Part shown: positions 1-64,000 of the stretch, piece after piece
Layout: each line of letters starts with the position of its first letter
Position numbering within the stretch: the first letter of the stretch is position 1
NCBI GenBank assembly: GCA_963920705.1
Contig: OY987231.1
Coordinates: 5,325,424-5,389,423, forward strand
DNA from: Odiellus spinosus
Taxonomy: Eukaryota; Arthropoda; Arachnida; Opiliones; Phalangiidae
Reading direction: 5' to 3'
Length of the DNA: 64,000 nt
Made by a program: the position numbers and the translations under genes
Notes under the pieces: generated by a model
The model's input: the letters and a program-made list of their open reading frames with translations, nothing else
Told to the model about the DNA's origin: nothing
Database searches by the model: none

Positions 1-596
1 CTTGAATTAGAAATGTAATTTTTCTTCACGAACGGATATAATTCACGATAAATTTTATTAGGCGATCACCTACCTATCAGCGAAACGCTACTAATTTAGG
101 TGCGAAATTATTCAACCTGTAAAATTTTTATAATAAATTTTTAAACAGCATAAGTAATTTTAAGAAAAATATGTATATAGCGCAAATAACAAGTAACTCT
201 AAACCGAGGAATTCGACACTCTTGATTTCGCTGTACACGTGAGTTCAGCTTTAACAGTGCATTAAGTTCGAACTCTTATGAACTCTGAGTTCAGCTTTGA
301 TAGTGCAAAGAGTTATAAAATGTTGTACACCTGAGTTCGCGAGTGTCGGCCCCTCGCTCTAAACTAACCTAGCAACGAATATTTTAATTTAAAATGAAGC
401 TGTCACCATTTACTTGGAATGCCTATGGACGTTTTTAGTTTTATCATACTATTAAAACGCTATATTTAAAATTTTATACCTCTGTCGGTTGCTGAGGCGT
501 TCATAAGAAAAATATAAAGGTCATGTTTTCCGATATATGAAGTATAGTTCATTTTTGCAACATAATCAACGATAATTTTTATAGGAAATGGATTAA

Positions 597-920
597 AGGG
601 AGAATGCAACCTAATAACAAGCGATTTTTATCAATTCATTATCGTTTAAATAGGTCTAATCAACCTATAAAAAGTTTACAAAACAAATAATCTAGAAATA
701 TATCCACAAGACTTACAATAACGTTCGATTGGTCGCTAGATCTTATACGCGAGCAAATCAGGATCACTATGAATCCCGCTAAGCCTACTTTCCTTGTAAG
801 TTTTAAATTTATTTCTAGTTTAATGTGTTCGCAATTTTTTTTTTTACACTAGTGGATTAGGCCTATTTAATCGATAAGGAAGCGATAAAAAAATCAAGTT
901 GTTAGGTTGCATTCTCCCTT
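597..920. repeat. Family B MITE (TTAA target)
   Basis: Terminal inverted repeats AGGGAGAATGCAACCTAA... and ...TTAGGTTGCATTCTCCCT between TTAA at 593-596 and 921-924. The whole element is nearly self-complementary. Confidence 0.8.
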
Positions 921-1124
921 TTAAGTGCTTTTACGAAACTCAGAATTGGTCAAGATCTTACAATAGTTTAAATAAAATATAATATCATTGGTTTGTTTTC
1001 GCGCGATTAGTATCAAATATTTTTTAAAATATAATTAAAAAAAATAAAAATACAATGCGTGTAAATTTAGATAGAAGCTACGTTCACACAATAGACATTA
1101 ACCGCGAGAAAGCAACCTTATCAC

Positions 1125-1441
1125 CAGAAATAGATGAACCGAAATTATCAACGAGCTATTCCTCTAACGCCACAGGCAAGTTCTCCGTTTCCCCTCTCTT
1201 AGACGACAGTTGTAGCCCCCTCCCCCGCGGAATTTCGCCTAGCCGAGAAACGTTGAATGCGCCACCTGGCTTGGTTTGCAGCCGTCGCTACGTGGGGCGA
1301 TCAGTTTCCCAAGATCCTCCTCGGTATTTCATTGAGGCCGAGGAAGCCCATTCCCCCAGTGCTTACCCTCCCCATTCACTCCAAATAAAATGCATTTCCC
1401 AATCTAAGCTCTCGTTGATAATTTCGGTTTATCTATTTCTG
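1125..1441. mobile_element. CA...TG MITE with 7-bp target duplication
   Basis: 317 bp. The 31-bp inverted ends start CAGAAATAGAT and CCGAAATTATCAACGAG recurs in both, with one mismatch. Flanks are TTATCAC at 1118-1124 and 1442-1448. The empty family A sequence at 4430 and 35800 carries this site once, which confirms the insertion. Probably P-superfamily, non-autonomous. Confidence 0.85.
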
Positions 1442-1600
1442 TTATCACTGGTGTCAGAAATCGCGAGAATCAACTGTAGGCTCTGCAATGGCCACGTGAC
1501 CATAGCGCTATGACGTAGTATTGCGGGGATTGCACTAAAATATGTATGTTTACTATCGCTGTAATTTTTTCTATACTGCATATGTATATTTTAATCGCGA

Positions 1601-2114
1601 GCTAAGCTTAAATTTAATTTTAAAAACAATATTTCAATATGTAGACGTAAAATTATTCTAATTCCTATTTTCCGCTACGAATGTGATTTCGGCTCAAAGG
1701 ACTTTTCAAACGCTACACAGATGGCGCCGTATTCCGCGTTAAAATATTTATCGCTTCGTTTCGTCTTTAAGCCTCGGCACGCGCGAGACTAGGGTTCATT
1801 CTACAGCGGATATTTCACCACCTTGAATAGTTTTGGCAGCTGTTTCTACTTAGTCGTTGAGCGACCATTAGACTGCAGCCATCCCTATCTTTATATACGA
1901 ATTAAATTAGTATAGCCATTAAGCGACGCTCAATAACTCAAACCGTACTCGTTAATTCCCAGACGGACGAGTCCCGCGCGACATATATACGGGCTGCGGG
2001 CTAAAGCCTAGTTCATACATACAATTAAAAGCTAGCTTTCGGTATTCATTTCGATTTCAAGAACTGGTTATCAAACCGATGTAAGAAATCGGTTCGGGAA
2101 ATATTTAGCCCCCT
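1601..2114. other. No gene seen
   Basis: AT-rich sequence with no open frame, splice pair or repeat copy that I recognise. Confidence 0.5.
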
Positions 2115-2319
2115 TCACACTGCGTTTTAGAAAATTCAGAAAGGAACAACATGGGGTCAACTGTAGAGATCCTTTGTCAAAAATTGGAATTAATTGTTTC
2201 AAACTTCGATTTGAACCTCGAGTCGGGAAGCAACTTAACCCCGTACTTACATGGCAGACTTTGAAACCTATTTTATCCGTTTTGAAAAGTTTTGGGGTCA
2301 AACACAGAGATCTTTCGTC

Positions 2320-2350
<31 letters not shown>

Positions 2351-2460
2351 ATTTGCTTGAAAAGTCGATTTGAATATTTCAAAGTTGAAAGTGTGAATGT
2401 AACTTTTTTTTCGAAGTCGCTTCGGTTCAAACAGTTCAAAAGCTTAAAATAACACGATTG
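2115..2460. repeat. Two diverged family F fragments
   Basis: Both contain the ggggtca..cagagatc..tttgtcaaaa core seen in the 7133-7309 element and a cttcacact / gtgtgaatgtaact end. A poly-A run splits the second one. Confidence 0.5.
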
Positions 2461-2576
2461 CAATTTCTGTCAAAATTGCAGAAATTGCAAGTTCTGTAAA
2501 AATTATTACAATTAACTATTTTAACTTTTAATTCGGGGATATTTTTTATAACGACGCTAAACCTTGGCTATGTACT

Positions 2577-2662
2577 AACCAAAACCTTAGCTCTTGACGA
2601 ACCAAAACCTTAGCTCTTGACGAACCAAAACCTTTGCTATGGAGAATCCAAAACCTTGGGAA
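2577..2662 (+). repeat. Short tandem repeat, 23-bp unit
   Basis: Three and a bit copies of a unit like aaccaaaaccttagctcttg; the last copies are diverged. Confidence 0.75.
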
Positions 2663-4204
2663 CTTACTTATCAGCGGTGTGATCGTGGAACTAACTTAGG
2701 GACGGTTCGTGAACAAAAAAAAATCTTTAAAACGTTCGTTTGTAGCCACGAAATACCGATTCAGTTTTCCTAATAGTAGGTATAGCGTTAAGAGCGATTT
2801 GAAATCGATTTGGATAGGCTAGTGTGAACATATCCAAAGTTAGTTTCACGGTGTGAAGCGTGGGAAAATGGAAAACCCTTACGCCAAGTTGGGAAGCGAC
2901 TTCTCAAATATGAACGGGGCTTTGGAGAGTTAAAAGGCACCCCCCCCCCCTTGTCTGTAATTTAGGGATCCCAAAACTTAGGCTTAAATGAAGATAACCT
3001 TATTCGAAACGGCGAAATACCGTATTAAGCGGGATTTATGACTTAGTAACCATGTTTATCCCGTATAGCGGCGTACAGATAGAGTCAAACTATAGTCTTA
3101 TATACAATTCCTATATAACTATAGAGTTTGTAAACTATTCGCTTTAAAATCAACCCCCTTGAGAATAACTCGCCGACGAACCGCCCTGATTCCCTTAAAA
3201 TTAAAGGGCGATTGAAAGACGGACAACGACTAATAATTCTTCGTTATTAAAATAGACTTAAGCCGCGTTCACACACGGGGATTTAAACCTTTTTCAACTC
3301 TTGGTTTTGTTAAGGCGAAATTGTAAAATTTATGGGTCAACTTTAGTAATACTTAATATTACTAAAGTTGATTTGAATCGACTCAAAACTTCGAAAGACA
3401 ATGAAGAGGGAGGGGTTAGCGTAGCCACCGTGATTGAATGCCCGACTTCGTTGGCCTTCGGATATGGAGGAAATGGTGTCGAAAATGATGTGACGTCGGT
3501 AAAAAATATTCCGATATCTAAAAAGGGCTTTAATTGACGAATTAGAAATTTCCATACTCATAAACCAACTTCAGGGGCTACGGCCATTGGGGTACAAATA
3601 TAATAAATTATCACAATAGATGGCGCGCCTCCGCCTCACTCTATCTCTCGCTCTCGTACCTATCCACGTATTACGCCCGTTGCTATGGAGAACGCGACGA
3701 GTCTCCAAGCGCGAGGGGAGAGTTTACCGCGTAGTTTGTCTCTCTCGTCATAGCTTAGCCAATCAGAATAGGATCAGAATGAGAACTACGATAGCGACAT
3801 CTCTTAACACATCGGCGCGTAAAGAGTGTACCCCAGTGGCGCGCTGCCCTTCAAGTTCCTTTTCAATTTAGAATTCGTGTATTTCTAAAAATTGAACGAA
3901 ATTAAACCATTTTAATGTGTTATTTTGTCATAAAAGTAGCCCGGAGTCACTTTCCCTTTAAGATAGAAATCTATTTTTAATATCCTTCTAAAGTAGGCTT
4001 AACGCCGAAATCGAAACCCCCCTCCCCCTTAATTGGAAACGTTTTTCGTAAATTAAACTAGTTTTAAAGACGGTACGCGCGGCTTCCTCGAAATTATCTA
4101 TTTAGGGCGTTTAGAAAGTCGAATTTCTTTCTCTATTATTGGGCACGTTTTTTGAGGTTTGTGTTTTCAAATAAATCAAATAGAAATCTAACCAAACTTG
4201 AAAA
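2663..4204. other. No supported gene
   Basis: Holds a GC-richer block at about 3620-3850 that stays open for 83 codons but has no domain, splice context or codon pattern of a gene. Otherwise AT-rich. Confidence 0.45.
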
Positions 4205-4690
4205 GTGAGAATGACATGGATCACCAACTACAAATGGAAATTAAGTAGCATTTTCGGAAAAGTTGTTAAAAAATGATATATGTTATAGAAAAGATTACTT
4301 CCACAGTAAAAATACAAATTTTATAATCGCCATTTTCGAAATGTTTTAAAATAAATACTACGTCATCGCGCTATGGTCGCGTGATTTCCCTATTGTATAG
4401 AGCCTGCCGTTGATTCTCGCGCGTTCTGGCACCAATGATAAGGTCACTTTCGCGCTGTTTTTTCGTAAAAGTACTTAATCCAGAAAGTCCTACCTTTCCT
4501 ACGAAAATTTTCGTTAATTTCGTTCCAGAAATAAACTACGTCATATATCGGAACAAAAATGCCTCGTATTATTTTTGGCATTTTAATTTTGAAGTTTCTT
4601 AAGAACGCCTCAACCGGTAGAGGTATAAAATTTTGAATATGATGTTTTAATAGTATAACAAAACTAAAAATATGTAGGCATTCGAAAAAT
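4205..4690 (-). repeat. Family A MITE copy
   Basis: Reverse-oriented copy, uninterrupted at the site where the 1125 element inserted. It contains gcctgccgttgattctcgcgcg and ttttatactattaaaac-type segments shared with 392, 35132 and 44282. Confidence 0.7.
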
Positions 4691-5230
4691 TGTGACTTTG
4701 GCCACTTTAATGTTAATTAATCGGAAGAAAATGCTCTTAGTTTTCCCGGACTTCATTCTGCCTTTAATTCTAAGATAAGATCCTTGTTTAAACCTCGAGA
4801 TGGAGTTGTAGGTACCTAGTCTTAAAAAAATGTTTACGTCTTAATACGTCCCAAATTGCGTCATTATAATAGAAAGCTTTGGTTTATTATAATTTAAAAC
4901 AAAGGAAACATGTGCGTAAATGTACGTGACAAAAGGAACGCATTTAAAAGCCTGATCATCAACTGAGTATCGTTAACCACTGTTTTCTCATATAATACAA
5001 AAGCCTATGCGATATTAGTGTTTATATACATATTAAAGGGACTGTAAATCGTCCAGTGAAGCCACTAGATAATTTGGGAAAAAATCGCCCGTCGTTGTCA
5101 TTTACGTCATAACTCCTCGAATGGTAAGCGAATGTAAGAGTTTGACGTCAGGTGACCGCGCAACAAAAAGCTAAAAACATTATTGGAAAATAAGGTATTT
5201 TCCATCGATTTGTAGGAATGTTTATGAAAT

Positions 5231-5572
5231 ATAGGAAAATATAGGAGGATTGCTGAAATTATAGGAAAATATAGGAGGATTGCTGAAATTATAGGAAAAT
5301 ATAGGAGGATTGCTGAAATTATAGGAAAATATAGAATTGCTGAAATTGTAGGAAAATATTGGAGAATTGCTGAAATTGTAGGAAAATATTGGAGAATTGC
5401 TGAAATTATAGGAAAATATTGGAGAATTGCTGAAATTATAAAATATTGGAGAATTACTGAATTTATAGGAATATATCGGAGAATTAGTAAATTTTTAGGA
5501 AAATATTGTAGAGTTACTGAATTTTTAGGAAAATATTAAAGAATTACTGAATTTATAGGAAAATATTTGAGA
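5231..5572 (+). repeat. Minisatellite, 30-bp unit, about 11 copies
   Basis: The unit is ataggaaaat-ataggaggat-tgctgaaatt. The first three copies are identical and later copies drift steadily (ggagaattgctgaaatt, then ggagaattactgaattt), a gradient of age along the array. Confidence 0.9.
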
Positions 5573-6030
5573 ATGCGGACTCGATTCGCGAGAAGTTGAA
5601 CAAAACTCGCGAGACGGTTTTTACATGGGCGTGAAGTCGGTTTTACTTTTCGTTTCAATGTGCTCCCATAGAATAACCAAAGTAATCGGCTAATCCAATT
5701 AGGCCTGAAAATCAACAAATTAAGTCAAAAAATGCTCCTAATTGGAAAGTTTCATCAAAATTCACCAAACATAGGCCAAAAGAAATAACCAAAATTCGAC
5801 AAAATGGGCCCCAAAACTTAAAATTCCTTTAAATTATTTCAACTTGTTTCTAAAACATAAGTCATTCGGGGCGCTTTGCAAAATTTAAGGGTTAACCACC
5901 ATTTATTCATTGCTAAAATATTATAAACTGAAATTTTGATAAAGGTTTTTATTTTACTTTTATATCAAGCGAGAAACCGAATTGGTTGCGGAAGAAATAT
6001 AGCCCTGGCTTTGCTTTTGTCAAAGTGGTT

Positions 6031-6031
6031 G

Positions 6032-6073
<42 letters not shown>
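6031..6073 (+). repeat. Poly-A run
   Basis: About 43 uninterrupted A. A similar run lies at 12122-12153. No retroposon body could be tied to either. Confidence 0.9.
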
Positions 6074-6075
<2 letters not shown>

Positions 6076-6559
6076 GGGTACCCAATACACCAGAATGTTG
6101 CAAGAACTTTAGTTGGTGACGGGTAGAATGTGTTTAGGGGAGGGCGAAGGAACTTATCTAACCGTATTAGCTGGGTGCGAAGTAAACGAAAGCTTCTTGT
6201 AAATCTCTTAATTCCAAGCAGGGACTCTCGAATAACAAAATGGCTGGCCCGCGCTAATGTATCTAGTATACGCTCTCTTTTCCCATATCTTTAGATTGTT
6301 TCGTGACTCGAGCGAGCTTCCGAGGCTTTTATACGATCAAACTTATCTTAAAGAGAAATTTGTTTTAAAGGGATAATGAACACTGACTTAAAGCGGCTCT
6401 GTGGCATTTTATATCGATTACATAATCTCGATTACAAAGTCGTAAAGTAGGCTTAACACGCACACGCATATAATTTAAAATTTCGCCTATCATTACCATA
6501 TTAAAACGTTGTATAAACTAGGCTTAAGAGGCGTGGACGATTTCGGATATGACTTCCAA

Positions 6560-7130
6560 CTCTTTAGCAACGTTCACACTATCGTGCATTCAAATCGATT
6601 AAAATCGATAAAATATAACCGATTTTTAAATCGCTCGGATTCGTTTTAAGCGCCATCTGTTTAGCTACGGTCACACTAGGATTTCATGATCGATTTGAAA
6701 ATCTAACCTATATTCATATAGCCAAAAATCGATTTAAGCGTCATGTGTTCACGCATTATCTTTATAAATTGATTTATTGCAGCTTCATCTATCGGTTGTT
6801 GAAACCGAATCGGTATGAAACTGGTTTCCGAAGCAGTTTCGAGAAATCGAAACATATCGATTCGAGAAAGACGGTTTCCTGTTCACACGACTTTAGCGAA
6901 ACCCGTTTATTATAGTATTGGTCGTTGAAGCCGAAGCGGTAATTGAAACTGGTTCCCATAGGCTTAACTTGGAGTCGATTTAGGCCGTTAAATTCAAAAC
7001 GTTTTGCTGCAGTTGTGTGAGCGTGGGAAACCGTTTTTCTTGAATTAATTTGAATTTATTTCTGGAAACTGCTTCGGGAACCAGTTTAAAACCGATTCGA
7101 CTTTAATAACCGACAGATTAAACTATAGCT
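6560..7130. repeat. Cluster of family E inverted-repeat elements
   Basis: Repeated segments with ends like acgttcacacta and inner aaaccgattcggt / gaaactggttcc / aacgttttgaaacc. One copy appears to be inserted in another near 6663. Confidence 0.65.
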
Positions 7131-7132
7131 AC

Positions 7133-7309
7133 GTTCACACTTGGCTCTTTGAAACCGTTTTCAAACCGTTTTGAATGTTCAGATTGACTCGTTGAGATAT
7201 TAGTTGGATTTTTTGATCAAAGATCTCCACGGGTGACCCCAAAATTTTATTATTTGACCTCTCCAACACGGTTCAAAACGGTTTCAAAGTCTCTAGTGTG
7301 AACGTAGCT
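7133..7309. repeat. Family F MITE
   Basis: Inverted ends AGCTACGTTCACACT... / ...AGTGTGAACGTAGCT, with inner parts TTTGAAACCGTTTTCAAACC / GGTTTCAAAG. Copies or pieces occur at 8598, 10018, 22188 and 32270. Confidence 0.75.
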
Positions 7310-7354
7310 TATTATAAATCAGTGTATGCAGATGAAATGAGAACAGTTTTGATT

Positions 7355-7670
7355 TTATCTGAAGCCGATGAAACCCTCCTTTGAAGTCTATTACTCCCGG
7401 GTCTTCTCTATCCTTCTCTGTATGGGTTAGTCTCAAAAATTGCGATTCATACGTCTCCTAACGGTAGATATTTTCGGAACGGGAGTTCGTCCATCGAATA
7501 TCTCTAGCAACCTTCAACCAAACGTGGTCGTATGTGGAGAAAGATAATTTCCAGTTCTCCGTAGACAGGGGGTATGAAGTAGGACCCCTCCGATCTCGTA
7601 AAATTGAGAATTTTACCCATACAGAGACGAGCTCTGGGGTTATCCGTGTAGATCTTTGATCAAGAAACAA
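7355..7670. repeat. Family G MITE, right end lost, inside an F copy
   Basis: Shares gaagccgatgaaaccctcc and the inner region with the intact copy at 25060-25395. It is flanked on the right by a family F end (7672-7750). Confidence 0.65.
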
Positions 7671-7750
7671 AATTAATATCTTAAAAAATCGATTTAAACA
7701 TTCGAATCCGTTTGGAAACGGTTCCAAAGTGTCAAGTGTGAACGTAACTG

Positions 7751-9739
7751 ATCGGTATGTGGTCCTAGAAGTTAAGACGTCGGAGTTTTCGCGCGAGAAG
7801 AAGAGAAAACTAATTTCCGTCTCTTAAGAAAAATCCTCCCGGATAAATTTTACTTATTGGAAATCTGCATTTGGTGTAGACTTGACTGTGTACATATTGA
7901 ACAGCCCACCTAGCTAATGCGCATTTTTCGACAGCTATTTCATATTTCCCTCAATACTTAAATGAACCCTATATCTATTTATTTCCCCTCGACACATAGA
8001 GAAAACGTCAACGTCATCGCGCAAAAGAATAATACGGAAATGAGGGAATCGAAGCTTGCCAAATGACTGATACGGATTCTTAAGAATGGCGTTCTGTTCT
8101 TTCCTCCTCTTTAGGATCGCGAGACAAAATCCCTTAAAGCTTTATACATTATACTTCGCCCCCGCTCAATCCTTCGTACGCGATGACTGAAAACAGATGG
8201 GTTCTTTCCAACTCTACCATCGGGAAAAATTCTTATCTGGATTGTGAGCGATTTTTGGAGTTTGCCGAGACTAGCAATTTGGTACGAATTTAAAGAGGAA
8301 TTTATCCTTTTCGCAACTTATTCAATGGCATTGCCCGGGCCAATACTCACGATCAAAGACCTACTTTCGAGGTTCGATTTGTCTATTTGTATAATTTTCT
8401 TTAAATTCCAAGGATAATGAAGTGTCGCGAAAAGTAATTTTTTAAAGGGTGCGAGAACGAGGGCTAAATCCAAAAGGCAACTTGAACGAGAAATGCGCCC
8501 CCTAGCTGCGTAAACTTTAAAAGTTTCAAGGCCTAGTACGAACGCATCTTTCTAGTTTTCTTGTTTTTCCTTCCTCTTTCCTCGAATGCAATTTGAACGG
8601 ATTCGAAACGCTTTGAAAACGGTTTCAAAGTCTCTAGTGTGAACGTAGCTGTAGTAGGGATAATCCAACGCGCCAATTTGATACAGATATCTTACAACAC
8701 TGCGCTATAGAGAAATGCCTTTTTGGGGAAAAGTGACATCTAGAAACGGGGATAATCGGTGGAAATATCCAGAATTCCATATCAAGGTTTTATCACTCTG
8801 ACCATCAATTATCCTCAAAGCTGCTAGCGCCATCTACCAAAATGGGTAATCGGCCACAAATACGTGTTTTCAAGGCTTGTGACCTCAAGTCTCGAGGTGG
8901 GCTGGTGTTGGGAAGAGGCATATCTCTTTTACGCAGCGTTGTAAGATCTCTAATTTTCAGACTAATCACAACCCCCCCCCCCCCAACCTGGGGAAACTAT
9001 ATTCATTCCGGCAAGGAATATGAACCCCCTTCATATTCCTTGATTCCGGCACGATAAAGTGGATCTATATCATTTTTGAATGGCTTTCGCTTAGCTTTTC
9101 TTTGAACTTTATAATTTTTTCTTTCTTTTAGCAATATATATTTTAATGTATAAAAATGTAATTAGTACGCGAGCTTCTTTAACCTCAGTTCTTTTCTATA
9201 CTACAACCATAGAAGCTGGGCGATCTCTCTTTTAGATAAAGGGGTGCATTTCGCTTCGCTAACCGCCTGCGATGAGAAAGGCGACCGGCCGCGAAATCCT
9301 TCTCAGAAGGTATAACTTCTTCTACTGGAAAAATCTAATATTAAAACATTTTTCAGGTACGCGTATATAGTATACACTGGCTAAAGACGTAACGTATTGG
9401 AAAGTCTCGGAAGTATATATTGGAGCGTATTTAGGTTCGCTAGATCGGAAAGGAAGAGTTCCCCTACAGCGAAAACTCGTAGTAGAAATTAGTTTACACC
9501 CCGATGCCTATTCTAGCTATACTCGACTTGTCTTTCGACATTGCAACGCCTCATGGCTTTCTCCGAAGAAGATATATATGAATATGCAAGGAGCGCCTGC
9601 GTATTGGCCTGCAGGGTTTTCCCGATTACACTTTACTCGTACTTGTACGAACAAAGACGATTTGACTACGCGATGTACCCTCGCGCGCCTCAAGAATGAA
9701 TGCAGTTCATAATTCCGAGAAGCTGCGTGTCTATAACAG
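7751..9739. other. Non-coding: one family L element and an F fragment
   Basis: The F fragment is at about 8598-8651 and the L element at 8690-8960. No gene is seen in the rest. Confidence 0.5.
8690..8960. repeat. Family L inverted-repeat element
   Basis: Ends atcttacaacactgcgctat and gcagcgttgtaagat are inverted. The middle matches the copy at 37996-38403. Confidence 0.65.
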
Positions 9740-10430
9740 ATAAGCAGCGTTCATACTAGGCATTGGAATCGATTTAAACCGTTTCAAAACGTTTCGCTCG
9801 AGTCCTGTGAACAGGAAACCGTTTTTTCTCGGATCAATTTGATTCGAATTCTTGTAACTGCTTCGGGAACCAGTTTCATATCGAAGTTACAATAAATCGA
9901 ATTATAATGATAATGTGTGAACACGTGACGCTTAAATCGATTACTGCGAGGAATCGCGATTCAAACCATTTGAAAACATTTCGTCGGGGTCACGTTCAGA
10001 ACTAAGTTAGGTTCACATTAAAGTCTTGGAAACCGTTTTCAATATTCAGATTATATTAACTTTTAAAGCTAATAATCCCATTTATTGACAAATGATCTTT
10101 ACAGCTGACCCCAAAATTTTAAAAAAGGTCAAAGTCTCTAGTGTGAACAGGGCTCAAGAAACCGGTTTTCTTTTCGAATATTTTTCTGGAAACTGCACTT
10201 CCGAAAATAGTTTCATTAAATGGTGGAGTTGTGCGAACAGGAAACCGTCTTTTCTCGAATCAATTTGATTCGATTTCTCGAAACCGCTTCGCGAACCAGT
10301 TTCATACCGATTCGGTTTCAACAACCGATAGATGAAGCTACGATAAATCGATTTATTATAGATAATGTGTGAACACGTTTCAAATCAATTCAGAAATGCT
10401 AGTGTGACCGTTGCTTATAGCCTCCTCGGT
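9740..10430. repeat. Family E and F composite cluster
   Basis: Contains two E-like copies around an F piece (10018-10155). Inner motifs aaaccgattcggtttcaacaac and cgtttcgct recur. Confidence 0.6.
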
Positions 10431-10954
10431 TCAATAAACCTGTGTTAAATCTATGATTTTAAAAGCCGGCTAATTGCGCCTCTTTTGAAGAGGGTATTAC
10501 GGTTCTCGATTCTAACGAAACGTTCGACGTAGAAAACGTTACTAACTTTCAATGTTATTTCCTAGTTTTAAGTATATTTTTTCGCGGGAAAAATGCTTTG
10601 AATAAATTTGGCTTTTCGGGCAATCTTGGTCTGTTTAACGTTAAAATATCGCGTTAAAAGAACATTATAAACAAGGAGATGTCAGCGAATCAAAGAAGCG
10701 CGGCCGCGTAACGCGTATACCGGCTATTGCGCTCCAGCAAAGTCAATAAACAGTCGAATATTTCACTGAGCGAGCGTCTGTATTTCTTCCAATCGCTTTT
10801 CCATCGAGCTCCGTCGTTCGGATACGAGTTTCGACGTTCCTCGAACGCTGAATGCAACATTCGACAAAACTAGGTTAAAGAGATAATAAAGTAGACAATT
10901 TTCTATATTACCAATTGGACGCTTTTGGGCTGACACGTTTAAAATAAGTCCAAA

Positions 10955-11370
10955 TCTACGATCACACTAGCATTTCTTAATCGATTTGAAACGCCACGAA
11001 TCGTTTTATACGTCACGTGTTCACGCATTATCTTTATAAATCTATTTATTTTAGCTTCTTCTATCGGTTGGTGAAACCTAATCGGCATGAAACTGGTTAC
11101 CGAAGCAGTTTCGAGACAGTTTGCCGTTCACACGACTCTAGGGAAACGTTTCGAGACGGTTTAAATCGATTCCAAGGCCTAGTATGAACGCAGCTTAAGA
11201 GACAGCTACTGTACATCCGAGTTCAGCTTTAACCTTGGAGTCGGTTCAAAACGTTTCGCCACGCGTTTCGCTGAGTCGTATGAACGGGAAATAGTTTTTC
11301 TCGAATCGATTTGAATCTATAAAATCAAACCGATATTTAAATAGCTTGGAATCGTTTTAAGCACGCCTTT
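10955..11370. repeat. Family E copies
   Basis: One copy runs from tacgatcacactagcattt to ggcctagtatgaacgcagct (to about 11197), followed by a second partial copy with cgtttcgctgagtcg. Confidence 0.6.
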
Positions 11371-12119
11371 CCTATATTTCCTCGAATGCAAAGCCTATAT
11401 TCTCATTAATCCTACGTAACGAAAAGTTCCCATTTGTAATTTTTGGCGAAAGACAATACTATAACGTCATCGAACGGGTGAAATTAACGAGTCAATTTAT
11501 ACCGAAACAATTGTGAATCTTGTGGGAAAACCGTACACGTTATAATATAAACGGAAACGCGAAACAACGTAGCATTATTCCTTTAAACTTGCTTGTCTGC
11601 GATACTTCAATATCACTTTTTTATTATGAAACGACGGAGTAAAAAGTTGGTGGTGTTAACCTAAGATAAGGGGGTTGCGAAGATAACCTACATTTCTTAC
11701 GAAGCATAGAAAAATAAACGGCTGGTCGCTTTTACGACGAGATCTTTCGAGGGTTACCGAGGTTTTTTTTTTAAAAAATTAAATTCCTTGGAAAGTTTCG
11801 TACTTTTAAAATGAAAAAGAAAAAACTAGAATTAGAAAGTTCTAAATATTTACTTTTTCCTCCTATCTTATAAACTTTTCAAGTTTGAGGATTTTTTTCA
11901 TACTTTACTGTTTTATTATATTTTTGGCGCTTGAGTCCCAATGCCCAGGTAGCCCAAATTTCCCAGTTTGCAGGCACCCAGTAATTTGCAAAATATTATT
12001 AAGAACTAAAAAGATTTCGTTAAAACAATACAAGATGGCGCTGAGCGAAAGTAAATCAGAGAACGCGCTAGCGCTCTATGTTATGGGCTGACGGTCAAGT
12101 GTAATTCCTTTTCATTTTC

Positions 12120-12155
<36 letters not shown>

Positions 12156-13297
12156 GTCATTATAAAATCAAATAGGTTCATTTTCCCATTGAAATAACAT
12201 TAAATTCGACTTAAAATTGTATTTGCTGATAATTCGTATCAATTTATATAATTTGTGGTTTTATATTAACACATATCCGAGATTTAAATATCTCAATGGA
12301 TATCCGAAATTATTCATTATCCGGTTTCGATTTCTATACTTGTATATGGACGACAACATATTATTTGAAACAAAGTCAAGTGATATGCGAACAATAAATT
12401 TAATTATATGAATTATTATTTTATAAAAACCTTAAGGGTTAGTTTTTCTTCTATTTTAGTTTCCAAAATCGATCGTTTAACTGCAGTTTTATATTGATAA
12501 TAATTATTTTGGTTTTCTACAACCAAATGAATTAAAACTGGCATCTTGTTTCGGGAATAATCTTTTATCATAAATTTATTAACCTTGGCAAAAGTTTAAT
12601 TAATGAGATTGATACTTGAAAATCTTTTAATATTTTTTGGGGGAGCCTTTCGAGCAACGTAACTGGGTTTATAGTGTTTCAAAAGTATATAATTTTATTT
12701 CATAACTTAATGTTATCAGTAAAGGTCCAGTTTTACGTCATAGCCCGTCACATTAAAATAGCCAAAAAGACATCACCTCTGTCTAGCTCGAAATTGTGAA
12801 TCAGGAGAGAGGGAAGGAGCTTAGGCGGACCGCGCTTGCCTATATTGTCTTCCCGAATTTCTCATACAGTGGCGCTTGCTCCGTTAACTGTTTACGCCGA
12901 CTGCGGCCGCTAGAGTGTCTCGAATAAGAATCTGCCGGTACATTTACCGGGACCTTTGCTGATAGTATTAAGCTACAGGGCCTTGTTTATGTTCATGGAA
13001 TAAAGAGATAGACTTTTGAATGTACTTATAATAAAGTAGCGGTACTCAGCCAGTAACGTTTCATTATCGTTGATATTACGTTCTCTAGAGTACGATTTAT
13101 ATTAATGAATAATGCAAATTACGTTGGATTTTATTTGAAAATGGACTGGATGAATATTTGAAGAACAAATTTTGGTATCGCGTTTCGCTTACGCGTTCAT
13201 ATTTCCCCGAGATGTTTAAAATATATATAGGCCTATATTTTTTATTTTCTCAAAAGTCTTATTGTATTATCTTACCCGTCTTTGTTTTGGCTTTTAG
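11371..13297. other. Region upstream of first visible exon
   Basis: No transmembrane-type exon was found. It includes poly-A at 12122-12153 and, near 12985, a segment (ctgatagtattaagctac) that recurs at about 22634. The missing 5' exon could be here or outside. Confidence 0.45.
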
Positions 13298-13359
13298 GTC
13301 CACCGGGAAAACGAGGCAAGAGAGGCAGGAAAGGCGAACCTGGTGAACCTGGATCCACG
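13298..13359 (+). CDS. Collagen exon 1 visible (COL1 start, basic)
   Basis: Acceptor cttttag, then GT CCA CCG..., with the first Gly codon split G|GT; donor gtacga. It reads (G)[20 protein letters not shown]. This is the only exon that starts in phase 1, so an upstream exon ending in one base of a Gly codon must exist. RGKR fits the R-X-K/R-R furin pattern, though GKR triplets are also common in collagens. Confidence 0.85.
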
Positions 13360-16300
13360 GTACGATAACTTTTACACTAAGATTATTCGGTATATTCTGC
13401 TATTTGTTTTTGGTGACTATCACGAGCTTAAAGACTTTTAAGCTACATTGTGTGCAGGCCACACCACCGACTTATTATCATGGGTACATCCAGACGTGAA
13501 AAAAAGGTGGTGATTTGGAAGCCTTTAAATTTCTTACCCCCTCGCTGACGTCACACTAACTAGAATGTTTCTCTAAATAAATCATCGACACGGCTGGTTC
13601 TAGTTTTTAAAGGGAGAACGCAACCTAATAAGGGATTTTTTTTATCGATTCCTTATCGTTTAAATAGGCCTAATCCACCGATGAAAGGTTTACAAAACAA
13701 TTAATTAAATTTAAAACAATTAAGTAAATTTAAAACTTACCCGTAAAATAGGCTTAACGGGATTTATGGAGATCCTGATTTCCTTGCATATAAGGTTAGC
13801 GACCAATCAAACACTATTGTAAATCTCGTGGAAATCTCGCGTGAACGACGGGCCTTTGCTCATTGGTCGCTAGACCTTATACGGAGGCAATTCAGGATCT
13901 CCACGAATTCCGCTAAGCCTATTTTCCAAGTTTTAGATTTATTTCTAGTTTAATATTTGTTTTTTAAACTTTTTATCGGTGATTAGGCCTATTCAAACGA
14001 TTGGTTGAATTCTCCCGTTTAACCACGGAGAATCTGGCTCTCCGTGTTATTATTCTTCCGTGTCCACATGTCTAGTATTTGTCGCTAGTATTAAATTATA
14101 ATTTAGGCTTTAATAAATATTTCGGATTAGCTATAATATCAAAATATTCTCTTTTAATTAGCTTAGTTTAATTTAATATTAATATATTAAGAAGGCTAAA
14201 TAATAATTCATTGAAATTTACTGTCAAATTTTGGTTTAATTTTCAGGGTCCTATCGGTCCACCTGGAAAACCGGGCTTTCCCGTAAGTTTTCTAAAGTTT
14301 AAATTTGTTGTTTCACGTGTCACGCGAAATTTATTTTCTAATTATCGCGACGGACGTTAGATGGCGACCAAATCTTTCTCTTTAATTAAATCCCTTTATT
14401 CCCCTCCTTTTTTCTTGGAATTCTAAAGGGGGCTATTGGAATTGACGGACCTAAAGGAGATCCTGTAAGTATATTTTTCGTCAATTTTTACATTCACTTA
14501 AATTACCAGAAATTGAAGGGATAAAGCAACGGGAAAGAAACCCGAGCGCGAGAGCCGCCTCGCGTTGCGTTCGACAGGGGGCAGACAATCTTCAATTAAC
14601 TGTACACGTCACGAGTATGGGCGGAATGGCTACTAGCCGAAAGGCCACAGCTACCCCTAGCAAGCTTTCATAAAACACCAAAAACCATGTAATATTTGTT
14701 TGGCACTACCTAAAATGATTGGACAAGGGAATACCCTGACATGAATTTTATGAAAATGGCCGTTTACTGCCCATGTGACCCGATTTCACCGAATAAAGCA
14801 TGAACTGTGCGTTGATTTCAAAATCTTACGAACTCTGGATTTTAGCTTTGCCGCACCTTGTGAAACGAAGTGATATTTTTTTAGTAGACATTAGTAGAGC
14901 CACTGTGGCGGAAAGATCTTACGCTGGAGATATTTCATACTGATCTGTCGCGCGACTCCCTCACTACCCTAGAAGCCTCTAGTTCCACAACACAAACTAT
15001 AAAGTTGCCCAAACTCTATACATAGTAGTTTTAACCCTAACAGTATGAATAGTACCTACCGCGTCGAAAAACACTTCCAGAGTGCTGGGTTACCAAACAA
15101 TCCTTCGTTTAAGGGCTTCTCATTTCTACACGGAACAAGATGGTGGACGATTTAAATAAGTATGCAAGGGAGTGAGGGGCTGAAACGCTGACTTTAAAAC
15201 CTTAATTATGGAGTAATTAAGCGGAGTTTAAAATATTTGAGTGGAGGAAGGGACATTAGTGTTTTATCAACAAAATAGGGCTTTCGATTTTTCCTTCAGT
15301 CTCCCATTAAAATTTCAGTTCATTGGGATAGCCTTCTCTTGCCTTTTTTTTATTGCTATTACTTCGGTCGAACGAACTCTTGTCCAGGGGGATTCTGGGG
15401 TATTTAATTATAAACCCAACCCAATTCTTATTTCGTTCTTTTTTTTTTTCATACATTTTCTCATTCTAAGTAGCTTCCCCTTTTCATGCCTTTTGGCGAT
15501 TTAATTGACCGTGAATACTAAACGTCTTCTTCCGTTTTTCCATTCGTTGTAGAAGAGAAAGCTCAATTTAATCCGTTTAAAGGTTTAATGAAGTAGTCAT
15601 CTAACCTATTTTATCGATTTTTACGCGGTAATGAAATTACAAACATACCTCCACTCAAATACTTTTAAGTTTTGAGATTTTTTTTTTTTTGTTTATTTCA
15701 AATGCCGATTCTAGGGAAATTTTATTAAATTGGCTTTTAAACGAGTTTAAACAACGAAATCGAGGAAAAATGGTTATCTTCATTATCCCTTTAACGTAGT
15801 TAGAGACAGAAAAAGGTTTAAAATTCAAGGGATGTTAAAAGTGGAGTGGTAAGGTTATTTTCAAAAGGGAGCCCCAAATATTAAAACAAAAAAAAGTTTT
15901 GTGTTTTTATACCTTTCGCGAAATATGTTTTCAAAAAGGATTGCCATGATTGCGAGTGGCTGGCTGTAACTGGAGGTACCTGACTCAATTTCTAAACTAT
16001 TAATTTGTTTAAAGAAATTTACTGATGACTCCGGGAATTGAACCCGGAACGCCAGCTGGTGTGAGAGGAGAGTACGAATAGTTGATATTATAAAAGAAGT
16101 TGTGGGTGCGACAACTTGTTCGAATGTTGCTAACTACGTCACGAAATCACGTGGTGTTAAGGTTATACAGGGCAGTTATTTCCGTTTTCATAAAACGCTA
16201 GGGGTCAGAGGGCTCAGAAGTCGGGAGAGACCCGACCTTGAGAGCTGGCACCTGTGTATAGAAAAAATAAGCTTAAGACATGCTCGGTGCTAACGAGCGC

Positions 16301-19300
16301 TATGAGCTTCACAAGCTTTTACGTAGCTGATGACGTCGGCGGCAACATGCCAAAAGTAAGCTCCTCCTCTTTTATGATAGCAGCTAAGACACCACGAATA
16401 TTTCTCGTTGCTAGAGAGGATTATTTAACCTTAGGTAGAAAGACCGAAAGATAAGCGAAAGATGTGGCAAGGAGTGCTGGTGTTAAGGCGCGTTTTCAAT
16501 CAAGATTTTTTGGGCCAAGGGAAATTCACAGTGGCTTTGACGCAAAAGCTACGTTAACTAAAAGAAATCTTGGTTGAAAACGGGCCTTACCTCCCCTTCA
16601 CTCTAACCATAGTCTAAGTAAGGGTTTCAACCAGGACACGCGACATGCAGCTATCTCTGCCTTCCACCATAGTTTGATAGGTTTTTTAAATAGTTAGGAT
16701 CTTGGTGGGACAGTTCGCTGGCGCCTCTAGCGGTTATCAAGCCAATTATCGTAGCTGCGCAAGCGCGTTAGCAGTAGAGCACCATCGAAACGTACTAGCA
16801 TCGCCTCTATCGGTAATAACAGTTACTAATAACGTAGGGAGCACGTCGTGTAAAACCTTTTCTTAGTCTATGCTTAGATAACGAAGCTTTACTGTTTTCT
16901 AAGATCAAGGGTAAAAACAATTTTGCCTGATCCTTTACTTTAACATATAATTTAATATTTAAAATTTTAAAACAAGATGAGCTAGCCAGATAATTGTTTC
17001 GCGTTCATTAAAGAATAGAATATCTCTTTGATCTTTTTTAACGCATTAGTTTCCCTTTACTTTCTTGTCTCACGGTTAATGGCCTTAAATGAATTTCCCA
17101 CTAAAAATTTCTTCTTTCGTCTCCCTCGCGGGATTCAAATAATTAATTATCACGGAAAAAAATAAAAAAAAAAATACAAATTTTTTCGCGCGAGGGCTGA
17201 GCTGGTAGACCCAGGGTCGCTTTACGTCAAGTGAGGAATTTTAATCAAAAAAGGTTTTCTACCCTCACTTAAAGGGAGACTGAAGGAAATCGTGTGCAAT
17301 ATGGAATAACTTAATTTTTAGATTTCTTAGACCATAAAATATGTAATTTCGTACAAAACTAAAGTATCTAAAATAGGTAAATTGCGAAAAAAAAAAAAAA
17401 GATTTAAATAAGTACTTTTATATTTTGAACTTGCAGGTCGACCACCATTTTGAGTCCTGTTCGGAGAAAACGGGATATAATCCAATCAGATCTCGGCTTT
17501 TTATTCTAATATATTTACGATTGGTGGCGCCACGTTTCTTATCAAAAATCGATATTAATTAAAGTTGGAAAGTGGAGAACGTGACGCCATCTAACAAAGT
17601 AAAATTTTGATTGGTTGGTATCACCTTTTCTAGGTGGAACAAGATGGTGGGGGTAAAACGCTGAATTTAAATCTTAATTTTGAAATAATTAAGCGGAGTA
17701 AAACTATTTGACTTGAGGGACTTTTTATTACCGTGTTAATGTTTTATCAACAAAAATTGGGTTTCGATTTTTCCTTCAGAATCCCTTTGAAATTAACGGC
17801 TCTTCGTGAGAGCTCCCTAATGAGTTCCTTTGTTAAGGTTTTTGTTTATCGTCGATTTTATCGTGGAATTTTTATATTTAAATTATCTTTTCATTTTTAT
17901 TCTTTAGAATTATATATTTACAATTATAATGTGGTAATTTACGAAATGAAAAATATGAGCAGAAAGTTATAGTAAACGAGAAATCAGTCGTGTCATTTCT
18001 TATCGATTTTTTCAAGCCCTGATTGACCACTCACTCGATTTGTTAGATAAATAGCTTTTTAAGTCATACCTCCCCTACCAGGGGTGGTTTTAGGCTCTTA
18101 TATTGACCTAGGATGAAGTAATAGTAGTAGCAATATGTAGATGTGGGAACAAACAAAAAGTTGTAGTCTTAGAAAAATTTCCAAAATTTTTTTAAAAATT
18201 CTCAACAAATCAACCTAATCAACAATGGCCTCTTGGGGTGTTTCGTCCTTATGGACTTGGCCACCTTGTTTCCTCACTTTCATACTGGTAATGCTTCAGA
18301 ATGGCTCGAGGGCCAGTAATCGGCGTACAGGCTGTACCTTTGACAGTATACTAATCTTAATCGCGTAATCTTAAAATACCTGCCTTGACAGTGCTAAAAT
18401 GATTACACGTAATCAGTAATCGGTGCACAAAGAATCCGAGAGATTAGCCCCTCGGAATTGCTCGCCTGAATAATTTTTTGTTTTTTAATTGTTTCTTATA
18501 TGGTATCGTTGTTGAAATTAAAGAAAACAAATCTTAACCATCTAATAAATATTTTCATTTTTACAGGGAGAAAAGGGTGAACGGGGTGACAAAGTAAGTA
18601 CACGTTTCCTTTCAATTAAAGTTAAAAACTAGACGTAGAATTTTGAGCCAGATAATCTTAAAAAAATGTTTCGTTTCACCAAACAAAAAAAAAAACAAAA
18701 AAAAAATGGTTTGACCTTGAGAATTAGTGTTGGCATGTTAATTCCATAATGTTAAGATTGAGATATATTTAGCTTAATCCCTGAAGTAGACTATCCTTTC
18801 CCCCTATCTAATGAAAATGTTCACTAGATTTTTGTTTTTATATGACGAATAATGGTATTAGATTTTTTTTTTTTTTTTTGGTGGTAAATATTGTTTCATA
18901 AATGCCACGGCATTAAAGGGAAACTTGGAGCTAAAAATGGAACAGACTATGAATTTATTTTCAGTATCATCATGCCGAAAACCGTATTCGAGAATTTTCA
19001 AACAATTTTTAGACACGTTTTTGGTGTTTAAATTAATTTCTAAAGTTTGGTAGGCCTAATAAAAGTAAATGTAAATTTGGATCAATCATATTATTTCAGC
19101 CGTCAACAGTGCTTGTAATGTACAAACATTAATAGGTTGAACCGGCGTTTGACGTCCAAGGTCTTGGGCATCAAACGACAGCCTATTCTTTTAATGTTAG
19201 CCCATTAAAAGCGCTGTTGAAGAATGAAATAATATGATTGACCCGAATTTGTATTTACTTTCATTCAAATTTAACCCTAACTTTAACAGAAATCAATTTG

Positions 19301-22300
19301 AACACCAAAAACGTGTCTAATAATTGTGAAAGAATTAATTCTCGAATACTTTTTTGGCATGGTGATTCCAAAAATAAAAGATCTCCCAAGTTGCCATTTC
19401 TATCAAGCTTTTGCTTTCGCTTTTCCAAGATAACCTTATACATAGTTTTCAGTAAAGGGGCAAAAGAAAATTCCACCCCTCTTACCCAGCTTTGCTTTCA
19501 TTCCCAGGTTGCCAGGAGCTTGTGAGTGCAGTTCAGAACAGATCAGTTTCAAAACTGAACTCTAGCCTTTCCCTCTGCACTCACAAGTGGCTGGCAACAT
19601 GGGGGGAACGGCACTTACCCCCTTTAGTGAAAACTATGTATAGGGTGGTGACGTCTAATTTGGGACAGTTTTTAAAGTATCGAGTATTGAGGGTGATTGC
19701 TCGCAAATATTTTATTTATCACCTTCTAGATTGAACTTTTGATTGTATTTTAAGACAGTTTTCGTCTTTCTAACCCAATTATTAACTTAGAAAAGGTAAC
19801 TTTGCGAAGGTAGTAATGACGACGAATTCGGGATGTTTGCATTCAATTCGGACCTAGGGGCCCGCAATTCGGACTGAGGAGGTTTTAATTCATAACACTG
19901 GCTATAAAAATGCAAAAAATACTTTTAATAAGGTTTAAAAAATTCAGGTTTTAGGCCTACGACACAAAAATTATCAATAAGCTTTTAATTAGGGTTACCG
20001 GTAATTTATTTTATTTTTAAAATAGTTATAAAATATGTTTAAGATACATATATTTAAATGTTTAAAAGTTAATCGTCACAGCGGTGTTTGCTTAGTTAAG
20101 ATTGCTCTTATTGACCATCACCGTCTAAACTAGAGCAGTCAAAACAATACTTGGCGGTGTTGCAACATACCCAAATTTCTTCATCGTTTTGCGCTCAGTT
20201 TTCTTATTAGAAACATATCCGTTAGCGCTAATTCGCGATTATCAATTTTAACTCGTGAAAGACGTCGATTAACGCCATCACAATTGTGGAAAAATACAAA
20301 ACTAAACCATCTAAATAGGTGCTTAAGTTTTAACTTGAAAGATTTCAACGGTAGAAGCAAACGCTGAGATGTCTCTTCTCTTTTCCCGCCAAAATATCAG
20401 CCCCGTGAATAAGAGAGAGAAAACTCACTTGCCCAACCCAAGGAGGATTAGACAAGGAGAGGAAATGTGGGGCTGCGTTGAGTTAGAGAGAGAAGAGCCA
20501 ACCTCCCACTCGGGTGGAAAGGGGGGATAGGAAATTCTCGAGGTAAACTGTTGTCACGTGGTCGCTAGCTAGCGCGTCTCATAAAGGATTCGTTTTACCC
20601 ACGCGACAACATTTTACCACGAAACGTCTCTACCCCCGTTCTCCCAGAGTGGGAGTTTAGGCCGACGCAGTAGGAGCCGCGCCGTCCCCACATTTCTTCT
20701 CCTTGTCTAATCCTCCTTGCCCAACCTAAGGTAGGAGTAATTTCTCTCATATTTACGGGGCTGATGTTTTGCCGCGAAAATAGAGAAGCGTCTGCTTCTA
20801 CCGTTGAAATCTTTTAAGTTAAAACTTAAACGGCTATTTAGATGGTTTAGTTCCGCAGTTTTCATTAATTTTGATGGCGTTAATCGATGTTTGTAACGAA
20901 TTAAGATTGATAATCGTGGCGTAAACGGCACCGGTTCGAATTAGCTGTAACGGATATGTTTAAAGAAAGTTAGTTGTGAATGAAATATCGTTCCTAAAAT
21001 GATCCGGAAAGTCTCAAATCGTAGCGAAAGAGTTGTGTTATCTTTTGGAATCAGGTCGGTGTCCATACCTTTCCTCAATCTTTGACGAAAGCTTATTTCC
21101 CGAGGTCCAGGGAGCGGCATTCCCTCAAAATTCCAATAATTCAAATGTCGTAATTTGGGTACTCGGCTTTATATTCTCGTATCTCATCGGGAACGCTTCC
21201 TATAATCGTGGGGTTGATTTTAATCGATTCGCGATGAATCAGAGCTTAATTTAAGCCTCTTTTTGGTCTTCTTGAGTTGGGAAAATTAATCATGGGCCTA
21301 TTTAAAAAAAACTGTCTTGAATTGGAAGTGGACCGAGTTAGACGTCACCGCCCTATATAATTCATTAAGATATCGGCTTTTCCATCAATCGAATCATGTT
21401 ATCGTGGGCTAAACGAAGAGCTTGATTTAAGCTTCAACTTTGATTTAACGCTAAAGCTCGATTCTTTATTGAAATCGTGTCTTAATTTGGCACCATTTTC
21501 TAAATTTAAAATAATTATTTGGTCAAACGAAAACATGATTATTTTCAGTCTATATCTTGCTGAAAATTGTTCGCTGTATTTGGGTTATTCTTTAGAGCTG
21601 AAAAAAATGTCGTATATGTTAACGCAATCTCTTACTGACAATTTTTATTTTATTTTATCACAGGGCGACAGTGGTTTCGATCTCTTTACGACAACTAAGG
21701 TAAACTCTGTTATTTTATTCAAACTTTTATTACGTCGAATATAATATATTAATCTAAGCTATATATTAATCTAAGTATGCGAAAGTATAGAAATCGCTCT
21801 TCGACTTACCCTTATTGTTTCCAAACATACGCGTCATATTTCGCCCCAATTACCCTTTATTCTTTTGTTTCTTATAACGGATCGAGTAAACAAAAAAACC
21901 CTTGCTAAAAATATTTATAGTGTGTTGTTACAAAATGGTAAAATGTTTTCAGGGTGTTAAACGTTCCATCACGCGTCTTCACGGAGGAACGTTAGGTTAC
22001 GCGGAGGTCATCGCTATTAAGGTAAAGATAAAAGCCCTTTTTGGATGACCTTTCATTCTTCGTTCAACCCTATGATTACCGAATCAAAACCCTTTTAACC
22101 AATTAAACCGCGCGTTTCGTTAATGGTGGTACGATATAGCGACGCGTTTGCAATTACAAATTTCAAAAAATATAGTCGCTCAAATAAAGCTACGTTCACA
22201 CTTGACACTTTGAAACCATTATCCAACACTTTTTATGGATCAAATCGACTATTCAAGAGACTACTTCTAATTATTGATGAAAGATTTAACGGGAAACCAC

Positions 22301-25300
22301 GAAATTTTATTATTTCACCATGCCAAACCGGTTTAAATAAGTTTCAAAGTCTCTAGTGTGAACACGGCGTAATTGAGTTCAGTACAAGCGCGGGACCGCG
22401 ACTTTATTTAATTTCGGGAAGGTCTAATTTAACTCGCGATCACATATCAGTTCAGTTCGGAACTGTTATTTTACAATGTTTATATAAATACTTGGAAGGA
22501 ATATGTTTAAATTCTGTCCCTCTCTCCCGATTCAAAATATCGAGGAAGAGTCCAAACCACTCGAGCCAGACAGGGGTGATGACTTTTTGCTATTTCCAAG
22601 TGATGGACCATGATGTAAAACTGTACTTTTACTGATAGTATTAAGCTACGGGGAGTTGTTAACTTTTATGGAATGAAGTGATGGACTTTTGATACCAAGA
22701 ATTCACATACGGGGAAACAGGAATATTTCGCGGAAAATGTTTTCATTTATATAAACAAACCGAATAAGTCTGGAAATGAAATTTAGTGTATTCAAGATTA
22801 TTTACATATTAAACAATGGCTAAACCTCGACTAAACGATTGAAAAGCATCCCTGCCAAAAACAAATACAAACATAAATATGAATATGGAAAGAACGATGG
22901 TTCTACTCGTGTTGTAAAACCTTTAAATACTCCAATTCCTCTTGAATAGTAAAGTGTAGGAAAAATTATTTACTCCTCGCTAATACATCACTTTGAAAGA
23001 TAATAGCTATGCCTACAGCTCAATGGATCGTTGTGGTACAGCATTCATTCACCGCTTCGATAATCATCGTTGCTTAGGGCTTGATTTAGGTGTACCAAGA
23101 TTAATTTGGGTAGTATCAAGAACTCATTCATGAACCTGGAAGCAAAGATATTCTAAAGCCATCCTCTCATACTTGACTTTTATTTCGTAAAAGATTTATA
23201 TAAAAAAGAATACAATAAAACTGTATAGAAAGAGCTATTTAAGAAGGAGGTGCAGAATCTGTTACAGGGACGCACCCATTGCAGGTTGAATTTTAGACAG
23301 AACGTTTAATCTTAAAGGAGGCGGCGGTCTATTGAGGGGTGGCAGAGCTCCATCTACAGTTTTTTTTTAATTTCCTCTCAGCTATATTATTACCTAGTAT
23401 GACGACGGAGTGGAGCTCATTGGAGATATTTTCTCTGTAGGAAATTTTGAAATTCGTCTATTGTCTAAAAACAACGAGGCATATCTAAGGGAATTAGCTT
23501 TAGGAGAAAATTGAAACTCCAGAGTACACATTTTATCATTTTTAGATATCAGTGAAAGTCACTCAATAGCAGACGAGTTTTGGCTACAAAATACCCGAGC
23601 ATGGTACTAAGTTCTAATGTACTTGAATGAGTTCTTGCTTCTACTAATATGGGGAAATGTCGCTTTATCGTAGCGAAAAAATGGACTTCTCGAGCCTCGT
23701 TACTTATACTATGCAGTCCCTAGCTTTGTGGCCTACATTCTGATACGTCAAAATACCCTTGTAATGCAATAGTATCGATTGATCTATTGGCTTGATGGTG
23801 TTAATAAAGTTGAGCCGCTTAAACCGTATTGTCATTGCATTTCCGTCAATTCCGTAACATATCAATCTTTTTTATTATTCCTATAAAAATAAATAACCCT
23901 TTTTGTGCTATTATTCAATAATTAAATAACCACGAATACGCTAAACTTCAGTTTTAGTATTCTGTTCTTTTATCTAAATCATAATCCCCGTTTCCTTGAA
24001 TGTGAATTTATTTCGTATTGAAATGGATCTAAGGCAGCCTTTCTATTTAGTTCCGTCGCGATTCCATAAGCGCAATTAAACCGAAATTCTTACACTTCAT
24101 ATAATTCATACTTGGACATAATGAGTTTATTCTTATATTCGGTTTTAATTTTTCTTCTAAACTGGGCTCCCGTTTCCTTGAATGTGAATTTATTTGGTAT
24201 TGAAATGGATCTAAGGCAGTCTTTCTATTTAGCTACGTCGCGAGTCCGTAAGCCTTATTAAGCCGAATTTCTTATACTCTACGGTTTATCCACGCCGAAT
24301 TATTCATACCTGGACATAATTAATACTCGGTTTTAATTTTGTCTTGTAAACTGGGTTTCGGATTAACTTTCTTAGTCGTATTTAAATATATCTGCCACCA
24401 TTCTCGACGCGCGAAATATTAATTTTCCGTTTTAATATTATTTCTCCCTATTAATCCTATTAACTCAAAAACGTTAACTATACATGTTGTCCAAGCACAG
24501 ACCCGTTGTTATTACGAGCGATTGAATTTTCGTTGTTTTTTTAATTATTATTTCTTCCACGGTGTGGTAATTATACTAACCGGGCCGTGTAATATTTTAC
24601 TCGTAAAATGTTGTTTTTTATAACCGTACTAATTGATATTTTCACCAATTTCCCTAATCCTTTCGTGTTATATTTACTCGCCTAAGGACGAACAACCAAC
24701 GGTGCGATTTTATTATATTCTAAATTTTAATACGTTATCGAGTACAAGTTTTGATACTATTAGTTTAAAAGAACATTATTTTGCCAGCCGCCTTATTGAA
24801 CGGCGGAAAGTACCGGGGTCATTCCACGAAAATTAGACTATAAAATTGAACCCCTAATTTATTTTGACAGTATTACTACTATCAAATATTGATACCCTTT
24901 TAAATCGAGGCTGTCACCATTCGGATGCCTAGATGGATTAAGATTAAATTAAAAACTTGAGTATATTATCGTAGAAAGAAAGCGAGGTTTCTTTTTTAGA
25001 ATAACAATCGAAAGAAGGATTAAAATTGTACTTAACTCACTTGCCAACCTTTATGATATCAGAAGCCGATGAAACCCTCCTTTGAAGTCTACTACTCCAA
25101 TGTTCCATATAGCGCTCCTCTCTGTATGGGTAAAATTCACAATTTTACGAGTTAGAAGGGGTCCTACTTCATCCCCCCTGTCTACGGAAAATTTGAAATT
25201 CTCTCTCTCCACAAACGACGACGTTTTTGGACGAACTCCAAGGCTGCTAGATATATTCGCTCGACGAACTCCCGCTCCGAAAACATCTACCGTTAGGAGG

Positions 25301-28300
25301 CGTACGAATCGCGCCTTTTGAGAATAACCCATACAGAGAGGGGTAGACAAGACCCGGGAGTAATAGACTTCAAAGGAGGGTTTCATCGGCTTCTGATGAT
25401 ATATTTAGCATCATCGGTCATTATGATAGTAAGATCAAATGGCCCTGCAAATGGAAAATTTGTTTCAACAGTTTTGTACTTCTAATTGATTCGCTTGAAT
25501 GTAGCGTCAGAAGCGTACGAGAATCGAAGTACTCGGCCTTGCCTATGAATAATGGAACCTCTACTTTTAACGAGGCCATGATACTTTTAACTAGACCGTA
25601 TGATATTAATTTCAATGCCAGGGTTCTTATAGCGTCCCTTACATCGAATTCGAATCACTCTAGAATGGGTAACGACCATATATTTTATAATTCTAATAAG
25701 TACTAATTATTCGTGGAATGACTCGTGTCCTCTAGCAATTTTTTAGCTTGGAATTTAACAAATTCGAATTAAAATTGAACAAAAACTCGTTTTTGTCTTA
25801 AGGGAAACTTGGAGCTACAAATGGAACAGCTTTTTAATTTATTTTCGGAATCACCGAGAATTTCAAACAGTTATTAGACACGTTTTTGGTGTTTAAATTA
25901 ATTTATAAAGTTCGTTTAATTTTGAATGTAAGTAAATATGAATTAGGGCCAATCATATTCCTTCAATAGCGCTTGTAATGTCCTAACATTAAAAGAATAG
26001 GCCGGGGTTTGATGTCTAAGATCTTGGCCATCAAACCCCGGCCTATTCTTTTAATATTAGGACATTACAAGCTCTGTTGAAGGTTGAAATAATATGATTG
26101 ACCAATTTTTACTTACATTCAAACTAGTTACCAAACTTTGCAAATTAATTTAAACAACAAAAACGTGTCTAAAAATAGTTTTGAAAATTCTCAAAAGCTG
26201 TTCCATTTTTAGCTCCAAGTCTCCCTTTAATTTCATAAAAGTGTTAAAATATATTTCAATTGTAAATATTATTTTAATCCTTTTCCAAAGTTAAATTTCA
26301 AACTAAATTATCTATCAAAATAAAATTTTCAAAAATAATTGAAATTTAGACGAATTTAATTACGCGCAATTTTAGTTTTTTCCGTTTTATGTGTCTATGT
26401 TTAACAAAAGGGGTCTCCATACTTTTACATTTGGCGAACGTGTCTATATAGAAACCAAATCAATCTGCAGGAAAATCCAATATCCAAACGAGATTTGTTA
26501 CGCTTAGCTACGATATCGAACGTGTGGAGACTCCCGTTAATATAAATGTAACAGATACGAATACGTTAAAGCCCAGACACCACTATTTCTTACTTAAAGT
26601 TAGAATAAATGAGATTACGCTGCTATTTTATTATAGGATTTGAAAATTCCCTGTAATGAAGCCACGCACTTTCGTGATAATGACGCGTTTTCAAAAAGGA
26701 GCCTGCCTAGTTAATTAGTAGATAATTTGTGATGTTTAAATTCGAGCGTAGTTTTTTAGCTCGGGTTCAAGAGCTTTAATTGACTCTTTGATGGAGTAAG
26801 TCGTGCCAAAAGCATCCCCTAACTTCTCTTTAAAGTTTATAGGGAGAATGCAACCTAAAAACAAGTGATTTCTATCTATTCCATATCGCTTAAATAGATC
26901 TAATCCACCAGTAAATGAATTTACAAACAAATATTAGACTAGAAATAAATTTAAAACTTACCCGGAAAACAGGCTTATCTGGATTCATGGAGATCCTGAA
27001 TTTCTTCGCATTGCTGGGTCAGCGACCAATGAGCAAAGACCCTTCGTTAAGGTGAGACTTGCAATAACATTCGATTGGTCGATGATCCTTCATTGCGAAG
27101 AAATTCAGAATCTCCAACAATCCAGCTAAGCCTATTTTTCGGGTAATTTTTAAATTCATTTCTACTTTAATATTTGTTTGTAAAATCTCCCGGTGGACTA
27201 GGCCTACCTTAACGATAAGGATTCGATAAAAAATCACTCTGTGTTTGGCTACATTATCCCTTTAATATTTATCGAGGCTTACTCTAAAGTAAGCCGCTTG
27301 TCAAAGTCAGAATTTGTATTTTTGGTAATTGGCGTGTCAAGCGAGTCGTTAGAAGTAGAAAGCTTTAAAGCGACTCGTTAAGGAAAGGACATATATTAAA
27401 GGGTGACACCCGGCTAAATAAAAAAGATTTTGTCCTTAAAGGGAGAATGCAACCTAACAAGTGAATTTTTTATCGATTCCTGAACGTTTAAATAGGACTT
27501 ATTCATGGTTAGTTAAATAATTACAAACAAATATTAAACCAGAAAATTTACTAGGAAAATAGGCTTAGCTGGATTCATGGATATCCTGAACTACCCATAT
27601 AAAGGCCGTTGATCAATGTCATTGGTCGATAGCTCTTATATGGGGAATGCAGGCTCTCCATGAATCTTGCTAAGCCTATTTTGCCGGGTAAGTTTTAAAT
27701 TTATTTCTAGTTTATTTTATTTTTTGTAATTTTTTTACTGGTGGATTGGGCCTATATTTAACGATAAGGAATCGATAAAATATCCCTTGTTGTTAGGTTG
27801 TTTATTTAAAAGTTACAACTTTAATTACGCTATAAATTGCGTAATTAAAGTTTTAACATTTAAATTAAGTATTAAATGCCGTAAATTATTCGATGAATCT
27901 AAAGTAATCTATTTATCCTTTTACTTTTGGGCTTTTTCGTATCACGTCTCAATAATCGTTAAACGTGTTGTATGTCATGTTCGTGTCCTTTCGTTGTTAG
28001 TGGCGGTCTTAACCGACCGAATTATGTCATTGGAAACCCTTACTAACTCTCCTTAATTCTTTAAAACCCAAACCCGTCAAATCTTTTTAAACCTTATTCC
28101 ATTCTCGCCCTTCTTCGTGTTTTTCTTTTTTTTTCTTTTTTTTTTTTTCTTGTTTTTTTCGGTTCTGTTCCTTCTATTTATTTTGAAAACCAAATCCCGT
28201 TGGGTTGCGGTTTCTACCGTTGTTTGTGTCCTCGATCGCTCAGGGTCTGCAAAGTTTGGGAATAACCCTGTCCCCCGGAGATTTGCTCTTACTCAAAGTA

Positions 28301-31300
28301 AGTCGCCCGTCTCTTCCGTCTGTCTGTCTGTCTACGTGAATCATTGTGTTTACACGTTACGTTGCTTTTACATAACGAGATCTCGATATTTTCCGAAGGA
28401 TCGAAAAACCTCAATACCGCCCTCTAGGGAAGTCTTACACGACTAGGGTTTTTTTTACTTATATATAAATTTTTGTTAAAGTATTAGGAAAATATATTAG
28501 GGAATAAGTTTTATCAGCTTTATTTATTAAATTTCTATTTTTTTTTTTTATGTTAATAATTTAGTAGTTTGAAATATTGATTTGTGTACAAGAGAGCGAG
28601 CCCAATCGATGCCACGGAGAAATTAACATAGGGAGACTCGAACGTTTCAAACGTGGGACTATTTTTTTAAATCCGATCGATCCTCCCGTTCTTCGCGGTG
28701 CTTGTGATTAGAGGTTCAGAACTTCAGAAACACGTGGACTTGTGAAACTGGTGCTCGGAGGGTAGGCCGATTGGGCCGTGGCCCGATCTGAAATTTGTCT
28801 GAAGGGACGCTTAAAGGCCCGATCTGCTCTGTAATTTAAAATGTGTCTTCCCTTATGCACACGTGCACACAGCCTAGCTTTGACTGTACAGTTATGGTCA
28901 ATGTCGTCTGCTAAACTAGAGTATCTCCTAAATGCCCGCTTTTCAGCTACACAATTAATTTACCTTATATACCAAAGGCAGGAGGGAGAGATTTATAAGT
29001 TTATGTGGGCATATTTGGCGTGCATCAGGGAAGAGACTTTCACAAGCGCTCACCCAGAGCCGCCAGTTGCTTAAAAGTTCTTACCTCTGGTAGACGGAAG
29101 TGGTCGAGATTTTGCCTCTAGCAAAATGGCCACGCTTTTTTTTTTTTTTTTTCATTTCTGTCTCTCCTTTTGCACTCTTCCACCGTGCAAGAGTGGGGTG
29201 ATTAATATTTAAAGCGGGAAATGTTTGAATCTGCCTACACGACGAGTATATTAATGTTCTTCCCCGCCTAGCTATTTGAGATAGAAATAAGTTTCGCTTG
29301 TTAAAAAGGGTCTACCATCTGGTCGGGTTATTTATAGGTAAACGTTTTACGACAGCTATAGGTGAGAAGATAAAACATTTGAACCTAAATTAATGGTTCG
29401 TACTCATTTTGAGATAAAGAGGCGTGACCTATTTTCTAGCATTTAACGTACTCAAGGTCAAATTATCAGACAGATAAATATTGACATGGCTTCTCCGAAA
29501 CCTCTTCTAAAGGGAAGATAACGTTTTGAGTTCTGGTTTTTGAGAATTATCTCACAAGGAAATTAGATTTAACTTGGATTTTTTTTTTATTTAATTGGCA
29601 CGATTTACCAATTTCTTTAAAGAGAAACTTGGAGCTAACAATGGACCAGCTTTTGAACTTATTTTTGGAATCACCTTGCCGAGAATTTTCAAACAATTAT
29701 TAGACACGTTTTTGGTGTTTAAATTAATTTCTAAAGTTGGATTAACTTTAAATAAAAGTAAATATAATTTCGGGCCAATCATATTATTTCAGCCTTAAAC
29801 AGCGTTTGTAATGTAATGTCCTAATATTAAAATAATAGGCCAGCGTTTGATGCCCAAGGCCTAGGCCGTCAAACTCTGGCCTATTCTGTTGAAGGCTGAA
29901 ATAATTTGAGTGGCCCGAATTTATATTTACTTTTAATCAAAATTTTATCTCATTGATAATGAAATGGGAAATCGATTTTAAAGGAAGATTATTAGGTGAA
30001 AATTTCGTACCCATTTTAATTTTTTATCTAATTCCTTGCAATTAAATATATCCTGCTGAATTTTTTCACATTTTTTAAAAAATTATTTCGATGAGAATTA
30101 ATTATTTAAAACTTAATTAGGCTTAGCTATGTGTTTGAATTTTTCACTGTTGCCAAAGGACCAATCAGAGCGAAGGAGCCTCTATCGAAGTTAGATCGTA
30201 GAACTCCTAGCGACATCTAGGTGATAATATAAAGATCTTGGTTTTAATTGAAGATTTGAAATAGAATAGTTTACTAATTTTCTCCAAAAGAAGCGGCAGC
30301 AACTTTTTAAAAACTATAAGCTTTGCTAGTAACGAGCTTTGGATGATAATGATGCCTACAATCTTTTATAAACCTAATTTTCATAAAAATCAAATCCAAA
30401 ATTTTAACTACGTTATCACCTAGATGTCGCTAGGGTTTCTACTTTTTATCTTAATAAGTCGGGGGATGAGTCCTTGGTTCTGATTGGCTTCTTGGCAATA
30501 GTAGAAAAATTCAAATGCATTTTTAGGATATAAAACTTTAAAAAATATTTTCTAATAGTATTTGTACTTCAAAAATTATGAAAAAATTCAGGGGAGCATA
30601 TTTTTACATAAGGAATCAGAAAAAAAAAATACTTCATTTCAGCTAATAGTATCCCTTTAAATTTATTTAGATGGATTAAATAATATCAAAACCAAAATTT
30701 GGGTCGCCCTTTAACTGGAATTTTTCCAAATATTTTAAACTTTCCAGATAACCTAACTTTTTTTTTTGAACACAGTACGGTACTTTAAAAAAGATTAATT
30801 AGGCTTAACACCTAGGAAATATAATTATATTTTGTGATAAAAATTTCAAATTAAAGGAAGTAATTTGGTTATAGTTTTACTTAATTTGATTTGACATAAT
30901 TTAATCAATTAAATTTGACCTTGACGCGTTTGAAGAGTTAAAAAATATCTAAAAAGAGAGTATTTAATTGGTAAACGTGAGAATCTCGTTAATTAGCGTT
31001 TAGACGTTTGAAAAGTAACGGTTTTTCCGTATAGAGGCTATGGTTGGAGGTGTTTCGTAATAATCCGACTGGAAAATATCATTTTCTCGTTTAATCGTGT
31101 CATGTCTTTTAAAAATTACTAACACATTAATAAATTAACGTTCATCTGTCTTTCGTAATGTCTTTCTCGTTTCCTACCTATCATCGTATCATTCCATTCG
31201 TTAATTGTTCATTATCTATAAGATCCGTATATTTTCGTACTTCCGGTTTCCGTTTAAAAGGAACATGAAGAAGAATATCAATTGAATTTTATTATCGATT

Positions 31301-34300
31301 TTTCTGCTAAATAATACGGCCCGTTTACCTAATATCTTAAAAAAATTCGAGAAATGTTTCTGAATATCACCATTATTTAAAATTTAAAGACTTTTGACCA
31401 ATCACGAGACGCCTACTATATTTTCTTAATAAGATTCACGCAGCAATCGCTAACTTTTTTTAAAATAGTGTAGCAGTAATGCTCACTGCTTAGGCCGATA
31501 GCCTCGCGTGTGTAATCCGTTACTATGTAATCGATGGAACGCGAAAATGGCAAAAGCGGCACACCGTGTTATTTTCTCACAGACCATTATTACGATCAAA
31601 GGTACGGTGCTGCTATTACCCTATTTTTTTCAAAGTTTTTGAAACAGCGAAGCGAAAGCCGGTATAAGGAGACACGCGCTGCTCAATCCAATCCAATTGG
31701 CAAGTCCTACGTTGCCTTTTAAAAAGTAGATGGTGCGGACCGCGGACGAGAGATAAATAATGTATTTTCTGCGAAACGCCTGTAGAAGTGTTTCAACTCT
31801 CGTACAACCGCGTCCAAGGCAAAGCTCGCATTCAGGGGAAAACGGAAGATAAATAATGTATTCCATCTATCGGACGCCTGTAGAAGCGTTTCATCATATC
31901 TGTTATTTCCTCGCAGCGTAGCCTCAAAGTTTTATGTTTAAACTTAAACAGTTACACCATTTACCAAGAAAGTTAATTTTTACACTTGCTTTTAAACCAA
32001 TGAAGTACGTAGGACGTCCTCTGATCGGTTTATAATTTTAATTAAATTCTAAAACTTTTCGTAGTTCAGAAAAATTTATCGAATGCTTCGATAGTACGCG
32101 ACCGGAGCCGGGCCTTATTTTTATTAGAAATATGATCGATGAAAAATAATTTGATTCGCCTTTTCATGGCTTACCTTTAATTCCAATTTATTTCCAAACC
32201 GGAAGAAGAATTCGGAGCCAATAAAATGTCTGGTTAACTAAAGGTACCACTAGTATATTTTATATATTTTGAGAAATGATCTTTTACAGTTGACCTCAAA
32301 ATTTTTCATTTTGACCTTTCTAAAACGGTAAAAACAGGGTTCGTACACGACCTGGAAAAGTCAGGGAAATTGGCCCAAAAGCTCAAGGAAATGTCAGTGA
32401 ATTTGGCAATTGCCTCAAAAGGTCGGAGAAATTAAATAATTTGGTAGATATCAAGGAACTGTTTATGATTGGTTTACAAATTAATTGGAACGTAATTATT
32501 TTAAACTAAAATATTTGTCTAAACATTCCTATTTTTTTCTCATATTCCCAGTAAGCTACCCTGACCCTGATTGATAAACTATGTCAAAAAAAAGTGGGAA
32601 TTGCCAAGAGCTCGCTTGTAAGAATAAATTCGCGAAAAAAGATTTAAATTGATCAGGGAAATAATTTAGAAATGATCAGGGAAAACCTAGAAAAGTCAGG
32701 GAAATTAACTTCCAAAATTTTGTACGAACCCTGTAGAAACGGTTTCAAAGTAAGTGTGGACACGTCTTTTGTTAAGCGTCGTCCAGTTAGCGAGAATAGA
32801 AGGAGACTTTAAAGGACATCTATAAGCACCATTTTAGGGAAGTTAATATTATATCAACGGAATAGATATAAATTCTAGCCTTTTTACGCTAAAACTTGTT
32901 ATAAACGTGTTTAAAATGCTGTTATTCTTTAAAACTGAAATACATTTTATTGGCTCTCACTCGTAACGTTAATAAGGTAGGGATTAGGCTAAATTTTACC
33001 CTTTGAATCGCGTAGGGTGAGCCTGGCGAACCCGGACCTTCTGGACCTCCGGGTCCTCCTGGACCTACTGGACTACCTGGTTTCGATGGACGTGTAGGAT
33101 TACCAGGCGAACCGGTTTGTAGACAAAAAATATTTTTCAATTTAAAAACACGGCGAAGTATGTCTTAATCGTAAATTTTGGTTAATTTTAAACCAAAATT
33201 ATTTTGAAACGCTACAAACTGGTGCGTAATGTTTGCTTTATAAGGACCTCGTGTGTCCAAAGAAAGTAATTCCTGGATAATACCCACTTTTGATGAGGCG
33301 TATTGGTTTAATCAGATTTAACTGCTCAGGTCTTCTTAAGTCTTCTCAGTTCAATAAACCTCCTTTAAATCTGATGAAACCGGGCTAATTACGCCTCGTC
33401 TGAAGAGGGTATAACCGTGTATAATTGGTCTATAACTGCGAATTTTTTAATTAAGGCTCGGCGTTTGGATAAAATGGTCTGCTAATTTGGGATTATTTAC
33501 GATTAACCGTAAATGTTTTTGTTAATATTACCGTTTCATAATTTTATATACTTTAGCTTTAAAAACAATTATCTAAAAAATCACACCGGTTTTACTAACG
33601 GTTAAACGTTAGAAAAGATGGTATGTTTTTTGGTTAACCGTTTACCCATTGGACAAACACTCGAAGATATAATGAATAATATTTTCATGGATATTTCTTT
33701 TCGAGTTATATTGAACAATACAATACGATAGCGGTCATCGATTTATCGAACATAAGGTGAAAATTAACATTATATTCACGAATATCTTCAAATTTCTTTG
33801 AAATTATAGCGCAAATACTTGTTAGAAACTATATTTATCGTCATATTTAATAATTGCGCCATCAAATTTTTACAAAATGTTCATTAATTTAAATTTACGA
33901 GTTTGGCTATTAGCCACCGGAATAAGCTGTTAATTATGGATAATCGATTAATTTGGTCTAAAATTCTTTAAAAACAAACTTTAAATGGCTAGATAATGTT
34001 AAGATAAATTATGCTTCAAGTTTACAACAAGGCATATTATGATTGGTATGTGGTTCTGAAAGTTATGTCATCAGAGCTTTCGTCCGAGCAGAGAGCAAAA
34101 AATCCAAAACTCTAAACGTTCGAGAACGGAATTCGAAATTGCTCTCTCTAGCGGTTGAGATTGGAACTAAATAGGCGGTGCTAATATCGCGCCGAACTTT
34201 CTAGACGTTTACGGGGCTGAAAATGCATTGACGGAAAACGAATCTCCCCTCTCCCTCGCGAAACGAAGGAGCGTGTCTCGCCCGGTCGTCGCGATTTCGA

Positions 34301-37300
34301 GTCTGATTTACTCTAGAAAGAATATACTGGGCTTGGTCGCCTTTCTGTACAAATTTCGGAATACTCAGGGCGAAACCATGAACTGAGAAAATCGGACTCG
34401 CTTCATCGTCAACCGCAGTATGTCGTCTTATAAACTTGAAGAATGATTTACTTGTGTTAATACAAGTATATTCCTTATTGATAATATCGAATTTTTTCGT
34501 GATAACAGTTAATTGACGACTTTCATTTCAACATAATCGAAAATGGTTATTTTTTATCGCAACTGGGGTACAATTATTGTCACTTAATGAGGTTTTTTAT
34601 TTAAATTTTGCACCACCTCATCACTTTTATCCAAACGCCGATACCTTTATTCCTAACAATACAAGTTGATTGAAAATAATTGCGTTTCAAAGTCGATTAT
34701 AGCGTGAAATAATTCGACCTTATCACTAGGTATTGCTGAATTATTTCAAATAAATAAACCATTTTTGTGAGCGGCTAATAATTTCGTTAGCTCATCTAGA
34801 AATCAATTTTGGTTTTAATTTCTATTATATTTTTGTTTAATACAACATTGTTTTCGTCTAGGGTCCTCCGGGAGAACACGGACCTCCTGGACCTCAAGGC
34901 CCTGTTGTAAGTACTCGCCGCTGGCTCAAACATTTATCAAAATATTAACGATTACGCCTAATATCTTTTACGATGTTTGTGTATTTCTAGGGACCAATGG
35001 GAAAAGATGGACTTCAAGGACCCAAGGTAAAATATTTTCGCTTAACTTATAACTTAAGGTGAAAAACCAAATATCAAAATTCAAACGAGTAAGTTTGTTT
35101 TAAAGCCAACTTCGGTTATTTCTAGAGTTAAATTGAGGCTGTCAACATTTTATTAGATTATTTTTAGTTTTATCATACTATTAAAACGGTATATGCTCTT
35201 TCGACCGAATTCCCATATGAACGAAATCCCATTCGGCCGAATAGCTGCAATTTCTAGCCCATTGGGCTGGGAAAAAGGTTTCTTCCCATTCGACCGAATG
35301 GGCTAATAAATTCAAAAATTTAATTCAATCGAATAGAAGCATACGCATAATTATATATGTAATACGTTGAATGGAACTTTTGTTAAGCTACGTTCTTCGT
35401 ACGTAAACGGTAGTAAAAAAAAGTACAATAATGCAGTTTTAAATAATATTTATTTGAAAGGTTAGGTTAGGTTAGGTTAGGTTAGATTATACCTTGGAAA
35501 TACCCCAAAAATTTCAAAAACCGCCAAAGCGCGGGTTTTTCGGTCGAATGGGATTGGGTTCGGTCGAATGGGAATTCGGTCGAAAGGACCCAAAGCATTA
35601 AAACGCCATATTCATAATTTTATACCTCTGCCAGTTTGCGCGATCTTTAGAAACTTTTATATGAAAATGTCAAAGATATATACCTATATGACGTAGTTTA
35701 TTTCTGGAAGGTATTCTGGAAGGTACACGCTAATTTCGGTACGTAAGGCTAGACTTGATCTGGATTAAGTACTTATGCGAAAAAAAACGGTTGAAAGCCA
35801 CCTTATCACTATTGCTAGAACGCGCGAGAATCAACTGTAGGCTCTACAATAGCGAAACCACGCGACCTTATTGATGACGTATTATTTCTGGGAATTTTTA
35901 TTTTAAAAATGGCAATTATAAAATATGTATTTTTACTATCGTGGTAATTTTTTCCGTGACATATTGGTATATATTTTGAATCGTTTTTCAACTATCTTTC
36001 CGAAAACACTACTCAATTTTCATTTGGGGCTCGTGAAAATTCGTGACAGCCTCACTTTAATAGCGAATGATTTAGTATAAGCAAGAATCCATTCAGGTTC
36101 CATAAGAATATGGGAGGGCCGCGATTCAATAACCATCCTCCCAAACTTAGTAGCAAAAGTTCGTCTGCTTCGAATCGATTTTTCAAGTAAATCGCTCCCG
36201 ACATTATATTATTAATCCGCGCCACTAACGACCTTGGGTAATAAAAATGGAGCCGACCGAAAAAAGATCTAAGCGTACAAATGTTGCGAAAATTGCAGAC
36301 GAACTTTTGTTACAAAGTTTGGGAGGATGGTACCAAAGGCTAAAGCTATACTCCCATATTCTTATGGAACCTGAATGGATTCTTGGTATAAGGGTCATGG
36401 TTAAGATAAATACGAAGTAAAATTAATATCCAAAGGAAGATGAGAGCATCAAGTTTTTGAAATAAATTATTTTGTTATTTTTTCGTAAATCTTCCGAGGC
36501 GATCTAAATAGGTTATATTTTTGAAATTAGATTAACTGACCAAACTTTGATAATTAAAACTAGTTTAATTTTTAGCACTAAGTTTGCGAATTTAATTTAA
36601 AAAAATTGCCCGAGCTGTTTTTACATAAAAGTTTATTTAAAAAGATTGATATAGAACGAAATGGGCTTACGAAATGAGGAAAAAAATTTCAAATTTGGCC
36701 AGAAAAGGTCCAAATTAGAAAACTAACGTAATTCGACCAAATAGACCAAATGAAATAACTTGAAATTCAACAAAAGTGGAAGAATGACATTTTACATTTT
36801 GGTTTAATTGAGATTTTTTTTAAATAGGTCTTTTTTTGGTCGATCCAAAACTCCAATACGGACCATATTTGACCTAGAGAGGTCGGGGTTTGGAAAAGAT
36901 AATCCTGCACAAATATTTGCTCAATAATATTAAGTTAAATATTTCGATTCCATTGGATTTATCATAGACTTCCCGTAGATAATTTCAAATTACGAATAAA
37001 GATAAAATAAACAGAAATATCTTGTTCAAACCCCAACCTCTAAATTGACCAAATTCGAAGTATTTTCCTTGAAAGCTTACGTTTGGATTTATGGAATTAT
37101 ATTTAAGTGTATAAAGAAATCCACCACTAAACATAGTTATTTTAGTTTTTATAAAAAAAGATTATAAACGAGACATTGGGAGTTTTTTCTCGAGAAATGA
37201 TGTACACACTATAAAGCTTTTCTATAAAGGTTGTCGGATATTTCGCGCCATTTGTAAAGATTTAAGAATACTTCGTAACGATGCCCTTAGCGAAATTTGT

Positions 37301-40300
37301 ATTTATCATTTTTTTTACGTTTTTTTAACGTGAAAAAGAAACGTTACTGGTTCGGGAATTTATGTTGGTCATTAACGGGTGGATAAGTTCCTATCTTAAA
37401 GGGATATTGAAACGACTAGAACACAATGTTTAAAGGGAAACTAGAAACTAAAATGGAACAGCTTTTGAATTTATTTTCGGAATATCCACGCTAAAAAAAC
37501 ATATTCAGGAATTTTCAAACAATTTTTAGGGACGTTTCTGGTGTTTAATTTCGAAAGTTTGATTAAGTTTGAATGTAAGTGAGGTATAAATTCGGACCAA
37601 TCATGTTTTATTTCGATGTGGTAATGCCCTAACATTAAGAGAAAAGGTCGGCATTTGATGCCCAAGACCTTGGATGTCAAACAAGCTGAAATAATATGAT
37701 TGGCCCGAATTTATACTTAAATTCAAATTAACCAAAGTTTAGAAATTAACTAAAAATCCAAAACGTGTCTAAAAATTATTTGAAAATTCCCGAATACTTT
37801 TTTGTTAGCATGGTGATTCCGAAAATAAATTCAAAAGCTGTTCCATTTTTTACAAAAACGCTAAGATTAATAGCGAATTCCCCTGGGTGCTCTAGAGATA
37901 CAGAAATCACTCCCTAGACCGTTTTATTATCCACTGGGCGAGTCAGAGCGGTTAAACTTTTTTGTATTCCACTGGGAAAATCAAGCGATCGCTAGCAGAA
38001 ATCTTATAACGCTGAGCTATCGAGATATGCCTCTTCGTCGACAAACCGCGGGTTGGTTGTAGGGCCATCTCGAAGTCGGGGATAACAATATTGGCTTTGA
38101 CAGCACCTGAACCCATTTTCCACCGCACCTCGAGACTGGAAGTCACGTGTGTGACTCGTGCGTATTTGGTTTCTAAAAATATGCAAATTAATCTAATTTC
38201 TTAATATATAACGTGTTCCGCGCGTATTTAAAATTTGTGGCCGATTAACCATTTTGGTATATGGCGCCGGCTTCGTGGGTAATTGATAGTCAGAGTGATA
38301 GAACCTTTATAAGGAATTCTGGATCTCTCCTCCAATTATCGCCGTGTCTGGCGGATGGCGCCAAAGAGACATATCTCTGTAGCGCGGCATTGTAAGATCT
38401 TTGATCGCTAGAGCAGCTGATTGAAAGCACTTTTTTCACTAATTTGAATCAAATGGTCCGATCTTTGTTTTAAATTTTACATTCCATCGGTAGACGCTCT
38501 ATAGCGAGTGAGTGCCAGAGCAATTATAGGTTTTCGGAGCACACTCTGAGAGTGCAGTCCAGTGAATTTATCTATAAGGTTTTTTGTATTCTTTCTCCAA
38601 ATACCGAATTGAAGTATTGTCTCGTCGTCTTCAGTCCGAACGAATCGTCGTATCATTGTATCGTTTTGACAAAATAGTGTTTTCAGGGTAGCGAAGGGAA
38701 ACACGGCCAGTTAGGAGTGCCCGGGCTATCGGGTATTCCCGGAATTCCAGGAACTAAAGGCTCGCAAGGAACGCCAGTGAGATTTCCACATTGACACGCG
38801 CGATCTAATTCTAACGCTCCTATTCTTCGTTTGGTTTCTTCATACTTAATTAACCTTCAAATTAGGTCGATCTTTGAATACTTTGAAACGTTGAAACCAA
38901 AACCTTTCTCGAGAATTTCGACAGATTCGTTCCGAAGCCGCGCGATATAGAATTACTAGATGAACTTAAAAGTTGCGTTCATACTAGGCCTCGGAGTCGA
39001 TTGAAACCGTTTTAAAACGTTTCGCTGCAGTCGCGTGAACGTGTAACCGTTTTTCTTGAATCAATTTCTCGAAACTGCTTTGGGAACCAGTTTCATAAAT
39101 CGATTCGGTTTCAACAACCTACGGATGAAATTGTAATAAATCGGTTTATGAACAAGTGGCGCTCAAAGTGACTCCGAGCGATTTGAATATCGGTTCAACG
39201 TAGCTAAATTAAATGAACAATAAAGCTACGTTCACACTAGCGTATCCTAATCGATTTTAAACGATAAAATCCAACCGATTTTTAAATCGCTCGGAATCGC
39301 TTTAGGCTTGCCATCTGTTCACAAATCATATTTATCAACCGATTTATTATAGTTTCGATTGGTTGTTGAAGCCGAGTCGGTTTGGAAACTGGTTCCATAA
39401 GCAGGCCGCCTGAAATCGATTCAAATTGATTCGAGCAAAATGTTTCCCGTTCACACGACCGCGGCGAAACGTTTTGAAACCGTTTGAATCGACTTCAAGG
39501 CCTAATATGAACGCGGCTTACGTGGTGAACGAACAACGTCCCAAATTTATTCGGAGGAACACCTTAAAATTAGAAGTTCTACGTACCTGGATAATATTCT
39601 TCTTCTTCTTAAACGTGGGATGATGACACTCTTTTCGGCCATTTACTAATATTTAATAATAACTTGTACATCTCATAGGGAGAACACGGTAGAAATGGGA
39701 CCGACGGTATACCTGGTATACCCGGCGACCCAGGGCGTCCGGGTGAACCGGGCTTGCCGGGATTAGGCGTAAGTTTCAGTGTCGCTCATGTCCGAAGTAA
39801 TTGGACCAGCGTCTTTCCTTTGGCTGGTCTTGTCCGGGCGATTAAAAAACGCCCAAGTTCTCCTATTGGAGGACTCGTTACGTCCCATTTTTGTCTATAT
39901 CTCCATCATCTTTTTTTTTTTTTGGTGTTTTAGAAAATAATTTACCTTTGAAACTAACAGTTGGCGGAATTATTTCCGCCAGTGTGAATTTTCACCCGTT
40001 CTTTGTTGAATGAATGTTTAGGCTTATTCTTTATGTAACATGTATAGTTATATCGTACGAATGTTTGTGTTTACTCGTGAGCAATTGGAGACGCGGAAAA
40101 ATGTACGGAAGAATAGAGTTAAATTGTTTGAGGGTGCATTGAAACCAGGAAATTCTTAACGAGTTAACTGATTTTTAAATCGTGCTTATCTATCCAAACT
40201 GATTACATTTTTTTACGGGTTAACCGATATTCAAACGGATATCACTCAATTTAACACTAATTCTATGATTTATTGCGAAATAACGCGCAATTACTTGACA

Positions 40301-43300
40301 ATAGTTCTAGTTCTTTCTTTAAGCGACTGTTCATTTAAAAAAAGCGTTTCACAGTTGCGTGGCAAATAGAAGGCGCGGTTGAAAGACAAATAAAAACATT
40401 AACTGGTTGGTATCCATTTATTGTAGTAAGATTAAAAAACATTAAGGTATCCTTTTATCTTATATAGAGCCAGTTAAGAAACTATCAGTTTTATCTGTTG
40501 ACCGTAGAGATATCTGTCCCTAGAGTTGGGAACACTAGTCTTCGGGAACAGGCAGGGGTTTCGCTCGGAAGTTAATTTTAAAGTGGGTGAGCTGAACAAG
40601 TTAGGCAGGGCCAAATATATGGGGATCAGTTATCCCAGGTCCAACAATCGAGGTGGCTTGAGCCAAACCCTGCCCCCCCCCCGCTTCCGACTTCCCTGAG
40701 AACCGTAATTAAAAGCTGTTAATCCAATTTTCTATCAACTGAGGGATTTAGTTAAAGGGGTTATATTCCGGTTTGTCGCGTAGAAGCCGGGAATGCCCGT
40801 GGTTCGCCACATTGTGGGACATTTAACGATTGGAGCCAGGTTTGTTGTATATAAGTACAAATGAGTATTTGTTGTCTTGTGTTGTTCGTATTTTACTTTT
40901 GTTTCCGTTGAAACTAATGGAATAAACTTTTAATTTTCCTTCGTTGTGTAGAAAATTAACATCTTGATGGTGGAGTGTCTTTAACCGTTATTCGTTTTTA
41001 ATTTTATTCGTTATCAACAACTAACATAAACGCGTGTCAATGCGCCTTCGTTTCTTTATCGATAAATCACGATTTGATCTCGGTTTTTAACTCGATATTG
41101 TGTTTTCGTAACAGGGCGAAAAAGGAGACAAGGGTGACCGAGGTCTAACGACGACGCTAGATGGAAACGCTTTCCCCACCGGTTTTATTGAAGGTCCTCC
41201 GGGACCACCTGGACCACCAGGACCAGCCGGGCCACCCGGAAGAAAGGTAAGCAACCGATAACTTTTACCTATTATTCAATCTTGAACATTTTACAAAAAG
41301 TGTCGCGCCAATATCATTCCTTTCTTGTAAAAAGCGCGATTCTAGCGACAATTCGTTGATCAAACTTATTCATTCCGGATTTATAGTCGCAACCGAATAG
41401 ACGAATTCAAAATCTTCTTGTTAAAAAGATTCACGATCTCGAGGAAACAAGGCAAAAATTCTAAGCGTCAATTAGGCGAATTTAAAAATGTTTATGTCGG
41501 TTTCTTTACCTTGGTAAGATGTTCCTTTCTCTTGGTGCTTAAAGTAGGCACCCAACCTGACTCGATTGGGTCCTTGACAAATTATTGATTTTGCTCCAAA
41601 GCTCTATAATTAGTCAGAAGAAATTTTAATAAGCTTCCATCCAAAGAATTCGGCTTTCCCACAGTTAAAATCCTCTACTTTGATCGAAACGGGTCCAAAT
41701 TAGAAAATTACAACAGAATTAGATCAAATGATAGAATTTTCCAATTTGAACCGTTTTTGACCAAATTAGTTGATTTTTTTTATCATATGGAAAGCCTATT
41801 TCTTTGTTTATCTAAGGGAGCGCGTTGAAAATAAATGAAAAATCTACGTCACACGTATGGAAAAACATCTTTAAATTTGCGAGTTTGTGCGAGACTAGAA
41901 TCGAGTCAGCAGTTGAGTATTTCGTTCGATTTTTGTCTAGCTTCCTTTGCGATACAGGATCTTGATTAAGGTCATGGTAACTAAGTTAACATTATTAAAA
42001 CCTTTTAAGAATCGGCTGATTACTTAAATTCTTATATGGCGCGCGCGCGTTAACAAGGTGATCAGGCCAGTATAGAAAGCTTTTTTTTTTTAATTCATTG
42101 AGCTGTTGCTTTTACAATGTTAGTCCGAAACGTTTAGAAACAAAACTATGCCTACTTTTTATTTCCATCCAAAACTATTTTTTATTTCCATTCAAAACTT
42201 TATGACGAAGTTATATTTCAATGTGCAATCTTTCAAAAACCTATTACCGCGAAATTATTTGCGTTTTCGCGATATCACCGCATTAAAGTAGTAACTGCGG
42301 ACTCATTTAGGGTTACGCCAAACACCGCGAGTTCAATTTTTCGAGGCTCGAAATGAGGCAGCAGTTGCGTGTGTATACTTTACGTATTCCTATTTGAACC
42401 ACAAGTGAAGTGATTTTCATCGCTTTCTACCAATTAAAGGGGCTAGCTCCTTTAAAGTCGACTTCTTTTCTTGCTTAGCAGACGAAATGTCGCTGAATCG
42501 CGTCTATTACGAGTAGAATATCTTTGGTTGGGTGCCGGGTTACCGAAATATGTTTTTGTCGGGATATTTGAATGTTTTTGCGTTATGTGGTCCGCGGCTA
42601 CAGGGAGATGTTGGCATCCCTGGCCCACCGGGAGAGCACGGAGAGAAAGGGGACAAAGGGGAACGTGGTCGCAGAGGCAAAAGGGTAACCTAACAAAAAA
42701 TTAACAAAACTCTACTCTCTCTCTATCTCTCCTTCGTATTTTGTGTCTTAAATGTTTGTCCACACGAGTCCTCTAAACTAAAATTCCTCTCGTATACCCA
42801 TCACTGTCTTTGTCCTGTACAATGTGCGTTTTTACGCGTCAACTATTTTGAAAACTTCATTTTTACTTTTTAATTTCCCATTTAATTAAATCTATATAGA
42901 AATTTATCTAAAATTATACGAAATATTAATAAAAACTATATATTTGAAGATAAAATTCTTAACAAATTAGCAAAATGAAAAACTAATTCCTCAAAACAGT
43001 CAGCTTTATCAACGCTTGGTTATAATCTGAGCAAAGAGTTCGTAGTACAAATCTAATTATTTTCTTTTAACAAATGTTTCTGGTCTAGGCCCTTTTTCAA
43101 TCCTTTTAAAGGGTGAATGCAACCTAATAAGTGATTTTTTTTCTCTTCTTTTGATTCCTTATCGTTTTAATAAACTTAACTAGAAATGAGTTTAATACTT
43201 ACCCGAAAATAGGCTTAGCTGAATTCATTTTAGATTTAAAATTTCTTCGCATTGATGAATCATCAACCGATTAGCAAATGCCCGTGGGTTAAGGCGAGAT

Positions 43301-46300
43301 CTCCAATATCATTCGATTGGTCGCTGACCCTTCAATGCGCAAAAATTCAGGATCTCCGCGAATTCACCTAAGCCTATTTACCTGTTAGGCTTTAAATTGA
43401 TTATTCCTATTTAAACGTTAAGGAATTGATAAGGTTAGGTTGCATTCTCCCTTTAAGGATAACAATATATATTTATAAAATGCCGTAACGTTATTATCAA
43501 ACCAAAACTTTGACGTCATATAGAAAACCTAGCTCTAGAGTTATAAGTTTTCAAAATGGTTCATTATGTGTTTTGTTTTTTACGAATATTCGTTTAATTT
43601 ATTTCGCTATATACATCCTTTCACTAAAATATATTTATTTCTATATCACGCAGTTCTTAGAGCTTAATCGAGCTTCGCTCTCGCTTTTTCGAAAGTCTTC
43701 CGAAATAATTTTTAATTATATAAGTAATAATACTAAAACCACTAAAAAACCACCTCAAAATCGAAATATTAACAAACTAATCAAATTCTTTGTATATTAA
43801 CTAACTTAAGCATGTAAAAATTGGATTGTTGTTTTTTTTTTGCGCCAAAAGGTGGCGTTGTTATTTGTAAACGGAGCGAAAGGTCGCCGTGTGTGGCGAC
43901 CCAGTAACTCCGTACGTTGTTTTTATTTTATTTTTCCGTTCACGTTCTCACTAACGCGCGGTGTAGAAGCTTTGACCAGGCAGAGCTGACCAGTCCATTA
44001 TGTTTCCGACACTAACAACCTCACTGCCTCTGTTTTAATATATTCTCCTGTCCCAAGTAAGTAATATAAGAGCAAAAAAATGTGTTTTTTTTCGTGTGCC
44101 AGCTGTGTTTTCGTTTAAATGTGCGGTGTGTGCGTAATGTAATGTAGATTTAGAATTATCCGTTTAGAATTAATGGATACGTTTAAATTGACGCCTAAAT
44201 TCGAGATATCGAATTGCGTCTAGAACTCGACGAGAACTTTAAAAATAAATACAATTTTTTATTTAAAAATATAAGTAACATTTAGAGTGGGGCTATTATT
44301 ACCTCACTTAAGAAACTTCAAAATGAAAATGTCAAAAAATATAGGTATTGTTTTTTTCGATGTATGACGTAGTTTATTTCTGAAACTTAACGATAATTTT
44401 CTTACGAAAGTTAGTTGACTTTCTGGATTAAGTACTTATATGAAAAATACCGCGTGAAAACACCTTATCACGCGCGACAATCAACTGCAGACTCTACAAT
44501 AGCCACGCAACCATAGTGCCATGCGGGAAATTTTTATTTTAAAAATTTCGAAAATGGCGGTTATAAAATACATATTTTTACTACCGCAGTGATTTTTTTT
44601 ATTCATGACATATAAACTTTAAATAGTTTTTCAACGAGCTTTTTGAAAATTATACATAATTTCCATTTGTAGTTCATCTAAAATCCGTGATAGCCTCATT
44701 TAATTTTTAAGGATTATTAATATCAAGAGTATCTGATGTAATGCTAAGTGAGGCATTACAGGTCATCAGGTCTATAACAAGTTTTCATTCGCTAGTTTAC
44801 TTTTTTACCTAAGGAGGGCATATATGCGTGTCGAAGAAGTTTTAAAAACTTGATTTCCCACTTCACTCTCTCCCTTCAGTTAAATAACTTGACGGCGGAA
44901 CAATTTCGTATAAATTTTTAATAATAATTGTAAGATTTGTTTCGTTCTCGTTGAGTTCTACCACAATAATTGGCGTTATTCGTAAGTAAAAACGTCAATT
45001 TCAAAGCGCCGCGAAATTTAACGAGGGTTTTCGGGATAATTGTTTATACGTTATCTGTTCTATGTTTTATATTTCGACGGTAAGTAAGGTACATTTATTA
45101 CCCAAATGAACAATAGTTCGATACGATTTCAATATTTTATCTCAATTTACTCGCGCCTAAATTACTCTTAAATTACTCTAAAACATTTCACCAAAGGCCA
45201 TAATTATCAATGTCGCGAAATTGGTTTCATATTTACAGAACCACCGTCATCCAGATTATACTTTTCGATATTCGGCGATGTTAATATTCAGAGACTTTGA
45301 GCTAAAAATGGATCAGCTTTTGATTTTATTTTCGGAATCACCATGCCAATAAACATTCGAGAATTTTCAAACAATTATTAGACACGTTTTTGGTGCTTAA
45401 ATTAATTTCTAAAGTTTGGTAAAGTTTTAATGTAAATATAAAATCGGGCCAATCATATTATTTTAGCCTTCAACAGCGCTTATAATGCCCGCGTTTATTA
45501 AACATCAAGTTTCCCTTTAAAGTTCCGCTTTGAAATTCGAGCACCGCGAGCTTACGTTACTCGCTTATCATAGTGGCGGAGTCGAAAAAATATCTTCTTT
45601 CTTAGAAAATATACAAAATAACTACCAAAAATGTTGTAGTCCGCGAAAGGTTATAGCATTTTGATTTTAGCTGTTTTGCGGGTCAACTGGGAGACTGCAG
45701 GCCACTGAGTTCATACGATCGCGTATTTGCGTTTGGTGTAGACGGAGGCTTAGTGATTTTCGCAATAGGTGGCGCGACTACATTGTCAAAGGGGTGGGAG
45801 TGACAGTTTGAAACCTATTGTACCATAAATAACCTAATATTTAATATTCGAGACATTTTACAAGTTTTCCAACTATAAAATGCTTTCAAAGAAAATGCTG
45901 TACGAAACGGCGTTAGCTTTTTTGTTTTCAATCTGTAAATATTTCGAGCTAAATTTCGCGACTTTGATAATTAACCACGAAATAATATTTGGCGGGTTTT
46001 CATAATCATTTAAATTATAGTTTTAGACCAATTTGAATTAATCCAGTTAAGATGAAGGCGTTTTTTCGCCCTATAGCGAATTGGGAAGTTTCGACGGTAC
46101 TTGCTCCACGTATTTTTAACAGTTCAAATGTATTGAAATAACTTTTTTTGTCGTAGTCAGTATCCCTTTATGCGTATACGCGTTTAACGCGAGTATAGTA
46201 TCGTTATCTCTCTTTCTACGCTTCGTTACTTCCGAAGTAAATTACAACTCATAATTTCTGCCATTTAAATAAATCGGTTTAGGGTTCTTTATCAAAGTGA

Positions 46301-49057
46301 TTTAGGAGGCGTTAAACGCGTTTGTAAAGCGAGCCTCCAATCCTCCATCGTCCATATCGTATCGTTCGTCTCAGTGTTTACGCGATAAAAACAGACCGCG
46401 AGTTATACTTTAGCAAAATGGACATTAACTAAATTGTTCAAAACCTTGGCGAATAGACTGTAAATAGGATTAAATATAAACGAATCTAGTTAGGGACGTG
46501 TATTAAACATTAACGAACGCGAGCTTGCAAAATAACTATAGTGTTTCGTATATTTTGGCGGTGCCGTTTTCATAATTGTACAAATGTAGGATTATGACGA
46601 CATGTCTCCGTTTCTTACAAATAAGTGAAGTTAAACATAGTATACGTACACCTGGACACCTCTCGTATACGGATATTGTTTGTTCTAGACGTCATCTAAC
46701 GGCCTAAATAAATGTAATATTAAAAATGTCTTTGAAAATGAAGACCCAGACTTCAGGTGGCTGCAATGACCAGGGACATTGACCGATAACTTTTCCAAAA
46801 CGTTTCATTTTTGAGACCCGGGGCTCATTGGACAATAAGAAAAATTGCTCGCTTATTATCTGGCAATGTTTGATTATTTTTTAAAAAGTTCAATAACTTT
46901 TAATTGTGAATGGGGGCTACTGGACAATTGTCCAAAAAGAAATAATTCTTAATTTCTGTCCTTGAAAGTGACAGATTATATCAAAAATGTCTTTGAGATG
47001 AAAAACCAACCCGTTATTATTTCGGATAGCTGAATGGTCAAATGTTTAATTTTCTTTTGAAAATCGTCCAATTTGGTTGGAAGTTTCGATATAGCGCTTG
47101 GCAAAACCTTGCTTAGCGTAAACTCTAACGTAGGGAAAACCGGTGACGACACTAGTTTGGATTTTTTTCGAGATTAACCTTGTGGGACGAGTATTTAATC
47201 CACCAGATGGTTCTTTTACCAGCTCGGTGTATGTTCTAAGTACTCTGATGAAATCAAATTTGCAGTCTATTCGCGAAGGCCATTGCAGTTTTGTTAGGAT
47301 TTACTTATTCGGCGTATAATCGACGCGTTTTAGTAGATCATTCGTAGATTTTTAATTTTCTTTCACTCTGGTACTTGAACAGGGTAAATCTGGAAAACCG
47401 GGTATGCCAGCACCGAGAGGTCTACCCGGTGACGCCGGAGAAAAGGGTGAAAGTGGAATTCCCGGCGAAAAAGGAGACAAGGGTGATAAAGGAGACATGG
47501 GCTTTTTGGGTGCGCAGGTAAATAAATACATTTCTAACCAAACATTTGATTATAACACTCCACAATTGCCATTGGCTCGCTTAATGTATAACGTAGGAAA
47601 AAAAATTATATAAATGGAATTTTTTCTCTAAAGCCTCGTTCATACTTGACGCCAAAATTGGTTCCCAAATCGGTACGAAGCGTTTACTGTTTTCCCTGGT
47701 TCACAACGCTGACAAGACGGTTCGCAGCCGTTCGCCCCGGTTCGAACTAAGGCTTAGCGTCGTTTTAAAAATGCGCAGAATTTAAAAGTTATTTTAAATC
47801 TGTTTTGTAAAACTCGTTGGTTAACTATTTTTGACATAAAGTATAATATTACTCGTGTTATTTAAGATTTGTCAGCAAATACGCATCTCCCCGTCTCGTT
47901 ATTTTCAAAGCGAATTGAACCGAAGCGACTTGACCCGCAAATCGCTTCCCGAACCAACACAAAATGATTTCTCGCGTTGATTTGGTAAACAGTTATAGAA
48001 ATCGAACGAGGCTTAAGTGAAGTTGCATACTGGTATAGAACATAAACAACCCTAGTTTATTTTTGGGTTTCAATTCAATTTTAATTAATTTTATTAACTC
48101 AAAGAGAGACTGATGGAAAAATCGAAAGCCCAATTTTATTAATAAAATAGTAGGCCTAATACAGTAATAAGAATTACCTTCCTCGAGACAAATATTTTGT
48201 ACTCTGCTTAATTACTCCAAAATTAATATTGGTATAAAAAGGCGAGATTTGCTTGTCTCGTATCCCCTTCTCTGAGCAGGATTCAAAATGGTGGTCAACC
48301 TGAAAGTTCGAAATTAAAAATTAGTAATTTAAATACCTCTTTTTTTAGCAATTTGAGGTACTTTGAACTAAACATATTTTATGTTTTAGGAAATCTAAAA
48401 ATTAAGTTATTCCGATTTCCTTCAGTATCCCTTTAAGTTATTACAGTAATTAGTTATGGTGATTTGAAAGCCTCACTCTAATATTTGGGAACAGATAACG
48501 AATTTAAAAAAAAATAATAATTATATTAACAAAACCAATTTAAAAGAAAAGCAATAATTATCATAAGGGTCAATATAGCCTTATATAACTTTATTAGCAA
48601 AGATATTCAAATCAAATTCCATTGGTGTCTTTTAATATTGTCACACTACTACGACCTAAATAGCTCTTCAACTTTCTTACGATTTGATATTTTCTGATCG
48701 TAAGAACTATCTCCGACGCCCAATATCGTACTCGCCTAATTTGAAATCGTATGTTTTCTTTAATCAATAATATATTGTTGTATTTTAGGGTGAAAGAGGT
48801 TTTCCGGGTCTCGCTGGAATAAATGGAGAACCTGGAGCACAAGGTCCACCCGGATTACCCGTAAGTAACTTAGATTTATAAGCGAATTCACTAATCCAAA
48901 AGTAAGAATAGAAAAAAGCCATTGTCATTATCAAGAATATGACATAAAATTACACTTGGAACGTAAAAATAAACTGAAAGCCCAACAACTCTTTCACTTC
49001 TAGTTAAGAAAACTAACCCTGCTATTAACACGCAACCACTAATCCATATAATCCTGA

Positions 49058-49097
<40 letters not shown>

Positions 49098-52000
49098 ATA
49101 AAATCTGACGCGATCATGAGCACCGTCAAGCGACTAAAGTAGTAACTAAATTACGGTCGTGTCTGCAGCCGACTGTTAGAAAGTTGCCGAGGCTTAGCTG
49201 TTCAGATTATTAAGAAAGACTGATCAAATATTGACTTATTTTTGATCAATATTCCAAATTTCTATCACTTATTTTCGGAGTATAATGCGTTTTTATATAT
49301 CAAGAAGAGCCTGAAGGAAAAATCAAAAGCCCTATTTTATTGATTAAACGATAATAAAGCTATTATAAGTCCCTTCGTCTAGTCATAGTCTTCAACGGGC
49401 CTCCAAAAATATACGTTTGTCGGAATTGATATAGATTTTTATTTGAAATGTGGCGCTACCTTTTGTGGGCTCAACGCTTGTATACATAATATTAGATTAA
49501 GAAGACGAGAATGATTGGATCGTATCACCCTTCTCTCCGAGCAGGGGTCCAAAATGAACTTTTTTTTTTTTTGGTACTTGCATATTTTACGATCTAAGAA
49601 ATCTGAAAATTAAGTTATCGCATCTTAATAGCATGCCGTTGTAACTAACGGCAGAAACGCGGCTTGGTTGTAGTTACTTGGGTCATTTAGCCGGGCTCCA
49701 GTATTTGGTTGCCTCGCTTGAAGACAAATGATCGCCTTAGTTTTTGTTGTTACTTTTCAAAACGTATTTTTCCTCGATTTCTGGCTATATACTCTTATGT
49801 ATAGATTGGCATTCCTATAGTGTAATTTTTGTAAAGTATTTGTTTTTAAGTAAGGCTAATAAAATGTATTGTATTCACATATTATAGTAGAAATGAATAA
49901 GGCCGATTAAATTTAACTGGTAAATCTATTTTTATACAGGGTAACCCTGGTCCAAAAGGAGAAAAGGGAATTTTTGGTGACATGGGACCTCCTGGCCTTA
50001 TGGGTCCTCCCGGTTTACCAGGCCCGCCGGTACGTATGTTTACTAACGGAAATATAATGTAGAAAGTATACATTGCGGTGAAACAACCCTGATTCCAAAG
50101 GATTCTTTTCGAGGGATAGATTCCGCTGATATTATTTTAAATAGTGTCAAAATTTCGATACACGAATGAAATCCTGGTATCGAGTTTTGAATCTAGCGCG
50201 TTGTTGAAATTCCATTTTGATTTTTTTTCCTTTACTTTTTAGGGCAAAGGTGGTCCGAAAGGCGAAAAGGGAGACAAAGGAGAAGTGGTAAACATTAAAA
50301 ATAGAATTTTTCATTTTCTAAATTTATGTTAAGTTAGCGCTTCAATGGCGCTAGCCAATATCAATGTACTATTCGCGAACGAAACGGCCTATGTCGTCTT
50401 CTAAGGCGTTGATCCCTTTCTGTAGCCACGTTTAAATCAGTGGTTTAAACTCAACTCGTATTTTTCGACGTGAAAGGCTCTCCAATAGTTTTATGTCGCG
50501 AATAATTCTTCAAAAACGTCGTGTAAATGAAGTTGTTTTTAGCGGAAACTACAAATGAATGGCAGACGTATCAAATTAATTTTACTTCGTTAAAATTCAC
50601 TACGACTTTTTGCGTATAAATATTCATTTTCATTGGACCGCCATTTTATGAACGGGGCTAAAGTATTTTGAACGTCAGAAGGACGAATTTTCATTGGTCC
50701 TTCAAATAAATTTATGTCGGCCTCTTCGTAAAAAATCTTATGCAGAAGGCTTTACGAAGTGTTCGATGAGAATTGATCGGTTTTTCGCGAAGTGGGAACT
50801 AAGCTTTAGTTTTATAATGTGAAACCTCAAAATCTAGTGTTGACTAAAGAATTCCCTATGTATAGCGGGCTTAATATTAATGTTTATAAAGAAAAGTAGG
50901 CCATTTTTTGGTTTCCCCTTACTTCAATTTAATTAAGTTTAGGATTGAATAGGCTGATTGGTGTTTTCAAAAATTACAAATGTTTCGACGGGGTACTGTT
51001 CCGCCTTAAAGTAAACATTGACGTTGGCACTTTTGAACCCACGCAACCCGATTCTTTGATGATGAAAGAAATATTATTCTATACTCGTGCTTTTCTGTAT
51101 TGTTGAAAATTAATATTTCTCTTTTATTTCTAATTGGAGACACCGGTTCGTTACTTGAAACAAGTAAGTATATCAGGAGTTGTTTTCGAAACGCTATTGT
51201 ATATAAACTAGGAGAATCACGCGTTGTTTCTTTTTTTTTTTTTCTAAAATATAGCAAGCTAGTCATCACGTTATGCCTTCCGGTTTATTCTCACTTCAAG
51301 GTGACGAGATTCGGAGCTTCGACAGTAACGCCGAACTGGTAAGATAAAAAATGTTCAAATAATAATAAGTTCATCGCTAACCGAAAAGATGCCAACGTTT
51401 CGTGAATGAATCTTTAAGTAATGGAATAATACATTGGATAATGAAACGACGATTTTAGAATAATAGTGTTGGGCGAATTCGATTACTATGAGCAACTCCA
51501 CAGGTAAATTTTGCTTCAAGTTTACAACAAGGCATATTATGATTGGTATGTGCTTCTGGAAGTTTTGTCGTCAGAACTTTCGCTCTCTAGCGGTTGAGAT
51601 TGGAACTACGTAGGCGGTGCTAATATCACATTGAACTTTCTAGACGTTTACGGGGGTGAAAATGTATCGAAGGAAAACAACTCTCCCCTATCTCTCGCGA
51701 AACGAAGGAGTGTGTCTCGCCCGGCCGTCGTGATTTCGAGTCTGATTTACTCTAGAAAGAATATACTGGGCCTGGCCGCCTTTCTGTACAAATTTCGGAA
51801 TTCTTAGGGTGAAACCAATCAAACCATGAACCAAGAAAATCGGACTCACTTCATTGTCAACTGCAGTATGTCGTCTTATAAACTTGAAGGATGATTTACT
51901 TGTGGAAACTCTGAAAACTTAGTTATTACAAATACAAGAATAACTCGCTGTCGAATAAAGCTTAAGATATGATTATTTTGATAATTGACAGTCTGGTTCT

Positions 52001-55000
52001 AAAGACGCATTTCCAATATGGTTTCGGCTTTTAAATACATTTCAATTTTTGACAATATTTATTTTGAGACATGCTATATCGAAGGGCAACATTAGACACT
52101 CAGTGCTAACTTTAAACAGCAATGATAATTGCTAATAAGAAATTAGGCATAATTCTCAGATTATTCCGTAGCTGCCGCGTTAAACTTTAAAGTAATCGAG
52201 TAATCCCTTACTTTTTCCAATAATTTGTAATAATTAAAATAATTTTTTTTATTTGCTGAATATTTTAGGGGTTTAGTATAATAAAGGAATAGTAATGGCA
52301 ATGAATTGAATTTGACCTTTTCGTAGTAATAAAGTAGAAAGGTTAATCCAATTATTCCCTTTTTTTATTCGTTTATTAAATTTTCCATCACGCTATTAAG
52401 AGAGCTTGAATGCGATTCGGAAAACGAACGTTTTGTTTCCTTTTAAAATTCTTATTATTATTATTCTTTTTTATTGTCAGATGATGGGACCACCAGGCCC
52501 ATCCGGACCACCGGTAAGTTATCATTTTGTACTATTTGATCGCGTTTATCTAATTCGATATACCTATAATTCGCTTGTATTCAATTATAAAGGGTTTACC
52601 GGGATTGCAAGGACCTCCTGGAATTAAAGGAGACCGAGGTGTTGACGGCCAAAAGGGAGAAATAGTACGTATTCGCAATTATCAAATCTTATAATGATCG
52701 TGGAATTTTTGTATCCATCTTAATTCCAATTACTTATTGTGTAAGGGTTTCAGGGTCGTAATTAAAGGGGGGATCTGTGTGGGTAGCCGAGGCTTAGCCT
52801 TTTTGTATTATCGAAAGACCGATTGTGAGAAATACTCAAGCCGTTAGGTCCTAAATCATGGGCACGATCGGGGTTCCGGTCCGATTACCATCGGAGTTCG
52901 CGGGTTTTCTCAATTTGTGATTAAATTCGTGAACTTATAGCGAGACATCAATTTGACTTGACCCGAATCGAGTCAGAAGACTTTACGCGTGCACTTTAAA
53001 TTGCGTATAATAACCGCGGTTGTATTTTTCCATTTTATTTCAGGGTGAAAAGGGATCAAAAGGCGACTCAGGGCCAATGGGATTACCCGTAAGATATCAC
53101 GAACGATAATGCCATAAATATATTTTTCTAATTTTATTAGCGCATGCCATACCTTTATATTGATCGATGAACATATTTTCCACGAACCAATTGTAAATTA
53201 GGGACCAATGGGACTTCGTGGAGAAAATGGAGTAGCAGGACCACCGGGAGCGCCGGCCTACGACGCTAAAACGATAAGAGGAAGATGAAATCGTCGGATT
53301 ATTCCACGAAAACGATTCGCGTAACGCGATTACTAAATAATCCTAAAAAGGAAAAACGAAAAACAAAATACTCTCGAAAGACGCGCGCCAATAATTGGCC
53401 GCGTTCAGCGACGCGTACTGAAGCGTACCGGTATAGGCTACCGGTAACTTCGGTACGCTTCGCTGAACTCGGCGACTAATAGCGTCCCCTCTTTTTGATA
53501 CGAAATATAAATTACGAGCGCGCTCGGAACTTTACAAAGACGACGACTAAAATCCAAATTATTTATCCCGAGATCTTTATCCTAAACTCTAAATGTTAAA
53601 TCGACAGCCACATATCGTGTCTTTCAGTTCTTGTCCATTTTGTACATTTTTGACAAAAAACTAATTTAGAAATTAACCCCCATACCCTCCTAAAATTTTG
53701 TACATAAACCCGCCCTTAGTTTGAAGTAATGGCTAAATTCATATCCCTACTTAATTTTTTTTTGTATAGTTTAAATAATAATAATTAATTCGTCATCACC
53801 CTCAAGGGCATCCGGAACCGTGTAGTACTTGAGAATATTTATCATTGTTGGTGAGTACTGTGGTACTAACGTTTCTTACAACCAATGAATGAAAAACGAC
53901 GAGTTCGCTGAGTAAATATAAATAATGGGGAAACGAAGCTATTCCAGCCCCCCCCCCCCCAAAAAAAAACGAGCGCTTTAAAGCTAATTTCTAATTTAAT
54001 CTAAAATCAAATCAATCGTTAATTTGTGCCTCTGAAAGAAATGCCGCGCTCGAAACGCTTACTAATGGCGAAAAAAAAACGATGACTTGTGAGGCGCGCG
54101 TAGTATCCCGCGTATTACCCCATGCAGGTTTTTTTTCCTGCCATTTTCACCAAGTGAAAGTTCGCCCTATGCCGCTATGGCGCCCCAAGTAATGGCTAAA
54201 TGGTGTATTGGCGATCTCTCTTTTTTTTTTTTTTATTTCTTTAAGCGCGCTTATTCCCGAAAAAAAGGCTTAGTTCATCGCGTCACAGGTGACTTAAATA
54301 CAAGGAAAGTGGACTAGGAGTTGGCGCCGCTTTTGCTGGACGAGACCAAACAGTTCTTAACTTATTCTAGAAAAGTAATTAACAATATCGACAAATTAAA
54401 ATATTTACGACTCTTGCCTAACCGAACTCAAGTCGGCGCGAAAGAAAAAAAAAAAAAAAATAAAAATAACTTCCACTCCTCTAACGCTTTGGGGATTTGG
54501 ACTCTTCCACGAGAACTTGAGGAGGGGCGGAATAGGGACGAAATTGTCTTGCGTCACTATAGTTAATTTCTAGGCGGGATTTCTCCTTAGAGTGGCGCTG
54601 AGAGCGTTTCAATATTTACGCCGACAACGGCCGCTTGTGGGGTGTCTCGAATCAATCACTACATCAGAGTTTAAGTTATGTTGATTTCGTTGATTCCTTC
54701 TCTCGAATAAGTTAGGCATTTTTGACAGATTAAAGGTTATCTTAACTCACTAACTTCCCCCGTCTCGTAGAAAGTTTGAAGTTCGATTTTTCGTCAGTGA
54801 TTTCGAGTTCGGTTATTAAAAATCAGGTTTTTCTTCGATTGGGAGAGGAGGTAGGGGACGATGACGTCAGCAAAAAAAAAAAAAAAAAGGCTTAACGGAA
54901 AACGAGGGGTTTCAAAAATGGCGCGAAATTTAAAATTCGCGCTTTCCTACAAACATGTAATATTCTCAAATTTCTCACTATTTGGAAATGCACGTTTCCC

Positions 55001-58000
55001 GTTGAATTATTACGGGAACCAGATTACAATGACTTTTTTTTTTCATAACATTGTTAAATTAATTAACGAGACTGGCACTAAGTTAAGAATTGATTTGATT
55101 GGAAAGTAAGTAGTGAAAGCATTACAGAAACGTTTATAAAATAACTACCATGAAGTAGGTCAACAAAATTAGTTTAAACAGTTTTTTTTTAATCAAAGCG
55201 CCACCTCGTGACAAAACCAGATTTTTAATAGCCTTTAACATAGAATGACGTGTGTTATGAGAAACCAACGAAATATACTGGGCAGATTTAAACGTTTTCT
55301 CAAACTAAAAGGCAGAATGTGAACGTAACGGTAAATGGGCTGAACCTATTTATTCTATTTAAATTTAAAATTCATGATTCTAAATTGGGGAATATATACA
55401 ATTTAATTTGAAAAAAACCGAAATTTTTGACGTTAACTTTATTCCAAAATGAAAAAAACGAAACGGGAAAATTTATTTATTCGTAAAAAAAACAACGTAT
55501 ATTTCGAACCAACAAAAATGGCAGTATTATTTTATAAAAAATATAAAAATATTGTTCTAATAAATAAAACGGTTACTAATTAGTTTTATAAAAATATTTT
55601 GTAGAGATAAATAATTAATTTAAAGATGAGGAGTAAGATTTAAAAAAATACTATAATAAAAATCCTCTAAATAATAGGTTAAAGTGACGTAATAGGGAAA
55701 AAAACTATAAAAGTTCGAACTTTCCTAAATAAGTTTAAGAAAAAATATCGCGAAACCTGATTATTAATTAACATATCCTCTCTGTCCATAAAAAAATAAT
55801 AGTTAGTGGTATTAACATTTAATGTTAATTAAAATCGTCTTCGTAAATGTATAGTTAAAAGAATTTTTGGTACCGCTCTAAAGATAATACGTGTGGAGAA
55901 ACAAAAAAAAAATTGTATAAAAAATGCCTGAGGTGGTTTTTTTTGGTGAAAGCAATTTACTACTTATTGAAAAAATTCGAACTATATTATTATAATTATT
56001 ATAAGGGTTCTAGGCCTAATTATTTTTTTATATTTCCGCTAGACGCTTTCCTTAGAACGCTTTCTTTTTTCGCATTCTCTCGATGTTATTGAAACACATT
56101 CAGTTTGTATATCGCATGGAAATCCCTATCGTAACGTTAGTCAAGATTAGAGTAATTTTAATATTTAAATCTCTTTAGGGACCACCCGGCTTGGACGGTA
56201 TGAAGGTAATTAGAATATTATATACCATTTATAATTAATTTTTTTAATATTATAGACACTTGAGTTTAAAATTCACCGAGAGCCAAACTAAATTTCTAGC
56301 GTAGGGAGACGGCGAGGGGTAACAGCCTCGAAACGTTGGTGTCATAGGATAGATTCATAAATTGCCATAAGCGGATTATTTTAAATAATCCGCCTATGAA
56401 ATTGCGTATAGAGAATCGTGCGTGAAGGAACACGCAGTCCATCTTGCGCGGTAAGAATAGAAATGTGAACGCTCAACTCCAGGTGGCGCTAGGAGCCCTT
56501 TAGTGTCTGCTAAACTACTGATTTATGGCGCCAGCTGCTGTAGTTACCTGTTCAACGTGTCTATTTTTATTCAAGATGGACGACGTGCCCAATCATGCTT
56601 AAATTGGCATGCCCGAAGGGGGAAGCCGCTCATCTTGTGTAAGAGTAGAAATGTCTACAGGATACTCCATGTGGAGTTAGGTACCCTGTAGCTTCTGCCT
56701 TAGGACACCACCTGCTGAAATTACCTTTTTGAAATTACAATTCTTACCACGCAAGATGGAGCTAGGCGTGCCCCTTACATTCATGTTCTCCTGTGTGAAT
56801 TTATGAATCTCCCTACAGGCTATTGACTCGTGGTTGTCTTTCGTTTCCCCGTGGACATTCGCTGGCTCCCTATTAAAGGGTTATGGCTAATTTTCAAGGA
56901 AAAATATTTCCGCCAGAGAAAACTTTTTTTTTTTGCTGCCAAAACATTGATGAGATAGCTCCTACACCGATGAAAGGTTTTTTCACTAGGCACTAGGATT
57001 CCGCCTAGTGAAAACTAGCCTTAACAACAGGCGAATTGTTTCTTTAAAAGTGATCTGGCTGGTAAAATTCCCATGATTTGTATATCGAGTTCCCACCTTA
57101 AAGTGGTCAAACACTTAAAATTAAAAATACTGGTTACAAAGTGACTGTGAAAGGCGAGAGAACAAATTAGTTTAAATCGGTTGAAAAATCGTATTTTATA
57201 TGCTTCATTATCTCTTTAAAGTAATTGATTGGGTCTTAATTTCCAACGAACATGGTATTTACTATTTAAAACGAGTGTTTACCACGTTTGAATAAATTTT
57301 AAAGGTAATATCGATATTAATATTTTTGAAAGAAACTAAAATTTTCCGAAACAATTCGTCTTTGCTTGGAGAAATTAAAGAGGATATTACCGACTGACCG
57401 TTTAAAAGTAGAGACACCTGAAGGTAGTCACCCCAGAGACAAAAACATATTCGGGCCATTGCCAATTGACTAGTTTACCACCAATTTCGGTACTGCTCAA
57501 CAGTCTTTCGGTGGTTTTTCGGCTTTGAAAATTTAATTTCAAAATTTTAATATATTCGCGTCAAAGTCAGGTTTTTTTTCATCAAAATTTTATTTTAAAA
57601 TGGATTTTTTACAATTAATGGTTAATGGTTAGAAAAAACTGAGCAAAAAGTTCAAAAGAGACTGGCTAGTTTTTGTAGCGTTACTGAGGTAGCTACTTTT
57701 ATAATATCAAGCGAATTTTTAGGAGGCATGTAATTTCAAAAGCTGCGTTCATACTAGGCCTTGGAATCAATTTAAACCGTTTTGAAACGTTTCGCTAGAG
57801 TCGTGTGAACGGGAAACTGTCATTTCACAAATCGAATTGATTCGATTTCTCGAAACTGCTTCGGGAACCAGTTTTGTACCGATTCGGTTTGAACAACCGA
57901 TAGATGAAGCTACAAGAAAACGATTTATAAAGATAATGCTTGGATAAGTGACGCTTAAAACGGTTCCTGGCGATTTGAATATCGGCTGGATTTTAGTTTC

Positions 58001-60471
58001 AAATCGATAAAAAAGGCTAGTGTGATCGTAGCTTAAATGTACCCCACTTATTGAGCGTGTTAATAGTTGGAAAGCTAAAATCGTTAAAACAGTCCCTAAC
58101 CTGTACAGTCGGTGATTCCTGTACGTTATTTCTCCAAGTTCTTTTGGTCATAAAGTATTAATATTGTTTTCGCGACATCTAATGTTGTTTTATAATACCG
58201 CAATTAGGGTGAAAGAGGCGAAATTGGTAAAAAGGGTGAAAAGGGCGAACCGGGACTTCCAGTGAGTATAAATCGATCAATTTTTACACAACCTTCCGGT
58301 TTTATTAAATTTTTCCGACTAAATTTGATAAAACCAATATTTTTAGGGAACTGACGGAATACCAGGATTACCGGTAACTTAACCCAAATAGCTCGTAAAA
58401 CTCTTTTAAAAAATGTATACTTGTTTTTATTCGGTGCAGTTTAGCTCAATTAAGTTTTGGTTTCTTTACTGTCGCTTAAAAGCTCTTTCTTCTGATGTCT
58501 TTCGCTTTGGCACGCAGCCGTTGCATGTACCGCTCATTAGGCGCATATTTATTTAATTTTTCGGTTTTTTCGTTCTGCTTTATTCCGCGAACGATTACAG
58601 TTTCTTTTGCCTTATTTCAGGGTCCTAGAGGTGACAAAGGAGATCTTGGGCCACTCGTACGTTTAGATTTCAATTCAATCTAATAATTTCGCCAGACAAT
58701 TTTTTTTTTATTATTACTAGCCCGTAGATAATCACGGGTTTTCCTGAAATTTCCAGAATTAATTTCCCAGAATTTTCTAGACTTTTCTTGAACCTTCCTG
58801 AATTTTCTTGAACTTTCAAGCATTTTCAGAATTTTCTAGACTTTTCTAGTACTTTCCAGAATTTTCTAAACCTCTTACAGACTTTTCTGGAACCTACTAG
58901 AATCTTCTAGATCATTCTGTAAAATGTTACGGACGTACGCACTTACGGACATTGTAAATTAAGGGTTTGATTAAAAGTTAGGCTGTCCAATGAAAGATCG
59001 TCAGAAAGCGAAGTACACACATGTAGTAGAAAACATTAGCAGAATATAAAAACAAATATTGCATAATCATTATATTCTAATCAAAAATTACCGCCGTACT
59101 ACGTCGTCACGACGGTAGCGTGGGTATTATTACGTTCTGGCATAAGTGATACGGTCTTTTTCGTGGAAGTACCAAGTCCACAAAGTTAAGTCTATCGTAT
59201 TAAATTAATCAAACTACGTCGTAAATCGGAAAAAAAAAACATAAACGAGAATCAACTGTAGGCGCTGCTATAGCCACACGCCCATAATGCCAAGACGTAG
59301 GCAAAGTTTTATTTCTATTGACACATCTTGAATCTTTTTAACGATCTTTCCGCAAATGTTACTCAATTTTCATTTAAAGTTCATGAAGATCCGTGACACC
59401 CTCATTTAAAATTATTTTAATTAAAAGTTTAAATATTTTTAACCGCAATTTGGAAATTATTTTCAAAGTTTTGCGAAACAAAAAGACTAGAAAAATTTTG
59501 ATTCTGTTTATTAGTGGTTAGGTTTTAAATTTGTATTTGTCGAAAGATGTCATATAATTATTCGATATACGGCAGGCGATCAAAAAAGGGATTGTTTATA
59601 GATGCTTTTTTTTATCCGTTTTAAGCTGTAGTTATTAATGATTGTATTTGATATGTTTGTTCTTAGGGACCTCGAGGAAAACGTGGAAAGAAAGGAGAAA
59701 AGGGAGATAAAGGAGATCAGGTAAATTTTTGGCATCGTTCAACGCTTATACTTAAATATAATTATTGTCGTAATATTCAGGGAGTACCGGGCCTCGACGC
59801 GCCCTGCCCACTTGGATTAGACGGTTTACCTTTACCAGGATGCGGATGGAAACCGCCAAATGTCGTAAGTTTGTTTTCAATTTTACGACAATGATTCCGT
59901 TATAAAACGCGTTGGAATTACACGAAAACACTCCGTAATTACTGACCCAGTTACGTTATTGTATCGGGAGTATATAGAGTTCGACATTGTAAATAGATTA
60001 TCCGCTAAATCTGACGATTTTAACGAGTGAAATCTTACAAAATCAGCCATCGGGTCGGATTTAAGGTTGTTAAAGGGGCTATCTACGATTTTTAAATCCC
60101 CATTAAAGCCGCCTTCTTTTATAGCTTAGCAAACGACGTTGACCATATTAACTAGTACAGTCAAAGCAAGGCAGTGTGCGTAAGAGAAGAGCATTTAACG
60201 GGAAAATTTCAAAGCTGATGGGGCCTTTAAGGGCACATAAACCTATACCTTTAACTTCATCCGACTAGTAGGTGGTGCGCTAAGCGAACTTTAACCAGGG
60301 AGGAACCCTGAGCTAGAGTTATACCGTTTTTTATTTTATTTTAGTTTATTTGTTTGTCATTTCTTTTTAATTTAATTAATCCCGATAAATGTAATATACA
60401 ATATAGTGAATCTTATTTACTATTTGTAGGGTCCACTACCTCCAGTTCCTCCGACAACTTTGGACCCTTAA
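13298..60471 (+). CDS. Membrane-associated (MACIT, type XIII/XXIII/XXV-like) collagen gene, N-terminal exon(s) missing
   Basis: The gene encodes a triple-helical Gly-X-Y protein. By family knowledge it would be a type II membrane protein of the cell surface whose ectodomain can be shed by furin-type proteases and acts in matrix adhesion and neuromuscular or neural development. About 28 exons on the + strand have GT-AG borders, whole-codon (phase 0) junctions and lengths that are often multiples of 9. Domains in order: a short COL1 (exons 13298-18593); a non-collagenous linker of roughly 50 residues (21664-28297); COL2 (33016-41144); an LTTTLDG..TGFIE interruption; COL3 (to 50287); a small interruption near MMGPPG; then a last collagenous stretch and a two-Cys tail ending in a Pro-rich peptide. 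About 569 residues are visible; vertebrate MACITs are about 540-720. The family call rests on the APCPLG/GLPLPGC tail and the [17 protein letters not shown] linker. The cytoplasmic and transmembrane exon was not found. The host strand carries no other gene in these introns. Confidence 0.88.
13360..14246. other. Intron with family B MITE
   Basis: 887-bp intron. A complete family B copy occupies 13611-14018, between TTAA at 13607-13610 and 14019-14022. Confidence 0.8.
14247..14282 (+). CDS. Collagen exon (COL1)
   Basis: Acceptor ttttcag, donor gtaagt, 36 nt, phase 0-0. Reads [12 protein letters not shown], four perfect triplets. Confidence 0.9.
14429..14464 (+). CDS. Collagen exon (COL1)
   Basis: Acceptor ttctaaag, donor gtaagt, 36 nt, phase 0-0. 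Reads [12 protein letters not shown]. The short 146-bp intron before it is the smallest in this part of the gene. Confidence 0.9.
14465..18566. other. Intron with two family D repeats
   Basis: Diverged copies at about 15088-15650 and 17271-17795 share aacaagatggtgg, taattaagcgga and gatttttccttcag. A tRNA-like T-arm lies at about 16026-16047. No exon is seen. Confidence 0.6.
18567..18593 (+). CDS. Collagen exon (COL1)
   Basis: Acceptor tttttacag, donor gtaagt, 27 nt, phase 0-0. Reads GEKGERGDK, three charged triplets typical of collagen trimer stabilisation. Confidence 0.88.
18917..19377. repeat. Family C MITE (TTAA target), right end altered
   Basis: Starts TTAA|AGGGAAACTTGGAGC at 18913. 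It is a long near-palindrome around a hairpin centre, with cgtttttggtgtttaaatt on one arm and its complement on the other. The far terminus is replaced. Confidence 0.7.
19513..19603. repeat. Short hairpin element
   Basis: gttgccaggagcttgtgagt is matched by the inverted actcacaagtggctggcaac about 50 bp away. Family unknown. Confidence 0.6.
20200..20963. repeat. Large inverted-repeat element split by a MITE
   Basis: Arms of roughly 230 bp (about 20212-20438 and 20727-20955) share catatccgtta, gattatcaat, taaaccatctaaatag and gaaatctttta in inverse order. The loop holds the 20439-20719 MITE. Confidence 0.7.
20439..20719. mobile_element. CA...TG MITE family K, copy 1, 7-bp duplication
   Basis: 281 bp. 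Inverted ends start CAAGGAGGATTAG and continue to AAATGTGGGG. CCCAACC flanks it at 20432-20438 and 20720-20726. An opposite-orientation twin of the same length lies at 61662-61942. The interiors differ at about one position, so this is young. Confidence 0.9.
21664..21699 (+). CDS. Collagen exon, COL1 to NC2 transition
   Basis: Acceptor tatcacag, donor gtaaac, 36 nt, phase 0-0. Reads [12 protein letters not shown]: one or two triplets, then the Gly periodicity stops. It starts the non-collagenous linker. Confidence 0.8.
21953..22021 (+). CDS. Non-collagenous linker exon (NC2), part 1
   Basis: Acceptor gttttcag, donor gtaaag, 69 nt, phase 0-0. The 23 residues begin [12 protein letters not shown] and end GYAEVIAIK, with no Gly-X-Y register. 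It has the same phase and Gly start as the helix exons, so it fits the same transcript. Confidence 0.78.
22188..22372. repeat. Family F MITE
   Basis: Ends aaagctacgttcacact and agtgtgaacacggcg are inverted. The inner part matches the 7133 copy. Confidence 0.7.
23987..24360 (+). repeat. Tandem duplication, about 182-bp unit, two copies
   Basis: Copies 23987-24168 and 24169-24360 both begin cccgtttccttgaatgtgaa and contain ggatctaaggcag and tacttggacataat-like text. They are clearly diverged. Confidence 0.85.
25060..25395. mobile_element. CA...TG MITE family G, 7-bp duplication
   Basis: 336 bp. Inverted ends of about 40 bp start CAGAAGCCGATGAAACCCTC. ATGATAT flanks it at 25053-25059 and 25396-25402. 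The ORFs read on both strands here are products of the inverted ends, not genes. Confidence 0.88.
25801..26226. repeat. Family C MITE, complete
   Basis: Flanked by TTAA (25798-25801 and 26227-26230). It is a near-perfect palindrome. The centre pairs attaaaagaataggcc with ggcctattcttttaat around a short loop. Confidence 0.85.
26841..27261. repeat. Family B MITE
   Basis: Starts AGGGAGAATGCAACCTAA, ends ...ATCCCT with TTAA at 27262. The left target copy has drifted to TTAT. Confidence 0.75.
27440..27805. repeat. Family B MITE
   Basis: TTAA at 27436-27439 and 27806-27809. The right terminus is worn. An unrelated small hairpin follows at once (27808-27870). Confidence 0.7.
28244..28297 (+). CDS. 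Non-collagenous linker exon (NC2), part 2
   Basis: Acceptor gctcag, donor gtaagt, 54 nt, phase 0-0. Reads [18 protein letters not shown]. It is isolated between introns of 6.2 and 4.7 kb. Support is the clean splice sites, matching phase and position before the next Gly-X-Y exon. Confidence 0.7.
29621..29945. repeat. Family C MITE, truncated
   Basis: Left end TTAA|AGAGAAACTTGGAGC, central hairpin present, right terminus missing. Confidence 0.7.
32335..32733. mobile_element. hAT-like MITE inside a family F copy
   Basis: Inverted ends CAGGGTTCGTAC / GTACGAACCCTG and repeated aaaagtcagggaaatt inside. The CAGGGTTCGTAC start is common in hAT MITEs. The target duplication is no longer clear. Related text lies at about 63352-63640. 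Confidence 0.65.
33016..33114 (+). CDS. Collagen exon (COL2 start)
   Basis: Acceptor atcgcgtag, donor gtttgt (weak), 99 nt = 11 triplets, phase 0-0. It begins [16 protein letters not shown] and ends GLPGEP. The antisense strand also stays open because of Gly/Pro codon symmetry. Confidence 0.92.
33115..34861. other. Intron with small hairpin and family J repeat
   Basis: An inverted element lies at about 33282-33414 (acccacttttgatgaggcgt / acgcctcgtctgaagagggt). A family J repeat lies at 34012-34446. Confidence 0.6.
34012..34446 (+). repeat. Family J repeat, copy 1
   Basis: Closely matches 51510-51904 in the same direction, with shared blocks such as tgattggtatgtg and ctagaaagaatatactgggc. 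Ends cttcaagttta / taaacttgaag are inverted. Confidence 0.8.
34862..34906 (+). CDS. Collagen exon (COL2)
   Basis: Acceptor tcgtctag, donor gtaagt, 45 nt, phase 0-0. Reads [15 protein letters not shown], five triplets. Confidence 0.92.
34991..35026 (+). CDS. Collagen exon (COL2)
   Basis: Acceptor tatttctag, donor gtaaaa, 36 nt, phase 0-0. Reads [12 protein letters not shown]. The intron before it is only 84 bp. Confidence 0.9.
35132..36056 (+). repeat. Family A MITE, between TTAA sites, with insert
   Basis: Ends ATTGAGGCTGTCA / GTGACAGCCTCACT between TTAA at 35128-35131 and 36057-36060. It is interrupted by the foldback element at 35197-35592. Confidence 0.75.
35197..35592. mobile_element. 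Foldback element with (TTAGG)n core
   Basis: Inverted ends built from repeats of CCCATTCGACCGAA. An inner tract of five TTAGG units sits at about 35461-35486. It is flanked by about 15 bp (attaaaacg..atat) present on both sides and once in empty family A copies. Superfamily unknown. Confidence 0.7.
36082..36385. mobile_element. CA...TG MITE, 7-bp duplication
   Basis: 304 bp. Inverted ends of about 35 bp start CAAGAATCCATTCAGGTTCC. GTATAAG flanks it at 36075-36081 and 36386-36392. A second inverted pair (ccatcctcccaaactt / aagtttgggaggatgg) lies inside. Confidence 0.9.
37434..37850. repeat. Family C MITE, right terminus altered
   Basis: Left TTAA|AAGGGAAACTAG. The right arm runs to gctgttccattttt and then stops short of the usual end. 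Confidence 0.65.
37996..38403. mobile_element. hAT-type MITE, family L, 8-bp duplication
   Basis: Starts CAGAAATCTTATAACGC and ends GCATTGTAAGATCTTTG. ATCGCTAG flanks it at 37988-37995 and 38404-38411. An 8-bp duplication and a CAG start fit hAT. Confidence 0.8.
38687..38776 (+). CDS. Collagen exon (COL2)
   Basis: Acceptor gttttcag, donor gtgaga, 90 nt = 10 triplets, phase 0-0. It begins [13 protein letters not shown] and ends GSQGTP, with no break in the repeat. Confidence 0.9.
38777..39678. other. Intron holding two opposed family E elements
   Basis: Copies at about 38968-39217 and 39223-39522 lie head to head, a few bases apart, in opposite orientation. Confidence 0.7.
39679..39768 (+). 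CDS. Collagen exon (COL2)
   Basis: Acceptor tctcatag, donor gtaagt, 90 nt = 10 triplets, phase 0-0. It begins [16 protein letters not shown] and ends GLPGLG. Confidence 0.92.
39769..42603. other. Two introns without recognisable elements
   Basis: Spans the introns on either side of exon 41115-41246. A C-run lies near 40672-40682. No repeat family or extra exon is seen. Confidence 0.5.
41115..41246 (+). CDS. Collagen exon with conserved-type interruption
   Basis: Acceptor cgtaacag, donor gtaagc, 132 nt, phase 0-0. It reads [10 protein letters not shown], then the 16 non-collagenous residues [16 protein letters not shown], then [18 protein letters not shown]. An [21 protein letters not shown] type linker is known in MACIT collagens. 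This exon and the Cys tail are the two main reasons for the family call. Confidence 0.92.
42604..42684 (+). CDS. Collagen exon (COL3, basic end)
   Basis: Acceptor gctacag, donor gtaacc, 81 nt = 9 triplets, phase 0-0. It begins [13 protein letters not shown] and ends GERGRRGKR. The RRGKR end fits a furin-type site, but it lies inside the helix, so cleavage is doubtful. Confidence 0.92.
43110..43452. repeat. Family B MITE, intact ends
   Basis: TTAA|AGGGTGAATGCAACC at 43106 and GGTTGCATTCTCCCT|TTAA to 43456. Confidence 0.8.
44282..44699 (+). repeat. Family A MITE
   Basis: Shares gattaagtacttatatgaaaaa, gcgacaatcaactgcag and tgatagcctcat with the other copies. TTAA at the right end. Confidence 0.65.
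45290..45516. repeat. Family C MITE, internal deletion
   Basis: The left arm is kept. The right terminus aagtttccct|TTAA is joined directly after a lost hairpin half. Confidence 0.65.
47383..47517 (+). CDS. Collagen exon (COL3) with one Gly-to-Ala break
   Basis: Acceptor cttgaacag, donor gtaaat, 135 nt = 15 triplets, phase 0-0. It begins [16 protein letters not shown]: the fourth triplet is APR, so one Gly is replaced by Ala (gca). The remainder is perfect, rich in GEK/GDK, ending GFLGAQ. Confidence 0.92.
47518..48788. other. Intron with an E-like element and family D
   Basis: An inverted element at about 47625-48016 (aagcctcgttcatacttg / gaacgaggctt) and family D at about 48102-48437 (agagagactgatgg ... 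ccttcagtatccct). Confidence 0.6.
48789..48860 (+). CDS. Collagen exon (COL3)
   Basis: Acceptor tattttag, donor gtaagt, 72 nt = 8 triplets, phase 0-0. It begins [13 protein letters not shown] and ends GPPGLP. Confidence 0.92.
48861..49939. other. Intron with (AG)n and family D
   Basis: The AG microsatellite is at about 49060-49093. A diverged family D copy lies at about 49300-49625. Confidence 0.65.
49940..50029 (+). CDS. Collagen exon (COL3)
   Basis: Acceptor tttatacag, donor gtacgt, 90 nt = 10 triplets, phase 0-0. It begins [16 protein letters not shown] and ends GLPGPP. Confidence 0.92.
50243..50287 (+). CDS. Collagen exon (COL3 end)
   Basis: Acceptor actttttag, donor gtaaac, 45 nt, phase 0-0. 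Reads [15 protein letters not shown]. It is followed by a 2.2-kb gap before the next sure exon, in which a small linker exon may lie. Confidence 0.9.
51140..51324 (+). other. Possible small linker exon(s), borders unresolved
   Basis: Two exon-like blocks lie here. 51140-51163 has acceptor aattggag and a strong donor gtaagt, is 24 nt, phase 0-0, and reads TPVRYLKQ. 51301 onward has acceptor acttcaag and either a weak donor after 51324 (VTRFGAST, phase 0) or a better donor after 51338 that keeps frame only if the exon starts at 51309 ([10 protein letters not shown]). Any of these would form a short non-collagenous break before MMGPPG. None is proven. Confidence 0.3.
51510..51904 (+). repeat. 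Family J repeat, copy 2
   Basis: Matches 34012-34446 nearly throughout, with a deletion of the aatccaaaact block near its start. Confidence 0.8.
52481..52513 (+). CDS. Collagen exon, helix restart
   Basis: Acceptor ttgtcag, donor gtaagt, 33 nt, phase 0-0. Reads [11 protein letters not shown]. It begins with two Met instead of Gly, so the repeat is interrupted exactly at this junction. Its first codon is ATG, but no sign of a promoter was seen. Confidence 0.85.
52593..52664 (+). CDS. Collagen exon
   Basis: Acceptor ttataaag, donor gtacgt, 72 nt = 8 triplets, phase 0-0. It begins [16 protein letters not shown] and ends GQKGEI. The intron before it is 79 bp. Confidence 0.92.
53044..53088 (+). 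CDS. Collagen exon, last shared exon before the alternative end
   Basis: Acceptor atttcag, donor gtaaga, 45 nt, phase 0-0. Reads [15 protein letters not shown]. It could join in frame either to 53202 (short isoform) or to 56179 (long isoform). Confidence 0.9.
53202..53287 (+). CDS. Candidate alternative terminal collagen exon
   Basis: Acceptor gtaaattag, then [18 protein letters not shown], followed by a short non-helical tail [10 protein letters not shown] and TGA at 53285-53287. No usable donor is seen between the helix part and the stop. Skipping it (53088 to 56179) keeps the frame, so it is best read as a mutually exclusive 3' end giving a shorter protein without the Cys-containing tail. 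It could also be a decayed internal exon. Confidence 0.65.
53288..53930 (+). other. Possible 3' UTR of the short isoform
   Basis: AT-rich sequence after the TGA. It has a strong stem-loop at 53404-53467 and no AATAAA; only weak variants AATATA/TATAAA occur near 53915-53921. If 53202-53287 is a terminal exon, this is its trailer. Confidence 0.3.
53931..56178. other. Intron of the long isoform, AT-rich
   Basis: C-run at 53951-53962. A block at about 54585-54650 (cggccgct..gtgtctcgaat) recurs at about 12900. No exon is seen. Confidence 0.5.
56179..56205 (+). CDS. Collagen exon (C-terminal helix)
   Basis: Acceptor ctctttag, donor gtaatt, 27 nt, phase 0-0. Reads GPPGLDGMK. Confidence 0.85.
56206..58207. 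other. 2-kb intron with two repeat elements
   Basis: A complex inverted repeat at about 56302-56817 (gtagggaga ... tctccctac) holds two related inner copies around cttgygyrgtaag / caagatgga. Family E lies at about 57738-58037. Confidence 0.6.
58208..58261 (+). CDS. Collagen exon (C-terminal helix)
   Basis: Acceptor gcaattag, donor gtgagt, 54 nt, phase 0-0. Reads [18 protein letters not shown], six triplets. Confidence 0.92.
58347..58373 (+). CDS. Collagen exon (C-terminal helix)
   Basis: Acceptor atttttag, donor gtaact, 27 nt, phase 0-0. Reads GTDGIPGLP, after an 85-bp intron. Confidence 0.88.
58621..58656 (+). CDS. Collagen exon (C-terminal helix)
   Basis: Acceptor tatttcag, donor gtacgt, 36 nt, phase 0-0. 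Reads [12 protein letters not shown]. Confidence 0.9.
58741..58925 (+). repeat. 10-bp-period TTC/GAA array, heat-shock-element-like
   Basis: TTCnnGAA alternation is perfect at 58741-58758 (four blocks) and at 58785-58817 (seven blocks), then decays. It matches the HSF consensus of alternating nTTCn/nGAAn. It lies in an intron 85 bp after a collagen exon. Confidence 0.7.
58926..59666. other. Intron remainder with family A fragment
   Basis: About 59205-59405 matches the right half of family A (gagaatcaactgtaggc ... gtgacaccctcattt). Nothing else is seen. Confidence 0.55.
59667..59720 (+). CDS. Collagen exon, last full helix exon
   Basis: Acceptor gttcttag, donor gtaaat, 54 nt, phase 0-0. Reads [18 protein letters not shown], a strongly basic to acidic run. 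Confidence 0.92.
59781..59864 (+). CDS. C-terminal MACIT signature exon (NC4) with two Cys
   Basis: Acceptor atattcag, donor gtaagt, 84 nt, phase 0-0. It reads [12 protein letters not shown], then [16 protein letters not shown]. The LDAPCPLG...DGLP..GC pattern, with one Cys in each half, is the hallmark of the short C-terminal domain of MACIT collagens. Reading past the donor would reach a stop after about nine residues. Confidence 0.93.
59865..60429. other. Last intron, nothing recognised
   Basis: 565 bp, AT-rich, with no repeat family or exon seen. Confidence 0.6.
60430..60471 (+). CDS. Terminal coding exon, Pro-rich tail
   Basis: Acceptor atttgtag, phase 0, 42 nt. It reads [13 protein letters not shown] followed by TAA. 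The tail extends past the usual MACIT Cys domain and has no helix register. Confidence 0.82.
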   Translation, partial: GPLPPVPPTTLDP

Positions 60472-60896
60472 CTTCGGCGTAACCAATTAAGAACCAGGAC
60501 TCTTAAAAATGGATGGTATTTTCACTGCCAAAAGGTTCGTAACTCCAAAAACCTTTTTTTTTTTTTTTTAATTAAAATGAAAAATTAATACATAACAATT
60601 TGAAATTTGGCAACCAATTGCTCCAGTTTGCACCACGTCCCTAAAATCACTGATAAGAATATTTAATTATTTTAAAATTCCGCTTAAATTAAGAGATTTT
60701 TAATGAGCCATTCTAAAACCCGAGTGTGTCTCATTATTGCGTCTTTTTCGTCATATCGAGTTTAGTAAAGAGATAGGTTAAGCAGATCTCTGCCAAGCCA
60801 CATGATCATATGATCCTAATTTTTTCAAAATTTATCCCTTAATTCCTACTTTTGTCAAATGAAATTCAAATGAATACAGTTGTAAAGGGGAATAAA
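60472..60896 (+). terminator. 3' UTR and poly(A) signal of the collagen gene
   Basis: The first AATAAA after the stop is at 60891-60896, about 420 nt downstream. An ATTAAA variant lies just after the T-run near 60570. No coding signal follows. Confidence 0.5.
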
Positions 60897-61391
60897 AAAT
60901 TCTGCTGGCTTCGGTTTATTGTTTGCGAACGCGCTGAAAGTTTCTACTCCAACTTATTGTAACCCTACTATACCGCGTTGTGCCCATGGTCGTGACGAGT
61001 GGCAATTCTAAATGGGTCTCCTTGAAGTCCATACTTTTCTAATTCGTGGTTAGAAAATCTAATATATCAACCTAGGAAGATTAAGGGGATCTTCTTAGAT
61101 TCAACCATGGGCAAAGTAACGTGATACCAGGACATGACTTTTCTAAAAAATCTTCCAACTATCTGTAACACTCGTCTACTATCGCCCCTTTTGAAAAAAG
61201 CACGAAATTCGGAATACGTCATTTAAGGTACAAATATAAAGGTCACGTGATATTTTTTATAATTTTTAAACCTTCGTCTGCTGGTCCTGGTTTCTCAATT
61301 TTTGTACCCAATTTTTTCCCTCCCCCTATCATTTCACCCCCCCCCCCTAAAATCATCACGAGCGTCGCACGTTACAACTAGTGCCTGTCTG

Positions 61392-61629
61392 CAGGGACGG
61401 AAATAAGGAATTTTTCTTATTGGACAAATGTCCAGTAACCCCCCTTAAAAATTCAAAAGTTATCGGACATTTAACAAAATTACCGGACAATGCTACATTT
61501 CTTGTATTGAAAAGAACTTTTTTTTATCGGACATTTGTCCAGTGACCCCCTCTTAAAAATAAAAAGTTATCGGACATTTGGAAAATTTATCGGACAATGA
61601 CCAGTGACTTGTGCTTATTTCCGTCCCTG
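61392..61629. mobile_element. hAT-type MITE M1, 8-bp duplication
   Basis: 238 bp. Ends CAGGGACGGAAATAAG / CTTATTTCCGTCCCTG. CCTGTCTG flanks it at 61384-61391 and 61630-61637. The inner text ggacatttgtccagtgaccccc repeats within it. Confidence 0.9.
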
Positions 61630-61661
61630 CCTGTCTGGGTTTGTACGTACGAAGGTGCGGC

Positions 61662-61942
61662 CAAGGAGGATCAGAAAAGGAGAGGAAATGTGGGGACGGC
61701 GCGGTTCCTACTGCGTCGGCCTAAACTCCCACTCTGGGAGAACGGGGGTAGAGACGTTTCGTGGTAAAATGTTGTCGCGTGGGTAAAACGAATCCTTTAT
61801 GAGACGCGCTAGCTAGCGACCACGTGACAACAGTTTACCTCGAGAATTTCCTATCCCCCCTTTCCACCCGAGTGGGAGGTTGGCTCTTCTCTCTCTAACT
61901 CAACGCAGCCCCACATTTCCTCTCCTTCTCTGATCCTCCTTG
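61662..61942. mobile_element. CA...TG MITE family K, copy 2, 7-bp duplication
   Basis: 281 bp, inverted relative to 20439-20719, with about six differences, mostly in the end repeats. GTGCGGC flanks it at 61655-61661 and 61943-61949. Confidence 0.92.
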
Positions 61943-61990
61943 GTGCGGCTGTTATGTCCTGGTATCACGTTACTTAGCCCATGATTCAAC

Positions 61991-62610
61991 CATGGATATA
62001 TAAAGAACTAACGTTCATGGATATTGCACTCGTACCTTCTGTAAGGCATTTTCAGCAGATCGCGAGTTCGGATAATATCGTCCGCTAGCGACGGCGGAAG
62101 TGGGGCTCTTTTTGGGAAATTTTTGCGAAACGGATTTCCTGTTTACAAATTGTCGTCTGCACGTTCTGCAGTTTTTCATTTTCAAATGTGACGTAATGGT
62201 ACACTTCCTGTCTAACGACAAACATCGTTACTAGATGGCGCCAGTGAACATGGCTCATTCTGTTCCAGGCTGGGAAATAAGGATAATTTTTAAACTGGAC
62301 TTATGGCCAGTAGAGCCCAAGCGGTTTAATTAAAAAACTGGACATTGGCCAGTTACAATTTTCACGAGCTTGACAATCTGAAATTATGACGTAGGACTAT
62401 GAAGTAGGCTAAGAAACAGAACTAAATTTTGGAATTAATTAACTGGCCATGTGGCCAGTAGACCCCCAAGCATTTAATTTTTAAACTGGCCCAGCTAATT
62501 TTTAAACTGGACTTTTGTCCAGTAAAACCGCCTTATTTCCCAGCCTGTTCTGTTCACGCGTTTTTCTCGGAGTGCAATATCCATGAACGTTAGTTCTTTA
62601 TACATCCATG
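61991..62610. mobile_element. CA...TG MITE O2, 7-bp duplication, invaded
   Basis: Inverted ends of about 41 bp start CATGGAT and contain TATAAAGAACTAACGTTCAT, with one mismatch. ATTCAAC flanks it at 61984-61990 and 62611-62617; the left copy is shared with O1. It holds a hAT MITE (62266-62547). Confidence 0.9.
62266..62547. mobile_element. hAT-type MITE M2, 8-bp duplication
   Basis: 282 bp. Ends CAGGCTGGGAAATAAGG / CCTTATTTCCCAGCCTG. TTCTGTTC flanks it at 62258-62265 and 62548-62555. It is related to M1 by the gg(g/a)aataagg ends and the tggac..tggccagt repeats. Confidence 0.9.
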
Positions 62611-62617
62611 ATTCAAC

Positions 62618-64000
62618 GAGGCCAGTCGCGAATCAAGCGTGAAGATGCGTTGCGCGCATCGTCATCGCGAAGATTATTTCTATTGAGATATTTCGAGTTA
62701 ATCATCCAAAATTATCCCTAATAGTACCTAATTTAGGTTATATATTATTTAATTTGATCAAAAATTGCCTCGGATATCGTTTTCCAATAGTTAAAAGGTT
62801 ATATATCGTTGTTGCGCTTAGCCTTGCGCTAGTTACGATTGTCTATCAGGTGTGGATTGCGCGAGTGATATCGCGAAGTGCTAAATGTGATGGATTACTT
62901 AATTTACGCGTCTAATTGGTGAGTTTTCCTAATTATATTTCTATGATATACATTTTTTTTTTAATTAGTTTTGGTTTTTATACCAAAATGTGTATTATTA
63001 TTATTATTATTATTAGCCAAAATGAAAATCTGGCCTAAAATTAGTATATTGGAGTGGCAGACGCCTGTCTTAGGCTGTATTATTTTTAAATAAGCTATTT
63101 ATGGTCCTCATCGGTATCTATATCAGGTTCATTATAAAATATTTTCCATGACAATCAACTTATAAGCGTTTTTTTCTAAAGGACACCTCTATTTTTACTT
63201 TCTACACGATATACCTTCAATCAAACCTTTTTTATTGTTCATTTTAAAATAGGAACGCTAGGGGTCACGTGATGATCTATGCCTGTTTTATTTATGACTC
63301 AAGGTCGTCGTTGATTGTACAGTACAATAGAATTTTAACTATATTGTCAGGGTTTGTTCAAACTTGGAAAAGCTGGAAATCTCAAGGAAATAAGTTAAAG
63401 GTTAAAAAATTCATGAAAATTTCAAAATATTAGTGAAATCTAGGGAAATTTGAGGTTTGGGTGTATTAGGTCTAAATATGTTATTTGATCAAAAAGACTA
63501 AAAACCACTACAGGCTGTCATTTTATTGAAAGAAGTGCGCACAGTTTATTTTAATATAAACGATGATTTTGGACCTGGAAATGTCAGGGAAATATTCGTG
63601 GAAAAACCGTGTTTCAGGGAAATCGGTTTTGCAAAAGTTTTCCGTCTAGATTTGAGACCAATTAGAAAGCGCGTTAATTAAAAAAAATTCATGCTATAAA
63701 ATAATATTATTCTACGATTTTGATAAAACTCCCATAATTTCAAGACAATAATCCTATTAATCCTATATTTTTTCACAGCGTGGCCATTTTAAGTTCTACT
63801 GACTACTGAATAGATGGCTCAAGGGAGAAGCATGAATGCCGTATGGAATGAGACTGTCATATATTCAGTTCTCAGTAGATCTTAAAATAACCACGCTCTG
63901 GAAATCTAGAAAGTATTTCAAACAGTCACGTGGTTTGGCAGAGGTTTGCTTAACTTTACTAAACTTGCGTCAAAGCTACGGAACCAGCGCTAAAGCACGC
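62618..64000. other. Non-coding tail of window
   Basis: AT-rich, with (ATT)n at about 62995-63015 and hAT-like fragments (gacctggaaatgtcagggaaa) at about 63352-63640. No gene is seen. Confidence 0.5.

What the first reader, a model, noticed from the sequence alone, without database searches (positions are those of the whole stretch)
1118..62617. A shared 7-bp-duplication, CA...TG signature across six unrelated MITE families
Seven insertions (1125-1441, 20439-20719, 25060-25395, 36082-36385, 61106-61983, 61662-61942, 61991-62610) have inverted ends that start with CA and exact 7-bp flanking duplications (TTATCAC, CCCAACC, ATGATAT, GTATAAG, ATTCAAC, GTGCGGC, ATTCAAC). Their interiors and most of their end sequences are unrelated. 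Few superfamilies make 7-bp duplications; ProtoP and Galileo of the P superfamily do. This suggests that one kind of transposase has mobilised a diverse swarm in this genome.
Basis: partly seen in the sequence, partly recalled or inferred. Interest (0 to 1): 0.75.

Follow-up and report, generated by a model that had tools for sequence, protein, structure and literature searches.

The report
P-type miniature transposons with excision scars
This genome carries several families of tiny jumping DNA elements that duplicate exactly seven bases when they land and seem to leave a hairpin-like scar when they leave, which points to enzymes of the P-element kind, although the enzyme gene that moves them was not found.

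Summary
All seven elements (six families) have CA...TG inverted ends and exact 7-bp duplications at the stated coordinates. Of 100 copies read from the genome, 96 had exactly 7 bp, 1 was ambiguous and 3 had no exact duplication. The families share a palindromic target preference, RTNNNAY. In a scan of 308 kb, all 14 elements with 7-bp duplications had CA...TG ends.

New evidence favours P-superfamily transposition. The genome holds collapsed 20-44 bp hairpins: two 7-bp duplications enclosing 9-16 bases (family A) or 10-23 bases (family D) of each end. Two hairpins of other families lie in the window. They have the anatomy of Drosophila P-excision junctions, which follow a 17-nt staggered cut (PMC2895639). 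The ends weakly resemble this genome's own P element, and P-type transposases are present.

Against a single enzyme: the genome's canonical P element makes 8-bp duplications, and A and D scars differ in retained length. No transposase gene bounded by these ends was found; one candidate was refuted.

Verdict: a swarm of 7-bp P-type MITEs, like 1360/ProtoP and Galileo, autonomous partner missing.

The parts
1125..1441 (.). MITE family A, 317 bp, TIR CAGAAATAGATGAACCGAAATTATCAACGAG (one mismatch at the right end of the window copy); TSD TTATCAC at 1118-1124 and 1442-1448
   Evidence: 30 of 30 copies read have an exact 7-bp TSD
20439..20719 (.). MITE family B, 281 bp, TIR CAAGGAGGATTAGACAAGGAG; TSD CCCAACC
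   Evidence: 29 of 30 copies exactly 7 bp, 1 ambiguous (7 or 12)
25060..25395 (.). MITE family C, 336 bp, TIR CAGAAGCCGATGAAACCCTCC; TSD ATGATAT
   Evidence: 9 of 10 copies read 7 bp
36082..36385 (.). MITE family D, 304 bp, TIR CAAGAATCCATTCAGGTTCCATAAG; TSD GTATAAG
   Evidence: 9 of 10 copies read 7 bp
61106..61983 (.). MITE family E (344 bp plus nested hAT-like and B insertions); TSD ATTCAAC
   Evidence: 10 of 10 copies read 7 bp; nesting arithmetic fits the 345-346-bp copies
61662..61942 (.). second copy of MITE family B, nested in E; TSD GTGCGGC
61991..62610 (.). MITE family F (330 bp plus nested hAT-like element), next to E and sharing the duplicated ATTCAAC
   Evidence: 9 of 10 copies read 7 bp
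61392..61629 (.). nested element CAGGGACGGAAATAAG.., 8-bp TSD CCTGTCTG; called hAT-like from ends and TSD only (internal contrast)
62266..62547 (.). nested element CAGGCTGGGAAATAAG.., 8-bp TSD TTCTGTTC; called hAT-like from ends and TSD only (internal contrast)
9012..9042 (.). 31-bp excision-scar-like hairpin CAAGGAATATGAACCCC/CTTCATATTCCTTG flanked by ATTCCGG
56366..56398 (.). 33-bp excision-scar-like hairpin CATAAGCGGATTATTT.. flanked by AAATTGC

Best explanation
These are non-autonomous elements of P-superfamily cut-and-paste transposons of the 7-bp kind (like 1360/ProtoP and Galileo). The transposase is inferred to bind the terminal inverted repeats, to cut the transferred strand exactly at the CA/TG ends and the other strand roughly 16-23 bases inside the element. 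The element joins into a palindromic RTNNNAY target with a 7-bp stagger, giving 7-bp duplications. The donor site keeps single-stranded tails of end sequence, which end joining closes, often at 2-base microhomologies such as AT or TA; this leaves the short hairpin scars. Several related transposase lineages, not one enzyme, have probably mobilised successive families (by copy identity, E oldest; A and B most recent). Shown: ends, duplications, target motif, scar-like hairpins, and P-type transposases in the genome. Inferred: that the hairpins are excision scars, the cut positions, the end-joining route, and that P-type enzymes of this genome move these families.
For: 7-bp duplications in 96 of 100 copies across six families. 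Shared palindromic target, T at TSD position 2 in 75 of 97 sites and A at position 6 in 76 of 97, in the pattern of 1360 GTTNAAC (PMC3276498 passages) and Galileo GTANTAC (PMC4168063 passages). De novo scan: 14 of 14 TIR+7-bp-TSD elements are CA..TG, against 7 of 34 at 8 bp, 1 of 36 at 6 bp and 1 of 139 at 5 bp. Scars: family A, 17 of 21 tabulated sites kept, 10 with exact 7-bp TSD, 2 with one mismatch, 1 without, 4 with one flank seen; family D, 9 sites, 5 exact, 2 with one mismatch, 2 with one flank. De novo hairpins in 326 kb: 6 of 9 at 7 bp are CA..TG, lengths 31, 31, 33, 36, 40, 63; at most 1 CA..TG at each other length tested, and 0 CA..TG in ten Markov simulations, which gave 1-6 hairpins with other ends each at 7 bp. 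The P element's 17-nt cut is described as atypical (PMC7776569 passages), and its repair junctions have this anatomy, with AT the commonest short microhomology (PMC2895639 passages). The six families' ends match the genome's own P end at 6.83 of 14 positions, reached by 0 of 5000 shuffles; five ends of elements with 8-bp TSDs score 3-5. P-type transposases with THAP, RNase H and GTP-binding domains are present.
Against: No transposase gene bounded by any of these ends was found. The best candidate (L124) proved to be a family A fragment of about 24 bases, apparently inside an intron of an unrelated gene family. The one P element whose ends could be read makes 8-bp duplications (three copies). 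Family D scars keep up to 23 bases, more than the 17 known for P. The ends of four other P-type loci (L116-L119) were not found in the 6.5-7.0 kb read for each, nor A-F ends in the 3.1-3.2 kb read around eight PF12017 hits. The target motif does not separate P from hAT (hobo GTNCGNAC), and a paper on Ds, a hAT element, draws one insertion with a 7-bp duplicated target (PMC1978519 passages). The Drosophila P end matched none of the compared ends at 9 or more of 16 bases.
Confidence: 0.82

Rival explanations
1. A hAT-type transposase with a 7-bp stagger moves these MITEs. hAT elements also often start with CA and prefer a T...A palindromic target.
For: Target motif compatible with hAT (hobo GTNCGNAC or NTNNNNAN). 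hAT-like MITEs lie nested in E and F. A Ds insertion with a 7-bp duplicated target is drawn in PMC1978519 (passages). Recalled: some hAT groups have 5- or 6-bp duplications.
Against: The hAT-like elements in the same sequence have 8 bp. Ds excision goes through flank hairpins with cleavage at the nucleotide next to the element (PMC1978519 passages), which would not leave 9-23 bases of both ends. Five ends with 8-bp TSDs do not resemble the P end.
Confidence: 0.08
2. A different, undescribed transposase superfamily with a long offset cut and a 7-bp stagger moves these elements.
For: No transposase with these ends was found. Family D scars exceed 17 nt. L121, a 742-bp A copy, carries an ORF remnant without a Pfam match above a curated cut-off.
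Against: The tested hallmarks fit the P superfamily, including in-register similarity to the genome's P end.
Confidence: 0.08
3. The hairpins are not excision products but deletions of MITEs by replication slippage or hairpin cleavage; the superfamily would then rest on duplication length, target and ends alone. (Not exclusive of the best explanation.)
For: The 2-base microhomologies (AT) are also direct repeats on one strand, so slippage could make the 20-bp scars, the commonest A class (7 of 17).
Against: Filler bases occur at several junctions. Five of six de novo CA..TG hairpins are 31-40 bp although 18-160 was allowed.
Confidence: 0.12
4. Chance coincidence of short direct repeats around unrelated inverted repeats.
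For: None.
Against: 96 of 100 copies at different places carry exact 7-bp repeats; ten simulations gave no CA..TG hairpins with 7-bp flanks.
Confidence: 0.001

Closest known systems
1360/ProtoP (Hoppel) of Drosophila, P superfamily
   Same: 7-bp duplication, modal in 98.21% of 279 sites, with target GTTNAAC (PMC3276498 passages)
   Different: Here many MITE families and no autonomous partner found; a 1360 transposase or end was not compared directly
Galileo, P superfamily
   Same: 7-bp duplications (a few of 8) with consensus GTANTAC/GTATTAC (PMC4168063 passages)
   Different: Galileo has long Foldback-like inverted repeats; these MITEs have short TIRs
P-MITEs of Anopheles gambiae
   Same: Several MITE families tied to P elements in one genome; master TIRs of 27-31 bp (PMC1562414 passages)
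   Different: Those have 8-bp duplications and share subterminal sequence with identified autonomous P elements; here 7 bp and no master
Drosophila P-element excision junctions
   Same: Many keep both duplications and up to 17 bases of each end, with AT/TA microhomology joins or filler (PMC2895639 tables in passages)
   Different: 8-bp duplication; those are laboratory excisions in repair-mutant flies, these are fossil; family D keeps up to 23 bases
Canonical P element of this same genome
   Same: CA..TG ends with weak in-register similarity to the MITE ends
   Different: 8-bp duplications GTTATAAC, AATAAATA, TTTAAAAC

Membership tests
P superfamily | 7- or 8-bp target site duplication, fixed length | tested here: met
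   96 of 100 copies exactly 7 bp, 1 ambiguous, 3 without
P superfamily | short terminal inverted repeats beginning CA | tested here: met
   Drosophila P, Pdre2 and this genome's P also begin CAT
P superfamily | palindromic GT..AC-type target motif | tested here: met
   RTNNNAY; not exclusive, since hobo (hAT) is similar
P superfamily | long staggered cut (17 nt in Drosophila P) leaving end remnants at the donor site | tested here: inconclusive
   indirect, from scar-like hairpins: A up to 16 bases per end (fits), D up to 23 (exceeds 17); no cut was observed
P superfamily | THAP plus TNP-like RNase H/GTP-binding transposase encoded by an element with the same ends | tested here: inconclusive
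   such transposases are present, but the ends of the P-type loci read were unresolved or were the 8-bp P ends; no link to A-F ends
hAT superfamily | 8-bp duplication (5-8 recalled) | tested here: not met
   7 bp in A-F; neighbouring hAT-like elements have 8; one Ds case with 7 bp is drawn in PMC1978519
hAT superfamily | excision footprints without long end remnants | tested here: not met
   hairpins keep 9-23 bases of each end, if they are excision scars; hAT mechanism from PMC1978519 passages
hAT superfamily | hAT transposase with the same ends | not tested
   the 12 genome searches went to one P-type family, DNA queries, patterns and one protein
Dada superfamily (6-7 bp, recalled) | insertion into multicopy RNA genes (recalled) | not tested
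   flanks of A-F copies were not screened for RNA genes

The most novel reading that the evidence does not exclude
P-superfamily transposases in this genome form several lineages that share a 7-bp integration stagger but differ in how far inside the element they cut the second strand (about 16 bases in family A, at least 20-23 in family D), and the short TSD-flanked hairpins, possibly thousands by crude extrapolation, are a readable fossil record of those cuts. Excision offset would then be an evolvable, family-specific trait that can be read from genome sequence without the transposase.
Probability: 0.35. Interest if true: 0.68.

Novelty: new member of a known kind. Interest (0 to 1): 0.52.

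Why it matters
MITEs are often assigned to a superfamily by duplication length and ends when no autonomous copy is found. TSD-bounded hairpin scars would give an independent, mechanism-level signature of a P-type cut that needs no transposase. If the family-specific cut-offs hold, natural scars would show how the unusual long stagger of P transposases varies; the only measured value in what I read is the 17 nt of Drosophila P (PMC7776569 passages). The swarm also shows 7-bp P-type elements in families of very different age within one genome, beyond the Drosophila cases read here.

Tried and rejected
Canonical P element as the mover: its ends differ and its duplications are 8 bp in the three copies where both sides were read.

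Long family A element with a gene (L124/L126): rejected. A homologous locus (L127) has the same exon-like coding end and splice-donor-like sequence and runs into the same following sequence without the A end, so the A piece is a fragment of about 24 bases in another gene family.

L117: the family F ends beside its P-type transposase do not bound the gene. One pair is a 40-bp F-type hairpin with CTTGAGC on both sides.

L116-L119: no convincing CA..TG ends with 7- or 8-bp duplications in the 6.5-7.0 kb read for each.

Other A ends without A interior: L120 (C8 group) shows no convincing partner end within 4.5 kb; L123, L124 and L125 none within 0.8 kb; L122 is a 193-bp A-like copy (two TSD mismatches); L121 is a 742-bp copy (one TSD mismatch).

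Rows dropped before counts: one search listed 100 of 143 rows; 63 of these 100, belonging to a CCCGGG-flanked palindromic repeat, were not typed into. Of the 21 A sites typed there, 4 matched the TIR for fewer than 11 bases on both sides and were dropped. In the D counts one site with a base change inside the ends counts as 12 bases per side although the palindrome goes on. Searches left out the window's own loci L009 and L039, the short loci L069-L108, and L120 onwards; one search also masked the central A and B copies of the other loci. Many of the 34 8-bp hits are tandem-repeat cases.

Cautions: I compared the ends with the genome's P end after noticing the likeness, and the shuffle control does not correct for that choice. 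For E the end of the genomic copies was used, not that of the window copy, and 4 of the 13 ends come from hairpins alone or with only partial parents.

Full report
What was checked. All seven reported elements have the stated inverted CA...TG ends and the stated exact 7-bp flanking repeats. They form six families: A (1125), B (20439 and 61662), C (25060), D (36082), E (61106) and F (61991).

Copies in the genome. The searches gave 364, 637, 1285, 1756, 51 and 211 first-look candidates for A to F, with 40 scored in each. All 40 scored copies of A and of B are printed at 100% identity, so these bursts look recent; apart from the window's own copy, the scored E copies are 80-82% identical to the E query. 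I read 100 copies: 30 A, 30 B and 10 each of C-F, from the high-scoring rows; two are the window's own. The duplication was exactly 7 bp in 96, ambiguous (7 or 12) in one B copy inside a CTAAC tract, and absent in three, one of them with a single mismatch. None of the 100 gave 8 or 9 bp.

Target preference. In 97 sites the second base of the duplication is T in 75 and the sixth is A in 76; the first is A or G in 68 and the seventh C or T in 73. The same pattern is seen in each family, though less strongly in B. It fits Galileo GTANTAC (PMC4168063, passages) and 1360 GTTNAAC (PMC3276498, passages). It is not exclusive: hobo, a hAT element, has GTNCGNAC in the same table.

Unbiased scan. In 308,358 bases held (window plus fetched loci, with the central A and B copies masked), a search for inverted ends matching at 12 or more of 14 bases with exact flanking repeats gave 14 hits at 7 bp, all 14 with CA...TG ends. 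At 8 bp 7 of 34 were CA...TG, at 6 bp 1 of 36, at 5 bp 1 of 139 and at 4 bp 3 of 181; many of the other-ended 8-bp hits are tandem-repeat cases. Seven of the 14 are the window's. The other seven are C, F and B-like copies and new ends (L021, L034, L056). Five of the seven CA...TG hits at 8 bp have CAG..GGAAATAAG ends, two of them nested in E and F. I call these hAT-like from ends and duplication only. After subtracting the insertions and their duplications, E is 344 and F 330 bp, close to their genomic copies (345-346 and 330-331).

Excision scars. A pattern search for A ends not followed by A interior sequence returned 27 places, several of them collapsed hairpins. A dedicated search listed 100 of 143 rows, 63 of which belong to an unrelated palindromic repeat. 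Of the 21 A sites that I tabulated, 17 matched the A end for at least 11 bases on one side; 10 have exact 7-bp duplications, 2 have one mismatch, 1 has none, and 4 show only one flank. Family D gave 9 sites: 5 exact, 2 with one mismatch, 2 with one flank. In D, 9 of 18 ends keep 17-23 bases (Fisher p = 1.3e-5); by site, 0 of 17 A sites and 7 of 9 D sites have an end of 17 or more. The two ends of a site are not independent, and the D limit may be censored by the search gap. The commonest A scar (7 of 17) joins the two ends at AT; D scars join at AT, TA or CC.

De novo scars. Independently of any family, hairpins of 18-160 bp with 9-base arms and exact 7-bp flanks number 9 in 326,087 bases. Six are CA...TG, with lengths 31, 31, 33, 36, 40 and 63, two of them in the window (9012-9042 and 56366-56398). 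At the other duplication lengths tested (5, 6, 8, 9, 10) there are 0, 1, 1, 0 and 0 CA...TG cases. Ten third-order Markov simulations gave no CA...TG case at 7 or 8 bp; they gave 1-6 hairpins with other ends each at 7 bp. One hairpin, L117:6158-6197, has family F ends. Two others have parent-like ends in other held loci. If the held sequence were typical, five hairpins of 31-40 bp in 326 kb would mean several thousand in the genome; the loci were not drawn at random, so this is only an order of magnitude.

Why the scars point to P. Drosophila P transposase cuts 17 bases inside the element on one strand, described as unusual (PMC7776569, passages). Many repair junctions in flies keep both duplications and up to 17 bases of each end, and join at AT or TA or with filler; others are joined at longer microhomologies and keep less (PMC2895639, tables seen in passages). 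Ds footprints are explained by flank hairpins with cleavage at the nucleotide next to the element (PMC1978519, passages; the same paper draws one Ds insertion with a 7-bp duplicated target, so duplication length alone would not exclude hAT). The hairpins here are of the first kind.

Ends. Ends of 13 families or hairpins that I compiled share a weak in-register pattern, roughly CANRRRYNNATRAA; their mean pairwise identity over positions 3-16 (4.87 against 3.84) was not reached in 5000 shuffles, and that of the six window families (5.67) in 6 of 5000. The six window families match this genome's own P end at 6.83 of 14 positions (0 of 5000 shuffles) and all 13 at 6.08 (2 of 5000), but single scores run from 3 to 10; five ends of elements with 8-bp duplications score 3-5. 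I made this comparison after noticing the likeness. The Drosophila P end matched none of them at 9 or more of 16.

Transposases. Pfam PF12017 gives 68 matches in the genome. L116 has a single 929-aa frame with THAP, HTH, RNase H and GTP-binding domains; L117 and L118 are further P-type loci. A family that I call canonical P (full copy about C4:15756685-15761111, with deleted relatives) has ends CATAGATATATGAAAAATAAGC and 8-bp duplications GTTATAAC, AATAAATA and TTTAAAAC. The ends of the other P-type loci were not found in the sequence read. No gene bounded by A-F ends was found. A promising case (L124) was rejected when its homologue showed that the A end is a small fragment in another gene family. 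L121 is a 742-bp A copy, with an ORF remnant lacking a Pfam match above cut-off.

Judgement. The most likely mechanism is P-superfamily cut-and-paste transposition with a 7-bp stagger, by several related enzymes over time. P-MITEs are known (Anopheles, 8 bp; PMC1562414, passages), and 7-bp P-type elements are known (1360, Galileo). This is therefore a new member of a known kind. In three literature searches for 7-bp P-type MITEs and for genome-wide scars I saw, in the listings only, no paper on a multi-family 7-bp P-MITE swarm or on natural scars used as evidence of the cut. The boldest reading is that the cut offset differs between families and can be read from the scars.

Noticed in passing
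window 61106-62617: E and F lie side by side sharing the duplicated target ATTCAAC, so one probably inserted into the duplication made by the other; another F copy (L100) sits directly after F-type end sequence with the last 7 bases of that end as its duplication.
   Followed up: partly
window 61392-61629 and 62266-62547: Two nested hAT-like MITEs with similar CAGG..AAATAAG ends and exact 8-bp duplications.
   Followed up: yes
L124/L126 (C1:2456293-2457115) and about 20 other loci: A divergent gene family of unknown function, apparently multi-exon (31-81% identity to the query), with no Pfam match for the two pieces tested and no convincing solved-structure match.
   Followed up: partly
C2:21939831-21941556, C4:3021591-3023406, C4:3195504-3197319, C15:12604205-12605933 and C15:16012656-16014384: Recurrent 36-38-bp palindromes CAGAAATAGAC/CC..CTATTTCTG within CCCGGG, many spaced about 133 bp apart; they start like the A end, but the flanks are not a 7-bp duplication.
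   Followed up: no
L006, L007, L008, L118, L119: A second multi-copy P-type transposase family with an inverted repeat of about 580-620 bp close to the gene; L008 also carries a tandem array of about 25-bp units.
   Followed up: partly
L034:210-1846: A 7-bp-TSD element (ATTATAC) with a perfect 24-base inverted repeat that hosts a nested family A copy; about 1.3 kb without it.
   Followed up: partly
L056:2844-2879: A 36-bp CA..TG hairpin flanked by an 8-bp repeat (GTCACCGC), possibly a scar of an 8-bp P-type family; a similar end lies in L054.
   Followed up: no
L111:508, L112:550, L113:559 and the same place in L114: About 115-120 bases inside the left end of deleted canonical P copies lies CAAGAAGGATCAGACAC, which shares its first 14 bases with the end of a B-like element (L060:1819, CAAGAAGGATCAGATAAGG); possibly chance, possibly a shared binding site.
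   Followed up: no
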